The notes under the pieces are model-generated. The model was not told the DNA's origin and did not search any database. It saw only the letters and a program-made list of their open reading frames with translations. A DNA stretch of 64,000 nucleotides from contig CM073195.1 of assembly GCA_037042915.1 (NCBI GenBank), forward strand, positions 4,154,001 through 4,218,000, given 5' to 3'. The DNA is from Auricularia sp. M13 (lineage: Eukaryota > Basidiomycota > Agaricomycetes > Auriculariales > Auriculariaceae). This document shows positions 1 to 64,000 of the stretch, in pieces. Numbering within the stretch: the stretch's first letter is position 1; every line of letters begins with the position of its first letter. A program made the translations under genes and the position numbers.

Positions 1-1085
1 AGGGCAGCTGGCTTGGCTGGACAGCAGTTTCCAGCAGTAATTAAGCAGAATTACTGCTGTAACTGGTGGGCACGCCAAACCGTTAACATCGGGCGGAAAA
101 CACAGCCCGGCATTTCCTTATCAACATGATGGAATCGGGTGATGTACAGGTGAGGAAGCCAACCAACACCAAAGAGAGGTCCGGAAGCGATGGGAAAGGC
201 ATCGGGGAAGTCACCGAGGGTAATCGGGAGCCAGTGGAAGCAATGGGGGGTAAAGGGAGTCAAGGGAGGGTCAAGAAAGAGTGAAGCGTCGCGCCGAAGG
301 CGCAGAACGACTCCAGACGAAGGGGATAAAGGATGTCCGTGCCTATGGAGGGTATCGGGCGGGTATCCGAGACAGACCGAGGTGTCCTTGCATGTATGCG
401 CGCACCGACACCGGGGGCGAAAGGCGCCGACGCAATGGCGAGCGCAGCAGCGAGCGCAACGCGTCAGCGAGCGAGGTACGAGCGCACCACCCAACAATCA
501 ACACTCCCACTCCATCCGGACAGCCTCCGGACCATGGACCATGCCGCGCGCGGACCGAGGAGAGTGTGGCGGCCGAGGTCCGAGGTGCCGGAGCGGTTGA
601 GCATCCAGGGGACAGAGGGTGAAGGATGTACGTCGGCACGATCGTTGCAGCTTCACCTGTACTCCCAGCGCACACTGGCCATGCAGGGCAATACCCGAGG
701 TGTGGTGTGCGGCATCTCCGAAGGTGTATGCCATAATGTGACGCCGAGGAGATGGACCGACGAACGGCTACACGCTGGTTGGAAACCAACGCAGCGGTGA
801 TTGACAACAATGGCAATAGCGCGTCGCATCCAAGGACCGAGGTTGACAGGGGTTCGGTGACGCAGAGAGAAGGTAGCCGAGGTGCCAGCGGTCCAGAGAG
901 GCATGCGGAACGGGTATATCGGTCCGACGGAGCGGGTGAAGCGGCGAAAGAGATCCAACGGAAGCGGCGTATGGGCAAGATCGCCGCGCACCGTAACAAG
1001 GCGAGGATGTCTGACTATGTATTTCCAGACATTCCTATTATCCTAATGTCAGCTCAGGCATCCCGCAGCGACTGCCTTTCCTAAA
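1..1085. other. no recognisable gene
   Basis: Several overlapping open frames cross this stretch on both strands, but none shows a family motif, a plausible exon structure or a signal peptide. The overlapping Arg/Ser/Pro-rich translations look like by-products of GC-rich sequence. The duplicated module with the M35 remnant begins at its right edge. Confidence 0.6.
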
Positions 1086-1386
1086 ATTGCCAGCGTGAGC
1101 ACACAGCGTCAGTACACCTAAAATACTCGACCATTCGTCTGCGTTCACCGTCATTTGAGAATTCCACTGGCAGGGCCAGTCTCGACGAACTCATCGGCGA
1201 TTTTTGCGGTCATCTTCATTAAGTGCGTCAACTGTCTTCTCTCGGGCACCGCGGCTGGCATGATCTTCGTGGATTACTAGTCTTAGAGCTGCTGTCAGAG
1301 CTGCTCCGTCGTGGACGAGATCGGTCGGTACAAAGCCATTGCCGGTCACCTGTGCTGGATTCACCAAGCACCAGCAGCCTCAAAAA

Positions 1387-2710
1387 ATGCTCTTAACTGT
1401 TCTTTTTTGCCTCGCTTTTGCCGCAGCCAGCGTCGCAGCCCGCCGCGAGCTCTCTGTCTCGCTCACATTGGCAGGGCACGCTTCGAAGATGCCGCCCGTT
1501 TTGAAGATGCCGCCCGTACGACGGTTTCTTCCACGATTACCAACAGAGGCGACGCTCTTAGATAGTCCCAGCTTTCTGGACAAGCAACAGCTGGCAGTGG
1601 TCACCCCAACACTCAATCCGCAGCCGGCCCTTCTTGTGACTTCTACTGCTCCGTCGAGGCGAAGTCGGTGATCTCTTCAGCAGCGACCACTGCCGACGCA
1701 CTGCTGACGGGCGCCCGCCAACTCGAATTCCACGCCGCGCTACACAGAGTTGTTCGGGTATTTCGCGCACGCCGCCCTCTGACGCGTTTTTGCGGCGCTG
1801 GGCCGTTCATCCTTCAGCACATACACATACGCGTTAGGGTGCTGTTAAAAACTCCCCGGGAGTTTTTAACATGTTTTTAACAAAACCTGTTATTAACACG
1901 GTGTTAAAAACACTGTTAATAACAAACTTACATAATATAACCAAGGAAGCTCAGAAAGTCAGTAATGACCCAATTATGACCCTTTGTAAGTGTTCTTGTC
2001 AACTATTACTGCACGAAGGAGATGCCACAAGCTGTTGTGGTGTTCACACCTCATGTTGATGGTTTTGGGAGCCTTGGCCAAGCCTCAGAGCAGTGCTTAG
2101 TCATCATACACTCACAGCTGAGAGCGTTGGCCTAGGTCTCCATACCTTCTGAGATTACTGTCAGCAGTGACGAGGGGAGCGGCCTGCGACATGGCCGAAA
2201 GGGACAGAAGGCAAGGATAACATTGGGATCCGAGGTAAGAATATATACACCTGGGGGAACAATGTATGGGGGACACAATGTAGAGGAGACAATGCTAACA
2301 ATTACAAAACACAAGCTTGAGTTCATGTTGAGGCACTCAGGCTCATACAAAAGTAGATTTATGTCCCTGCAATGTGCCAGGGCCTCAGCAATTGATGTGT
2401 TCAAATTTGTTTTTAACAAGGCCCTCCTGGGGTCCTCTGTTATTAACATGTTAATAACACTTTGTTAATAACGTTGTTATTAACAAACAGTTTTCAACAG
2501 CACCCTAATACGCGTGTGCTACGGAGATCGGCTGCCGCATGCTTGCGTGCAGCGCGGGTTACGTGCAGAGCGCGCAAGCGGGACGCCTGACGCTATGCAC
2601 TGACTTCTTCGACGCCAACACGGACGGGCAGGACTCGCAGGCCGGCATCCTCATTTCGCCTTGCAGTGATGTGGCGCAGTCGGTGGTGCGTCACGGTAGT
2701 GTTGGATTTC
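1387..2710 (+). pseudogene. M35 (peptidyl-Lys metallopeptidase-like) remnant A
   Basis: The ATG at 1387 opens a hydrophobic signal peptide (MLLTVLFCLAFAAASVAA) followed by a LSVSLT stretch that matches the start of the better-preserved relatives at 22.6-23.7 and 26-27 kb. Downstream, fragments match the peptidase half: a TADALLTGA segment and, near 2625, an Asp-Ser-Gln-Ala-Gly-Ile stretch that in the relatives lies just before the metal-binding helix. The frame is broken several times, the propeptide half is mostly missing, and a 673-bp transposable element sits at 1835-2507. The region equivalent to the metal site has no HxxxH. It is a decayed gene, closest to the remnant in the opposite arm at 14.6-15.3 kb. 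Confidence 0.7.
1835..2507. mobile_element. hAT-type non-autonomous element 1 (673 bp)
   Basis: The element begins TAGGGTGCTGTT and ends with the inverted copy AACAGCACCCTA. It is flanked by the perfect 8-bp direct repeat ATACGCGT at 1827-1834 and 2508-2515. The duplicated arm carries ATACGCGT once (reverse complement at 14802-14809), which is a precise empty site. An 8-bp duplication and a YARNG-type terminus (TAGGG) are hallmarks of the hAT superfamily. Both subterminal zones are packed with GTTAAAAAC/GTTATTAAC-like near-palindromes, possible transposase-binding repeats. No transposase is encoded, so it would have to be mobilised in trans. Confidence 0.9.
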
Positions 2711-2764
2711 AGACATGTATACCTCCTTCATATACGGCGTGTATGTACAGTTCTACCTTCGTTT

Positions 2765-4952
2765 CTACTCGAAGATATCCCAAACTCGTATGACGTCCCT
2801 GGACAAAGCGACCAGAGTTTTTCCGTCGGGGGAAAATTCCAGACACATGTTAGGCTCCAATACGCACTCCAGTGGCATTCCAACAGGTTTCCAAGTCCCG
2901 GTCTCCCATATGCTGATCATGTCAACAAATAGAGACGCAACGTACTGGCCGGAAGGGGAGACAGCAACACAGCAAACGCTGCCCGGATGTCCATGCAGGC
3001 CTTTCAGCTCGCGGATGTCCAAAGTGCGCTCGTACTGCATAGATCGAGTGCTCCATATATTGACATCTCCGTTCAAGGAGCCGGTGACGATGTGCTCGCC
3101 GTTGGGAAAGAAACAGACACAGGTTTGATACCGCGGCACGCCCACAGCTGCCACCAGCTTTCCAGTCGGAAACTGCCAGAGGAAGAGTTCATTGCCGCAT
3201 GACAGTGTCACAACGTGCGCGCCTGTTGGCGAGAATACCGCATTAATCACGGGGGCCGTGTGGCCGACGAGTGGTTTGCCGATGGGTTCCCCTGTAGTGG
3301 TGTCCCAGAAGCAAACTGATCGCATATCGGGTGTTCGAGAGGTAACACATTTTGCGTCAGGGGAAAAGGTCGGAAATCGCCACTTTCCCGTGAAAGGGAC
3401 TGGTGGGCCACACATCTCGCCAGATGTCGCGTCCCACCATATTACTTCAGACTCGCTGGCAGCAGCAATTTTCTGACCATCGCGAGACACGGCCAGGCAA
3501 CCGTACGAATCGCGTCTCGTCATCGGTCCGACTACGATATGACCGGACGCGATGTCATATATGGAGATGGTGGTTGTCTTCTTCTCAAATATGTCGACTG
3601 CAATACGTTGTCCGCACGGCATGTAGGTAAAAGTCATTAGGCGCTTCGCATAGGTTATTGCTTCGGACTCGCAAAGGGGCTCAATGATTCGGGCTCCTGG
3701 GAGCTCAGAAACAGTCAGGAAGTGTTGTTGAAGGATCTCACCTGGTAACTCGCTGTACAGCTGCATAAATGATGAGATATGATCAAACCGCGGAAGGCAA
3801 ACTCACTCTGAGAGCGTCCATAACTGTCTTCATCGTCGGTCGGGTTCTGGGCTCGTAGGCCCAGCAGCGATTGCAGATATCCCACCATGCATGGCTAATC
3901 GAGACGAAACCATCTTTTGCCGTGGGCCGCGGTGGTAGTTTGCCAGAGTGGACATAGTGCATGACGGCAAACTCGTTCAGCTCGGCCCACGGAGCCTGCT
4001 CAGTAAGCGCCTGAAAAAACTGAGCATAAATGCCACAGAGAACGTGAGCGGCACACCTCTAAGATAAGCATGCCAAATGCCCAAATATCAGTCTCACGCG
4101 TCTTCGAACGACGACGTGGGTGACCGGCCGAGTCTTGTAGTAGCTCAGGTGCGGCGAAGCGAACTGTGTACATTGCGCGAATGCCAATGGCGGTTGTTGC
4201 GCTGGACTTGGCCTTCTCGACGAACGTGCTCAGACCGAAGTCTGCGAGGAGAGCGTCGCCGAAATCGGATATCAAGACATTCGCCTGGAAATGTACAGTG
4301 TAAGAATGACACTACGTGCAGTTTCTATACCCACGCACGCATTTGAGGTCTCCGTGAACGAGGCCTTTGTCCGAATGGAGAAAGTCTACCGCCTCGGCAA
4401 CTTGGAGAATCTGTACGGGAGCGGTTAACAGTAAGATCAATGCGGATTGTGCAATTGCAGTTTACTCACCAGTTTTTTTGCGATCGATGCACTTATTCGC
4501 CTTCAGGTAATCCAAAAGGTTTCCTTTTTCCATGTATAGAGAAACGATCGAGGTCTCTAGCCCGATGTCGGCAGTTCCGATGAAGGGAGCAATGAAAGGA
4601 TGCCGGCGCGACACTTGGCGTGCAATCTTCAATTCGCGATGCAGGAGCTAGGACATAACCGTTAGACATCATCCATCCATTGGCAGGGCAGCCTGCCAGT
4701 GACACACCATTTTCTCGTTATCATCGAGCACGGTCTTAAAGACTTTGACGGCGACGACCCAGGAATCGTTGTTGTGGACCATGTTTCCCACAATGATCTT
4801 GGCCGTGCCCCCAGAGGCGACCGCCTCGAACGATGCGATATCGATCGTAAAGGGCGCGCCGTCGAAGAAGTGCGCGGCAACGGGCATGTCTGCGCGGAGA
4901 GTTAATACAGACCCGCGCTCACAGTCCGCCAGCACGCACCTGGACGAGCCAT
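2765..4952 (-). CDS. TKL kinase-WD40 fusion protein K1 (one-base frameshift)
   Basis: Exons read 4940-4952 (13 nt, MARP), 4708-4889, 4470-4647, 4339-4410, 4057-4284, 3807-4010 and 2765-3760. Kinase features in order: a glycine loop variant (ASGGTAKIIVG), the VAVKVF lysine, the HRELKIA helix, the catalytic loop VHGDLKC, LADFGLS and the RFAAPELL APE motif. The C-terminal half starts at the family signature YMPCGQRIAV and carries seven WD40 blades ending IRVWDIFE. The HRD arginine is glycine, so this is a non-RD kinase. Exon 3 is one base longer than in all five paralogues because of a seven-A run near its 3' end (T7 on the + strand around 4473-4479), which breaks the frame before the catalytic loop. 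This is either a real lesion or a homopolymer assembly error. The gene is divergent from the small gene at 5386 and convergent with the M35 remnant. Confidence 0.8.
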
Positions 4953-5385
4953 GGTCGATACCTTGCGCGAGTTGGGGGTTACGAGTCACGGCTGGCGGAC
5001 GGTGCTGGTAGCGAGCGAGGGGAGGAGGCCAACGTTCAGCAAGCAAACAAATACCCGCCCAAATTCCGCTAACCGGCCACAACGGCCTCTATGTATCAGT
5101 CCGGGATTCTATGGCGGTCCTAGATGCAGAGCTTTTCCACTCCCGGCGATGACTGAACGTTGCAGTTGTCTTCCGCGCGCACGCGGGTCACTGCCCCTGC
5201 GCGAACTCGTTGAGTCGTTCATGTTGAGTTATCAAGTGCAGGTCGAACGCGACCCCGTATTTGCCTTTACTCCCGGTGGGCGCTACTGTCAGGGAGTGGG
5301 CGGCTGTCAGAGTGGGTCATTGCCTGCAGGTGCGCACTGGGCGATCGTTTACTCACCTCTTGATCTCAACCCACCACCACCAACT

Positions 5386-5821
5386 ATGATTCGGAACGAA
5401 GACGCGCCGCTGCCGCCGCCGTACTCCTTGCACGGCGTCAGCGATTCGGGTCGAGGGCAGGCGGAACCTGCGACCTTCGCAGGACGCATCCAGTCGAGTC
5501 ATGCGTCTGACCCGGGTAAGAAGGCGGGCTTGAAATTGCGCACGCTCGCCGCGAAACTCGGCTGCGGCGGACGGGACTCAGACTCGCAGCGGGCGGATTC
5601 GGAGCTGCGCGAGCAGCTGGTGCGCTCCGAGTCGATTCATCCTTCGTCGGAGCTCTGACATCATCGGCCAGCGGATTGAGCGGCAGGCGCGCATTGATCG
5701 GCAGGCGCGCATTGATCGGCGGGCCCGCATGGACGTGCACGGGGATAGGCGCAGAGCGAACGACACCGTGACGGACGATTTGCCGCTCATCGCCCGAGGC
5801 GGTGGGATAATTCTCGGCTAG
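5386..5821 (+). CDS. small hypothetical protein with a PPPY motif and basic RQARID repeat
   Basis: Two exons, 5386-5619 and 5672-5821, joined in phase across a 52-nt intron (gtgcgc..ctctgac..ggccag), give 127 residues. The N-terminus has an Asp-Ala-Pro-Leu-Pro-Pro-Pro-Tyr stretch, a possible WW-domain ligand. The C-terminal exon encodes a charged helix-like segment built from a six-residue repeat (RQARID, RQARID, RRARMD) that follows an 18-bp tandem DNA repeat at about 5690-5725. No catalytic motif is visible and I do not recognise the family. It shares a promoter region of about 430 bp with K1, which is transcribed the other way. Confidence rests on the clean intron and uninterrupted phase. 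Confidence 0.5.
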
Positions 5822-8214
5822 AATGAGGATTCTGAGGCTGGATACAATGTACGGTGCATGCGTCGAGTCCAAAGTTGAACGTTCGACTCTACGATTCGAT
5901 CACCGGTGTACGTACGCCTTGTTGCTTCGACGTATGACCAGTGAGCACGAACTTGCGGTGAGCGTCGGCGGACGATGCAAGTGCTGCAGATGAGGACTAC
6001 ACACCCAACTCGCGCCATCGGTGAGGCGACCGCCTGGGAATGAGTCAAGTACGAGTACTGCCATAGTGCCGTCTTACGCTGCGGTCGCGGGGAACGTCCT
6101 TGAAGTTCCAACGTGGTTCGGAAATGGCTCCTCCTGTCAGTGGTCCGGGTCGCGGGTCGCGACACGGTATTTGCAGCTCGTGCAGTATGGCGTCGACGGA
6201 AGGACGCCGCCTTGCCTCGGAGACCGCCAGCATGGCAGTCAGGGGCGAGGAGTGCACCAATCAAGTAACACACCATTCCAAGCCTGGGCAAATGAGAAAG
6301 GATTGCGAGGTGTCTCCGGGCAGAGCTGAGAGTCTGGACTAGATCGAGTTATCGAGGGGCTCGTGGTGGGACAAGGAAGTCGCTGACAGGCCACTCGTTC
6401 TAAACGAAAAAAAAAAAAACCGACCTTCGATGCAGCCTGCGATGATTCGGGTTCCGATTCAGACCATATGCATGCACTGCCTCTCGGAAACCGGAGCAGG
6501 ATGTGTATCTCTGGGATTGATACTGTCCCGGGAGAGCGTAACATGCCGCCAAACGGAAAGCGGCAGCCTGAGATGGATGGACGAGCCTGCGACTCGGACA
6601 GTTGCAATTAACGATGCCCGCGGAGCCGAGATGACGCAAAGCCTGACATGGAGGACTTCCGGGGTTGTGCTGTGCGTTGAATGAGAACGAGATTGCGAGT
6701 GTGAGAACCTAATCGAGTACGCGTCATAAGTCCTCCGCGGAGTCAAATCGAAAGTCTAGGGGCGCGCAGATCAAGCGGACACGGATGCGGGGAAAGTCGT
6801 CGATAAGTACTAGTCGCTCGCTAACCCTGGCCAGCTACAGTAGCTTGTCAATGGGCCTCCCCATCATGATTCGCGGAAGAGAAATACTGCCAATAATTCT
6901 GCAGAGTTCAGTCTCTACTCTCGAGCCGCGGAGAACTGACGGTCATCGCCCCGGGGATAGATAATATGCCAGTGGAGAAGTTCGTCGAAACGGAGATCCT
7001 CGGACTCCGAGTAGTGTGGGTGTTGCAGAGAACTTGAAGGAAAGAGCGTGCAGAGCGGGAAAAGTCGATGTCGAGCCATTGCAGAACGACTTCGACGGCC
7101 GCGGAGAGAAGACGATCATGATTATCACTCTCAAGCCGCTGGAATAACAAGTTTGACGCGGGATTGGGTCGCGGCGCGTTCATTTTTTGTTTTGTTTTTT
7201 TTGGGCAGAAGTCAGCGAGCGAGCGAGTGCAGAAGACAAGAGCTGCTAGCAGTGCTAAGTGGGTCAAATCGGCCGGGCGACGACTGGAGGAATGGTAGTC
7301 CTCTGGCTGGTGGGGGGTGGGACCAAAGAGAACACCGCACGCGGATCGACAGAGCGCATCGGAGTGATTAGAGTCTGCAGCATCCTGAGCGCAGCTTGCA
7401 GCTCCCGTCAGCCGTCACTCGTCACTGACGGATGCATGGACGAAGCGATGCAGCAGCATAAAAAAAGAAGCACGATGCCGGCGCCAAGACGCTGGCGATC
7501 CAATTCGGGGTGCGATGCCGGCTGAGTCAGACGCTCGCAGGCGGCAGGATTGGTTCCGAATCTAGCGGCAGGAGACAGCGGCATGCACGGCCGGACGGCA
7601 TGCGCGGCCGTCGTCTCCATGGCTGCGGCCGCAGACTCCGTCCGGGCGTCGGGCTGACGATGAGCAGGGCGGCGGCCGCACAGTCCGCGTTGAGGTTCGA
7701 GGGAGCTGTAGGCACTGACGATGCGAGTATTTATAGCCTTTGCACCCTGAATGGCGCTTGGTGCTTGGTGCGCCGCCTTGCACGTCGTTGGAAATTGGGC
7801 GTTGGCGGGTGTCTGTCGGGGCGATCCGCACGTGGCGGTCATTGTGAATGCTGAAAGAATATACTTATGCGTGCAGGAGGCTCAGTACAGGAGAAAAGGA
7901 TGATCCAAGGCAAGGCTCTCTGCTGGATGAGCGGGTGGATAGCAACCATCTGCCGCCCTGCCATCATCAATTCACCGCAATTGCAACAGAGTCGAAGATA
8001 CAAAGCGGCCGGCTTGCAACTCCGCCCCGCTATCCTCCCTCCATTCCCCTTCCTCTTCTCCATTCCCGGTTCCATCTTTGCCTGGTGCAACTGGCAAGGT
8101 CCCAGTCCACGGTCCACCCACCTGCAGCGCACATTACACACTTCCTTCTCTTCGTTCATTCATTCATTCCCTCGAGCTCGGTCTCTTCTCTTTTCCAACT
8201 AGCAACAACGCACG
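5822..8214. other. no recognisable gene; CT-rich leader at the right end
   Basis: No open frame here has a supportable family match or exon structure. A short minus-strand peptide near 6190-6240 (RRRPSVDAILHEL) resembles the end of a kinase C-lobe, but no neighbouring kinase motif supports it. The last 120 bp or so (about 8095-8214) are strongly pyrimidine-rich and end in CAACAACGCACG before the ATG at 8215, a common arrangement for an active fungal promoter and leader. Confidence 0.5.
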
Positions 8215-11200
8215 ATGGTCCAACTCCAACTCCTCCTCGTCTCTCTGGCCGCAGTCGCCTCCGTGTCGGCCGTCCCCGCCAACCAGCAGCGCGTGCGTCC
8301 TTTCCTTTCCTCCCATCCTCTCCCTCCCAAGCTAACCTTACTCGCGCTAAAGATAAACCCCAACTTCGCGCCCAAGCCCGGCCAGAAATTCCAGCAAAAG
8401 TTCGGTGCAAACAAGGGCAAGGCGCCCGCCGCGATGTGGTTCCAGCCCGGCGGCGTGCCCAACAAGTACAGGCCCAGCGCGGGCGGCGCTGCCAGCTTCC
8501 GCGGGCGCCCCGGTCGCAGGCCTAAGGTGCGCTCTTGCTGCGTGTGATGCGTTATTTCGGGATGATGGAGCGCGCATGCGCGTGTAGGGCGGCAATGGTA
8601 ACAATGGCGCGGGCAACGCTGGTAACGGCAATGCTGGCGCTGGCAACGCCAATGCTGGCGCCGGCAACGGCAACCAGAACAACGCCGGCGGCAATGGCAA
8701 CAACAGTGCGTCCGCTGTGCTATGCCCGCGCAATCTGCCTGCGGTGATGCTGATGCTCGCGCGCTGTAGACAACGCTGGCACTGGCAACAACAACAACAA
8801 CAGTCCGTCTTCCCTCCCTCCCTCTGCCCACCCTGACGTTCGCGCTCTCTAGACAATGGCGGCAGCAACAACGCGGTCGACGGCGCGCAAGACACCGGGA
8901 TCGCGAACGTCGTGGAGCTCTGCACGAACCCGGACGGGCGCACGGCGTGCTTCATGATCCTCGGCGACACCAAGGGCTCGTGCTTCACCATCCCGCACCC
9001 CATCGCGGACAACGTCCAGTTCTTCCTCCCCCCGCCCGGCGGCACCTGCTCGCTTTTCGAGTCAGTACTTTTCTCCTTCCTTCCTTTCTTTCTTTCCTTT
9101 TTTCTCCCTTGTTTTTGCTTTCTCTCCTTTTTCTGCGTTATGTGCACAGTTCGCTGATCTGCTCTTCCTTTCCGCTTCCCGCTTCGCCCCCTTTTGCAAC
9201 ACTGATATCATCACGATACGCCGTCGATCCCGCCACGCAACATCTTGGATCGCCATCTGGACGTGTCACCCGTCGCCGTCATGCACGCTGGACACTCGAC
9301 GGATCCGCGTGTGGTGGTGTTTGCTCGGCCGGCCGACTCGCTGTCTTGACGACGACCGCTCCCCGACATCGCCTCTTGCCCCGATGATGTGTGGATGGTT
9401 GGTCTATCTTTGGACATGGGCCGACATCGCCGCCTTGGTCGTCCATCGCCGACCTCGCCCGACCTCGCCTCCCGTGCCGCACCTTACCCCCGCCCTGTGC
9501 TATTCTTGACCTCTCCCTCCCCCTCCGACTGCCATTCCGCCCTCACAGCGACCAAGACTGCAACGCCGCGGCCCTGGCGCCCGCGCAGGGCGTCGTCGCG
9601 CAGAACGCCAAGCTCGCGTGGAGCTGCACCGCCGCCGCCGCCGCTGCCCCTCCTGCTACTACCACCACCACCACCACTACTGCTGCTACGACGACGACGA
9701 GTGTCGCGGCTACTACTACTACGACGAGCAGTGCGGCGGCAACGACGACGTCCAAGGCCAACAGTGCGTCTCGATTGTGCGGTTTTTGCAGGTTGCTGAT
9801 GCAGCGGGTTTCGCTGTAGACGGTGGAAAGGGCAAGGGTAATGCTGGCAAGGGTAATGCTGGCAAGGGCAACGCTGGTAAAGGCAACGCCGGCAATGGCA
9901 ACCAAGCTGGTGCTGGCAAGGGCAACACTGGCGCCAACACCGGCGCGACCGCAGGCAAGGGCAACACCGGCGCCGCCAAGGGCAACACTGGCGCTGCTAA
10001 GGGCAACACCGGCGCGAACACCGGCGCCGCCGCCGGAGCCGGCAAGGGCAACCAAGCGAACGCCGGTACCGGCAGCGGGACGAACACCGCCGTGGCGGGG
10101 TCGAAGAACCTCGACTTCGGCTCGTGCTCGAACCCGACGATCCAGTTCGCGCAGGGCCTGCCGGGCCGGAATGCGAAGGAGTTTGGGTTCCAGGCTGTTA
10201 ATACGCAGGTGAGTTCGTGTTGCGGTTTTCGTCCTCCCCGCACCATCGTCCCCGCTCTCTTCCTCCCGCAATTCCCCACCCCTGCTCGCTGCACCCCCCG
10301 CCTTTACATATGTTCGAGCCCACCGCGCTGTCTTGCCCGCGCGCACATCACGGTCTACGGCCGCGCGCGCCCGTGTCCGATGACTTGCCAACTCGTCGGG
10401 CAAGCGTCGCAGCCGCTCCCGCTCTGTTTGTTCCACGGTGCTCCGATATTCGCAGCCTATCTCCTCCCCGCGCCGTCTTCCCCGCGCCGCGTAACATGCT
10501 CGACCGGGGCCGGTCTAGTCTCGTCTTTGCATTTACACGTCCCCGCTGCCCGCCCCTTTCCGCTCGTCCTTCCCAAGCAGCCGCGTTGCTGTCTTCCCAA
10601 GCTGCCGCGCCGCTCTCTTCCCGTTGCTATTACCCCACCCGAGGTCCTGCGCGCTAGGCAGCGCACGTAATCCCCCGTCCGCGTTGCATTGATGCGCGCG
10701 GTCGACGTCTTGCCTGCGCTCTGCGTCGTCGTGCCGCTCGAGCGACGTACGCGCTTGTCCCCCAGCACGACGCGCCACCGGCGGCGCAAGCTCAGTCGCT
10801 GTGCGCAAGCTAGCCCGGTCGGCGTCTTGCCCGCTCCCGCCCTCCCGCATCAATTCCCACCCTCGCGCAATGCTAATTACCCTCCCTTCACCCGCAGGAC
10901 TTCCCGCACGGCGCGGCGCTCAACATCGGCGTGATCACGGACTTCGTGTGCCTGCAGTTCATCAACAAGTGCGGCCTCAAGCAGGACAGCCCGACGATCG
11001 CGGCGTGCCGCGCGGCGGAGCAGGCCGCGCTGCCGCTGCAGGGCGGCGCTGCTGCTGATGCGTTCAATAAGGGGCTCGGCTTTGATACGAACTTTGCGGC
11101 TGTTGGTGGTGAGTCTTTGTTGTGCTTTTTTGGCGGCGATGGTGGTTGGTGCGATGTGGTGGGGTGATGCGAGGACGGGTAGTGCGAGGCGAGGTCGTGA

Positions 11201-11395
11201 TGCGGAGACGATGCGCCGGCAGCGGTTGCGCATGCGCCGCAACGCCCGTCCGCGACAGACCAAACCGCGCCGCCGGTCGCGTTGCTCGCTGTCTGCCATC
11301 CTGCTCTCTATTGCCGCCTTGTTTGTCGGGATGTTGAATCGTGTTGCTGACTCTTCCGTGCGCGTCTGCGTAGGTAACGGCAACAACGGCGGCAA

Positions 11396-11441
<46 letters not shown>

Positions 11442-11848
11442 GGGAACAACGGCGGGAACAACGGCGCGAACGGCCAGACGGACTCTGGTGTCGCGAACGT
11501 CATCGAGGGCTGCACGAACCCGGACGGCGCGACGCACTGCTTCCAGATCCTCGCGGACACCAAGGAGAGCTGCTTCACGCTCCCGCCGCCGCTCGCGAAC
11601 AACGTCGCGTTCTGGCTGCCGCCGCCGGGGGCGAACTGTGTGTTGTTTACGTGAGTGATTTCTGTCTTTCTTGGGCGGGGCGTGGCGCTCCCAGCCCACG
11701 CCGGTCTTGCTTTGCTTCTCTCAGTCCCATGCTGACGCGCCGCCCCGCTTACAGCGACCAGGACTGCACGTCCACGCCCACGACCGCGTTCGGCGTGATC
11801 AACAACGTCAAGCAGAACTCGTGGTCGTGCAAGCTGAACGACGCATAG
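8215..11848 (+). CDS. secreted Gly/Asn-repeat protein with duplicated Cys-containing modules
   Basis: Ten exons join with consistent phase (8215-8292, 8353-8526, 8588-8705, 8770-8802, 8853-9060, 9549-9763, 9820-10208, 10898-11108, 11374-11650, 11755-11848), giving about 598 residues. After a signal peptide (MVQLQLLLVSLAAVASVSA) come a basic segment, GN(A)G repeats, a Cys module (CTNPDG, LPPPGG, DDQDC, WSC), a Thr/Ala-rich linker, GKGNAG repeats, a second module (LDFGSCSNPTIQFAQ, EFGFQAVNTQ, DFPHGAALNIGVI), NNG repeats and a second copy of the first module ending WSCKLNDA. The modules match hypothetical secreted proteins of Agaricomycetes as I know them; their function is unknown to me. Several repeat exons share the same phase-1 borders (A|gt..ag|AC), which would let repeat exons be added or lost without a frameshift. 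Cell-wall or extracellular-matrix location is inferred from composition only. Confidence 0.75.
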
Positions 11849-12432
11849 ACGTTCCCTGTCAACGCCTCCCTCATCCTCATGCCCGCCTCCTTCGTTCATG
11901 ACCTCTCCCGTCGCCATCGCTAGTAGAACCGACTCGATTTTTTTTTTCTTTCAACCCTTACCTCCCTTGCTCATCGTGGTGCTGTGCGCTCTCGTCCAAC
12001 CCTCACGCTCGCTCGCTCCCCTCTTAGTCTGTGTGTACTGTGCCTCGTGTCCCCCGCTGTGTGTGTGTTTTGGTGGTCTCGTCTTCGATGTGACATATTC
12101 TTGCCTGGCTTTTTCGGAATGGAATGGATTGGAATGGAACGGTAATCGGCTAACTTGAGGGTGACGGTCTAGGTGGGAGTTGTAAGGCTGTGCGTCAGCC
12201 ACAACTTGAAAACCCGTGGCAGCGCTTCCAGCGCGCGGGATGTGTGCGGTACGTATAACACGTTCCTCTCTTGTCTGCCCCCCACTTCCCTCTTGCTGCA
12301 CGCGCGGACACCCTCGCTGTCGACCGTGATTCTCATAGCGTGCGAGCCGAAGCTCAGCTAGGTGTGTGGAGCTTGTCTGTACATCAGATGTGCAATACTG
12401 ACGATACTTACCGGTATTGCGGGGTAGTCACT
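11849..12432. other. intergenic: 3' flank of the repeat protein and leader of K2
   Basis: The first part is T-rich. The part from about 12170 resembles the sequence upstream of K3 (17160-17470) in several blocks: an inverted-type GGGAGTTGTRARGCT block, a GTGCGGTAYRTAACA block, and a stretch ending in CTCGCTG.CGACCG. This shows that the repeat-protein gene plus kinase-WD40 gene were copied as one unit. Confidence 0.5.
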
Positions 12433-14538
12433 ATGCTTGTGGCCGCGCGGACGTTCGATGGAGTACCATTCACAATCGACATCCCATCCTTCACAGAGGT
12501 CGCCACTGGAGGGACAGCCAAGATCATTGTGGGAAGGATGGTCGACCACAATCGTTCCTGGGACGTCGCGGTCAAAGTCTTCAAAACCGTGCTTGACAAG
12601 ACCGAGAAAATGGCGTGTGCTCTTCATTAGATAATTCTTGTGGCTTACCAGAAGTGCAGCTGCTGTACCGTGAACTGGCGATTGCGCGGCAAGTGTCGAG
12701 ACGGCATCAGTTCATTGCGCCGTTCATCGGAACCGCCGACATCGGTCCGGAGACCTCGATTGTGTCCCTCTACATGCAGAACGGCAACCTCTTAGATTAC
12801 CTGAAGGCAAACAAGGGAGCTGATCGCAAGACACTGGCAAGTCAGCTCGCAGGCAGTTTCCAGTCCATCTCATCTGCTCCCATCCAGATCATTCAGGTTG
12901 CCGAGGCTGTCGTGTTTCTTCATTCGGGCGAAAGGGTCGTTCACGGCGATCTAAAATGCGTACGTCTGTGCGACTGGCGGATGACAATATGACACTGAAG
13001 AACAAACAGACAAACGTGTTGATATCCGATTCCGGCAATGCTCTCCTCGCAGACTTTGGCCTCAGCACCTTCATCGACTCCAGCATAAAGACAGCAACTG
13101 ATGCCCGTATGAAATACACTCTTCGATTTGCGGCGCCGGAGCTTCTGCGCGACACAGCGGGCAGCCCTGCGCATCAGCGCTCCAAAACCCGCGAGACTGA
13201 TGTTTACGCCTTCGGGATGCTCGTACTCGAGGTGGAGTTTACCATTGCGCTCTGGTAGCCGTGCTCATACCCAGCAGGCGCTCACTGAGCAATCCCCGTG
13301 GTTCGGTCTGCACGACTTGGCCGTTATAAAACTTGTTGACTCTGGAGCCATACCTTCGAGACCCACAGATGGGCCGTTTGTCTCGTTCAGTCACGCATGG
13401 TGGGATATCTGCAAGTCTTGCTGGAGCCATGAATTTAACCGACGACCATCCATGCATTCAGTCCTCAATGGTCTGAGGGTGAGTTTACTATAATCCCCTG
13501 CGTTTCATTCCAACCTCATGATTTCACCAGCTGCACAGTCAGCGACGTGGTGAGATTACTTGGCAATGCTTTTGGATTGTTTCTCAGCTCCCAGGAGACC
13601 GAATAATTGAACCCCCTGGCGGGCTACCTGACAATGATCTCATATCGACGTTTACGTACATGCCCTGCGGACAACGCATCGCAGTCGGCACGTGGATATA
13701 CAACCAGCGCGAATCGGATTATCTCACGACCGTCGCCATATATGACATCGCGTCCGGTCAAACCGTAGCTGGACCGATGATGAAGCTCAGTCATCTTCTT
13801 AATTGTCTGGCCGTGTCTCCCGATGGTCGGAGAATTATTGCTGCAACCGATTATGAAGTCATCTGGTGGGACGCAACATCTGGCGAGCTGTGGGACCAAT
13901 CAGTGCCTACCCCGCAAGACATCTCGGCGTTTCTTACCTTTACCCCCGACGCGGAATGCGTTGCCTCTCGAACACATGATAGGCAATCAATTTACTTCTG
14001 GAACACCACTACAGGGGAACGTGTCGGCGAACCGCTCATCGGCCACACAGGATTGGTGGAAGACCTGGTTTTCTCGTCAACCGGAACCCACGTTGTGACA
14101 TTATCCTACACCAACGGACTCCTCCTCTGGCAGTTTCGGACAGGCAAGCTCGTGGCTGCGGCCCCCGTGCCGTGTCAGTCCTGCGTCTGCTTCTTTCCCA
14201 ATGGCGAGCATGTCGTCGCAGGCTCAGAGGACGGAATCATTCGCATATGGAGCACTGGCTCACTGCAGCTCGAGCGCACCCTGGACAGCCTTTGCGTGGA
14301 GGATCCAGCAAACGACTCGCAGTACATTTGGCAAGTTGCTGTATCGCCTTCGGGCAGGTACATTGCATCTGCTTCCGATGACAGGATCACCATATGGGAG
14401 ACTGAGACTGGCAGGCCGTTTGGAAGGCCACTGGAGTGCGACATGGAGTTTGTGAATCGTCTGGAATTCTCCCCCGATGGAAAAACTCTTGTCGCTTCGA
14501 GTAGCAGGGCCATACAAGTTTGGGATCTCTTCGAGTAG
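12433..14538 (+). CDS. TKL kinase-WD40 fusion protein K2 (intact, two GC-AG introns)
   Basis: Exons 12433-12612, 12660-12836, 12888-12959, 13010-13231, 13278-13478 and 13531-14538 give 619 residues with no frame break. Kinase motifs: ATGGTAKIIVG, VAVKVF, YRELAIA, VVHGDLKC, LADFGLS, RFAAPELL, DVYAFG. The WD40 part starts after a linker at YMPCGQRIAV and has seven blades ending IQVWDLFE. The HRD arginine is glycine, while the catalytic Asp, the DFG Asp and the VAVK lysine are all present, so it could be active. Introns 1 and 2 begin GC (gcgtgt, gcaagt) where K1 and K3 have GT, so splicing efficiency may be reduced. It lies downstream of, and in line with, the secreted repeat-protein gene. Function is unknown; a sensor kinase with a propeller ligand-binding domain is one plausible reading. 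Confidence 0.85.
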
Positions 14539-14540
14539 CA

Positions 14541-15575
14541 TTCATGGTGGAACTGTACTTACACGATGTATATGAAGGAGGTATACATGTCTGAAATCCT
14601 GCACTACCGTGACGCAGCAACGCCAACGCACCACCGACTGCGCCACATCACTGCAAGGCGAAATGAGGATGCCGGCCTGCGAGTCCTTCCCGTCCATGTT
14701 GGCGTCGAAGAAGTCAGAGCATAGCGTCAGGCGTCCCGCTTGCGCGCGCTGCACGTAGCCCGCGCTGCACGCCAGCCCGTGGCAGCGGATCTCCGTAGCA
14801 CACGCGTATGCGTATTTGCTGAAGGATGTGCGGCCCAGCGCCGCAAAAACGCGTCGGAGGGCGGCGTGCTGCGCTGCCACGAGGTACCCGAACGACACTA
14901 TGTAGCGCTGCGGAGAATTCGAGTTGGCCGCGAGGTAGGTTGCGGCGCCCGTCAGCAGGGCGTCGGCAGTGGTCGCTGCTGCAGATATCACGGACTTCTC
15001 CTCGACGGAGCCACCAGTAGAAGTCGCAAGTGAGGCGGGCTGCTCCTCTGGGGAAACAACTGGAAACTGTCGCTTGACCTGAGAGACAGGATTATTCGAC
15101 AGCGTCACGACCTCCTCGCGTTCGTTGGTGACGTGGAAAAACCGGTCGTATGGGCGGCATCTTCGCAGCGTGCCGGCCGTGTGAGTGCGTACGGCGGGTA
15201 GCGACGCGGCTGTGGCAAAAGCGAGGCAGTTAAGAGCACTGTTACAGGCTGCCGGTGTTCGCTGAATCCAGCAGGGATCACGGGGCGAAGGATCAGAAGA
15301 CGGGTGACTGGCAATGGCTTTGTATCGTCCGCTCTCATCCACGACGGAGCAGCTCTGACAGCAGCTCTAAGACTAGTAATTACACGAAGATCATGTCAGC
15401 CGCAGTACCCGAGATGCAGAAGACAGTTGACGCACTTAATGAAGATGACCGCAAAAATCGCTGATGAGTTCGTCGAGACTGGCCCTGCCAGTGGAATTCT
15501 CAAACGACGGTGAACGCAGACGAATGGTCGAGTGTTTTAGGTGTACTGACGCTGTGCGCTCACGCTGGCGATTTT
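14541..15575 (-). repeat. arm B of the large inverted duplication
   Basis: Reverse complement of the arm at 1086-2760 without the transposable element. Near the outer edge both arms share a block of more than 100 nt with almost no change (about 1086-1250 against 15410-15575). The arms are separated by about 11.8 kb containing K1, the small PPPY gene, the secreted repeat gene and K2. Confidence 0.8.
14620..15270 (-). pseudogene. M35 (peptidyl-Lys metallopeptidase-like) remnant B
   Basis: A long minus-strand frame contains segments recognisable from the relatives: LAFATAAS of the signal peptide, TADALLTGAATYLAAN, an IVSFGY segment, a Cys-X-Ala-Gly region and GKDSQAGILIS. The ATG found in remnant A is GTG here, the propeptide is mostly missing, and the position equivalent to HLxTH reads SPCSD, so neither metal-binding His is kept. 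It is a decayed copy; the long open frame is what is left of the peptidase half. Confidence 0.7.
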
Positions 15576-16099
15576 ATGACAGGCAGTCGCTGTGGGATGC
15601 CTTAGCTGGCTTTGATCACAGGGATGTCTGGAATTATTTACTTGTTGTAAGGACAATGCTTGACGCGCTCACGAGATAATTGTGTTTGTGCATGGAGCTC
15701 TGACGAGGCCAAGGTCAGGTCCATCGGCAAGATCCGGTGCACGGACCGCTTTTGCTTGCTGTTGCCCGTCCCCGCGTCTGTATCTCCTCAAAGGGTATCT
15801 AAAGCCTAGCGGATCCCACTGGCTGAACGGCGCGTCCTGTCACGTGGGTTGTTTGCGCCAAAATCTGCCGCGCTGCTCTCCGCCCACTGGCATCCGTGTC
15901 ACGCGCCGACTGAAGGACAAGCCTTGCTCATGTTTCGCGGATTCCATTCCCCCGCCACGCCCTCGTAGGAACGTTAATTTTGGAGTGATGGCCACCTTGA
16001 CCTCCTGCTCGTTTTCTTCTCTACGCGTACCAGACATTGACGCGTCGGCGGCTGGACCAGGAAGTTGGCTATTTTGGTGCAGATGTATCATTGGCCAGC
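15576..16099. other. intergenic, nothing recognised
   Basis: No supportable gene. A TCACGTGGG E-box-like hexamer occurs near 15840, without further context to call it regulatory. Confidence 0.4.
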
Positions 16100-17027
16100 G
16101 CTAGCAAGGGCAACTAGTCGTGACTGTCGAAGGCAACAATACTGGCGCCAACGCCCCGACACCAGCACCCAGGGGAGCTGGAACAACGCCATCGACGTCC
16201 CAGAAAGGTCTACTTCGGCTCATGCTCGAACCTGACCGTCCAGGTCGCTCTGCAAATGAGTTTGGGTTCCAGGCCTTTAATATGCAGGTAAGTGGTGCCC
16301 TTTTTATATTTTATTTTGCTGGGACGGACGGCGGCTGTTGCGTGTGCTGACCACCCTCGCTCGCCTTGCAGGACTTCCAGCACAGCGTCGTGCGCAATAT
16401 CGGCGCGAACCCCACGAGCGCCGCGTGGCGCGCCGCCGATCAGGCCGCGCTGCCGCTGCACGGCGGTGGCACATCGAACAAGGGCACGGGCTTCGATACG
16501 ATATTCGCGGCTGTTGAGGGTGAGTTCTTTTGCACTTTTCTTTTGCTTTCGCTTTCCGTGCAGCGGCAGGTGGAGCTTTTATGGCCGTGGGTTGAGGCTG
16601 CGACGGCGCGGAGGCAGCAGCGGCTTGGACGGTGGATCAAGGAGCGCGTGTGCGCTGCAATGTCCGCTGTTCGTCGCTGCTGCTGCGCATCCACACTCTC
16701 ATCGCCTCCGCCGCGCGTCCGCGATGCGATGCTTGGGAATACGTCGCGGCGCATGAAGCGCGTGCTTCCTCCCTCGGATGCGCGTCGCACGCGCGGCGTG
16801 TTTTTTGCGTCGTCGCGTCGTTGCGGCCTCGAACATAGCACCCCGCGTTGCTGTTGTATCTGCGCTTTTCCTTTGTTGGATTATCCTGCTGATTGCTTTG
16901 CGCCTCAGATGATGGAAGCGACAACGGCAACAACGGCGGGAAGAATGGCAGGGAAAACGGCGGGGAAAACGGCAGGGAGAATGGCGAAAACGGCGAGAGG
17001 GACTCTGGGATTGCGACCGTGGTCTAG
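16100..17027 (+). pseudogene. decayed copy of the secreted Gly/Asn-repeat gene
   Basis: Fragments match the second half of the gene at 8215-11848 in order: a GNNTGAN-like repeat, FGSCSNLTVQ, then ANEFGFQAFNMQ in a different frame, a gtaagt intron, DFQHSVVRNIG, ADQAALPLHGG, GFDTIFAAV, an intron, and a GKNGREN-type repeat ending DSGIATVV followed by a stop at about 17025. The frame shift between FGSC and EFGF, the shortened middle module and the early stop mark it as a pseudogene. It precedes K3 as the intact gene precedes K2. Confidence 0.75.
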
Positions 17028-17196
17028 GCCCTACGACATTGGTCGACGCGTTTCCCGGTCCCAGGTACTACTGTACCTTCGAGTCTCAGTTGACGCTGCA
17101 TACTAATAGTGCCGCACCGATGTACGCGGACTCCCTAGTCCCGAGCCTTGCCGCGTTAGGCATTGCTTGGTTACGGGAGTTGTGAAGCTATGTGTG

Positions 17197-17350
17197 AGCA
17201 CCCGCGGTGGACGTTGAATTCTGGGTGTTGAGCCCCGATCTGCGAGTGTGCAATAGACCATGGCATTAGCTATTATTAGCACCCGCCGTGGATGTTGAGC
17301 CTTGGGTGTTGAGACCCGGTCGAATGTGCAGTGAACCATGGCATTCCCGC
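17197..17350. repeat. two-copy tandem repeat of about 80 bp upstream of K3
   Basis: Two imperfect direct copies, each starting at GAGCACCCGC.GTGGA.GTTGA and ending at a (GA/AA)CCATGGCATT stretch, adjoin one another. It lies in the leader or promoter region of K3 and has no counterpart of similar clarity upstream of K2. Confidence 0.6.
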
Positions 17351-17527
17351 GCCGGGCGCGATTTGTGCGGTATAACATGCTCTCTTCGCTCCCTCCATCC
17401 CGCTTCAGGGCCTGCAAACACGCTCGCTGCCGACCGGTTTCTTTTCACAGCGCACAGAGCAGGGTCCTTCTAGGTGCGTTAATCGCGCACATCGGATGCA
17501 CAGTCCTCAGGATGTTGCAGAGCAGAC

Positions 17528-19621
17528 ATGCTTATTTCCGCACAAACGTTCAAGGGTGTACGATTCTCTATCGACATTCCATCCTTCAGAGAGGTCGACT
17601 CTGGAGGGATAGCCAAGATTCTTGTGGGAAATCTGGCCGCCAACAAACAGCCTTCCGGGGCCGTCGCAGTTAAAGTCTTCAAAACCGTGCTCAATAAGAC
17701 TGAGAAAATGGTGTGAGATTCATCAAATTATGCCTCTAGCTTACCAGGATTTAGCTGTTGTATCGTGAACTGGCGATCGCGCGACAAGTGTCGGGACGGC
17801 ATCCTTTCATTGCGCCGTTCATCGGAACCGCCGACATCGGTCCGGAGACCTCGATTGTTTCCTACTACATGAAGAACGGCAACCTCTTGGATTACCTGAA
17901 GGCAAACAGGGACGTTGATCGCAAGAAACTTGTAAGGCAGCTCTCGGGCCGTTTCCATTTGCATCAATCTCACCTGCTTGCATCGAGATCATTCAGGTTG
18001 CCGAGGCTGTTGTATTTCTCCATTCGGGCGAAGGGCTCGTTCACGGCGAACTCAAATGTGTACGTCCGTGCGGAAACTGCATGCATCAGCAGTCTCATGC
18101 TGTAGATTGCCAGGCGAATGTCTTGATCTCAGATCTCGGGGACGCTCTCCTCGCAGACTTCGGCCTGAGCACGTTCGTCGAGAAGGCCAACTCCAGTGCA
18201 ACCACGGACACCAACATTCCCTTAATGTACACTGTTCGCTTCGCCGCACCCGAGCTACTGCAAAATGCGGCCGGTCACCCGCATCGTCGTTCTAAGACGC
18301 GTGAGAGTGACATTTACGCCTTCGGCATGCTCGTGCTGGAGGTATGCGGCCTTTTTATCTGTGGAATTTTGCTCACCTTTCTCAGGCGCTCACCGAGCAG
18401 GCTCCGTGGGTCGAACTGAGCTGTGTTGCTGTCATACACCATGTCGACTCTGGCAAACTACCTCCACGGCCTATGACACGATATGGTTTCGTCTCCATCA
18501 GCCACGCATGGTGGGATATATGCAGACGCTGCTGGGCCTATGAAGCCAGTAGCCGACCAACAATGAAGACAGTGTTAGATGCTCTCAGAGTGCGTTTACC
18601 TTCCGCGCCCAATCCAATCTCACTAATTTCGCAGCTGTATAGTCAGCTACCAGGTGAGACTCTTCAGCAATGCTTTTGGATGGTTTCTCAGCTCCTAGGA
18701 GACCGAATCATCCAGCCGCCTGGCGGGCCCGATGTCCATGATATATCAACTTTTGCCCACATGCCCTGCGGACAACGTATCGCGGTCGCCACGTGCACAC
18801 CAAGAAATCGCCCATCGGATTCTTCAAAGACGATCTCCATATATGATATCGCCTCCGGTCAAATTGTCGCTGGACCGATGACGAGACTCGGGCGTTCTCA
18901 TAATTGCCTGGCCGCCTCCCGCGATGGTCGAAGAATTGCTGCTGCGAGCAGTTCTGAAGTAACCTGGTGGGACGTAGCATCTGGCTCAAAGTGTGGGCAA
19001 CCAGTAACTCTGAAGAGAGATACCCAGTGGCCGTGCCTTACCTTTTCCCCCGACGCGAAATGCGTTGCCTCTCGAACACCTGACGGGCGATCGATTTGCC
19101 TCTGGGACACCACTACAGGGTTTGCCATCGGCGAACCTCTATTGGGGCACACAACAGCATTCTCGCCAACAGGTACCCACGTTGTGACGTTATCACACCG
19201 CCACCTTTTCCTCTGGCAGTTTCCAACCAGAAAACTCGTTGCAACGGCCGCTGAGCCGGACCAATCCTGTGTCTGCTTCTTTCCTAACGGCGAGCGCATC
19301 GTCACTTGGTCAGAGGATGGAATTGTTCGTATATGGGACACAAGATCACTGCGGCTCCGGAGACTCTTCCACACGGCGGAGGTTCGAAAAGGTGATTCGC
19401 AGCACATTATACGTCTTGCAGTCTCGCCGTCGGGCAAGTACCTTGCATCTGCTATTCCCCATGGCAAGATCAGCATATGCGAGACCGAGACTGGGAAACC
19501 TGTTGGTATGCCACTGGAGCACGGAATGCCGTTTGTGTCTTGTCTGCAATTTTCCCCCAGTGGTAGGACTCTTATCGCTTCGTGTCAGAAGGTCGTGCGA
19601 GTTTGGGATCTCTTCGACTAG
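17528..19621 (+). CDS. TKL kinase-WD40 fusion protein K3 (HGE catalytic loop)
   Basis: Exons 17528-17710, 17755-17931, 17988-18059, 18114-18341, 18386-18589 and 18635-19621 read through in phase to 616 residues. Motifs: DSGGIAKILVG, VAVKVF, YRELAIA, LVHGELKC, LADFGLS, RFAAPELL, DIYAFG, then HMPCGQRIAV and a seven-blade WD40 propeller ending VRVWDLFD. In the catalytic loop the base-forming Asp of HGD is Glu (GAA at 18048-18050), so phosphotransfer is probably weak or lost although the Lys and DFG remain. One blade is shortened between GEPLLGHT and FSPTGTHVV compared with K1 and K2. The splice donors are all GT. It could act as a pseudokinase or be an early stage of decay. Confidence 0.85.
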
Positions 19622-19810
19622 CATCCGTTGGACCGTTACAAAACTGTATATATAGCTCGCATCTGAATCAGCTGGTGTACTCGACTGACGAGACGCATGT
19701 CAACCAGGGTTACAACACAAACTTCACGTGTCTCACGTGATGCAGGAGTTTAGTTCTCTCGGTGATGATGCGATGCAGATAAGAAGCAATAAAGGGTGAG
19801 CTACGATTAT

Positions 19811-20603
19811 TCATTGGCCGTCCAGGTATTGCTGACCACATTGCCAAAGCGTAGCCCACAGTCCATTGTCCCATTTCAAGACGCACTTCCACTCGTCATC
19901 CGGCACGGCCTTCTGCATGCATGCTAGCCCTGCAAGCACCACAAAGTCCGCAAACACCGGTTGATGACCCGCAAGCCACGTCTCGCCCTCGCGCTTGCTG
20001 TACACCGCGGCGAGCGTGCCCCAGCCCGCCTCCGCGTTTGCCCACTCGCGAACGCGCTTCTCGGAGCCCAGCGGAGCCCACTCCTCCAGCGGCGTGCCCT
20101 GCCATGCCGATCGAGTGCGCCGAAAGTATTCCGCGCTGGCGTCGTCGAATAGGGCTGGGAAACCCGGCGCGCATACGGGCGCCATCGCCTCGCGCACCTG
20201 CGCGTCAAACATCGCGTCGAACGCCTCTTGCAGCGCACGCGTTCCGGGAGGGAAAAGTCGCGGCGTATCAGGAAACGCGGTATCGAGGTACTCAACGCAG
20301 GCGGTCGAGCCTGCTATGAGCGTTCCGTCCTCCATGCGCAGGGCGGGACACGTGTAAAGGTCTTCCCCGGTGTCAGGCCTCTTTCCCGTAGGTGGAATAC
20401 CGATAGACTTGAAGTAGGGCTCGATTTCAACGAAGGACAGCCAATGTGTTTCGTACGGAATGCGCTTGAAGTTCAGGGCCAATCTGATGCGATCTGGATC
20501 AGGTCGCGGTCTTAGATTCGCACGGCACACGCATGTACTTCACCCTCCATGTGAACGGGGACAACGTCCCTTTGCTGGATGCTAGATCGTAGAATGTGGC
20601 GGG
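19811..20603 (-). CDS. glutathione S-transferase, etherase/FuA-like
   Basis: The main exon (down from about 20500 to 19811) encodes RIRLALNFKRIPYETHW, GIPPTGKRPDTGEDLYTCPA, DGTLIAGSTACVEYLDTAFP and a C-terminal helical domain ending WATLWQCGQQYLDGQ, the pattern of fungal etherase-type or Ure2p-like GSTs. These conjugate glutathione to aromatic or xenobiotic substrates in the cytosol. An upstream exon at 20541-20603 (ATG at 20601-20603) encodes PATFYDLASSKGTLSPFTW, the expected N-terminus. However, the obvious intron (gtgaag..gatccag) joins it out of frame by one base. Reading straight on from an in-frame start near 20530 would give a non-homologous N-terminus. So the first junction is unresolved, or the gene is slightly damaged. 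Confidence 0.75.
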
Positions 20604-20830
20604 CATCGAGATGGTGCGAGTTCAGTGGGGTATCGGATCACGGAATGTGCACCGCTGTACTCAAGATTGCACCCGAAGCCTGTATTCCCGCGAGTCAAGA
20701 TGTTCGCTTTCCTATTCAGAACCCCAAATCTCACACATCAGCCATAGTAGACGACCTCAGCAATGCATGTCGCGAAGAGAGATAGGTATTCCATTGATTC
20801 AGGATGTCGAATGGTACAAACTTTTACACG

Positions 20831-22023
20831 TTATAAACAAGCAAATGAATACTCGGCATGCTTGTACAACGCCCATCCCATTGCTATCAGAGTCTTGGCG
20901 CGGCTCTCGGGGTCGGAGATGCTTCTCGCGCAAAGCTTCAGCGTGCTACAGCTCTTGGGATTCGTCGAGAGCGCGCGCAGGACCGCCGGGCGAATCGCAT
21001 CGTCCTCTACCGGCTCATTCGACAGATCAGACCCGTTGTCGACGAGTCGGAAGCTCAGCGGAGTGGTCATCACCTCGCCGATGGCTCGCAGCGTCGTATT
21101 GTAAGGCTCAATGAGCATCTGGGAAAGGTTGCCCGACATTTTGGCCACCGGGGCCACGTCCGAGAACGTGTATGCCACTCCAGACACAATGGTGTCGTTC
21201 TCGTTGGCGACGTACTCGACACGGAAGTAGTCCAGGGTGTCCTCGCCAACGTCGATGCGCGCGAAGGATGCAGCGCTGTAACCGGTGCTGGTCAGCGTGT
21301 AGACGCCGAGCTTCGTCCCGGGGTCGGCGGTGCTGTACAGAGTCGCCGTTGTGAGATTGCCGTAGAGACCGTATTGGGATCCGACAAAGTACGCAGTAAC
21401 CTCTTCACCTGCATCGCAGGCGGTCGAGTACGCCTGGCCTTGTAGAACACAGAGGACGACGAAGTAGATGAGCAGCGGGATTGCCGCCATCACGACGCAG
21501 AAGAGAATCCACGCGTTGAATTCGAGAAAGGAGCGCTCGCGGCCTGGATGGCGGGTGCGCAAGAAGATGATGAAGGGCAGGATGAGCGACGCTAGCCCGA
21601 GAAACGCGGTCAAGACTTTGGTGATGATGCCGAGCTGGTGGAGGAGTCCATCCGTTGCGTTGAGCGGTCCACGCGGGAGCGGCCAGATGTGCGCATGGCA
21701 ATAGTAGTACATCCAGACAGCCCAAGCTGTGTATGTGACGAACAGGCACTGCGCGTTCCGTTAGCATCGAGGATGTAAATTCAAGGCCGGAAACATACCA
21801 GAATCGTGCAGCAGAGTGTCAGAAGCGAAGGCTTGCGGACAGATCGCAATTTAAATTCAAACTCGCGGCGAGTGGGTGCATCTTCTGTGATGTCGAAATC
21901 CTTGCAGCTGACGTCGGCCAGCGACGATGAGCTGCAGGCGTATGCAGGCGAAGCGTGGTGAGAAACGGGAGACATGGCGGTTTGTGGGCTGATGAGATGT
22001 CTGAACTGCATCCAGGCGCGCAT
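20831..22023 (-). CDS. three-pass membrane protein with a glycosylated C-terminal domain, unknown family
   Basis: Two exons, 21799-22023 and 20831-21748, join across a 50-nt intron (gtatgt..cgcag). A cytosolic-looking N-terminus (start at 22023 or at the internal Met, 21975) is followed by a hydrophobic segment spanning the junction (LLTLCCTILVCLFVTYTAW), then two more (ITKVLTAFLGLASLILPFII and NAWILFCVVMAAIPLLIYF). The remaining 200 or so residues are soluble, with N-X-S/T sites (NLTT, NDT, NLSQ, NTT, NGSD), suggesting a lumenal or extracellular domain. I do not recognise the family. The gene is convergent with K3 and lies beside the GST on the same strand. Confidence 0.65.
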
Positions 22024-22573
22024 CCTTTGTAGTCAAAGAGCATTTTGATTCAGACCGTGCGATCCTCGGAACGGTTTGGATTCCATGCGCGATCGCTAAA
22101 TGTCCGAAACACAGTTGAGACCGAAATTAATAACCCGTAGCCCAGGTCGAAATATCCGGCCGTCAGGGGCCACGTCCGTTGCAGCAATGTCAACGCGATC
22201 GGCATCGCGAATGCAACTTGCCAAAAACGTGCGTGCACATGCCCGCGACAAACGAGTGAGAACGAGTTGCAGAGCCGATATCCCAGCAAGCGCCACGGAC
22301 TATAGGCTGACTGAGCATACAGCAGAGCCTTCAGAACCGTTGCACTTGGAACTTTGGCGCATGCTGCCGCGCTGGCCTCCTAGGCGTCAGTGAGCAGAGC
22401 ATAGCTTCGGGATCGGAGTTATCGGCCTCAAATTTGACGGCTTGACGCACGACTCAAGCAGTCCCGGATTGGATGAAAGTCAGAGAAGCGCTACATTCGA
22501 CGCCAGCACAAGGCAGTTCCCACGCGGAGACGCAGTACCAATAATTGTACATGATGAGTGCATCCGCAGCGGC

Positions 22574-23666
22574 TCAGAGCTTACCCAACAGCGGGTTGGT
22601 CTCCGCGTAGTACTCATAAGAGTCGGCGTTGTCGACGGAGAGATCGGGGAAGTTCTCCGCGAGTAGCTTGGAGTTCTCCTGTCCGAGGGCCCAGTGGCCC
22701 GTGTGCGCGACCTCGTCCCAGTGGGTCCCAAGATGGAGAAGGACGCCAGCCTGGGAGTCGGTGCCATTGAGGGGCAGGTCGAAGAAGCCCGGGCACGCCC
22801 AGATATGGCCCTTGCTGTCCGTCGTGGTGAACGCGTCCGAGTCGACCATCCCCGCGCACGTCTCCGCCTCGAGGCACTCGTACGACACGTTGAACACGAA
22901 CGAGCCCTTGATGAGGTTCGTGTAGGTCAGCAAGGCCCTCGCGTGGCGGCTTGCGGAGTAGGTGCCGAACCACGTCGTGTAGTGCGTCCCATTCGCCGGC
23001 TCGTACAGGATGGAGCGCACCGCTTCGTGCACCAGACCGTCCGCGCCCTGCGCCGCCTTCTGCAGGACTAGCTGCTGCGCGGCCGAACAGTCCTTGACGG
23101 GAACAATGTACCGCTCGAGCCCGGGCTTGACGAGCGCGCCGGAGAGCGTAGCCGAATGAGGCGACTCGACATCGGCAGTGAGCTCCTGGACGCCATCGGC
23201 GGTGACAGCGTAAAACACGGGCGAGGGTTTGATATTGTAAGTGCCAGCGCCGCTCTCCGTGAAGTCGTACGCATCGGCAACTTGATTTTCAGTCAGCATT
23301 CCATTGGGAGATCGGCGACTGATGATACATACGCGAGTGGTCGACCGTGACGCTCTGGCCCGGTTCAAGGGTAGTGAACGTCTTGTCCGGACCCGAGAGG
23401 TACTTGGCGAAGAGGCCCTGGAAACGGGGAGCCTTGCCGTCGCTGGACGAAATGGTGAACACATCCGTCGGTCCCTTCGAGAGCAGCGTGCCGGGGTGGT
23501 TGAGCAGGTTCACAGCCTCGTCACCGGTGTTCGTCACCGTCGTAGTAACCAGTGAGTCCGCGCGAGTGGCGACATTATCCGCACCAGTAAGGGACACAGT
23601 CAGGGCTGGGCCAGCGGAAACGGCTGCTGCAGAGAGCGCGACTGCGAGGAGGACGGCAGAGAGCAT
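22574..23666 (-). CDS. M35-family pseudo-metallopeptidase C (catalytic residues replaced)
   Basis: Exons 23333-23666 and 22574-23280 across a 52-nt intron give 346 residues. A signal peptide (MLSAVLLAVALSAAAVSA) and a propeptide-like domain precede the region homologous to peptidyl-Lys metalloendopeptidases (M35, aspzincin): THYTTWFGTYSASR, FVFNVSYECLEAE, HIWACPGFF, NADSYEYYAE. In active members the metal site is HExxH plus an Asp in a GTxDxxYG-type motif. Here the residues are HLGTH and TGHWALG, so the catalytic Glu is Leu, the Asp ligand aligns with His and the Tyr with Leu. Proteolysis is therefore unlikely. The frame is intact and the paralogue at 25972 shows the same Glu-to-Leu and Asp-to-His changes, so a retained non-peptidase role is possible. 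It is secreted by prediction and divergent from that paralogue. Confidence 0.8.
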
Positions 23667-23745
23667 GTTTCGTCGAGTGAATCTGTCGTCGAGAGGAAGC
23701 GGGCTGGACGCTTCGACTGAGGAAAGGAAATCCACTCTGTGCGCT

Positions 23746-23753
23746 CTTTTATA
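23746..23753 (-). promoter_or_regulatory. TATA box of the M35-like gene C
   Basis: TATAAAAG on the minus strand, about 80 bp upstream of the ATG at 23666, a typical distance for a fungal TATA element. Confidence 0.6.
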
Positions 23754-23759
23754 CTGTCC

Positions 23760-25890
23760 ACTGAAAGGTGATGCCGATTCTCGTGCGCGCAGCGATCGGG
23801 AGCAGCGGTTCTAGGCAAAATTGGTGCATGGAGCAAAAGGTCAGCGCCGCCGCTATTTGCATATTTAGACTGCATGCGGCGTAGACCTCAATCAGTCAGT
23901 AAATGGCAGTGAGTGGAAAATCGGAAAATCGCCCGCACCTAATTGGGCGCCCGGACCTTACTATCGATGGATTTGTGGGTCCGCGAGTATTTTGCGTGTA
24001 GATATATTGAAGACTGGCCGACCATATCCATTTGCACATCTAGACGTTGAACAAGAGTTTGTCCGGGGGCAGCGCTAGCGCGCATCTTGCGCTCGACAGC
24101 GCTTCTACGTGCCGAAGCAATTCCAATGAAGGAACCACTGCGGCGCGTAAAACCCGAAAGTGACGGACCCACGCTTCGAGCACACATGAGTGGCACTGAA
24201 GCCCACCTCGCGTTTCCCGAAAAGACAAGGGCTTGCCCTAAACTAGCAGTCCGAAATCGTCCATCAGGCCGGTGGGCAAGAGTCGCGGATTCAAGGCTGC
24301 GCATAGATCTCACAGGCCTAGAACATGCAGTAGACGAGTGGGAGACGTTGGCCGACTTCAGAGGGTCACGGCGAGACACTGTCGATAGTATGCCCACTGC
24401 GCGAGATGCCGCGTATCGGTGGTGTTCAAACTTACAGCAAGTGCAGCACGAAGCTTGCATGTTGAATGCAGAGGGAAATAGTCAATACAAAGATGTCGCC
24501 GTCGCCACTGGAGCGCGTAAGGAATACAGCAGCCGAGCAACGGCATAATGCGATCAGCGCAGAAGATCGTGGGGCATCCGGAATCACGAGTCTTCAACAG
24601 CAAGTCAAAGAAATGCCGGCGACAGGAAATTTGTGTAGGGAGAAAGCGCCGCATTCCTTCTAGAACGAGAAATATTCCAGTAGAGATTGGGTGGGCGGCA
24701 AGTGGCTTGGACACGTGCGTCGAGGGAGGGACCTAGATCGTTCACATGGCCGTCCAGTCAGATTGGGCGTTGGCAGTCAATTTCAGGAGGAATGAGATGT
24801 GAAAAGCGGAACCACAGTGGTACGCCGTCGCAGGCAAGCTCGGGTGAGGAGGAACTAGCGGAAGGAGTTATGGTAGGACAATGTTGGCAGGTAATTCGGG
24901 GTGTAGCTGTGCACGGTCTAGACATCGAGGCCATTCATTCTGAGCAGCACGGCGTCACCAAAACCGTCATCCTGTCGCGCCAGACAGTGCTGATGTATTA
25001 GCTCGAGCATGCCAGCGTACAGTAAAGCCAGTAGATCGTCCGCTAGATGCACAGAGGTAGCCAGGGAGCAGATGCCGGAGCGCTGTCGAACGTCGTGAGT
25101 CAAGAAGCAAAGCGGCGGAGATGACCAAAAACTCCGTTCCGACTTCAGGGCAGGTTCGGAAAAGTCAGTTGGCCTCGGCTTTTTGCATCATCCTCTTCAT
25201 CCTTTCAATTGGAGAACAGCATGCAATAGCGCATACTGTACCCTCTCTCCCTCTCTCCCTCCAATGACGGTTCAACTGACATTGGACGTTTTGCGTGCGA
25301 ATCTCTGAAGGCATGTCCTATCACATTTACCTGTCATAACCTGCTGATGCCCCGCTGACCAGGTTCTGCGCGATCAGCGCGACGTTGGCGTGTGGCTCGC
25401 AGGGCCGATTTGGACTAGAATTCCGGGGCGAGAATCACTGAATTCATCGTTCAACAAGGTCATGCGCTGCTTGACCAACGTGCATCCGACGTCGTCGGCG
25501 TAACATTGCAGTCCACATGGGTGAAATTTGCTTATACTGAAGAGGGCGGTCTTCGCTGCGCAACAGCTTCTACGGTAGTCGACAGTCAATGGACCTGGCG
25601 ACATCTCCCGGCGAGCGAGCTGTATGCAGTGTATTCGCATTCTCTTCTCTGTAAGCACTTACAACCACGTGCACAACCCCACACTCACCTCCATTGCTCC
25701 CCTGGTGCATTTGACAGCTAGAACACAGCTGGACTTGACGTACAATGAAATGCGCTCGCGTCATGGCAGTTTCGACGACACCAAGCTCCCTGCCCCAGCC
25801 GATGCGAACGTTGGCAGGAAGACTCTCTGTACCTGATCGCCGCGAATTTCGGTAAACATTTCATGAATGTGGACCGCGAAAATCGCGCAG
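23760..25890. other. intergenic region between two divergent M35-like genes, no gene recognised
   Basis: Frames up to about 150 codons occur on both strands, but none has a recognisable domain, signal peptide or convincing introns, and opposite-strand frames are equally long. The two flanking M35-like promoters point outward from this region. Confidence 0.5.
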
Positions 25891-25898
25891 TCAATTCG

Positions 25899-25904
25899 TA
25901 TAAG
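25899..25904 (+). promoter_or_regulatory. TATA box of the M35-like gene D
   Basis: TATAAG in the context ATTCGTATAAGAGG, 68-73 bp before the ATG at 25972. The paralogue's TATA box lies at a similar distance. Confidence 0.5.
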
Positions 25905-25971
25905 AGGAGGACCGGTGGCCCTGCGAAACCTCACTCTCGAGCTCTCATACTCGCAGCTTCACCACCAGAGC

Positions 25972-27054
25972 ATGCTGTCGTCTGTCATCCTCGCCGTTGC
26001 GCTCTCCGTGTCCGCTGTGTCGGCGGCTCCGGCGCTGTCGGTGTCGGTTTTCGGCGCACGCAACTTTGCTGGGGTTAGCAACGCCGTTGTCTCAGCGACC
26101 GTTAAGAACACCGGCGACGAGACACTGAGGGTACTCAACCACCCGAGCACCGTGCTCTCCAAGGGCGCCACGGATGCCTTCACCATCTCGTCGAGCAATG
26201 GAAAGTCGCCTGACTTCAAGGGTCTCTTCGCCAAATACATCCCCGGTCCCGAGAAGAGCTTCACAACACTCGAGCCGGGTCAGAGCGTGACAGTCAAACA
26301 CTCGCGTACGTAGCGCCTGCGCTCTGCTTTGTATTCCGATCTGACAGCTTTCTCAGTGGGAGACGCGTACGACTTCACGAAGAGCGGCCGCGGCACTTAC
26401 AGCATCAAGCCCTCGCCGGCGTTCTACATCGTGACGGATGACGGCGTCAAGACCCTCACCGCCGACGTGACTCCGCACACCGCAGCGCTGTCCGGCTCCC
26501 TGGTCAAGCCCGGCTCGTTGCTGGACCAGCTCGTCGTGACCGATGGCTGCAGCGACTACGTGCAGGAGACTCTCCAGACCGCCGCGCAGCACGCCGACAC
26601 GCTCGTCCACGAGGCCGTGCGCTCGATCCTCGGCCCGCACGCGACGCCGCACTACACGACGTGGTTCGGCGCGTACTCCGCGAGCCGCTACGCGCGCGTC
26701 GCGGGCACGTACACGAACGTCATCAAGAGCTCGTTCGTGTTCAACGTCACGTACGAGTGCATCGCGGCCGAGCAGTGCGCGGGCATGGTCGACTCGGACG
26801 CGTTCACCATGGCCGACACCAAGGGCCACATCTGGGTCTGCCCGGCGTTCTTGGACCTGCCGCTCGACGGTACCGACTCGCAGGCCGGCGTGCTCGTCCA
26901 CCTCGCCACGCACTGGACGGATAACGGCCGCACGGGCCATTGGGCCTTCGGCCAGGACAACTCCAAGCTGCTCGCGGAGAACTTCCCTGACTTGGCGGTT
27001 GACAATGCCGATTCGTACGAATACTACGCGGAGAACTGCCCGCCGCTGGAGTAG
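25972..27054 (+). CDS. M35-family pseudo-metallopeptidase D (catalytic residues replaced)
   Basis: Exons 25972-26305 and 26357-27054 across a 51-nt intron give 343 residues; exon 1 has exactly the same length (334 nt) as in the paralogue at 22574-23666. Signal peptide MLSSVILAVALSVSAVSA, a propeptide-like domain (LEPGQSVTVKHS), then the peptidase-like half: HYTTWFGAYSASR, YECIAAEQCAGMV, HIWVCPAF, NADSYEYYAE. The expected HExxH is HLATH, and the Asp-containing motif is RTGHWAFG, so the general-base Glu, the Asp ligand and the Tyr of the active site are Leu, His and Phe. Codon use is GC-rich and the frame is clean, arguing for a functional gene. The HxxxH..H triad could still bind a metal. The start is the first Met of the signal peptide; an in-frame extension upstream has no ATG context of interest. 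Confidence 0.85.
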
Positions 27055-27778
27055 ATCATGCGAATTCGGGCCAGGTGCAGAATGCAGTGTCCGTTTGTAC
27101 TGTATGTTCCGAATCATCCGACCAAATTGAAAAAGAGTCGAATAGCTGCAGCAATGTTCTGCTTCAAGTTGGTCAATCTTACGGCAACACGGGTAGAGAC
27201 AAACAGCCAAGGGCACAAACATAACATCTGCCTGGTAAGACGGCATCTCCTACCGGCGTATCTTTGAGGGAGTATCACGAGGGAGGAAGTAATCGCGCGA
27301 ATATGATGAAGAAAGAGCGGGCAAAAATCGAACGCCTGCGAAACGTGAAGATGAATATATAATGACCGCGTAAAAAATGGCATTCATAACAGCGTGCGTA
27401 GCAGTGGGAGCAGAAACTACGTGAAGCTGGTGGAACATGTCTAAGGGACATGCTAGGTACAGTTAACCCCCGAAAGATGATTCAGGGCTTCCGTGCCGCA
27501 AGACATATCTTCGCGAACCACTGCGCAGGTGCGCCCGACTGTTACACCGCTGAAAACTAATTAGCTTATATCCATTGTGGGATACAAGCGGGACGTCGAT
27601 GTCGAAGTCGCGGAAAAGTTCGGGTTTATCCGAAAGACACTCTTCCTTCTACCTTCCTGATTGCATACCTTTTCTACCGGAGCCTAGGATGCTGCGAGCG
27701 CCTCTCGATACAAAGTGCGTGCACGCGCCTGAGAAATTGCTATGCGGATCTGACGCGCTTACGGTCGTTAGACGCGCC
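27055..27778. other. intergenic, nothing recognised
   Basis: No gene is supportable. Base composition falls and the sequence becomes AT-richer toward the transposable element starting at 27787. Confidence 0.5.
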
Positions 27779-28083
27779 GCACAGTTTAGGGCTTTGTGTC
27801 GCCTCAATGTTTAGAAACATGTTTGTAAACATGGTGTTTGAAACGTGTTTTAAACCGGTGGTCCTCAAACCCACCTGTTTAGAAACCTCGGAGGCTTTTT
27901 AAAAGGCTCCGGATTATCGGACAGAGACTGGCTCAGGGCCCTGGGAGTTACTGTCAGACCTTGCCCTTAATGTCAAGCTTTGAGCAGGCTGGCTACAGAC
28001 AGTGATGGCCTGCCGGTCACCAGCACCTGAATAGGACAGACTGATCAGAGCACCTACCCATCTCCCCTTGTCACCAATTGGAG

Positions 28084-28620
28084 AAACTACTCCCCGCCAC
28101 GGAAAATAACCGCCGTTCGGAGATAGCCGCCCACTTGCGACACACCTTTCTTGCTACGATCTGCATAGAAAAATAAAGTGTAATAGTAAGGGTTGTAGGG
28201 CACGTCCTTGGGTACATAATCCTCCTCTGAGATCTTGAAACGGGTGCTATACAACTCGACTATGATGTCATCTTTGAGGGGGACCGATATTAATACTATC
28301 TCCACAACCAGGGAGCATCAAGCTTCCCCCTGATATGAAACCCAGGTTCATTTTGTATGGATGTTGCGTTGCAGAAGCAGCGAAGGTGTACGCGCAATAT
28401 TTGCTTTTATATGAGCTCGAACTTGTCCTCCGGTTCACCAGCCGACTTGCCCTCCGGAATTACTGGATGGGGGAAAATGCAAACCGAGTTTACAATTGAA
28501 TAGTATCACGCCTAAGCATCATGCACAAATAAAAGTTTCAGGTCGAGTGTATCAAAATTGTGGCAGAAATCGAGAATTTCCCAACGGCGGTTATTTTCCG
28601 TTGCGGGGAGTAGTTTGCTA
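28084..28620. repeat. nested foldback: inverted repeats of about 40 bp inside element 2
   Basis: The left end (from 28084) and the right end (to 28620) match in inverted orientation over about 40 bp, beginning AAACTACTCCCCGC and continuing through ACGGAAAATAACCGCCGTT with few mismatches. No clear target duplication flanks it. It may be an older nested element or a captured foldback segment. Confidence 0.7.
28087..28305 (-). other. 72-codon open frame inside the nested foldback
   Basis: An AT-rich frame reads from an ATG at 28305 to a stop at 28087, with the last residues (TAVIFRGGE) encoded by the inverted repeat itself. It contains acidic and aromatic stretches (EEDYVPKDVPYNPYYYTLFF). No family is recognised; it may be chance or a cargo fragment. 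Confidence 0.25.
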
Positions 28621-28819
28621 AGACGCCTGAGTGATGTAGAGTAGTCCATACCCTACTGCTACAAGTGAGAAGGGAAGGATTGACCATGGCAGTCGAGTGT
28701 TGTAGCATTATGCCTCCGGTAGTTTCTAAACATGTTTGTAAACACCGGCAGTTTCCGGTAAACGGTTTAAAACGTGTTTACAAGTCAGCCGGAATTCTAC
28801 ACAAAGCCCTAGCACAGTT

Positions 28820-29825
28820 GCCGTACAGTGCCCGATAGTAACGCATTGATAACGCACTGCCGCTGTACTTCCGACGGATTTCAGCGCGTTCCAGACGGTG
28901 GACCGCTGAACAAGGGGGCACCGGGATCAAATTCCCGGAACCAAACCTAGGTAGGTAGGTCGCAGCCCGGAGGGCTGCGAACGTAACTGGAGTCCCATAT
29001 ACTCGGTTTGCCGAGCCACTCTGGAAAGATTTTTGCATCAAAATACAACTCTTCTGCATTATTCCCACTGAAATAAAGCATCAAAACAAGTCCACTATAC
29101 GTCAGTCCGGGCTCTCTGCTCCACACCCCCCTTTCCAGGGCTGGGGTCGGCACATTACACTGAAAAATAATCAAAGGCATTGAACAGCTACAATATACGT
29201 GATTAGAGCGCCTTTCAAGTGTTACACCCTCTCTTACATTGATCACAATAAGTTTCTTTACTTTGGCAGGAACCAGTTTGCTTCCGGATCCGCGGAAAGG
29301 CTTCCCGAAATGGCAATATCTTCCCACGGTAGGTAGGTAGGTCGGCCTCACCAGCTTCCCAGCATAAACCGACCCAGGTTCCGTCATTTTGCTTCCGGTG
29401 CCCCCTTGCCGCTGAACGCCCTTTGCGGTGCGCCTTGTAATTGGCATACGTAGGTTTTTTGCTCAAAGCTCCTATAGCTGTATGCAAGAAATACGTACAT
29501 ATGAGATCAGGACTGCATGTTGGCATCGTTTCGCAGATAAGACCTCGTAATCCTTGGGGCCGAGTCCGCAGCTCTGGCGCTAATTTGAGACCCTGCAGCA
29601 GCGTGTACAAACGCTGCCGAGCAGCTGTTTGCTTCGGGTTTCCACTTCCGTGAGTGGCGAAGCAATGCCTTCAGCAACCGCGTGGAACCCGGGGCGCGTC
29701 TTTCTGCATCCACGCACGTACGTGTTTTTTCCACACTTTGCTCTCCCCCCTCGCCCACGGCGCACATCGTAACTGCTCAGCGCGTTCCTGCCGCCCGTGC
29801 GTTATCCCTCTCGGAATGCAACTGT
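28820..29825. other. accessory region without a recognised gene
   Basis: Short blocks recur in inverted orientation: a CAAGGGGGCACCGG block near 28910 reappears inverted near 29400, with GTAGGTAGGTAGGTCG repeats on both sides. A 166-codon minus frame (28947-29447) and an overlapping 131-codon one lie here, but neither shows a domain. It could be the scar of an older insertion. Confidence 0.4.
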
Positions 29826-31250
29826 GCTGACAAGACTCTTCCAGGTGTTTTGGTCGTGTACAGTACTGCAAACTAGGATGCTGTGGAAAAGGGTCAAGTT
29901 AAAAACATTGTTTTTAACAGGCTGTTTAAAACACGTTTTAAACACCCAGCGGCCGCTGGAAACATGTTTTTAACTCAGTATGTACATATCATTAAGCTGG
30001 GATGCTGCATGAGACCACTCAATGTGCGGTCTAATACATGTTTTCCCACATGTTTTGACTTCATTCAGTCTTCCAACACCGTCTGTGATTACTCAGCAGC
30101 TGGATACACCTCAGACTGGGGGTGAGGGGTGAGATTTAGCCACGGACACTGAGAGTGGCATTTCAAACCGTCAACTATCACTTTCTGCACACTGTGTGGT
30201 CGAAAAATCGCAGCTGGATAACATACAGACAGTCTCAGCTTCCAGCTGCTGATTGTACTGTCTATAAATGGCACATATGTTGTTAACAGTGTTTTTAACG
30301 GCATGTTTTAAACACATTGTGTTCTAAACTCGTTAAGAAGTCCTGGCGACTTTTTAACAGCATCCTACTGCAAACATGCTTGTTGCTGCAGAGTTCTTCA
30401 ACGGTGAACCGTTCACAATCGATATTCGATCGGAGGAGGCGGTCGCCTTCGGGGGCACCGCTCAAATCTTTGTGGGGGATGTCGTCTGGGACAATCGTTC
30501 AATCGCCGTCGCCGTTAAAGCCTTCAAAACCATGCTCAGTGTCACCGAGAAAACGGTATGCTCTCTATCTGTCAACTATAGACTCTGCTTATGCATCAAT
30601 AATCCAGCTTCTTAGTCGCGAACTCGAAATTGCACGTCAAGTCTCGTTGCGCCATCCATCGATACTAGAGTTTCTCGGAACCGCCAAAATGGGTTTGGAG
30701 ACGTCCATCGTATCTCTGTACATGCGAAATGGAAACTTGCTCGATTACCTCAAGCTGAACCAAGACGTCGATCGCAAGAAACTGGTCCGTCTGCATTTCT
30801 CCCTCTGCGACCTTGATCAAACTTACGATCGCTGCCATAGATTCTTGAAGTCGCGGAAGCCGTAAACTACCTTCATACGGTTGAGGGGCTTGTTCATGGA
30901 GATCTCAAATGTGTACGTCTACGGTGATGTTCAATGCTGCTCACTTCGGTCTGAAATATGCACAGGCCAATGTACTGATCTCGGACTTCGGCGTTGCCCT
31001 GCTTGCGGATTTTGGACTGAGTACATTCATCGAGAAGGCTCAGTCCAGTGAAACAACTGCGACTGACGCTCGTACGAAATATACTCTGCGCTTCGCAGCG
31101 CCCGAGCTTTTAAATGATTCAGCTGGCCTCCCTGAACGTCGTCGCTCCAAGACACGGGAGACCGATGTATACGCCTTCGGGATGCTTGTGCTAGAGGTAC
31201 GCTCGTCATTTTCCCGCGAAGATAAGCTCATCTTCGCCAGGCAATTACTG
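29826..31250 (+). repeat. left arm of the K4/K5 inverted duplication
   Basis: From about 29826 (CTGACAAGACTCTTCCAGG) to beyond the fifth kinase exon, the sequence is nearly identical, in reverse complement, to 38500-39440. The element at 29874-30367 is absent from the other arm. Similarity drops sharply within the next exon and is low in the WD40 half, so the conserved part is mainly the kinase domain. This is consistent with recent gene conversion or with a partial duplication. Confidence 0.8.
29874..30367. mobile_element. hAT-type non-autonomous element 3 (494 bp), at the K4 start codon
   Basis: Ends TAGGATGCTGT and ACAGCATCCTA are flanked by the perfect 8-bp repeat CTGCAAAC at 29866-29873 and 30368-30375. 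The right copy touches the ATG at 30376. The homologous site in K5 has CTGCAAAC only once (reverse complement at 39391-39398). Subterminal GTTTTTAAC/GTTTTAAAC repeats match elements 1 and 2. It separates the K4 coding start from its ancestral promoter. Confidence 0.9.
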
Positions 31251-32508
31251 GGCAGTCCCCATGGTTTGGGGTGAAGGAAGACCTTTCCGTCCTACTGCGC
31301 GTTCACTCAGGCCATGTACCTCCTCAGCCCACGATATACGGCACATTTTCCTCTATCAGTCACGAGTGGTGGGACGCACTGAAGAAGTGCTGGAGCTGTG
31401 ATCCCGTTAGCCGACCACCTATGAAAACAGTGCTGGATGAGCTCACAGTAAGTTCCGGACTATCTTGTCTCAACATGTAGCCTAATCGTGTCTTCAGATG
31501 CACAGTCACCTATCAGGTGAGCTTTTATAAAGCTGGATCGGTTATCTGCTAAGATTCTTCAAGTCCGAATCTTCGATCCGCTTAAAGACCTTCGCGAAAT
31601 CCAGGCCGCTTCGTACATGCCCTGTGGACGACGTCTTGTTGTGATGTCGAGATCTAATGACTGGGAGACAGTCGGTCGCGTGGCCATTTTCATATTTGAC
31701 ATGGCCTCCCGCGAAACAGTCGCTGGGCCTGTGCATGGACCTCCTGCCTTTGATTGGACCGGCCCCCTCCTCTTCGTCACTCCCGACGGCCAGCAAATCA
31801 TTCAAAGTTCTGCATCTGTTATCACCCGGTGGGATTTAGCGTCTGGCGTTTGCCTCAGCCAAGCCGGATTGAACGAGAGTGTGTGCTGTCGTGCCATTTC
31901 TCCCGATGCAATGGATTGCTGGCCATGAAGAGTACAATGGAGACGGAACATCAGTCTTTTTATGTGCATCTAGCGCAGAGGAACCCATCGGTCATCAACT
32001 GGGCCGACACACGAGCCTCCCGTCATGTATGGCATTCTCTCCAGACGGTAGCCACGTTGTCTCTGCCGCTTCAGCATCCTACGTCGACGAACTCTTCCTC
32101 TGGAATATTTCCACCGGAGAACGGCTGGCAGCTACAACAGATCTCGGCCTGCTAACCTGTGTTTGTTTTCTTCCCAGCGGAGGACGCATCGTCTCTGGAT
32201 TTTACGACGGAACAGTGCGACTATGGAACGCCAGCACGATGAAACTCGAGCACATCTTCGCAGATGCTACGCAGGCAAAATTCAACGATCGCTACATCAT
32301 GTTCGTCGCTGCGTCGCCTTCGGGCAAGTACGTTGCGTCTGTCTCCCGCGGAGGGATACTCTGGATGTGGCATACCGATAACTGGAAGCCTGTTGTGGTG
32401 CCAGAGACCATGAAACTATCCCCAGTTTCGCTTGAATTTTCCCCCACTGGGACGAGTCTTATGTGTTGCACTGCTTTTGGTATATAAATTTGGGATCTAG
32501 TCGAATAG
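30376..32508 (+). pseudogene. TKL kinase-WD40 fusion K4 (transposon at the start, frameshift, early stop)
   Basis: Exons equivalent to K5: 30376-30555, 30608-30784, 30841-30912, 30966-31196, 31241-31447, 31498-31516 and 31564-32508. The kinase half is complete (VAVKAF, SRELEIA, VHGDLKC, LADFGLS, RFAAPELL). In the WD40 half an extra base near 31908 shifts the frame after ISPDA; the matching frame resumes as WIAGHEEYNGDG. A TAA at 32485 then stops translation eight codons before the family's C-terminal IWDLVE and the old stop at 32506-32508. Element 3 sits directly before the ATG. Three independent lesions make this a likely pseudogene, although a truncated kinase could still be produced if transcribed. 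Confidence 0.8.
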
Positions 32509-32934
32509 GAGCATATATATACCTCACCTCAACTTGTGTGATGGGATCTTCTGTAACACGATTATGAGTTCTAGTGATTCGACAGCTAGATTCCCATTGT
32601 TGCATCGTCAACAGTGTCACGCGCCATGCGGGCGCGGTGCGAAGACTTTTATCCCTTCGCGTTGCCATTGTCGGGCCAACGCCTATGCGGCCTGTGTTAT
32701 CCCATTTGCATCCCGCCGGGTTCAATCCCATTTGCGTCCCCCGAATCGCCATCATACAAGATACATCTTAAACGCGAACGCAAGACTGGAGCAGGCGGTC
32801 ACTCAGTCAGTCGTCCAACCAACCCCCACATCGCCCGCCTCCGCTCCTTGAAACAACCACGATCTCGCACACGTTCGCAACCGCTCCGCGCATCTACGCC
32901 CTCCACACCCCGCCCCTCTCCGTGCGTCTATGCC
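32509..32934. other. intergenic between convergent K4 and the phosphate transporter
   Basis: No gene recognised. Downstream of both convergent 3' ends; no clear AATAAA-type signal stands out. Confidence 0.4.
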
Positions 32935-35900
32935 CTACGCCCTCCGCCCCTCCTCGCGCTCCAACCGATCCACCTCATCCGGATCGCGGCCCTTGACCTC
33001 AGGCAAGAGCAGCGTGAATCCCGCGCCGGCGACGCAGCACCCGACGAAAACTTCAAGCGCAGCGCACAGTGAGCTCTCAAACGGTGAGACGTGGCGGTGA
33101 ATAGGACGCACTCCAGAGCACGGCGGGCGTGCCAATCTTCTTGCTGAGCGAGTTGAACGCCAGACTGGACACGATGGCGCCCGCCTTGCCGCACGCCGCG
33201 CTGATGCCGTGCGCGGACGCGCGGAAGCGCGTCGGGAAGACTTCTGCGGGGTACAGCTGCGGATTGCCATGCGGTCAGCATCGGCAAGGGGGGGAAGGAG
33301 GGAAATGGACGCACGAAAGTGGTGGTGTTCGCGCCAAAGTTGAAGAAGAACTGCAGGAACGCGAAGCACACGATGAACGGCGCCGTCGCCAGTGTGTGGA
33401 ACTTCGCCGCGAGGATTGACACTGTCATTCGCCCGTGCATCAGCATTTCGCCTTGCAATGCTGAGAGGGAAGGGAAGAGGACGCACGGAAGACGGCTGCG
33501 GCGATGAAGCCCTGGATCTGGATCCACTTGCGCCCGAGGTACTCGACCGTGAGGATCGTCACCCAGTAGCCTGCGATTATAAGCGTCAGAATGGCGCAAC
33601 TCAGAGACACGATCACTTGAGTGGTAAGCGTCTGTCCGTCCATCCCAGCCATCCCAGTTGAGCCGGACCCTACTCAGCCCAGCAGTGTGAGCGTTGCCTC
33701 GGCTCAGCTCAGTGAACCTCAGCTCAACTCCGTGAACCTCAGCTCCGTGAACCTCAGCTCATCTCAGCACCGCGAGCTTTGCCTCGGCGCAATGAGCGTT
33801 GCCTGAGCACAGCTCAGTGGCATTTGCCTCAGCTCAGCTCAGTGAGCCCAGCTCCGCCCGGCCCAGCACAACCCAGCCAAGCTCAGCTCGTCTCAGCAGC
33901 CGCGCAGCTCAACTAACCGCAGCCCAGCACAGCTGCGATCTCAGCTCGACCAAGCTCAGCGGCCCCGATCTCAGCGTCAGCCCAGTTCGGCCAAGCCCAC
34001 CCCGCCAGCTCAGACAGCCTCAGCGCAGCTCGACCAAGCTCAGCTCAGCTCAACCATGCTCAGCTCAGCCAAGCTGCGCCTAGCTCAGCTCGGTCCATCT
34101 CAGCATAGCCTCGCTGAACAGCGAGCAGCTCAGCCCAGCGAAGCTCGCCCAGGCCAGCCACAGGCAGCTCAACCCACCCCGCCGCATCTCGCCCCATCTC
34201 CGCCCTCACCGCAACACCAGCCCACAAAACTCAAAACCAAGAAACACACTCACCCGGCACGAATCCGAGTGCAGTGACGATCAGGTTTCCCGTGGCGAGG
34301 TTGAACAGCTTCTCCCAGGCCGTGCCGTCCTTGCCCTCGTACCCGATCTGCTGCAGCACCACCGACTGGTTCAGGTTGATGCCGTAGAATCTGAGCGAGC
34401 GTCAGCAATGCGGGATTTGGAGGGGAGGAGGAGATGAGGGAAGAGAGACTAGGGAAGGCAGAAGACAGAGGCCTCGGCGGACGGGAATCCGAGCAGGGAG
34501 CGCGGTGGCGGCTTTGCGCACTTCGTCGCTCACACGCAGAAGCACCGCACAGAGCTCCATGCCTGGTTTGCACCCGAGCGGACGCAAACGCCACACATGT
34601 GCGTCAATCCGCGTCCTGCGAGCGCCAAAACGTGCTTCGCCACGCACGTGCGTGCTCCCGCCACCGCACCGCGCCCGCAACTCCGCTCCTTGGCCCGCAC
34701 CCCGCTCCTCCCCTCACAATCGCACGATACTGAAGCGGGAAGAGCACTCACGCGACGTCCAGGAGGAACCAGCACATCGTCGTGCCGATCAGGATCTTCG
34801 CGTGTCTCCACTCCGCGAAATACGACAGGAATTCTGCAGAATTTGCGTGAGTGAGCAAATGCATCCCTCCCTTCCACACGACCTTAGATTGAAAGGAGAA
34901 AGGAAAGGACTGACCTCGGAAATGCGCCTTCTTCGCAACTTCGATCTTCTCCACGACGGGCTGCTCCTTACCACTCACACTAGCCTGCTCGCTCGACTCG
35001 CCCGATCCCGACGGCGCCTCGACGACCTTAATCTCCTGCCCGTCGTCCGCCTCGTCCTTCTTCGGCGGCACCACTGAGGGGCAGGGCCTGCGTCAGCTGG
35101 TCCAGAGTCCAGTTCAGAAGCATTCGCCGCACCGTGTCCCTCGCGCTCGGCATCCTCGCGGCGCTGGCGCATCTTCAAGTCCGCAATATCGTCCAGCTCG
35201 CGGTTCTCCTGCGCCTGCTTGTAGCGGCGCGACTCGGGCAGCACGAGGCGCTGGTAGAGCGTGCCGAACGCCGGCACGAGCGACACGCCCACGATGATGC
35301 GCCACACTGCCCGCGCGCGTCGGGCGTCAGCGGGCGGATGGAGGAGGCGGTGTGATGCGTACCTCCGTCGACCTTGGTGACCTCGCCGTGCCTGTCGATG
35401 GGCGACCGGTACGCGAGCAGCACGAGCATGGTGATGATCGACCCGCAGAGCGAGCCCCAGCCCTGGTTGCTGAAGATGTAGCTCAGCAGCGCGCCGCGCT
35501 TGCGGATGACCGCGCGGTCCGTCATGATCTGCGAGCGCCACGGCGTCAGTTCACGGAAGCAGGCAAGAATGGGCGGCAGGCGGTGGTCAGGGCACGGGGA
35601 TAATGCGGGCGCTCGACGCATAGCGCGACGGTCGATGCAAGCCTAGGTATGCCGCGCCCGAACAAAGGACAAAGAACGACGCTCACCGTGCTGGCCATAG
35701 GATAATCGCCGCCAATACCAACGCCTAGGAAGATGCGCATGGCGCCGAGGTAGATCAGACAGCTGTCGGGCGACAGCTTGCCCGTGGGCGTCGCAAGCGT
35801 CAGAATGGTCGCCAATATGATAATCATCAGCTCTTTTCCGTCTAACATCGAGTCAGCAGCCTGGTCGATGCTCAGATGAAAAGGAAAGGTGCGCACAGAT

Positions 35901-36537
35901 GGCTTTGCGGCCGAGCGCGTCGGCGAGGTAGCCGAAGCCCAGTTGGCCGGCGACGGCGCCGATGTTCGCGCCCGCTATATGTATTGCTCAGATGAATCAC
36001 CAGGTGCGTGCGCGGGAGCAGCGTACCCTTGACAAAGCCTAATTAAAGCGGGTTAGAGCGCTATTGAATACTGGCACGCAACTGAAAGGGAAACGGACCT
36101 TCGAGGTTCGCTGGCAACGAATGGCCGTCGTACAGTCTGCACGCCGTGAGCTACAGCTCCAATGCTGGGTTGTGGGTTGCCGCTGACCGATATTGCAGCA
36201 TCGTCGCAATTTGCTGTAAAAAAATTGTGAGTTTTCGTGGCACTGGGAGCGGTGGAGCCGCGCGACGTACGTTGATGATGAACAGGTCGTATGCTGCAGC
36301 GCTCTTTAGCACACATCCACCATTAGCTGCAGCAGGCTGTGCGTACCATCGAGCAGGAATCCAATCTACATTCAATCCAGCTCAATACTCGTTGAAAGAA
36401 AAGAGAAAAGAAGAGAAAATGCTCACGCCGGCGATGCCGAGCAGTTTGACCTCGACCTTTGTGAGCAAGAAAGGCAGGCGGCGGCCGTCGTCGCGCTCGA
36501 CCTCCTCCAGCCCCGATTTGAGCGTCGCGGCCGCCAT
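32935..36537 (-). CDS. PHO84: high-affinity phosphate:H+ symporter, PHO84 family
   Basis: Seventeen exons assemble in phase to 543 residues: 36427-36537, 36347-36365, 36271-36293, 36188-36213, 36099-36136, 36027-36038, 35897-35974, 35687-35841, 35363-35528, 35133-35306, 34915-35073, 34752-34833, 34254-34390, 33487-33570, 33315-33421, 33112-33256 and 32935-33050. Signature stretches: [53 protein letters not shown], the central loop, [41 protein letters not shown]. This major-facilitator protein imports phosphate with protons at the plasma membrane. Exons of 12, 19, 23 and 26 nt are notable, and intron 33571-34253 carries a repeat block. It lies between inverted kinase-WD40 copies K4 and K5. 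Confidence 0.93.
33670..34200. repeat. degenerate CAGCTCAGC minisatellite inside a PHO84 intron
   Basis: About 500 bp built from short units around CAGCTCAG, with variants such as GTGAACCTCAGCTC and CCAGCTCAGC, fills most of the 683-nt intron 33571-34253. On the gene's coding (minus) strand it reads as GAGCTGAG repeats, so the non-template strand is purine/G-rich. Other introns in this gene, and most in the window, are about 50-70 nt. Confidence 0.85.
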
Positions 36538-37259
36538 CGTATGCAGGGTCGTGTGAGTGGAACGGGGAAGAGGTTCGGGATGCGCCGGCGCCAAGGTCTT
36601 GCTTCCGGATCTACGGGAGGGGGATCCGAGAGTCCGACGAAATGCTTCTCTAATCTCTTCCTCCTGTTTTTTTCGGTCTCATAGATTGCGAGCGTTCTAT
36701 CTAGTCTCTCCGCTTGAAATTAGGCAGTAGCTATTTTTCTTGCTTCGACCTGCGTTACCCGCCGCACCTACAGTATTCTGGGTTTAGCCTTGTAGTGTGC
36801 GCAAATCGCAGCGAACACCGTTCTGAAGGGCTTGAACTCTCGTCACTTGCATCGGCGGCTCTCCTGCCCCCCCTCCGCCAATAGTACCTATTGCCTGTGT
36901 CACTCTATATATGGGCTGTTAAAGTTTCTCGTCAACTTGGACTTCTGCACTCATGATATCAATGGCCCCACCACCCCTCGCATTGGTGAAATTTCCGCTT
37001 CGCAATCAAAGCCACTAGATAAGCTTGCCGCTTTCCAGCTGTCTCTTGAAACAAGTTCATCGCTGGACTTCGAGCATTGACCTGGAATCCCGGTGCTCAC
37101 TGTCAGGAAGTTTCAGTCGCGCCTGAACCCATTCTTTCTTGCACCGCGAAGGGATGATCAATTTGGGAAGATATTGCGACCCTGGCCAAGTCCAAGTCAC
37201 TCGATGACCTCACAGTCACCGTAGCGATCACATTCAACCCTGTTACATGCATTGGACGG
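36538..37259. other. intergenic: promoter of PHO84 and 3' flank of K5
   Basis: No gene recognised. No CACGTG Pho4-type site was seen in the roughly 160 bp upstream of the ATG that I checked by eye. Confidence 0.4.
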
Positions 37260-39390
37260 TCACTCAACTAAATCGTAAATCCGGAGGCTGCCAGGCCAGG
37301 AGAGAACAATCAGACTTTTCCCACTGGGTGAAAATTCGACAGAAGTCAAGTCTCCTTGGACATGCGGCATCCCTATAGGATCCCCGGTCTTTGTGTCCCG
37401 CAACTGGAAGATGTCATCCGTGAAGACCAACGCCATGTACTTGCCCGAAGGTGAGACAGCGACGAACGTGACATATCCCAATGAGATGCAATAGTAGAAG
37501 GAGCGCTCGAGCGCCAGCGTTCTGGCGTTCCATATGCTGACTTTCCCATCGCGCGAGCCCGTGGCAATGTGCTCGCCGTCGGGAAAGAAACAGAGACAAG
37601 ATATCGCGCCAGGCTCCATCGCAGCAGCCAGTTTCTTGCCGCTCGGCACATGCCAGAGAAGCAATTCCCCGCGTTCCTCGGCGGACGATGCTGAGACGAC
37701 GTGCGTGCCGGCTGGGGAAAATGCCACACAGCAGACGTCATGTGTGTGGCCTGTCAGCGGACCTATCAACCTCCCTGCGCTGGCGTTCCAAAAGCAGATT
37801 GTGCAGTCCCGGAAACGGCACACCACCCATTTGGTATCTGGAGAAAAGGCACAAATATCTGCCTTAAGAAATGTGGGCTCGCTATGCAAAGCACGCGTTG
37901 CTACGTCCCACCGGGCGATAGCGTTAGAGCACGCAATAGCAATCTGCTGGCAATCCGCAGACACAGCCAAAAGCCGGGGTATAAAAGTAGGTCCGCGTAT
38001 TGGTACGACGACAGTCTGACAGGAGGCTATATCGTATATCCATAGGCACGGCGGCGCCACCTGTATGCCGTTGATATAGCCGTCACCCCCGGACGTGGTC
38101 ATTGTAAGACGTTGTCCGCAGGGCATGTATACAGCGGCTACGATGTCGCCATGCGGTCCATTGGGAGAAGCCAGGTTCCGGGCTGGGGAAAGCTCAGATA
38201 CTGGAGAGTGTCCATCGGGCAATTGTGGAAGTGCTCACTCGGTAGATGACTGTGCAGCTGCCGGAGGAATTGGTTAGGCTGAATCAAGCCACTGGGTTAC
38301 TGGACAGTTCAAACTCACTATGAGATCGGATAGCACGGTTCTCATCGGTGGTCGACTACTGGGCTCGTAGCTCCAGCATCGCTTCAAGACATCCCACCAC
38401 GCATGACTGATAGAGGACAGTGCGCCGTCCATGGTGGGCTGAGAAGGTACGTTGCCTGATTGTACGCGCAGTAGGACGCCAATGTCCTCCTTCACCCCAA
38501 ACCATGGAGACTGCCCAGTAATTGCCTGGCGAAGATGAGCTTATCTTCGCGGGAAAATGACCAGCGTACCTCTAGCACAAGCATCCCGAAGGCGTAGACA
38601 TCGGTCTCCCGTGTCTTGGAGCGACGACGTTCAGGGAGGCCAGCTGAATCATTTAAAAGCTCGGGCGCTGCGAAGCGCAGAGTATATTTCGTACGAGCGT
38701 CAGTCGCAGTTGTTTCACTGGACTGAGCCTTCTCGATGAATGTACTCAGTCCAAAATCCGCAAGCAGGGCAACGCCGAAGTTCGAGATCAGTACATTGGC
38801 CTGTGCATATTTCAGACCGAAGTGAGCAGCATTGAACATCACCGTAGACGTACACATTTGAGATCTCCATGAACAAGCCCCTCCACCGTATGAAGGTAGT
38901 TTACGGCTTCCGCGACTTCAAGAATCTATGGCAGCGATCGTAAGTTTGATCAAGGTCGCAGAGGGAGAAATGCAGACGTACCAGTTTCTTGCGATCGACG
39001 TCTTGGTTCAGCTTGAGGTAATCGCGCAAGTTTCCATTTCGCATGTACAGAGATACGATGGACGTCTCCAAACCCATTTTGGCGGTTCCGAGAAACTCTA
39101 GTATCGATGGATGGCGCAACGAGACTTGACGTGCAATTTCGAGTTCGCGACTAAGAAGCTGGATTATTGATGCATAAGCAGAGTCTATAATTGACAGATA
39201 GAGAGCATACCGTTTTCTCGGTGACACTGAGCATGGTTTTGAAGGCTTTAACGGCGACGGCGGTTGAACGATTGTCCCAGACGACATCCCCCACAAAGAT
39301 TTGAGCGGTGCCCCCGAAGGCGACCGCCTCCTCCGATCGAATATCGATTGTGAACGGTTCACCGTTGAAGAACTCTGCAGCAACAAGCAT
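37260..39390 (-). CDS. TKL kinase-WD40 fusion protein K5 (intact)
   Basis: Exons 39211-39390, 38982-39158, 38854-38925, 38570-38800, 38319-38525, a 19-nt exon starting CTGCACAGTCAT near 38260, and a last exon ending at 37260. Kinase: FGGTAQIFVG, VAVKAF, SRELEIA, VHGDLKC, LADFGLS, RFAAPELL, DVYAFG. The propeller begins YMPCGQRLTM and has seven blades with WD-like ends (IYDIAS, RWDVAT, FWNASA, LWHVPS, IWNART, LRDTKT, IYDLVE). No frame break is seen. The start is MLVAAEF at 39390; an in-frame 5' extension exists but has no good ATG. K5 keeps the single CTGCAAAC target site that carries element 3 in K4. With K4 and K6 it has an extra intron in the linker that K1-K3 lack. Confidence 0.82.
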
Positions 39391-39440
39391 GTTTGCAGTA
39401 CTGTACACGACCAAAACACCTGGAAGAGTCTTGTCAGTAT
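38500..39440 (-). repeat. right arm of the K4/K5 inverted duplication
   Basis: Nearly identical in reverse complement to 29826-31250 without element 3. The arms are about 7.2 kb apart and enclose the K4 WD40 half, PHO84 and the K5 WD40 half. Confidence 0.8.
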
Positions 39441-40250
39441 CGACGCATTCTGCGAGGAAATCGAGAGTGCATGGATAGGCGTACTGGGATTGAGCAGTTC
39501 AAGCGCAGGATTGCGCTTTATCACCGACGCGCTGCAGGAAAAACTGGTTCGCGCGGCGGCGTGCGAGAGGAGTGGACCGGGGAACGCTGCTTCCAAACAA
39601 ACAGTGCAGTCTATCCAGTCCCCGGACATATTCCGACAGACGCCGATCGCATAGCCCGGGTTCTCAGTGCCCTTCGTCGAGCATCGCCTGACAGGTCCCG
39701 CAATGGACATTCCGGCGACGTTGCCTCACTCTCGGAATTACATGAGATAGTCTAGCGAGCAATGATTATTAGGACACACCTGCGGAAGTCGAAGGGAAGT
39801 AGGAAGACGTTCCGAGCAACGCCCACAGGTGCTTTTGGAGCTGTCTGATCTCTCCCATTATCACCATAGAGGATCCAGCGATGACTAAGCAGCGCTCACA
39901 TTGGGCTTGGGGAACTCCCACAGCCGGACCCGTCGTGTTACGCGGCAGAGCGCGTACGCTGGGCTTTCCCTAATGCATCATGGCGCGACACCGACGCAGC
40001 TCTTAGCACGTGCGAGTCCAGGGAGGCCTGATTGAGTGACAGAGGGCAAAGAGTCGGATTTCCTTTACTTGGGATCGTTCGAGCTGCGCTGAGGACAAAG
40101 GCTTTTAAGGCGTGTAAATCAGGCTCCTTCCCTCAGGCCCCACCTAGTAAGGATGGGGCCTGCGAAGAAGGAGCTTGGTAGGCTTGCGTGGACATGGCAG
40201 CTGGCGAACATACGGGATTAGCCGATTGACTCTTTCCCTCGTCCGCAACG
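39441..40250. other. intergenic, nothing recognised
   Basis: No supportable gene. This is the shared upstream region of K5 (leftward) and EFG1 (rightward). Confidence 0.4.
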
Positions 40251-41378
40251 ATGCCACCAGCGCGGACACCGAAAGCGTCTACTTCCGCGCGCACGCTCGA
40301 CAAGCAGCGCAAACCCAGCGCCCGTACGGGGCACAGTAACCAAGACCACGAGCACGTGCCGGGCGTACAAAAAATAAAGTCCGCCATCCGCCAGACGACG
40401 CGTTTGCTCGCCAAGGTGCGCATGCGCTGCCCACAGGGTTTACTTCATTCAGACCTTTTTGATGATGCTTTTCTGCGCCATAGGACAACGTTGCGGCCGA
40501 TAAACGCGTGGAAGCAGAGCGCAGGCTCGCGGCGCTGCAAAGCGAGCTGGCGCGAGCGGAAACGGCGCGCGTGGAGCGCAAAATGGCCAGTAAATACCAT
40601 ATGGTACGCTACCTTGAATCCTGTCTGATGTACTTCAATTGACCTCGAATTGTTAAACAGGTCAAATTTTTCGGTTTGTTCATGGTTCAACTGTTTCACT
40701 GAACGCAGCTGAACGCGTCCGCGTGCAGAACGACGGAAAGTTGAGCGCAAAATTGCGCAGGCAAAGAAGGCGGGAAACGAGGATGAACTGTTCGAGCGTC
40801 GCGTGGATCTGAATTATATTCTCGTACGTGGGGTTTCGCCTTGACTCAACCACCGTTTCTTGCCCACCGTTCCAGAGCGGCTCCCTTCTCATTCCATCGC
40901 GTCTTACACTGCCTCAACGGTATTTCTATGCCCATTGATTGTCGCGTGAGACGTGGACGGTTCGCTCGACATCTCGTTTGGTTTCTTTTTGCACTGTTCT
41001 CTCCCGATCGCCAGACTTTTCCGTCGCATTCTCCGCCCTGTATCCGTGCGTTCGCGTCCAGCTATCCACTGACCATTCTTGCAGCATTACCCCAAAACAG
41101 AAAAATACGTCGCATTGCTCAAGGAAGGCGAAAACGCGCGCCGGGCGGAGCTGCGCGCGCGCGTCGCGGAGCTCATGCGTGCGGGCGAGATGGACGCGGA
41201 GCCCGAGCTCGCGCACGCAAAGACGTCTGCGCTGCTCGGAGACCAGAAGGATCGGACGAAGGAGACGACGGCCAAGTCCGCGGCCGAGAAGAGCGTCAAG
41301 GGCGACGCGTTCTTCGGTTCGGACGAGGAGCAAGGCGACGAGGCGGGGAAGGGCAGTAATAGTAGCGAGAGCGAGTAG
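40251..41378 (+). CDS. EFG1: rRNA-processing protein EFG1
   Basis: Five exons (40251-40415, 40484-40603, 40661-40673, 40729-40823, 41085-41378) give 228 residues in continuous phase. The conserved core is clear: KIKSAIRQTTRLLAK, then a coiled-coil region (RVEAERRLAALQSELARAE, KMASKYHM), VKFFERRKVERKI and VDLNYILHYPKTEKYVALL. EFG1-family proteins act in early 18S rRNA maturation in the nucleolus. The N-terminus is basic and Pro/Ser-rich, and the C-terminus is an acidic Ser/Glu tail (GSDEEQGDE, SSESE). One exon is only 13 nt. The start is the first ATG, in good context, after a CT-rich leader. Family assignment is strong; the function is taken from yeast. Confidence 0.92.
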
Positions 41379-41615
41379 CGCTTGCCTTATGACAAGGTGC
41401 ATGACTGTTTGGTGTGGCATTATCCATCCTGAAAACTGACGCCTCGAAGTGTTAGTTCCTGGGCAATGATACATGGCACCAGTTAGACAGGGACGTCTAG
41501 AACCGTGAACACCGATCAGCCGGGCGATGAGACCTCCCACACTTTCATCGAAAATGTGAACGTCGATCGTCAACGTTGTTCTAGGCAAGGCTGCTGCATA
41601 CACCCGGCCCGCGCG
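41379..41615. other. intergenic, nothing recognised
   Basis: 3' flank of EFG1, leading into the WD40 fragment. Confidence 0.4.
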
Positions 41616-41680
41616 GGACGGGATAATTGCGTCAGACTGTGGGACGCTGAGACATGCACTGCGGTAGGAAACCGGGTCCC
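41616..41680 (+). pseudogene. isolated WD40 repeat remnant
   Basis: A single stretch reads GRDNCVRLWDAETCTAVGN, the second half of a WD40 repeat of the kind common in basidiomycete WD40/NACHT proteins (VRLWDAETG). No flanking blade, domain or intact frame is visible, so it is a fragment. It is more canonical than the K1-K6 blades and probably comes from another WD40 family. Confidence 0.45.
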
Positions 41681-41941
41681 AGTCAAGCAGTCATGTCCAT
41701 CTCGAGGAGCGCCCTGTGCCTCTCCTTGTGCGGAAACAGTCTGGGTACTATGACGGCTATTTGCGCCAGCTGATTCAAGTTGTAGCCGAAGAGTGCTCGG
41801 TCGTGGCATTGATAACACCTGTACGATGGCTATGACTTCCAAATCTGACCTGTATCGATAATTTGGGGCACTATACAGCAAACGGAACCGCAAAGGACCC
41901 GAACCCTCACGGGAACTGAATCAGATCAGATGCCTACTACC

Positions 41942-42012
41942 AGATTCAAACCAGCGACCTCACCGACCGAAGTCCGTCTTTCATACGCAAGCTGGATTGA
42001 ACAACGGAATCA
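41942..42012 (-). pseudogene. tRNA T-arm-like fragments next to tRNA-Thr
   Basis: On the minus strand, GTTGTTCAATCCAGC (41990-42004) is identical to part of the T arm of the tRNA at 42096-42181. A second piece (41942-41962) has GGTGAGGTCGCTGGTTTGAATC, resembling the variable-loop and T-arm part, followed by a partial acceptor (AGTAGGCA). No A box accompanies either. They look like 3' fragments of tRNA copies. Confidence 0.35.
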
Positions 42013-42095
42013 GAATGAGTGGATTACGCCGCTCCCAAACCTGGACCGCAAAAAAACATGAGTCTCCTGGTCGTCGTCGTCGTCGATCACAAAAG

Positions 42096-42181
42096 TGCCT
42101 CCTGGCTGGATTGAACAACCGACCTCACCATGTATCCCCAGGGAATACGAGTGGCGCGCTCTTCCACTGAGCTAAGAAGGC
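42096..42181 (-). tRNA. tRNA-Thr (anticodon CGT) with a 14-nt intron
   Basis: Read on the minus strand the sequence folds as a cloverleaf. The acceptor GCCTTCT pairs with AGGAGGC (one G-T), the D arm is GCTC..GAGC and the anticodon stem CGCCA pairs with TGGTG. The anticodon is CGT with T33 and A37, and the T arm GGTTG-TTCAATC-CAGCC pairs fully. The discriminator base is A. An intron (42132-42145) lies one base 3' of the anticodon, the canonical position for nuclear tRNA introns. Confidence 0.88.
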
Positions 42182-42404
42182 AGTGACTTCGCTTCAAAAA
42201 AGGTAATTTGATTAACATCTATTGTCGGCCGCACAATTCCTACGGGTCGCAGTTTGCCGAGCCAACCGTCTCTTCCGCGCCGCTCCATGCCCTCCGCTTC
42301 GTCGCCATTCAGAGAGTCGGCAGAGGCTCGCGCACTCCAAAAACACATAGCAGACGTTACCTGGGACTTTATCTCGCGATGGCGGAAGTCAGCGTCTCGA
42401 ACTC

Positions 42405-42412
42405 TATAAAGG
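42405..42412 (+). promoter_or_regulatory. TATAAAGG, possible TATA box of the first F-box gene
   Basis: A good TATA element, but it ends only four bases before the ATG at 42417. If it is the true TATA box, transcription would start downstream of that ATG and translation would have to begin later or from another exon. Confidence 0.35.
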
Positions 42413-42416
42413 GTAG

Positions 42417-43919
42417 ATGCTCATCGTAGCTTTCAGTCATCGCAGCGTTGCTGGCGAGCTAGCAATTATCAACGACATCGCCCATTGCGCCATTTCTAGC
42501 GCTGCTTCGAAATGGAACGAACTGCGAGCCTATGCACGCCGGCTTCCGATGGAATTATTTCTGCGCTGCTGGTCCTACCTCGACGTTTCCGATTTGCTTC
42601 GAGCTACGAGGGTCTGCAAGGCGTGGCACGATGCTATCAAGAACGCATCAGAGCTTTGGACCTGCCTCGACCTGCTCGCATGGAATCGGCCACCACGCTC
42701 TGCACTGCCCGACTTGTTGGTTCGATCGGGGAATCGCAAACTGTCGCTACGCGTCAACGTGCGGAGTCCAGACGACCTGGTATTTCTGTTCAGCTGTTTG
42801 CAACCCCAGGCATCCCGTATCTGGCTGCTTTATATAGATTGCTTCTCGCGCATCCAGTTTGTGGAGGAGCTGCCATTCAGATTCGGCATGCCCGCGCTGC
42901 AGTCGCTGACTGTACGGATGGCCTGCGTTCTTCCCAACGACTTCTTGGCTGGAAACGCCCCCCTCCTTCGCGAGGCCAACTTTCACACCCTCCAACTTCC
43001 TTCGAAATGCTCTGCAGCGCTCGAGCATCTCACCTCCCTCACTGCGGATGAAATCTACGACCTGGAATATCGCGCCGTGCCGAATCTCACATTCCTCGAA
43101 GTACGAAACGCCGGCGCGATCAGAGCTTTGCCGCACGTACCTCGAAGGAGCCGCATCCGCCACGTCGTATTCTCTGGCTACCGCGGCACGTATGCCGAGT
43201 TGGATGATGCAGGCTATACGCGTTTGCCTAGGCTGGAGATCGGTCTTTTCGACTTTCCCGTCCTGTGGGAATTACTGGAGTCCTGGGCGCATGTCTCTGT
43301 AAGCCCCACTCTGGAGATCTTGGCAGGCAATTGCGTCGCGTTGACGATTGCGCCTTACAATAATTCGCTGACGTTCCGCTTGGCCAACGTCTACGAGACC
43401 GAATTGCAGCGGTTGTGCCGGCGTGATTATCTCGCGAATTTGGTTGGCATCGCCTTCCCTCCACCCGGGGATTTTCTCGTGCAACTACTCACCTACTATC
43501 ATTACAACCGGTCCACGGCAGTCAAGCTGCCGGAGAAATACCTCAGGCTGCCCCCAGAGACACTACCGAACCTTCTGACGTACACCGTTTATCTCGCCCC
43601 GCCCACGTCACCCTCACTGTTCGACTTGAACATCATGTATCGTTGCGGACAGCTGCGGGCGCCACGTCTTCGAACACTCATTGTCATGCGCAGCCCGTGC
43701 TCTGGCGCCAATGCGGAGGATGTCGCGCCGCTCTGTCCCTCGCTTTTGGCGTTATTCATTGCCAAACACCTCCGATTCGACGCAGAGGTCCTGCAGGAAC
43801 TCGTACTCGACGGTGTCCGGTTCGCGGAATACGACGACGGGGGCGCTGCAATGGACGTGTTGGAGAGCTACGTGCGCACGATCACGATTCGTACAACTGC
43901 CCGTCAAGGGGCAAGTTGA
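42417..43919 (+). CDS. F-box protein 1
   Basis: A single-exon frame of 500 residues. The F-box lies at about residues 43-90: RRLPMELFLRCWSYLDVSDL, then VCKAWHDAI and the LWTCLDL that follows in many basidiomycete F-box proteins. The rest is Leu-rich with irregular LRR-like spacing. Such proteins act as substrate adaptors in SCF ubiquitin ligases by binding Skp1 through the F-box; the target is unknown. The first ATG (42417) gives the longest product and a residue count before the F-box similar to the other two family members here, but a TATA-like element lies almost on top of it. The alternative Met at residue 45 would cut into the F-box. Confidence 0.8.
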   Translation: MLIVAFSHRSVAGELAIINDIAHCAISSAASKWNELRAYARRLPMELFLRCWSYLDVSDLLRATRVCKAWHDAIKNASELWTCLDLLAWNRPPRSALPDLLVRSGNRKLSLRVNVRSPDDLVFLFSCLQPQASRIWLLYIDCFSRIQFVEELPFRFGMPALQSLTVRMACVLPNDFLAGNAPLLREANFHTLQLPSKCSAALEHLTSLTADEIYDLEYRAVPNLTFLEVRNAGAIRALPHVPRRSRIRHVVFSGYRGTYAELDDAGYTRLPRLEIGLFDFPVLWELLESWAHVSVSPTLEILAGNCVALTIAPYNNSLTFRLANVYETELQRLCRRDYLANLVGIAFPPPGDFLVQLLTYYHYNRSTAVKLPEKYLRLPPETLPNLLTYTVYLAPPTSPSLFDLNIMYRCGQLRAPRLRTLIVMRSPCSGANAEDVAPLCPSLLALFIAKHLRFDAEVLQELVLDGVRFAEYDDGGAAMDVLESYVRTITIRTTARQGAS

Positions 43920-44520
43920 GGTGCGCGGTCCAGTCTGTCACGAAAGTATCTGATATCTTTTGTTTACACAAGTTCATACAAGGTGTCAGCTCGAAAAAGG
44001 CGCGTTCAAACACGAGTGGTGCTCTGTCACAGCGATGCGAACACTTTCCCGGCTGCGTCCTGAAGAAATAGTCATGTTGCGTAGCTCAACTGGGACCGTC
44101 TAGGAACCTCGTACCCCGGCCCTATCGAGGGTCTTGTCGCTGTTGTCCGGCCGCCGCGTCGACTGCATCCGTCCGTCCCGTCTTCGTGTCCTTCCGTGCT
44201 AGAAACTTTACGAAATGCAAACCCTTGCCGCAGTCAAGTATGCCACAGACGCACGTTCGGAGCACGACGGAAGCAAGGAGAAGCGCTCATTGGAATGATA
44301 CATCCGTCGCGAAGGGCGGACCACTGGCAGCACGTGACGGCGGGCAGGAAGGCTCATGGAATTTGCGACGTGCGTGATTGGCTGTCTGTCAACTCCGGGG
44401 CGCACTGATTCCTAACACGGGCGCCGAAGATGGACAGCTGCCGAGCTCATTCCACCTCAGTACATATTCTCGCCAGCTTGCAAGGTAAATCCACATCTTC
44501 CTGCTTCCCCACCTAGCAAA
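43920..44520. other. intergenic, leader of the P450 gene
   Basis: No gene recognised. A CACGTG hexamer lies near 44331. Confidence 0.4.
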
Positions 44521-46665
44521 ATGGGCGCGAACCTGAGCGTCGAGCAGACCGCAGTGCTTTCGGCCGGACTCATCCTAGCCGTCGGTCTGGCCGTCAGCCA
44601 ACTTCATGCGACGGCGCGCAGCAAGGACAAGGTGCGCCCCGAGGCTGTGCTAAGCTATGTAGGGCTTGACTGGAGCGGCGTGCTTTTTGCAGATTCCGGT
44701 TGTCGGCGTTGGGTCCGGTATATTCGCGACGCAAGTTGCGAGTTTGCAATCGGTCAAATCGTTCAAGACGTGGATTTCCGAAGGATATCGCAAGGTGCGT
44801 GTGCAATATATCATCTTGCTATTTCGCTAACGCCAGACGGAAAGTATAAGGCTGGAGTCTTCAAAGTCAGGTCCTTCCGCAACTGGTTGATCATTATCTC
44901 GGGCGTACGTAGATTTCGTGTCGTTCCATATGAAACGATCTAACTGACAGGAAATACCTAGCCCGAACTCATCGACGAGCTCCGTCGCGCTCCCGATGAC
45001 GTCCTGTCGTTCCGTGAAGCAGTCGCAGATGTAAGCCACGCCGTTCGTGACATTGAACTGACCTAATTGACCCTCATTACAGGGACTGCAAGCCGACTAC
45101 ACCCTTGGAGACTGGCGCGACGAGAGTTTGCTACATGTGGCACTGATCAAGGCGAAGTTGACTCGTAGTCTCCCACACCTCTTTCCGAGCGCGATGGATG
45201 AGATCAACGCGGCCTACACGGATGAAATTACCAGCAAACTGAACGGAAATGGTGCGCGCATCATAATCATCAAGTATATCTCGGCAAAGCTCATAATTGT
45301 TGACAGAGTGGACAACAATGCCGATCGTCGAGTCGCTGATGCGAGTCGTCTGCCGCACCAGCAACCGTATCTTCGTCGGCCTTCCTCTTTGTGCGTCTGT
45401 ACGTCATGAGAGCTCTGCTTTTACTAATCTCTGGATAGGTCGTGACCCGGAATACGTCGATCTGAACGTTCGCTACACTGTGGATGTGGCCATCAGCGCG
45501 AACATTATCAAGCAGTTCCCCTCGTTTTTGAAACCGTACGTCTCCGTCTGGAACCTAAATCATTCCAGCCCGTCATGCCCATTCACACAGATTCGTTGGA
45601 CGATTCCTCACGCCGATCCCGCGGACGTACGCGCGCGCTAAGCGGGTCATGACGAGCGTCCTCGAAGAACGCAAGCTGCAGACCGCCGAGCATGGGAAGG
45701 ACTGGGAGGACAAACCAGTACGTCCACACGCGTCCGACCGACGCGATACTCTGACATACCCTCTTGTCCAGGACGACTTCTTACAGTGGATCCTGGACGC
45801 CGGCGAGCCGCGCGAGTTGGAGACTTTCCCGCTCATGACACGCCTGCTCCGCCTCAACTTTGCTGCTATTCATACCACTGCATTGGTATGTACCCTCTAC
45901 CCCTGCTCTCGCATCTCTGATTCCTGAATATCCCCTCGCAGAGTTTTACTTTCGCACTGTACCACGTCGCCGCCGAGCCGGAGAAGTACCAAGAGCCCAT
46001 CCGGCAAGAAGTGCACGAAATAGTGTCGCGCCACGGCTGGACCAAGGCGGCTATGGAGCGGCTGCGCAAGGTCGATAGCTTGCTGCGTGAAACTCAGCGC
46101 TATCATGGACTCGGCGCCAGTACGTGACGAGTCCTACGACCGAGCACAAAGTGGCTGATTTAGTGTCTGGTCAAAAGTCTCCATGAATCGGAAGGCGATG
46201 CAGGACTTCACCTTCTCGGACGGCACGGAGATCAAGAAGGGCCAGATGGTCTCCGTCGCATCGCGCCCGACGCACTACGACGGCACGCTGTACCCCAATC
46301 CCGAGGAGTTTGTCGGGTTCAGGTTCTACGACGAGCATGAGAAGGAGGATGACTTCGCGCTCCCCAACCGGCTCGTCTCGACCAGCTTCGACTTCCTCAC
46401 GTTCGGCACGGGCAGACATGCTTGGTGCGTCAGATCTACACTACATATTCCGATTTTGCTAATAGACGACGCATCGCGGTATAGCCCTGGACGATTCTGG
46501 GCGGCCAACGAGATGAAGGCCATGATGGCGTACATGGTCACGCATTATGACATGAAGATGGAGCACGATGGTGTGGTGCCTAAGGAGACGTGGATCGGCT
46601 CGACGATTATTCCTGACAGGAATGCGCGGCTGGTGATTAGGAAGCGCGACGCGTCCATGTATTGA
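44521..46665 (+). CDS. cytochrome P450 monooxygenase, microsomal
   Basis: About eleven exons; clear ones include 44521-44631, 44692-44793, the exon from 44962, and the last two around 46178-46424 and 46484-46665. An N-terminal membrane anchor (VLSAGLILAVGLAVSQL) is followed by IPVVGVGSG and KTWISEGYRK, and FVGRFLTPIPRTYARAKRVM in the middle. The I-helix is NFAAIHTTAL, the K-helix ExxR reads LRETQR, and PTHYDGTLYPNPEEFVGFRF lies in the meander. The heme loop FGTGRHACPGRFWA has its Cys codon split by the last intron (TG|C). The protein oxidises small lipophilic substrates at the ER with a reductase partner. The sequence style resembles the CYP512/ent-kaurene-oxidase-like clans expanded in Agaricomycetes, but the family is uncertain. 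No biosynthetic partner genes lie next to it. Confidence 0.87.
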
Positions 46666-46703
46666 TGAGCTGCTGTGTTTCCTGCGGGAAACCCGCGGAA
46701 TGC

Positions 46704-46709
46704 AATAAA
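46704..46709 (+). terminator. AATAAA polyadenylation signal of the P450 gene
   Basis: AATAAA 39 bp downstream of the stop codon, in a plausible position for 3'-end formation. Confidence 0.5.
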
Positions 46710-46947
46710 GACTGTTACTCGAAGATGAGGGAGATCATTACAGCTGTGTATGACTCGCGTTGAGTATCGGACTTATGGCATGCACATCTATGCTTCCTCG
46801 ATTACAACCTCGCCTCCAGTTGTGCCTCGTAGTTTACTCCCCTCGTTGCGTGAAAAATAATTAGAAATGGGTGAGAGGGCATCATTACAACCATAGCAAC
46901 GGCACGCCAAGTAAGATGTAGGATTCGAACTAGTTTTTGAAACAACG

Positions 46948-48420
46948 CTATTCGATAACCAGGGAACCGACGAAGCTACCCAGCACTTCGAGCGTGTCGC
47001 CCTCATCATCGTCTAGACCAACGACGCCTACCGCACGGTCGATATAGAGCTCAGGTAAACAAGGACGCTGTATAACCAAGGTCCCCGTGAGGAAACCCAC
47101 GAGGTCAAGCGGACAAATGGGTTCGATGTCGCGTGCTCCTGCATCACACTTGAATTCGACGCGCCGCAGCATCGGCGCCTGGAGTTCGCCACATTGCTCG
47201 AGGATATCGGAATCTAGAAGCGAGCCGCCAGCTCTCGCGCCGCAGACAATGGTGAGAGTATCGAGATTCGGGAGTGGCGCGCTCGGGAAGAGCACGCGGT
47301 GCAGCTCGGCGTTGGAGCGCTCGTCGACGGCGAAGATGGTGCCGCTGGACTCGGAGAAGTCGCGAGGGATGCTGAGGACCGTGATAGCATCGAAGAGGCC
47401 TGCTGTCGCAGGCGAGCGAAAGACTGCCTCTAGTCGGCTAACAGGAAACGTCTCGCTCGAAAAGAAGACGCCGGCCGCAGGTTCTGAGCTATCGATGACG
47501 GGAGTGATTCCGATGCTAATTTTTCGGCCGGTCACAGTGATTTGGAGCGCGAGGGCGGGCGAGTTGGACCCTTGCAGTGCGTACGTGATCACCTCCGCGC
47601 AACAGCCTTCCACTTCGAGTCGCTCGAGTCGCATGTAACCCATGTCGCGCAGTGCCTTTCCTGCGCCGGAAGCGTACGATTTGAGCGTTAGGAGCTTGAG
47701 AGGGTGGGATAATGGCAAAGTCGGCAGGTCCAGTGCGTCTGAGGATTCGTCCACGTGTAGCGACCGCAAGTTCGGGAGCTTGGGAAGGAGTGTCCGCGGG
47801 TAGCGACCGGGACGGTGAAGTGTGAGTTTTGTAACGCTGAGAAACGTTGGAAACGAGTCGAAACTGAAGGGCTGGCCGCACAGCCGAAGGACCTGGAGCT
47901 GCGGCGCATGTCCGTCGAACAGTGAGGATCCAGGATGTGTCTCTGAGGCGTAATATGAGAGCTCTTGGAGTGCAGGCGCGGGAGCATTCAGGATGGCGTA
48001 CTGATGACCATAGCATGTGGGGCTATGGTCGATTTGCAGACTGCGCACGCGGGGCATATGAGGGGATAAGCATATGTCGAGGATTCGGGCCTCGAAGCTG
48101 CTTCGGACAAAGGCAGATACAAGGAGATGGTGGTCGTAGGATAGTTCCAGAACGTGCAGCAGCTGGGCGGGTTTGAGCAATGGAGGGGTGCTAAGATCGA
48201 GACGGGCCCAAAGGCGCGGGCAGCGGTAAATCAGGCGTTTCCACGTGCAACAAACTGTTGAAGCTAGGAGAAGTGCAGCAGGAGGCAAATATGAAAAACA
48301 GCGCAAACGGATTTCGACAGGCAGCAGGCTCAGGAGGTCGTTGCGTATGTTCCATAGGCGTAAGTCGGGAACAATAGCCCGTTTTGCCGCGCTTAAGAGC
48401 TGATTAACGTGTTCTAGCAC
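46948..48420 (-). CDS. F-box protein 2 (start codon unresolved)
   Basis: An open frame of about 490 codons with an F-box near residues 30-75: SLLPVEIRLRCFSYLPPAAL, STVCCTWKRLIY, LWARLDLSTPP. The body is Leu-rich and aligns along its length with F-box protein 3 (59183-60640), including the last residues (GSFVGSLVIE against NSCVGAVFVQ). No in-frame ATG exists at the 5' end. The first usable codon at 48420 is GTG, and an in-frame stop lies not far upstream. A sequence resembling an intron end (tcttttattatag at about 48431-48443) suggests an upstream first exon, which I could not place with matching phase. Otherwise the start has been lost. Confidence 0.75.
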   Translation of the reverse strand: MLEHVNQLLSAAKRAIVPDLRLWNIRNDLLSLLPVEIRLRCFSYLPPAALLLASTVCCTWKRLIYRCPRLWARLDLSTPPLLKPAQLLHVLELSYDHHLLVSAFVRSSFEARILDICLSPHMPRVRSLQIDHSPTCYGHQYAILNAPAPALQELSYYASETHPGSSLFDGHAPQLQVLRLCGQPFSFDSFPTFLSVTKLTLHRPGRYPRTLLPKLPNLRSLHVDESSDALDLPTLPLSHPLKLLTLKSYASGAGKALRDMGYMRLERLEVEGCCAEVITYALQGSNSPALALQITVTGRKISIGITPVIDSSEPAAGVFFSSETFPVSRLEAVFRSPATAGLFDAITVLSIPRDFSESSGTIFAVDERSNAELHRVLFPSAPLPNLDTLTIVCGARAGGSLLDSDILEQCGELQAPMLRRVEFKCDAGARDIEPICPLDLVGFLTGTLVIQRPCLPELYIDRAVGVVGLDDDEGDTLEVLGSFVGSLVIE

Positions 48421-48443
48421 GCCCGGGTGTCTATAATAAAAGA

Positions 48444-49450
48444 TATCAACACGATGTGAGTGAGCTACTCAGGGCTTCTCGATGGTTGCTCACCCAGTGT
48501 TTTCGAGGAACCATTCGTGGATTTCCAAAGCCCTACTGGATGCGCATGCGGCCAGCTCGCGCTCACTATCACATAGAATGAGTGGAAGTCCGGATGGCAT
48601 ATATGCGCCTGGTGTATGCTCCTGGAAAACTGACGGTGGGTTGGCCGGACGGCGTACGAGTCGAAGCCTGGCTGTCGCATCTTGCCGTTGCCTTTCTTGG
48701 AAGATCTTGCCGACGAATTTTTCATCAACAGGAACTCAAGCTCAAGAGGCCCCTTGACTACGTATATCAGTACAAAAAAACAATTGAGCATGAGTTGATT
48801 ACTGGACAGCATAATCAATTTTTATTTCCGGAGCTCACCTGCCACTGTCACATCGTCCAAGGACAGGTGACGACCGGCGGCCTTGTATACTAGGCTGGAA
48901 GTGGATCGAGGGGGACGGGCTGTCGACGCAATTCACAATTGTGACCACTGACAGCGCGCTCGATGCAGGCGAGCGCCGGGGGGTGTCAATATCAGCAGTA
49001 TGAATGTCTCTCGTATTCCGGCACCGAGTCCCAGTCTCGCCCCCCTCTGGCTTTCGACGACCGTACGCTTCAGGAACTACTGGGCGCTTCGCATGTCTCA
49101 AACTTCTGGCGGAAGGTTGCCGTTCGGCACAAATCCTTTTGGGGCGACACGACCGATTCATTGTTTAATTTCATCCATAGTCTCGAGTCGTCGACTTCAA
49201 AGGTTAAAGATGTGCTTTGACGATATCTAAGCCTCGCATTCGGAGTACCTAGTCACCTCATCTGCTTCCAGCTCACAATTTGACGATGCGGACATGTCAT
49301 TTGGGTCTTTGACAGCTGCCTCAAGATCGCGACAGGAGCGCTGGAAATGCACCACGTCCTGATCTAGTCAGGGATACATACGCCACTCGGTATCGTCGTC
49401 CAGCTTCTAGACGCGCAGGCGAGTGTCCTGAACCTGAGCCAAAGTATGAA
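48444..49450. other. intergenic, no recognised gene
   Basis: It may hold the missing first exon of F-box protein 2 on the minus strand. Nothing else is supportable. Confidence 0.4.
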
Positions 49451-49458
49451 TATAAAGG
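49451..49458 (+). promoter_or_regulatory. TATA box of the small Cys-rich secreted protein gene
   Basis: TATAAAGG 53-60 bp before the ATG at 49511, with a CT-rich stretch (CCCTCTCACCTGTTCCC) between them. Confidence 0.6.
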
Positions 49459-49510
49459 CCCCTACTTGTGACATGCTCACCCTCTCACCTGTTCCCAACA
49501 CCTTTCTCGA

Positions 49511-49720
49511 ATGAAGCTCCACCTCGCGGCCGTCGTCCTCGTCGTCGCAGCATGCAATCTGTCCGCCGCCCGTCCTCAGCCACCGTCTAAGGAGTGCATG
49601 GTCTGTCCAGCGTGTCCCGTATGTGGCCCCGTTCGCGGCGTCACGTCGGCGTCTGTTGCGCCGCCTTATGGGGACTGCATGTTCTGCCCGCAGTGCCCGC
49701 CGTGTACCAATTCGGAGTGA
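49511..49720 (+). CDS. small secreted protein with two CxxCPxCPxC motifs
   Basis: A single exon of 69 residues. The signal peptide (MKLHLAAVVLVVAACNLSAA) is followed by a mature part of about 49 residues dominated by two Cys clusters, ECMVCPACPVCG and DCMFCPQCPPC, each with the spacing CxxCxxCxxC. The clusters are separated by about 20 residues rich in small amino acids. Eight cysteines in tandem CPxC units could form disulphides or bind metal. A good TATA box supports expression. The size and composition fit a fungal small secreted protein or effector-like protein, but no known family is recognised. Confidence 0.7.
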   Translation: MKLHLAAVVLVVAACNLSAARPQPPSKECMVCPACPVCGPVRGVTSASVAPPYGDCMFCPQCPPCTNSE

Positions 49721-51408
49721 GCGAGTGGCGGTGATCCACAGACGCGGCGAGCTTTGTCCCGTGCGCTCGCAAGCTGGATCTTGTGAGGCAAAGATAGGGG
49801 GAAGGGAGATGGGCGACGCTGATTCGGAGGTGAGGTCACGGTTGCGCGAAAGATTAATGTAGCCTCTTTGAACATTGTGAGGTTGGCCGAGCGGGCCCGG
49901 AGACTATAAACATTTGCCAGAAGGTGTGCGGCGGAAGCCGTCGCTAGTGATTGGAGGGTTTGTGGTGGGTGGCAGTTTGAACGAACTCGAGTTTCCCAAT
50001 TCCCGATCCGATGGTCGCCCTGCAGCGCGTCCGAGGAAAAATTTAAGAGGATGCGAGTTAGGCAGCAGTCGGTGAGCGTGAACTGGGCCGGACGTGCCCA
50101 CAATATGTACTTAGCAGATGGCCCGGGCTAATCCCAATCACTGGCAACAGTAAGTAGCGCGAAACAGAAGCGGACTGCACCAAGAAACCGACGCACAGAA
50201 TACAGAAGACGAGAAAAATGGCGCGCGGAATTGCTGAGATGTCGAAGCCGGCGCTTGGGGAGGACAGCGATGACTGCGCGAAACGGGTGACGGCGGCGAA
50301 GCCCGGGAACGTGCAGGCCCGAAAGGGAAGTCGACGCGTGAATGTAATGTTGCGCAGGCTCTGAACCCGATGTACGCACAGACGAACGCGACCAAGTCCT
50401 CGCCGGGCGCGCGTCATGTGCAACCCGCCGGCGAGGTAGCAGGCACAGTCTAGTGAGCTACAGTGTCGCGCTCGGCAGGAATCCAGCGGCAGACATGCTG
50501 GGCAAGATTGTTGCCGTTTCCGCGGTGTCTGTTCTTCAACTTGTGCAGTGACCGTTTGGCCCAAGCTCAGGTTAGCTGGAAAGGACAACCATGGACGTCG
50601 ACAAGACAGATACAGTAGGCAGGAACGGACTAAAGACGATAAAAGTGGACCTGCGGCCTCGAATGCTCGTCGCGCGACGATTTCGCAGTTGCGCGCCCAT
50701 GCCGTGCGCGTATAGCAAGATAGACAACTTCTAGCAAGATAGGCAACTTCTAGCACCAGAGCCAGTTCCGGATATCTGCGCATGAGCTGCCATAAGGGCT
50801 GAGTGAACGGGAAACAGTGCCAGACTTGGAGCGCCTTTAAATTGTCTTGGACCGCTAGCTGCATAGAAAAAGAAATTGTGAGGCAAAGCGACGGGCGTCC
50901 CATAGCCCCAGCTGCTGCTTCCAATAAGCAGAGCAGAGCTCTTAGTGTGGCCACGTAAGCGGGAACGAGCAGTTCAATATGATGGACCTGTTGAAGCGCC
51001 CAGAGAGAGATGTTCCAAGGACGCAGGCAGCAATCCGTGAGGGCGGGAATTAGGGAGATTTTAGCAGCTTGTTGGTAGCGAGAGGAGAACGTATGGGAGC
51101 GCAATAAGAGATACAGATGGGCGCGTGCGCCAGGTGCAAGACGAATAGCCGCTGGTGGTGGTCGAGCGAAGAAAGGCGTCGGTATTTACGCCTGTTATTC
51201 CCGGCTCTTTTCCTGCTCGTTCTACCTACCGTTCAGAATCAAAGTGAAGGATTTTGCTCTCCCGGGTGAACACGTCAAATTCAAGCATCCATCTGTCAAT
51301 GAGTGTTGCGCGGCCGCAGCGCTGAACAGCACAATAGCAAGGCCACGAGATACGATTGTTTTCCGGCCCGGATAGCCGTGCGCTCGTTGTGCCCCTTCCA
51401 ACACAACG
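49721..51408. other. no confidently recognised gene
   Basis: A minus-strand frame of about 348 codons (50058-51104) is Leu/Ala/Cys-rich and slightly reminiscent of the LRR part of F-box proteins, but it has no F-box. Overlapping frames exist on the same strand, so I do not call it. Confidence 0.45.
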
Positions 51409-52104
51409 ATGGGTGACTATGAACGATTATGCCTCATCTGCGACCAGCATTTGACGATCCCGAACACCGAGGACGACGACGGCCCGGCCGAGTACCCGGA
51501 CGACGTCGAGCTGCGGTGCGAGTGCCACTACCACTGGCAGTGCCTCATCGACTTCAAGAAGCCCGAGTGCCCCCAGTGCGGCAAGGACGGGTGCGAGCCT
51601 GACGGGCGGTTTCTTGCCATCGTGCGCAACGAGGGCGGGTGCGCGATACTTTTTTTTCCGCCAATTTTTGTGCGCTGACGCTGACGCTGCGAGCAAAGGG
51701 TGACGGAGGACTTTGACTTCGGCGCCGTGCTCGCCGACCACCGGTTCCTCAGCGAGCACCCCGAGATCGAGCGCATGGAGAGGTTCCTCGCGCTCGTCGA
51801 ACAGGGCGATGCCGACATCGCCGAGGAGCTGCTCACCGGCCCGGACGCCGTCGACGTGAACTGCACCGCACGAAATAGCAAGGAGACCGCGCTGCACAAG
51901 GCCGCGTACAATAACGAGTGCGCGTTTCATCATTCATAGTCATGTTGGATTGCATGTCTAACGGGATGGTGTAGTGCCGACGCGATAGAGATGCTGTTGC
52001 GGTACGGCGCGGACAGGAACGCGCTCGACGATTCGGGCCAGACGCCGCTGCAGTGCGCGTTGGAGGTCAAGGCCGAGCAGGCCGCGGCCGTGCTGTCCTC
52101 CTAG
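51409..52104 (+). CDS. RING-like zinc-finger and ankyrin-repeat protein
   Basis: Exons 51409-51638, 51699-51917 and 51975-52104 give 192 residues in phase. The N-terminus has a RING-type metal pattern: CLICDQH, then CECHYHWQCLIDF and CPQCGKDGC. The C-terminus has ankyrin repeats: ALHKAAYNNE, then DAIEMLLRYGADRNALDDSG and TPLQCALE. The combination suggests a small E3 ubiquitin ligase whose ankyrin repeats bind the target; this is inferred from domains. The first finger pair spacing is longer than in classic RINGs because of an acidic insert (EDDDGPAEYPDD). The start is the first ATG, after CACAACG. Confidence 0.85.
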
Positions 52105-53730
52105 GTACAGCATCTGGGTATGTATTTGATTGTGTCAATATCGATAGGACCCCGTGATACTCTCGCTCAGTACTACGCGCGCGGGAACCCACATTTGCCG
52201 CGCGCACAGATTCTGGCGATCTGGGCAGATGATGCTTCGAGGCTGTCGCCATCATGACCGAAGCGCTCAGCCTGCGTGAGTCCATTCTGAGATTACTATG
52301 CGGTCCGCAATTGGAGTTCCCCGCAGCAAAGTTCAACATCCGGCGGCCTCTGGGATGACTACGCACACCAGAATTCGTAAGAAAAACCTGGTTTCCCATA
52401 TCTGAGCTTGGTCACATATATGATCTCGCGCTGCACGTAACGAGCTTGGGGACCAGTGCCGTTGAAAATTTATCACTCCCTGCTCGGCCGACTGCTACGA
52501 GCCTACGACCACGTACGCGGACGCACCACCTTCACGCTTGCACAGCATCCGCTCGCTGTGCAGCGGTGGCGATACAATTTTTTTTCAGAGTCGAAAGTGC
52601 CATCGAAAGACGGGCTGAATAACAAACGTCAATACTAATGACTTTCTTCTTCCGACTCCCACCAGGACCCGCTCCGATTCACATTGTTCTGTGCGCACGC
52701 AGCCGTGTATCACTCGCCGTCGGTATGTCGGTATATACCCTCGAAGTCCTGGAAGGCTGGGTCCTGGCGCGCGCTCAGCGTCAGCGTACATGACTCCGAA
52801 GCTGGACGTTGAACCGCACGGCCTGCTGTCAGTGCTCGCGCATAATATCCCTTCCAGCACTTCAGTGACCGCGCGCAGCCCGTCGTACTGTGATGGATAT
52901 CCCGGCCACGCCGCTACGCGCTGCGCACTGGCGGTACTGTCGATACTTCCACGTCATTCGTACTGTATCTGGATCTGGCCTGGAAGTTTTTGAGTGCTCT
53001 GCCACCGTCGCTTTCCCTTGCGCCTGAACCTGCTCTGCGTGCTAGGCAACGAGTTGACCTCAGGATTACTTGCGTGCGCCCCCTGACCATCTGACCATTG
53101 GCGCTGGCGGAAACGGAAACTGTCGACCAGAGCGAACCTTCTGATTGCTTCGGGCTGCTGTCGGCGCTCTTTCTCCATGGACGGTGTGCCTGCGTACGGG
53201 AAAGCCTGAATCGCTGTGGTTTACGGAATAAGATGCGCGCGCTCCGGTTTGCGAATAAAGCATGCGCAGAACGCACAACAGCGCATCACGTGCGTGTACA
53301 GCTGCTGCAGTGCGAAGTTAGGCATCTTCGGCACGGCCACAGAGCGCGTTGGGCATGCTGTTCGAGCTCGCGCGTCAGGGCATTGCTGCCGCGGCAGAAT
53401 GGGCGCCAATGCGACCTCTGCGCGCGCACGACGCACGCCGCGCGGTTTCGTTCACCCTTGTGACGGAGCGACGATGGGCGCGACCTGTAATAGTGCACCG
53501 CGGGTCTCGCGCATCGTCAATTCCCCCCCCAGCCCCCAGCTACCATTTCTGTGGTCGCTCCGACGGCGGGACTCGGGAAGCTATTCCACGAAGAGACTTC
53601 GTGGATATGAAACGCTTCCGTGGCCTTGCGGGACCTGCGTGTTCATTTGTTTGTAGCCAGTTACTCCCTCCCTCTTACTCGCCCCACAGGTCCTAGTTTC
53701 TCAGCACATCCTCGCCGCTGACCGTACCAA
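52105..53730. other. intergenic, no recognised gene
   Basis: Many short frames on both strands, none with domain evidence. The last 90 bp are CT-rich and form the leader of K6. Confidence 0.5.
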
Positions 53731-55950
53731 ATGGACCAAGGCTTGCCCAGTGGCAGGTACGTGGAACGTCTGCATCAGACAGCTCGCGCTGATTCTACCG
53801 CCGCGAGCAGAAGGATCGTTGACGCGCGCTACTTCAATGGCGTGGCATTTAAGATCAACCTTCAGTCAACGAAGGCAGTCGCGAGCGGAGGCTCAGCCAA
53901 AATATTTGTCGGAAATATCGAGGACGACGATCATCATTCCGTCGTCGCCGTCAAAGTTTTCAAAACCATGCTCAGTGATACCGAGACAACGGTGGGCTCT
54001 TCGATGCTGGCAGATTCTGCTTACGAATCAATCATTCAGCTCCTTTATCGCGAACTGGAAATTGCGCGTCGAGTCTCGCAGCGCCACCCGTCGATATTGA
54101 AGTTTCTCGGAACCGCGGACATTGGCCTGGAGACGTCCATAGTGTCCCTTTATATGAAAAATGGCAACCTCCTGGAGTATATCAGGGCGAATCAGGACGT
54201 TGATCGTCAGAAACTCGTCCGTTGTCTTTGTGTTTGCTACAGACGTCGCCAAAATCTCACCGTCTTTTAAACAGATCCTTGAAGTTGCCGAGGCGGTCAA
54301 TTATCTGCATACCGTTGAGGGCCTCGTCCATGGTGATCTCAAGTGTGTAAGTCTACACCACACCTCCTACAGAACTTATCGGTCTGAAGTACATACACGC
54401 AGGCAAACGTCTTGATTTCGGATCATAACACTGCTCTTCTCGCTGACTTCGGGCTCGCCACGTTTGTCGAAAAGACTGGATCTAACGCTACGACTGCTAC
54501 GGACGTCCGTAAAATGTACACTGTCCGCTTCGCGGCTCCCGAACTTCTGCTCGACTCTGCCGGGGATTCGCTTCGTCCTCGCTCAAAAACACGTGAAAGC
54601 GACGTTTACGCATTCGGCATGCTTATCCTAGAAGTAGGTCTCGTTGACTGTTCAGCTTGATGGACTCTGACGATGTGCAGGCAATCACTGAAAAATCGCC
54701 GTGGTTCGGGTTGAGCGAGTTTGCAGTCATGCAGCGTGTTACATGTGGCGAAGTTCCATCCCGACCCACGCAGGACGCTGTATTTGCCTCTATTAGCCAT
54801 GCGTGGTGGGATATCTGCAAGCGTTGCTGGAGTTATGGCTCGGTCAGCCGGCCAAACATGAAATCAGTGCTCGACGGTCTCCGAGTGAGTGCAGAGCTTG
54901 CGCTGATTTGGTTGGACTAATCTCATTCATTCATTAGCTTTCCAGTATGCGTCCACGTAAGCGATTTTCCGAGACTTGTTTTATAGTATTTCTGAGCTTC
55001 CCTCAGTCAGAAAAATCGACACGCCAGATCCTGGTGCTAAAATCGCTGCCTTTACCTGCATGCCCTGCGGACAACGAATTGCATTGCTGGTCAAACCATA
55101 CGCTTATGGGGCACGCGTCGGGCGTGGACCTACCATCCGGATATACGACATGGCATCGGGTCAGCTTGTCGCTCACCCCTTGGCCATATCCGATGGTCCT
55201 TACGATCTGCTCCTCGTGGCCGTAACCCCGGACGGTAGTCGGATCGCTGCTGCTGGAGGCCACAGTGTCCGGTGGGATGTAGAGTCTGGCACTCTGCTTG
55301 GCCAACCTGCAGCTTGCGAGGGAGATCTCGCCATGGCCTTTTCGCCCGACACCAAAAGCATTGCCACTCGGCCTTGCGTTGACGACCACTCCGTTCGCTT
55401 GATGGACGCTTCGACAGGCAAACGTAAGCGCAATCGGCTTGTCGGGCACGAATATCGCGTGCGCTGTGTGGCATTCTCCCAGGATGGCACGCGCATCGTA
55501 TCAGGATCTTGCAAAGAGATCTTTCTCTGGGATATTCAGAGTCGAAGACTGTTGGCATCTGGGATAGATCCTGCTGGAGTCGCCTGCGCCTGCTTTACTC
55601 CAGATGGACAGCGCATCATCTCTGGCACACACGACAGGCGATTCCGTATATGGTGCGCCAGTACGCTGCAGCTCGAACTCACATTGCGGCATCCCATTTC
55701 GGGTTCTCCATCTTGGCCTCTCAAGAATGTCGCTGTCTCTCCTTCTGGAACGTACATTGCAACTGCCATGGATAACACAATCTGCATCTGGGATACAGAG
55801 ACTTGGAAGCCTGTTGCATCGCCGCTGTCGCACGGTTCTGTGGTAAGGTCTGTTGAATTTTCTTCTGATGGGAGGCGTCTAGTCTCTCACAATAGATCCT
55901 CCGTAAAAATCTGGGATCTGTCTCTGGAGCATCGCATGTTATCGATGTAG
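53731..55950 (+). CDS. TKL kinase-WD40 fusion protein K6 (intact)
   Basis: Eight exons (53731-53756, 53811-53991, 54040-54216, 54275-54346, 54403-54633, 54681-54884, 54938-54956, 55007-55950) give 617 residues. Kinase: ASGGSAKIFVG, VAVKVF, YRELEIA, VHGDLKC, LADFGLA, RFAAPELL, DVYAFG. The propeller starts CMPCGQRIAL and has seven blades, with good WD-type ends (IYDMAS, RWDVES, LMDAST, LWDIQS, IWCAST, IWDTET, IWDLSL). The linker carries a 19-nt exon at the same place as in K4 and K5. All key kinase residues are present except that the HRD arginine is glycine. It lies about 14 kb from K5 and is the most diverged member, with its own first exon (MDQGLPSGR), so it is not part of a recent duplication. 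Confidence 0.88.
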
Positions 55951-57043
55951 GATCGTGCACGATGTCTTTATTTCGGGCAATGCGAGAAGTGGGATGGATT
56001 GCGGCCTTGGAGAATGCTTCGGAACCAGAGGCATATAAATCAGGGCGACCTGAGATCCAACGCTCGAGTGGAAGTAGGACATTTATGCAACTTTGGCACT
56101 ACTAATGGCCTGCCTGTGCAATCACGCAGCATCGATCCTAGATAGGCTAGTGAGCAGCAAATGCGCGGCTCGACCACGCGAAGTGTGCACGACGACGCGG
56201 TGCACAACGAGCTGGGAGCTCAATTTAAGGTGAACGATGAGTTATGCCGGAAAACACCTTCCCTCTATTTCAACATGTAGAAGGAGGCCGCTTCCAGCGT
56301 TGCGCGCCTTGAGGCCGCAGATGGTGCAAGCGGGTCCTAGCAAATTTTCTTTCAGTATCAGCCTATCACGACGTTGTCCTCCAACTCAGACAGGTCCTGT
56401 CCGCGTCTCTCTCATCTTAACTTACTGGCGTAACTAATAAACTAAAATGCAAAGCACTGAGGATACCATATAGCTAGTAAATGAGAGTGGATCGTGGCTG
56501 CTCTTCCGGAGAGCAGCCGCAGTTCGAACAAACAGTTATAAACATCGTTCCTCCTCCTTCTCCTTCTGCTTTCAGGCTGCGCGAAGCGCCATCCGCACGC
56601 CTCACCGTCACCGATTGCAAATCAAATCCTCCTGCTGCGCGTGGTCTTCAACAAATGCCACGCTCTTGGCACGGTGCGCTCGTCAGCCCCCCGCCAGTTG
56701 CTGACTCAACGGCCCGCTGTCCAGCTCATTTCGTGCAAACAGTCCCGAATTCTTGTTCTCCTTTCGGCGCTTCCATCAGATGTCCATCACTACCGGAAAA
56801 GCTCAGGCGCATCGCCATTGACACCGCTCCGCTTCTTTGCGATTGCTACCGACGGGCTATCAACGTGACCGCACGGGTCGCCCGCTAATTTGCTTCGCTG
56901 CGCATCCATTCACTGCATGATATCGGGAACTATATTTCTGGAAGGAATCGTGCTGCTTTCCCTCTCCTCTATCATCTGGAGGACGTTGCCGGTACCCACT
57001 CTCCCTGGCTTCGCTCCGTGTGGCGGAGGACGAGCTCGACGCC
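55951..57043. other. intergenic, no recognised gene
   Basis: No domain evidence in any frame. It contains the upstream region of the Tvp38-like gene. Confidence 0.45.
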
Positions 57044-58677
57044 ATGTCCCCACCAGCAACTGCAGTCAGTGCTCAAGTCCGCGACGACCCTATGAGTCTG
57101 GAGACTCCTCCTTCGTACGACCAGAGTGTGAGAGGCCGACCGTCAACGTACGACCCACCGAGCTATGATCGCGCGCAGAGCCCGACGCTGAGCGAGTTGG
57201 AGGAGATGAACGAGCCGCTGTACGACTTCAAGACGTGGCGGCGCAAGGAGCATTGGCTGCGCTGGAAGCTCGTTCGTGCGTACTCATCCTCCTTCTGTCC
57301 CTCCGTTCAGGTCCTATCTATACGAAGATGCAAAGGTCGGCTGACTCGGGATCGCAGCGTGGTACCTCGTCGGCGCGTTGCTCATAGCGTGCGTGACGAT
57401 GCTCACGGTGTTCAGCAAGGACATCGTCGAGTTCATCAAGCCCGCTGCCGTCTGGTTGCACACGTACGGACATCGCGCACATCGCCATTCTACCCCGCGC
57501 TCATCACTCTGATCTCTTGTGCTACTGTTGCCACGATCCTCTCACGCTACCCTCTTTCAGCGAGGCGGATCCTGCAGGCTGGCTCATACCCGTAGCCATC
57601 TTTTTCGTGCTTTCCTTCCCGCCCGTGAGTCGTCTCCCTTATGACATCCTATCCCATTCTGTCCCCATCCCATCGCGCCATTGCCATGCTCCTCTGCCAG
57701 TACTACTTCGCTTTTACTAACCTCTAGTACCATACTGTAGCTATTCGGCCACAACATCCTGGCAATCGTCTGCGGCGTCGTGTGGGGCGTCTGGATCGGC
57801 TTCGGCATCACATGCGCTGGCACGCTCCTGGGCGAAATTGGGAATTACTAGTACGCATTGCGGACTACTGTTCTGAATACCGGCACACTAACTCGTACAT
57901 CCCGACCTGCAGTGCGTTCAAACACTGCTGCCGCGGCCGCGCAGAAAAGCTCGAGCGCGACCGGCCGTACTACGCCTGCCTCGCGCGCGTCGTGCGCGAG
58001 GGCGGGTTCACCATCGCGCTCGTGGCGCGGTACAGCGCGTTGCCGTCGCACTGTATGCCTGCCGTCTCACTCTCTCCTGCCAGCAGCTGATGCTGCATTC
58101 AGTTATTACGGCCGTCTTCTCGACGTGTGGGATGCGCCTTATCCCGTTTGTCCTCGCCGCCGTGCTCTCTCTCCCGAAGCAGTTCGTGTCGGTGTACATC
58201 GGCGGTTCGTCCCTTGCCTCACCTACCTTCCGTTCTGGCGCATATATAGCTGAAACTAATGTAAGACGGCAGTGATCATCCAGCAGAGCGGGAGCAGTAC
58301 GTTCACCACGCAATCCAACCGCTGTAATATTAGCAGGCTAACGAGGAAACGGGTGGCAGACTCCAACAAGCACCAGCACATCGCGTCGGACGTCTTCGCC
58401 GCGGTGATGGTCCTCCTCACCATCGGCTCGCTGTGGTACCTCAACCGCCAGCTGACGCGCGTCAAGCCGCAGGTCATGCTCGATCGCCGGCGTGCACGGT
58501 GCGTTCTCCATTTCGATGAAAGGGACTCGCGTTTCGTGAAATGCGTTGAGTTTGCAGTTGGCTAATCGATCTCTTTTTTTCTGTGCCAGGCTTGCGCGCA
58601 TGAGGGCAGGCGTGGAAACCTCCGATATTCAGAGGATGAGCGTGCGGGAGCCCGAAACTGCTTTCATCAGGGTGTAG
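57044..58677 (+). CDS. Tvp38/SNARE-associated (VTT domain) membrane protein 1
   Basis: About eight exons from the ATG at 57044 to the stop at 58675-58677. The cytosolic N-terminus has two PPSYD motifs (ETPPSYDQS, DPPSYDRAQ) and LSELEEMNEPLYDFK. Membrane segments follow (WYLVGALLIACVTML, WLIPVAIFFVLSFPP, LAIVCGVVWGVWIGFGITCA) with the family core GTLLGEIGNYYAFKHCC, RPYYACLARVVREGGF, ALVARYSALPSHF, STCGMRLIPFVLAAVLSLPK and QFVSVYIGG. VTT-domain proteins reside in Golgi and related membranes; some relatives scramble lipids. The last exons encode a further membrane segment (VFAAVMVLLTIGSLWYL) and a basic tail. The paralogue at 62549-63964 is in opposite orientation. Confidence 0.85.
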
Positions 58678-59182
58678 GCTGACTACATATGTTGATTCTC
58701 ATTGTGGATCATAAATACACTGGCAGTGTCGCAAACATTCTCAGCGGTGCGAATTGGAATAGCGTCGCGTCTCCTGAATTTGAGATATTAAGAGATTCCG
58801 GTGATGGGGACTTCTCAACTGCCTACTACGAAGCTAGAGAACGAGCAGCACGCCCGTGTATTTTACAGTAGTCAAACACTTATTCGGAACTCCGGGCTGA
58901 CTCCGGGGCAGCGGAAGCTCGGCAAGATGCGACGTCCTGGTTCCTTTTTCAGAGCTCTTTCGGTCGCAAAGCAGACCGTGAGCAACAGCATGTCCTCCCC
59001 CGCAGACTCATTCAGTGGGTCGGCTGATGCGCTCGATCTGGCGACAAGTGTGGTGCGCAGCACATCTGGTTGGATCGCCAAAGAACCCGGGTGAGCTGCT
59101 GGTGGCGGTCATGCAAAATATCCGCCAGCGCTGACAGTTTTCGCCCAGGCAGCAAGGCGTATTAGACCTCCTGAGCTCGGTA
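58678..59182. other. intergenic, no recognised gene
   Basis: Region between the first Tvp38-like gene and F-box gene 3. Nothing supportable. Confidence 0.4.
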
Positions 59183-60640
59183 ATGCACATTGCAAGATGC
59201 GCCGTTATCCCCGAACTGCGTCAGTGGAACGCGCGCAACGAACTTCTCCGCCGGCTGCCTGTCGAGCTCCGCCTGCTCATCTTCTCGTATCTGCCTGCTG
59301 CCGCGCTGATTCGGACCTCGACCGTCTGTTATTCTTGGCAGCGGCTTATTATCGAATCCCCTGTTTTATGGGCTCCTCTCGACCTCAGCATGCCTCCGCT
59401 GCTTCCTTCTCCGGTCTTGATGCGCGCCTTTCAGCTATCAAATAACAGCCCTTTGCACGTCCATGCCTTCATTGAGGACCGTAATGAAGCAAGAATCCTC
59501 GACGAATGCCTAGAACCTCATATCAATCGCTTGCGCACTCTACGGATCGAGCATGGTCCCCATTGTGGCCGCTGGGGCTATACTGCTCTCACTAGGCCAG
59601 CACCTGTATTAAGGCTGCTTTCTTTCCATGCCACGGGTAACATATTTCACGACACCCTATTTCAGGCATCTGCACCGCGGCTCCAGACGCTCAGCTTCCG
59701 CGGCCAGCCCTTCCTCAGATTTCAGAACCCGACGTTTCCCGCGCTGCAGCACGTCACGACGCTCACGCTTCTCCGCCCGGAAGGCAACCTTACGTCAATT
59801 ATCCGCGATTTGCCGAGCCTGCGCACGCTGTATCTCGACGACAACCCGACTCGCATCACCCTTCCGCCTCTGCCCGCGGCGCACCCGCTCCAACATCTCA
59901 TACTGTGCTCTTATCTACCTTCCGGCGTAGGCAGCATTCTACAGACTTTGGGTTACATGCGGCTGGAGCGGCTTGAGGTGGAAGGTTATTCCGCCGATGT
60001 GATTGTACACGCTCTGAACTTGTGGATGGGCGACATGCGGCCGTCGGCGCTATCTACCCACGTCGTTGGTCGCAGAATCACCATCGGCCTCACCCCCGCC
60101 ACACACACCTCAGGCGCAGCCAGCCATGCAGGCGTCTTCTTCTCGAACGATAACATCTCCATGGCCCAACTCGAGTCGGTCTTCCGCCCGCCCGCGACAT
60201 TACACTTCGGCGCAATTGTTTTGCTCACCCTCCCGCGCGACCTGCCGCGCTCTTTGATATCCGCGGAAGACGGGCGCGATTGGGATATGCACCGCGCGCT
60301 GTTCCCCAATGCTCCGCTTCCGCTGCTCGAAACGCTTAGCATTTCCTGCGGCGAGCGCACGGGCACCTCTTTGCTTGATCCGCTCGTCTTTGAGCAGTGT
60401 GGGGTACTCCAGGCGCCAGTCCTGCATCGCCTTGCGCTCGTGTGGGATGGGCGAGGATGTGCTGTCTATCCTGTCTGCCCCCTTGGCCTCGGAGAGTTCA
60501 TTATCGGCCATCTGAAGATGGAGTGCGCAGTTCTACCGGAAGTCTCCATCGACCTCAAAGTGGGTCTCAAAGAGCAGGACGAAGGTGGATCTGCGATGGA
60601 GATTCTGAACAGCTGTGTGGGCGCTGTGTTCGTACAGTAG
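59183..60640 (+). CDS. F-box protein 3
   Basis: A single-exon frame of 485 residues starting at an ATG. F-box near residues 22-68: RRLPVELRLLIFSYLPAAAL, STVCYSWQRLII, LWAPLDLSMPPLL. The rest is Leu-rich with LRR-like spacing (LRTLYLDDN, YMRLERLEVEGYSADVI). Close paralogue of F-box protein 2, sharing the QWNARNELLRRLPVE-type lead-in and the C-terminal segment. It would act as an SCF ubiquitin-ligase adaptor, target unknown. It lies between the two inverted Tvp38-like genes. Confidence 0.85.
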   Translation: MHIARCAVIPELRQWNARNELLRRLPVELRLLIFSYLPAAALIRTSTVCYSWQRLIIESPVLWAPLDLSMPPLLPSPVLMRAFQLSNNSPLHVHAFIEDRNEARILDECLEPHINRLRTLRIEHGPHCGRWGYTALTRPAPVLRLLSFHATGNIFHDTLFQASAPRLQTLSFRGQPFLRFQNPTFPALQHVTTLTLLRPEGNLTSIIRDLPSLRTLYLDDNPTRITLPPLPAAHPLQHLILCSYLPSGVGSILQTLGYMRLERLEVEGYSADVIVHALNLWMGDMRPSALSTHVVGRRITIGLTPATHTSGAASHAGVFFSNDNISMAQLESVFRPPATLHFGAIVLLTLPRDLPRSLISAEDGRDWDMHRALFPNAPLPLLETLSISCGERTGTSLLDPLVFEQCGVLQAPVLHRLALVWDGRGCAVYPVCPLGLGEFIIGHLKMECAVLPEVSIDLKVGLKEQDEGGSAMEILNSCVGAVFVQ

Positions 60641-60734
60641 ATGATCCTCCGTTACACATGCGAGGTCCAAACATATACTGATCCCGGATCAGCAGAACGC
60701 CGCGTGCTCTGCTCCTGCGCGCGAGAAGCACAAA

Positions 60735-61023
60735 CTGAGATAAAAAGTGGAATGCCGCAATGAATCGCAGGCGTCATCATGTCAGAAAGACTTCGAATGT
60801 GAGACGTGCTATTGAGGACCCTGATACGATTACGTACCTGACGGTGATGCCGCATTCTGCATATTGATTGATAACACCTTTCTGAGCTCGACGAGCGCGC
60901 TTAGCGCTGCACACGGTTGTTATGGCACATTGAGGCGCTGTTGGATGTCCGTGTAGTCCAATGGGAGAAAAGATGTCCACTACACGACGTTTAGCAAGTC
61001 TTGTTCTAGCCTTTCCGCTTGTC
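60735..61023. repeat. direct repeat, copy 1
   Basis: Shares ordered blocks with 61616-61892, including GCGGCAATGAATCG-like, GATTACGT and GTCCAATGGGAGAAAAGA. Divergence is considerable and there are stops in all matching frames, so it is treated as non-coding repeat. Confidence 0.6.
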
Positions 61024-61284
61024 CGAACGGACTTGGTAGTCGTTCTCAATAGTTGGAATCTTGGAGTATGTCGTCGTAACTCAGTTTACTAACCCGATAA
61101 AATGCGAGCATTGCATTGTATTTCTGTAAAGCCAGAAAACGACATTGAAGAGCATACAGCCCAGTTTAGTCGCGATCTATGGCACTGCTTTGTCGTGTTT
61201 CCTTAATACTCGAATGAGAAGAATATCTTCATGCAGCGCGGATACTCACACATCAATTGTTTGAGTCACTGTAAGGCAAGAAAT

Positions 61285-61395
61285 TCAGCCGCTCTGGCAA
61301 GAACACTCGCACAGGTCGACCGGAGGTTCCGTCTGCGCAACCGTGACGGAAACCGCAGTGAGGATGAGGACGATGGCGACGCGGAGGAACTGCAT
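61285..61395 (-). CDS. very small secreted peptide with a CxCxC motif (a)
   Basis: The ATG at 61395 opens a clear signal peptide (MQFLRVAIVLILTAVSVTVA) followed by QTEPPVDLCECSCQSG and a stop, 36 residues in all. A TATA-like AGATAAAAAG lies about 60 bp upstream. The signal peptide and CxC core resemble the peptide starting at 62107 (MQLLRLTVV.., KCEC). A short intron might alter the C-terminus (GAGT|gttctt..ttacag), but at 36 nt it would be unusually short. Function unknown. Confidence 0.45.
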   Translation of the reverse strand: MQFLRVAIVLILTAVSVTVAQTEPPVDLCECSCQSG

Positions 61396-61615
61396 GTTTT
61401 GCGGGAGTTCAGTGTTCAGTGGAGGGAGCTTCTTCTTGGAGGTCGCGCTTTTTATCTGCCTCGAAGAAGCACGTTCAACCAGACGCTCGCGCCAGTGAGG
61501 ATCATGTGCTATATTTGTAACACTCCTAGACAGCTCAACTGACATACAGGTCCCGGTTCATCGCGTGAGGCGCGCGACCTGAGAATGTATTTCGGAATCC
61601 GTTCGAGCGACCCAA

Positions 61616-61892
61616 GTTGAGATGGAAGGTGGTATGCGGCAATGAATCGTACGTGTCAGCATGCGAGAAAGGATGTCAGATGTGAAACCACTACCCTGGG
61701 ATGATTACGTCCCGATATTGAAGCTGCATTCAGCACATATATTGTTGAGCTTCTCGACACGCGACGAGGGTATTGGGATCTGTAATGGCACTTCAAGGCG
61801 CGCTTAGATAGCGTGATGGTCCAATGGGAGAAAAGACGCCAACTACGCGACGTGCTACTTGTATTTACTATCCCTGCTTCTGCATTGTCCAA
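61616..61892. repeat. direct repeat, copy 2
   Basis: Partner of 60735-61023 in the same orientation, separated by about 590 bp that includes small peptide gene (a). Confidence 0.6.
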
Positions 61893-62024
61893 TTAGTAGT
61901 AATCGAGACGCAGTGACATTTGAAGGCGCTAAGCAGGTCCTGTATTCGACATGGTACTTCGGGGTGCGATCATCCCTATGACCTATCGCTCACGGACCGA
62001 GTCTCACAATGTGGCAGGATGGAG

Positions 62025-62032
62025 TATAAATG
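62025..62032 (+). promoter_or_regulatory. TATA box of small peptide gene (b)
   Basis: TATAAATG about 75-82 bp before the ATG at 62107. Confidence 0.5.
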
Positions 62033-62106
62033 CCCTTACTGTACATGCAGCAAACATTCCAACATCGTCGCCCCTTAGCATCATCTCTGCCCTCAACTTC
62101 GTCCTC

Positions 62107-62305
62107 ATGCAGTTACTTCGCCTCACAGTCGTAACCATTGCTGCGGCACTGGCATCGGCTGCAACACTGCCTGTTCCCTTTGTGCCCCAGGCGCGTGGGA
62201 ACCAGACTATGGTCTGCAAGTGCGAGTGCTGTATGTGCTCTCATTCCTTCATCGATTACCTTCAAGTGCTCACGCCCAGTACCAGAGGAGTGGCCCATAA
62301 ATTGA
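62107..62305 (+). CDS. very small secreted peptide with a CxCxC motif (b)
   Basis: The ATG at 62107 opens a signal peptide (MQLLRLTVVTIAAALASA), then TLPVPFVPQARGNQTMVCKCEC. A donor at 62231 (T|gtatgt) and an acceptor before 62280 (cgcccag) would give an ending LPEEWPIN and a stop at 62303-62305. Reading through without splicing gives a longer, less plausible tail. The signal peptide and the Cys core match peptide (a). Exon 2 is tentative. Function unknown. Confidence 0.5.
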
Positions 62306-62548
62306 GAACGGAGTCTGCATTGATATCTGTGGCTGTCTTATTCAATGTCATCCCTTCCGACCCGAGCTGAGTGTTATGTCCAATTAACGTCGGAAGGGTG
62401 ATCTGAATTCGAGAGACGCGCGGCAAAGTTCTCACGCTGCAGTCTCTCATTGCGAACAGCTGCGGTTGCAAAACGATTAGTGCCAAGCTCCAGCGTAAAC
62501 CCTTTCGTATTGAAGCCCGTCAAGTTCCGGATAGTATGCACATGCTAT

Positions 62549-63964
62549 CTAGACCGCCGTATGCGCGGGTTCGGGCACTCTCACAGCCACGGGCGCCGCG
62601 TCCAAAGCACGCATATCTCCAGAACCCAGCTGCTGCTGCATCTGTGCCATTCTGTACAGTCGACTGTAAGCCACGACGTCCGCCGCGTCAGCGAGACGGC
62701 GTACCGTGCGCGCCGGCGTTCCAGCATGACCTGCGGCTTGACAAGCTTGAGTTGGCGGTGGAGGTACCACCCCGCGACGATGGTGATCAGCACCATGACC
62801 ACAGCGAGGACGTCGGATATGATGTTTTCCGCATTTCTGGAATCTGTAGCTCCCGTTTAGCATTTCAGTTGTGCAAGACTGCTCGATATGCACGTACTGC
62901 CTGCGCCCCGGATTACGAGAACTATAGCGAAGTGAGCATCAGGCGCTGAGGAAGAGGGAATAGATGATGGCCCACCGCCTAGGTATACGGAGACGAACTC
63001 CTTCGGGCGGGAGAAAATCGCGGAGAAGATGAACGGCAGGAGGGGCATGCCGCACGCAGCGAACACGGCGGTGACAACTAGCGCAGGTATATATCAGCCT
63101 GTATTCAGCCCCTGAAGCAAGCGACGGTCGTACAGTGTGAAGGCAGCGCGCTGTACCGCGCGATGAGCGCGATCTTGAAGCTGCCGTCGCGCACGACGCG
63201 CGCGAGACATGCGTAGTACGGCCGGTTCTTCTCCAGCTTCTCCGCGCGCGCGCGACAGCAGTACTTGAACATGCTATCATATGTAGTAGTCAGGCAGAGA
63301 GCAACCGCTGATAAGGAAGGGGACGGCACTGACTAGTAGTTGCCGATCTCACCGAGCGTCGTCCCAGCGCACATGATGCCAAAGCCGGGCCAAAGGCCCC
63401 AGATGAGGCCGCAGACTATCGCGAGAATGTTTTGGCCGAAGAGCTATTTGGTGAAGCAGTAGCTCAGCGGGAGAATGCTGAGGCGGACGCGGAGGCGGAC
63501 GTACGGGTGGGAACGAGAGGACGAAGAAAATTGCAACGGGTATGAGCCAGCTCACTGATTCTGCATGGCTGGGGGGCGGATGGCCTCAGCGACCTGGAGA
63601 ATGAATGCTGCACCGGCGGCAGACTCACGTATGAAGCCAAAATGCGGCGGGCGCGATGAGCCCGATGATGGCGGAGCTGAATATACTGAGCAGCACGGCG
63701 ATGGAAACGGCGAGGAAGACTGTGATGTAAATAGCTAGAGGCGTCGCAAAGTCAGCATACGGAATGGTAGCCAGACGGTTTGTGAGACGTACGAACGACC
63801 TTCCACTGCAGCCACTGTTCCTTGCGTTTCCACGCCTTGAAATTGTACAGCGGCTCGTTCATCTCCTCGAGCTCGCTGGGCGTCGGGGTGCCCATGGCCG
63901 AGCGGTCATATGGAGGGGGCCGGTCCGAAGAAACGTTGGTACGGTTCGTTGTCTCCCAGGACAT
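62549..63964 (-). CDS. Tvp38/SNARE-associated (VTT domain) membrane protein 2
   Basis: Reads from the ATG at 63964 to a stop at 62549 over about eight exons. N-terminus SSDRPPPYDRSAMGTPTPS, then LEEMNEPLYNFKAWKRKEQW, WLIPVAIFFVLSFPP, LRPHLGP-region membrane segments, GTTLGEIGNYY, FKYCCRARAEKLEKNRPYY, ALIARYSALPSHC, AACGMPLLPFIFSAIFSRPK, EFVSVYLGG, and the last exons VMVLITIVAGWYLHRQL and a tail ending EPAHTAV. Intron positions match the paralogue at 57044-58677. The exon around 63420-63560 contains odd positions (e.g. a TAG-like break after QNIL-type sequence), so one exon border there is less certain. Probable Golgi or endomembrane protein. Confidence 0.78.
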
Positions 63965-64000
63965 GGCGGCTTCAGCTGAGAGGAGCAGAAAATGAAGGAG

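Follow-up and report, generated by a model that had tools for sequence, protein, structure and literature searches.

The 64-kb stretch of DNA analysed here (the window) contains six genes, K1 to K6, that are located on both strands and encode a kinase followed by a WD40 propeller (Table 1). All six were present at the loci given in the initial annotation. Using the kinase and the propeller of K6 as tblastn queries, the other five copies were retrieved with E values between 7e-27 and 2e-62, which excludes a chance match. The local expansion on both strands that had been described is supported. Pfam searches covered two window proteins, K6 and K1, and a relative from contig C1 as third protein; K6 and K1 both showed PF07714/PF00069 above cut-off followed by WD40. 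The start codon of K6 is uncertain, as position 53731 is an upstream ATG and none occurs where the family usually starts. A seventh cluster member, absent from the initial annotation, was identified 20 kb before the window (C3:4130983-4133078). Together with 11 genes elsewhere in the genome it brings the fused relatives outside the window to 12, among 21 regions modelled; gene models of divergent loci contain spurious introns (eleven extra in C11_2881, two in K4). A subtelomeric location was considered and is unsupported: telomere repeats formed no run within the final 1000 bases of C3 or the initial 800 bases of C1.

Table 1. Kinase-WD40 genes of the window and their features
Feature	Position	Strand	Remarks
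K1	2765..4887	-	kinase-WD40 gene; basis: sequence search, Pfam, intron alignment
K1 introns	4707-4648, 4469-4401 (alternative acceptor), 4338-4285, 4056-4011, 3806-3761, 3741-3697	-	
K1 19-nt micro-exon	3760-3742	-	
K2	12433..14538	+	kinase-WD40 gene
K2 intron ends	12659, 12887, 13009, 13277, 13530, 13594	+	
K3	17528..19621	+	kinase-WD40 gene, HGE instead of HGD
K3 introns	17711-17754, 17932-17987, 18060-18113, 18342-18385, 18590-18634, 18654-18698	+	
K4	30376..~32499	+	kinase-WD40 gene; open reading through the kinase part; frameshift and late stop in propeller
K4 introns	30556-30607, 30785-30840, 30913-30965, 31197-31240, 31448-31497, 31517-31563	+	
Kinase tract, K4 side	30366..31278	+	begins 10 bases before ATG
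K5	37260..39390	-	kinase-WD40 gene, appears whole
K5 introns	39210-39159, 38981-38926, 38853-38801, 38569-38526, 38318-38258, 38238-38183	-	
Kinase tract, K5 side	38488..39400	-	inverted relative to K4 side
K6	53731..55950	+	kinase-WD40 gene, appears whole
K6 introns	53992-54039, 54217-54274, 54347-54402, 54634-54680, 54885-54937, 54957-55006	+	
K6 propeller exon	54976..55950	+	modelled as seven-bladed WD40 propeller

The copies had been described as standing at different stages of decay, which applies to some of them. The K4 propeller contains one frameshift and one late stop, and the seventh copy carries a stop in its last blade as well as APK instead of APE. In K1, a run of A ahead of intron 2 is one base too long and breaks the family frame unless another acceptor is used; the additional A is possibly an assembly error. 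Intron 2 of K2 has a GC donor, as does its intron 1 at the family position. K5 and K6 appear whole. Kinase frameshifts in K2, K4 and K5 that were present in the first gene models were rejected, as they represent intron 1. Birth and death of copies is upheld.

Kinase domain and propeller

The kinase displays the Lys, the alpha-C Glu, HGD, DFG, APE and a Thr-rich activation segment. The Lys, HxD, DFG and APE motifs are kept in K1, K2, K4, K5 and K6. An HGD (non-RD) loop had been assigned to the entire set and was found in these five genes, but K3 has HGE and is without the catalytic Asp. Among 27 kinase rows, one of them lacking the motif, HGD was detected in 25 of 26 and HGE in one; the HGD rows include a second, unrelated kinase-WD40 clade. 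Of eight other kinases of the same genome, five matched the search pattern and all five have HRD, so that HGD marks the kinase-WD40 clades here. Non-RD kinases are tied to immunity in plants; as a hint of immunity in this family the non-RD loop is weak. The best phmmer chains for the kinase (best 60 of 1995) were EGFR, FGFR3 and ABL mixed with CTR1, RIPK1, IRAK4 and B-Raf.

The K6 propeller exon yielded an AlphaFold model with a mean pLDDT of 85 and a pTM of 0.85. The strand list of this model reads as seven predicted blades, the outer strand of blade 7 being supplied by residues 11-15, and seven-bladed propellers are among the best fold matches of the model; for K6, to which this result applies, the proposed blade number was thus borne out. 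The motif MPCGQR, previously regarded as a linker signature, sits within blade 1, where the SPDG turn usually falls. A mean blade-blade identity of 0.22-0.32 (maximum 0.49), against 0.34-0.43, places the blades of the cluster genes at a greater distance from the WD40 consensus. The tandem-repeat search listed no tandem repeat inside the propeller exons.

Age of the fusion and relationships of the copies

K1 to K6 share the same six intron sites, two of which are located in the linker and flank a 19-nt micro-exon found in all six genes. This supports a single fused architecture with conserved intron positions and contradicts the view that K1-K3 lack a linker intron of K4-K6: the second linker intron of K1-K3 is 45 nt long, a multiple of three and free of stops, and can therefore be read as coding. 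A division into subfamilies by linker intron was rejected on the same alignment. In 12 of 17 aligned members all six sites occur in the same phase (the two linker introns being allowed to vary by two columns), K2 has six of six with a one-base offset, and fewer sites were counted in K1 (five), C4_606 (four), C1_430 (three) and C6_2206 (three). The 17 rows do not include C10_293, C1_390, C1_408 and the four kinases without WD40.

Trees were obtained from both halves; the second kinase-WD40 type, with three loci on C8/C3, served solely as outgroup in the kinase tree. The seven cluster genes form one clade by either half (support 99/99 kinase, 100/99 propeller), as do the contig-C1 genes (100/99 and 100/99), which makes the fusion older than both clades. 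Adjacent, separate genes for kinase and WD40 would be a highly improbable explanation of these loci, given that two linker introns, matching in position and phase, and a micro-exon bridging the halves recur at unrelated genomic places, and that the same large clades emerge from each half. According to the gene models, each of the six loci very probably represents a single gene. The trees retain part of the proposed split into two subfamilies: {K1, K2, K3, seventh} is grouped by both halves (99/94 kinase, 100/99 propeller), while {K4, K5, K6} is a group of the kinase tree alone (85/74), K6 being the first to branch off in the propeller tree.

The K4 and K5 kinases are near-identical. Only 9 of 913 bases differ along their common tract, and kinase dS is 0.10 compared with a propeller dS of 1.23, which indicates that one old paralogue received its kinase tract from another. 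The tract has been homogenised separately from the propellers, and the pair, with the same kinase and different propellers, would provide a natural domain-swap experiment.

Rates of change in kinase, propeller and top face

Across the 21 cluster pairs, dN/dS ranged from 0.09 to 0.39 in the kinase versus 0.30 to 0.64 in the propeller. Within the group of K1, K2, K3 and the seventh copy, dN/dS was 1.14 for the top-face loops (bootstrap 0.84-1.61), 0.36 for other propeller sites and 0.21 for the kinase; the 3.2-fold difference between the top and the rest of the propeller had a permutation p of 0.0002. Loop dN in this group was 0.65 (DA) and 0.77 (BC) on the top and 0.10 (AB) and 0.22 (CD) on the bottom. 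K4 and the near-identical K3/seventh pair were excluded from the site-class tests, and codons containing gaps, stops or unread letters were disregarded. With the loops' own dS (0.82) or that of the kinase (0.81) as denominator, top-face dN/dS is about 0.84. The top-face loops of the cluster propellers change fast, with an interval that spans 1, and a dN/dS above 1 is accordingly not claimed.

Four contig-C1 genes were used as a control group. Their top-face dN/dS was 0.48 (0.32-0.69), and the cluster value was higher in 99.5-99.98% of bootstraps. The control loops are also faster, by 1.7-fold, and after removal of columns near gaps the cluster excess in the ratio of top to rest falls to 90.5% of bootstraps. 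The dN(propeller)/dN(kinase) ranges overlap (1.38-2.97 in the cluster without K4/K5, 0.71-2.28 for C1 pairs). Recombination blurs such ratios, as seen in the unequal dS of the two K1-K2 halves (1.24 kinase, 0.55 propeller).

Relaxed constraint would give a picture similar to the top-face excess, and the cluster could represent a dead-end amplification whose copies are becoming pseudogenes. The frameshift and stop of K4, HGE in K3, APK and the stop in the seventh copy, the frame problem of K1, the inclusion of 1 in the top-face interval and the drift of the cluster blades from the WD40 consensus all agree with such a fate. Nevertheless, kinase dN/dS remains low, constraint on the bottom turns is strong (0.16), and K5 and K6 have intact splice sites and frames, with K2 close to this state, so a dead end is considered improbable.

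A proposed sensor role

We put forward, as a proposal whose chances are evenly balanced, that K1-K6 and their relatives are cytosolic sensor kinases under birth and death that resemble NLRs without a nucleotide-binding domain. One protein would combine an N-terminal TKL-like kinase, a short linker and a seven-bladed WD40 propeller whose top face may bind a protein ligand. Binding would either relieve inhibition of the kinase or cluster the kinases, and the kinase would then phosphorylate itself, with conserved Thr residues in the activation segment as candidate sites, and a downstream target. Catalytic activity, the binding of a ligand at the top face, the mode of activation and the cytosolic location are all presumed, as is a recognition role in self/non-self discrimination or as a guard. 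The output module would stay constant and the sensor module vary, as in a fungal NLR stripped of its nucleotide-binding domain, and the family would evolve as paralogues duplicate, decay and receive ectopic copies of the kinase module from one another. The constant kinase, the fast top face and the K4/K5 tract add support to the sensor reading. A more specific version is offered tentatively: in these fungal intracellular receptor kinases devoid of an NB domain, the top face would be diversifying, and gene conversion would re-supply the kinase to divergent propellers and link new specificities to one output.

An ordinary family of signalling kinases is a possible, although rather unlikely, alternative. 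Here the propeller would be a scaffold or substrate dock for endogenous partners, and paralogues would have diverged in their partners without any recognition. Propellers often act as docking platforms, and constraint on the propellers of the dispersed relatives is ordinary (dN/dS of 0.17-0.40 for pairs with estimable dS), as is that on the control top face. The LRRK2 WD40 domain serves dimerisation and regulation. On its own, such a family leaves unexplained the fast change restricted to the top loops of one cluster, the copied tract confined to the kinase and the decayed copies.

Comparison with known systems

The fusion of a kinase to a propeller is as such already known. Among prokaryotes, PkwA of Thermomonospora curvata and further proteins are described as kinase-WD40 proteins in two reports (PMC6113231, PMC5587647). 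Kinase and WD40 follow each other in one chain of PkwA, as they do in the gene models of the K genes; PkwA is bacterial, however, and sharing the WD40 propeller fold is no evidence that the fusions descend from a common ancestor. A bacterial origin found no support: in a single scan with six short patterns, prokaryote contigs gave 14 matches, none of them related to the K6 kinase. In LRRK2/Roco proteins a TKL kinase directly precedes a C-terminal seven-bladed WD40 domain (PMC10135577), and this order is common to the K genes. LRRK2 has Roc-COR before the kinase, whereas the K1 kinase match already begins at residue 21. Roc-COR, LRR, ANK, ARM and NACHT/NB-ARC were all missing from the Pfam results, which were complete for K1 and comprised the 25 best of 34 matches for K6, and a short linker is all that separates the kinase from blade 1.

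A large expansion of TKL-like kinases in a mushroom genome, that of Laccaria bicolor, resembles the K family, and the main text of the report does not contain the word WD40 (PMC2838846). Among the matches listed in the literature searches, no title or abstract described a fungal kinase-propeller sensor family. If the sensor proposal is true, the role of the expanded TKL kinases of mushrooms would become testable.

A parallel in organisation is provided by fungal NLRs, in particular the HET-NACHT-WD40 genes of Podospora, which are multi-copy, under birth and death and equipped with a fast-evolving sensor; the N-terminal domains listed for fungal NLRs include PKinase (PMC4986451, PMC12881547, PMC10197012). 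Sensors of the HET-E type have WD40 repeats at least 85% alike, in contrast to the 22-32% of the cluster blades, and a high-identity repeat sensor of this type was rejected for the K family. The genome of the K family also harbours two further arrays that join an enzyme domain to WD40 (Tle1-like and NACHT), and pairing a propeller with any effector may be a general principle. As proposed for the K family, fungal NLRs join an output domain to a WD40 sensor in multi-copy sets under birth and death. If the proposal holds, fungi would have a kinase-output sensor family alongside NLRs, and the sensing role of WD40 would be separated from the nucleotide-binding switch.

Gene structure and extent of the family

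The models of K1-K6, the six kinase-WD40 genes of the window, were obtained with our own protein-to-DNA aligner, which handles frames, splice sites and frameshifts. The K6 kinase and the K6 propeller, used as queries, each retrieved the other five loci. The models were rebuilt with a cluster member as query and without supplying intron places to the aligner; all six genes then required six introns (44-69 nt) at the same places, including the linker introns, one of which the initial annotation had reported as missing from K1-K3. One intron interrupts the N-lobe behind the beta-3 strand, one sits ahead of the helix that leads into the catalytic loop, one directly follows HGDLKC, one comes after the F-helix motif, and two lie in the linker on either side of a 19-nt micro-exon. 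Kinase frameshifts in the first models of K2, K4 and K5 were rejected, as they correspond to intron 1. In a 17-row alignment allowing two columns for linker introns, all six sites and their phases were kept in 12 rows (K3, K4, K5, K6, C3_4131, C1_346, C1_414, C1_806, C1_1516, C6_3181, C9_3167 and C11_2881; relatives are named by contig and kb). K2 retains the complete set, shifted by one base behind a GC donor; five sites are kept in K1, four in C4_606, and three each in C1_430 and C6_2206. Because these common sites join kinase and propeller across several contigs, they provide strong evidence, at the level of gene models, that both halves form one gene.

The genome (52.1 Mb, 14 contigs) holds an expanded set of TKL-like kinases, which together with the short introns and the F-box and Aspzincin genes would suit an agaricomycete fungus. 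It was searched with propeller and kinase queries and 21 regions were modelled; as for any large family in this search, counts are lower bounds. Outside the window, at least 12 relatives from the kinase clade of K1-K6 also carry the fusion: a seventh cluster member and at least 11 others on C1, C4, C6, C9, C10 and C11, some with frameshifts and one (C10_293) with an incomplete propeller model. Among the remaining nine modelled regions, C1_390 is a propeller with a kinase remnant only, C1_408 is a kinase with no propeller recognised in the piece examined, four (C8_1430, C8_1463, C8_1424 and C2_824) encode kinases without WD40, and three are of another type. This second, different kinase-WD40 type, a trio with HGDIKGANVL, is placed far off in the kinase tree (support 100/100). 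Downstream of the same-clade kinase without WD40 at C2_824 (L065) and in the same orientation, there is a receiver-like stretch, YDLILMDIVMPRLDG, which may be fused to the kinase or belong to a separate gene.

Features of the window and related loci elsewhere in the genome
Feature	Location	Strand	Remark
Long F-box-like gene	window 42417-43916	+	
Long F-box-like gene	window 46951-48420	-	
Long F-box-like gene	window 59183-60637	+	
Aspzincin M35 metallopeptidase gene	window 22577-23464	-	
Inverted paralogous stretch	window 26096-27049		74%; 3 kb from M35 gene
Inverted duplication	window 1020-1834 and 14802-15636		extends K1/K2 duplication downstream; one patch at 94%
Inverted duplication, second pair	window 57181-58503 and 62700-63887		
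Seventh cluster member (C3_4131)	C3:4130983-4133078		kinase 93%, propeller 91% identical to K3
HGDIKGANVL kinase-WD40 (L072, C8_1278)	C8:1276958-1279667		
HGDIKGANVL kinase-WD40 (L073, C8_1001)	C8:1000208-1002993		
HGDIKGANVL kinase-WD40 (L071, C3_4110)	C3:4109872-4112823		
Kinase, then receiver-like stretch (L065)	C2:823167-826415		
PF09994-WD40 array (e.g. L017, L022, L023)	C1:8.20-8.80 Mb		
NACHT/WD40 array	C10:3.02-3.18 Mb		

Age of the fusion and copying of modules

The seven cluster genes form one clade (support 99/99 in the kinase tree, 100/99 in the propeller tree), as do the C1 genes (100/99 in both). Since the tree of each half holds the same two clades, the fusion, judged from sequence, predates both groups. 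Within the cluster, K1, K2, K3 and the seventh copy form a supported group in both trees; K4, K5 and K6 do so only in the kinase tree (85/74), and K6 is the first of the cluster genes to split off in the propeller tree.

The window (C3:4154001-4218000) lies 104 kb from the end of C3 (4,322,239 bases), and the F-box-like genes stand between and beside the kinases. The likeness among K1, K2 and K3 starts at the ATG or a few bases away (window 4887, 12433 and 17528), and their 5' flanks differ. K4 and K5 lie 7 kb apart on opposite strands. In a tract from 30366 (10 bases before the ATG) to 31278, 9 of the 913 bases, exons and introns together, are different between them; outside it identity drops at once on both sides to about 50-78%. 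Their dS is 0.10 in the kinase versus 1.23 in the propeller. Selection on the protein is unable to give a twelvefold synonymous gap; an ectopic event, conversion or exchange, that involved the kinase part is able to. K1 and K2 display the reverse imbalance (dS 1.24 kinase, 0.55 propeller) and share only their 3' flank; mosaicism therefore affects more than one pair.

Selection on kinase and propeller

By simple counting, dN/dS was 0.09-0.39 for the kinase and 0.30-0.64 for the propeller in 21 cluster pairs, and 0.16-0.25 and 0.27-0.40 in six C1 pairs. From the strand map of the K6 model, each propeller site was assigned to a strand, to a loop of the top face (DA or BC) or to a loop of the bottom face (AB or CD), with 'top' used in the sense usual for WD40 folds. 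Among K1, K2, K3 and the seventh copy, the top loops had a dN of 0.65 (DA) and 0.77 (BC) and the bottom loops one of 0.10 (AB) and 0.22 (CD); top sites exceeded the remaining propeller sites 3.2-fold (permutation p 0.0002), with a dN/dS of 1.14 (bootstrap 0.84-1.61). The corresponding values for four C1 control genes were 1.7-fold and 0.48 (0.32-0.69). With near-gap columns removed, top dN/dS was 1.12 (0.76-1.66) in the cluster and 0.52 (0.31-0.81) in the control. The cluster exceeded the control in 99.98% of bootstraps for top dN/dS and in 99.4% for the top/rest ratio (99.45% and 90.5% after this removal). Scaling by the loops' own dS or by kinase dS lowers the cluster value to about 0.84, and all these estimates rely on a simple counting method; the top face of these four genes is therefore read as mostly unconstrained or diversifying, short of proof of positive selection.

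Comparison with known systems

Other effector-plus-propeller arrays are present in the genome. A large array on C1 joins WD40 propellers to the PF09994 domain (T6SS Tle1-like catalytic, DUF2235); most of the 90 genomic PF09994 matches fall within it, and our own count from the WD40 search gave 30 separate WD40 places there. An interval on C10, with 8 of the genome's 27 NACHT matches and WD40 matches nearby, is a third array of an effector or switch domain with WD40.

Kinase-WD40 fusions are known from bacteria and rarer in eukaryotes; in Dictyostelium, 14 kinases that belong to other groups have WD40 repeats, and PKinase is listed among fungal NLR N-terminal domains. No fungal TKL-WD40 family was found described among the entries listed in the literature searched, with subscription journals largely outside its coverage, and the family may already be known under another name. 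It resembles NLRs in layout and evolution. Because a Pfam scan detected no NACHT or NB-ARC domain (in K1, and among the best 25 of 34 matches for K6), it is not an NLR. In the working proposed here as the most likely, the top face of the propeller would bind a protein; binding would release or cluster the kinase, which would then autophosphorylate and relay the signal. Precedent for control by a kinase-adjacent WD40 domain is offered by LRRK2, where the domain beside the TKL kinase serves dimerisation and acts as a brake. HET-E/HET-D, whose recognition specificity is set by WD40 domains, are the precedent for the propeller as the recognition part.
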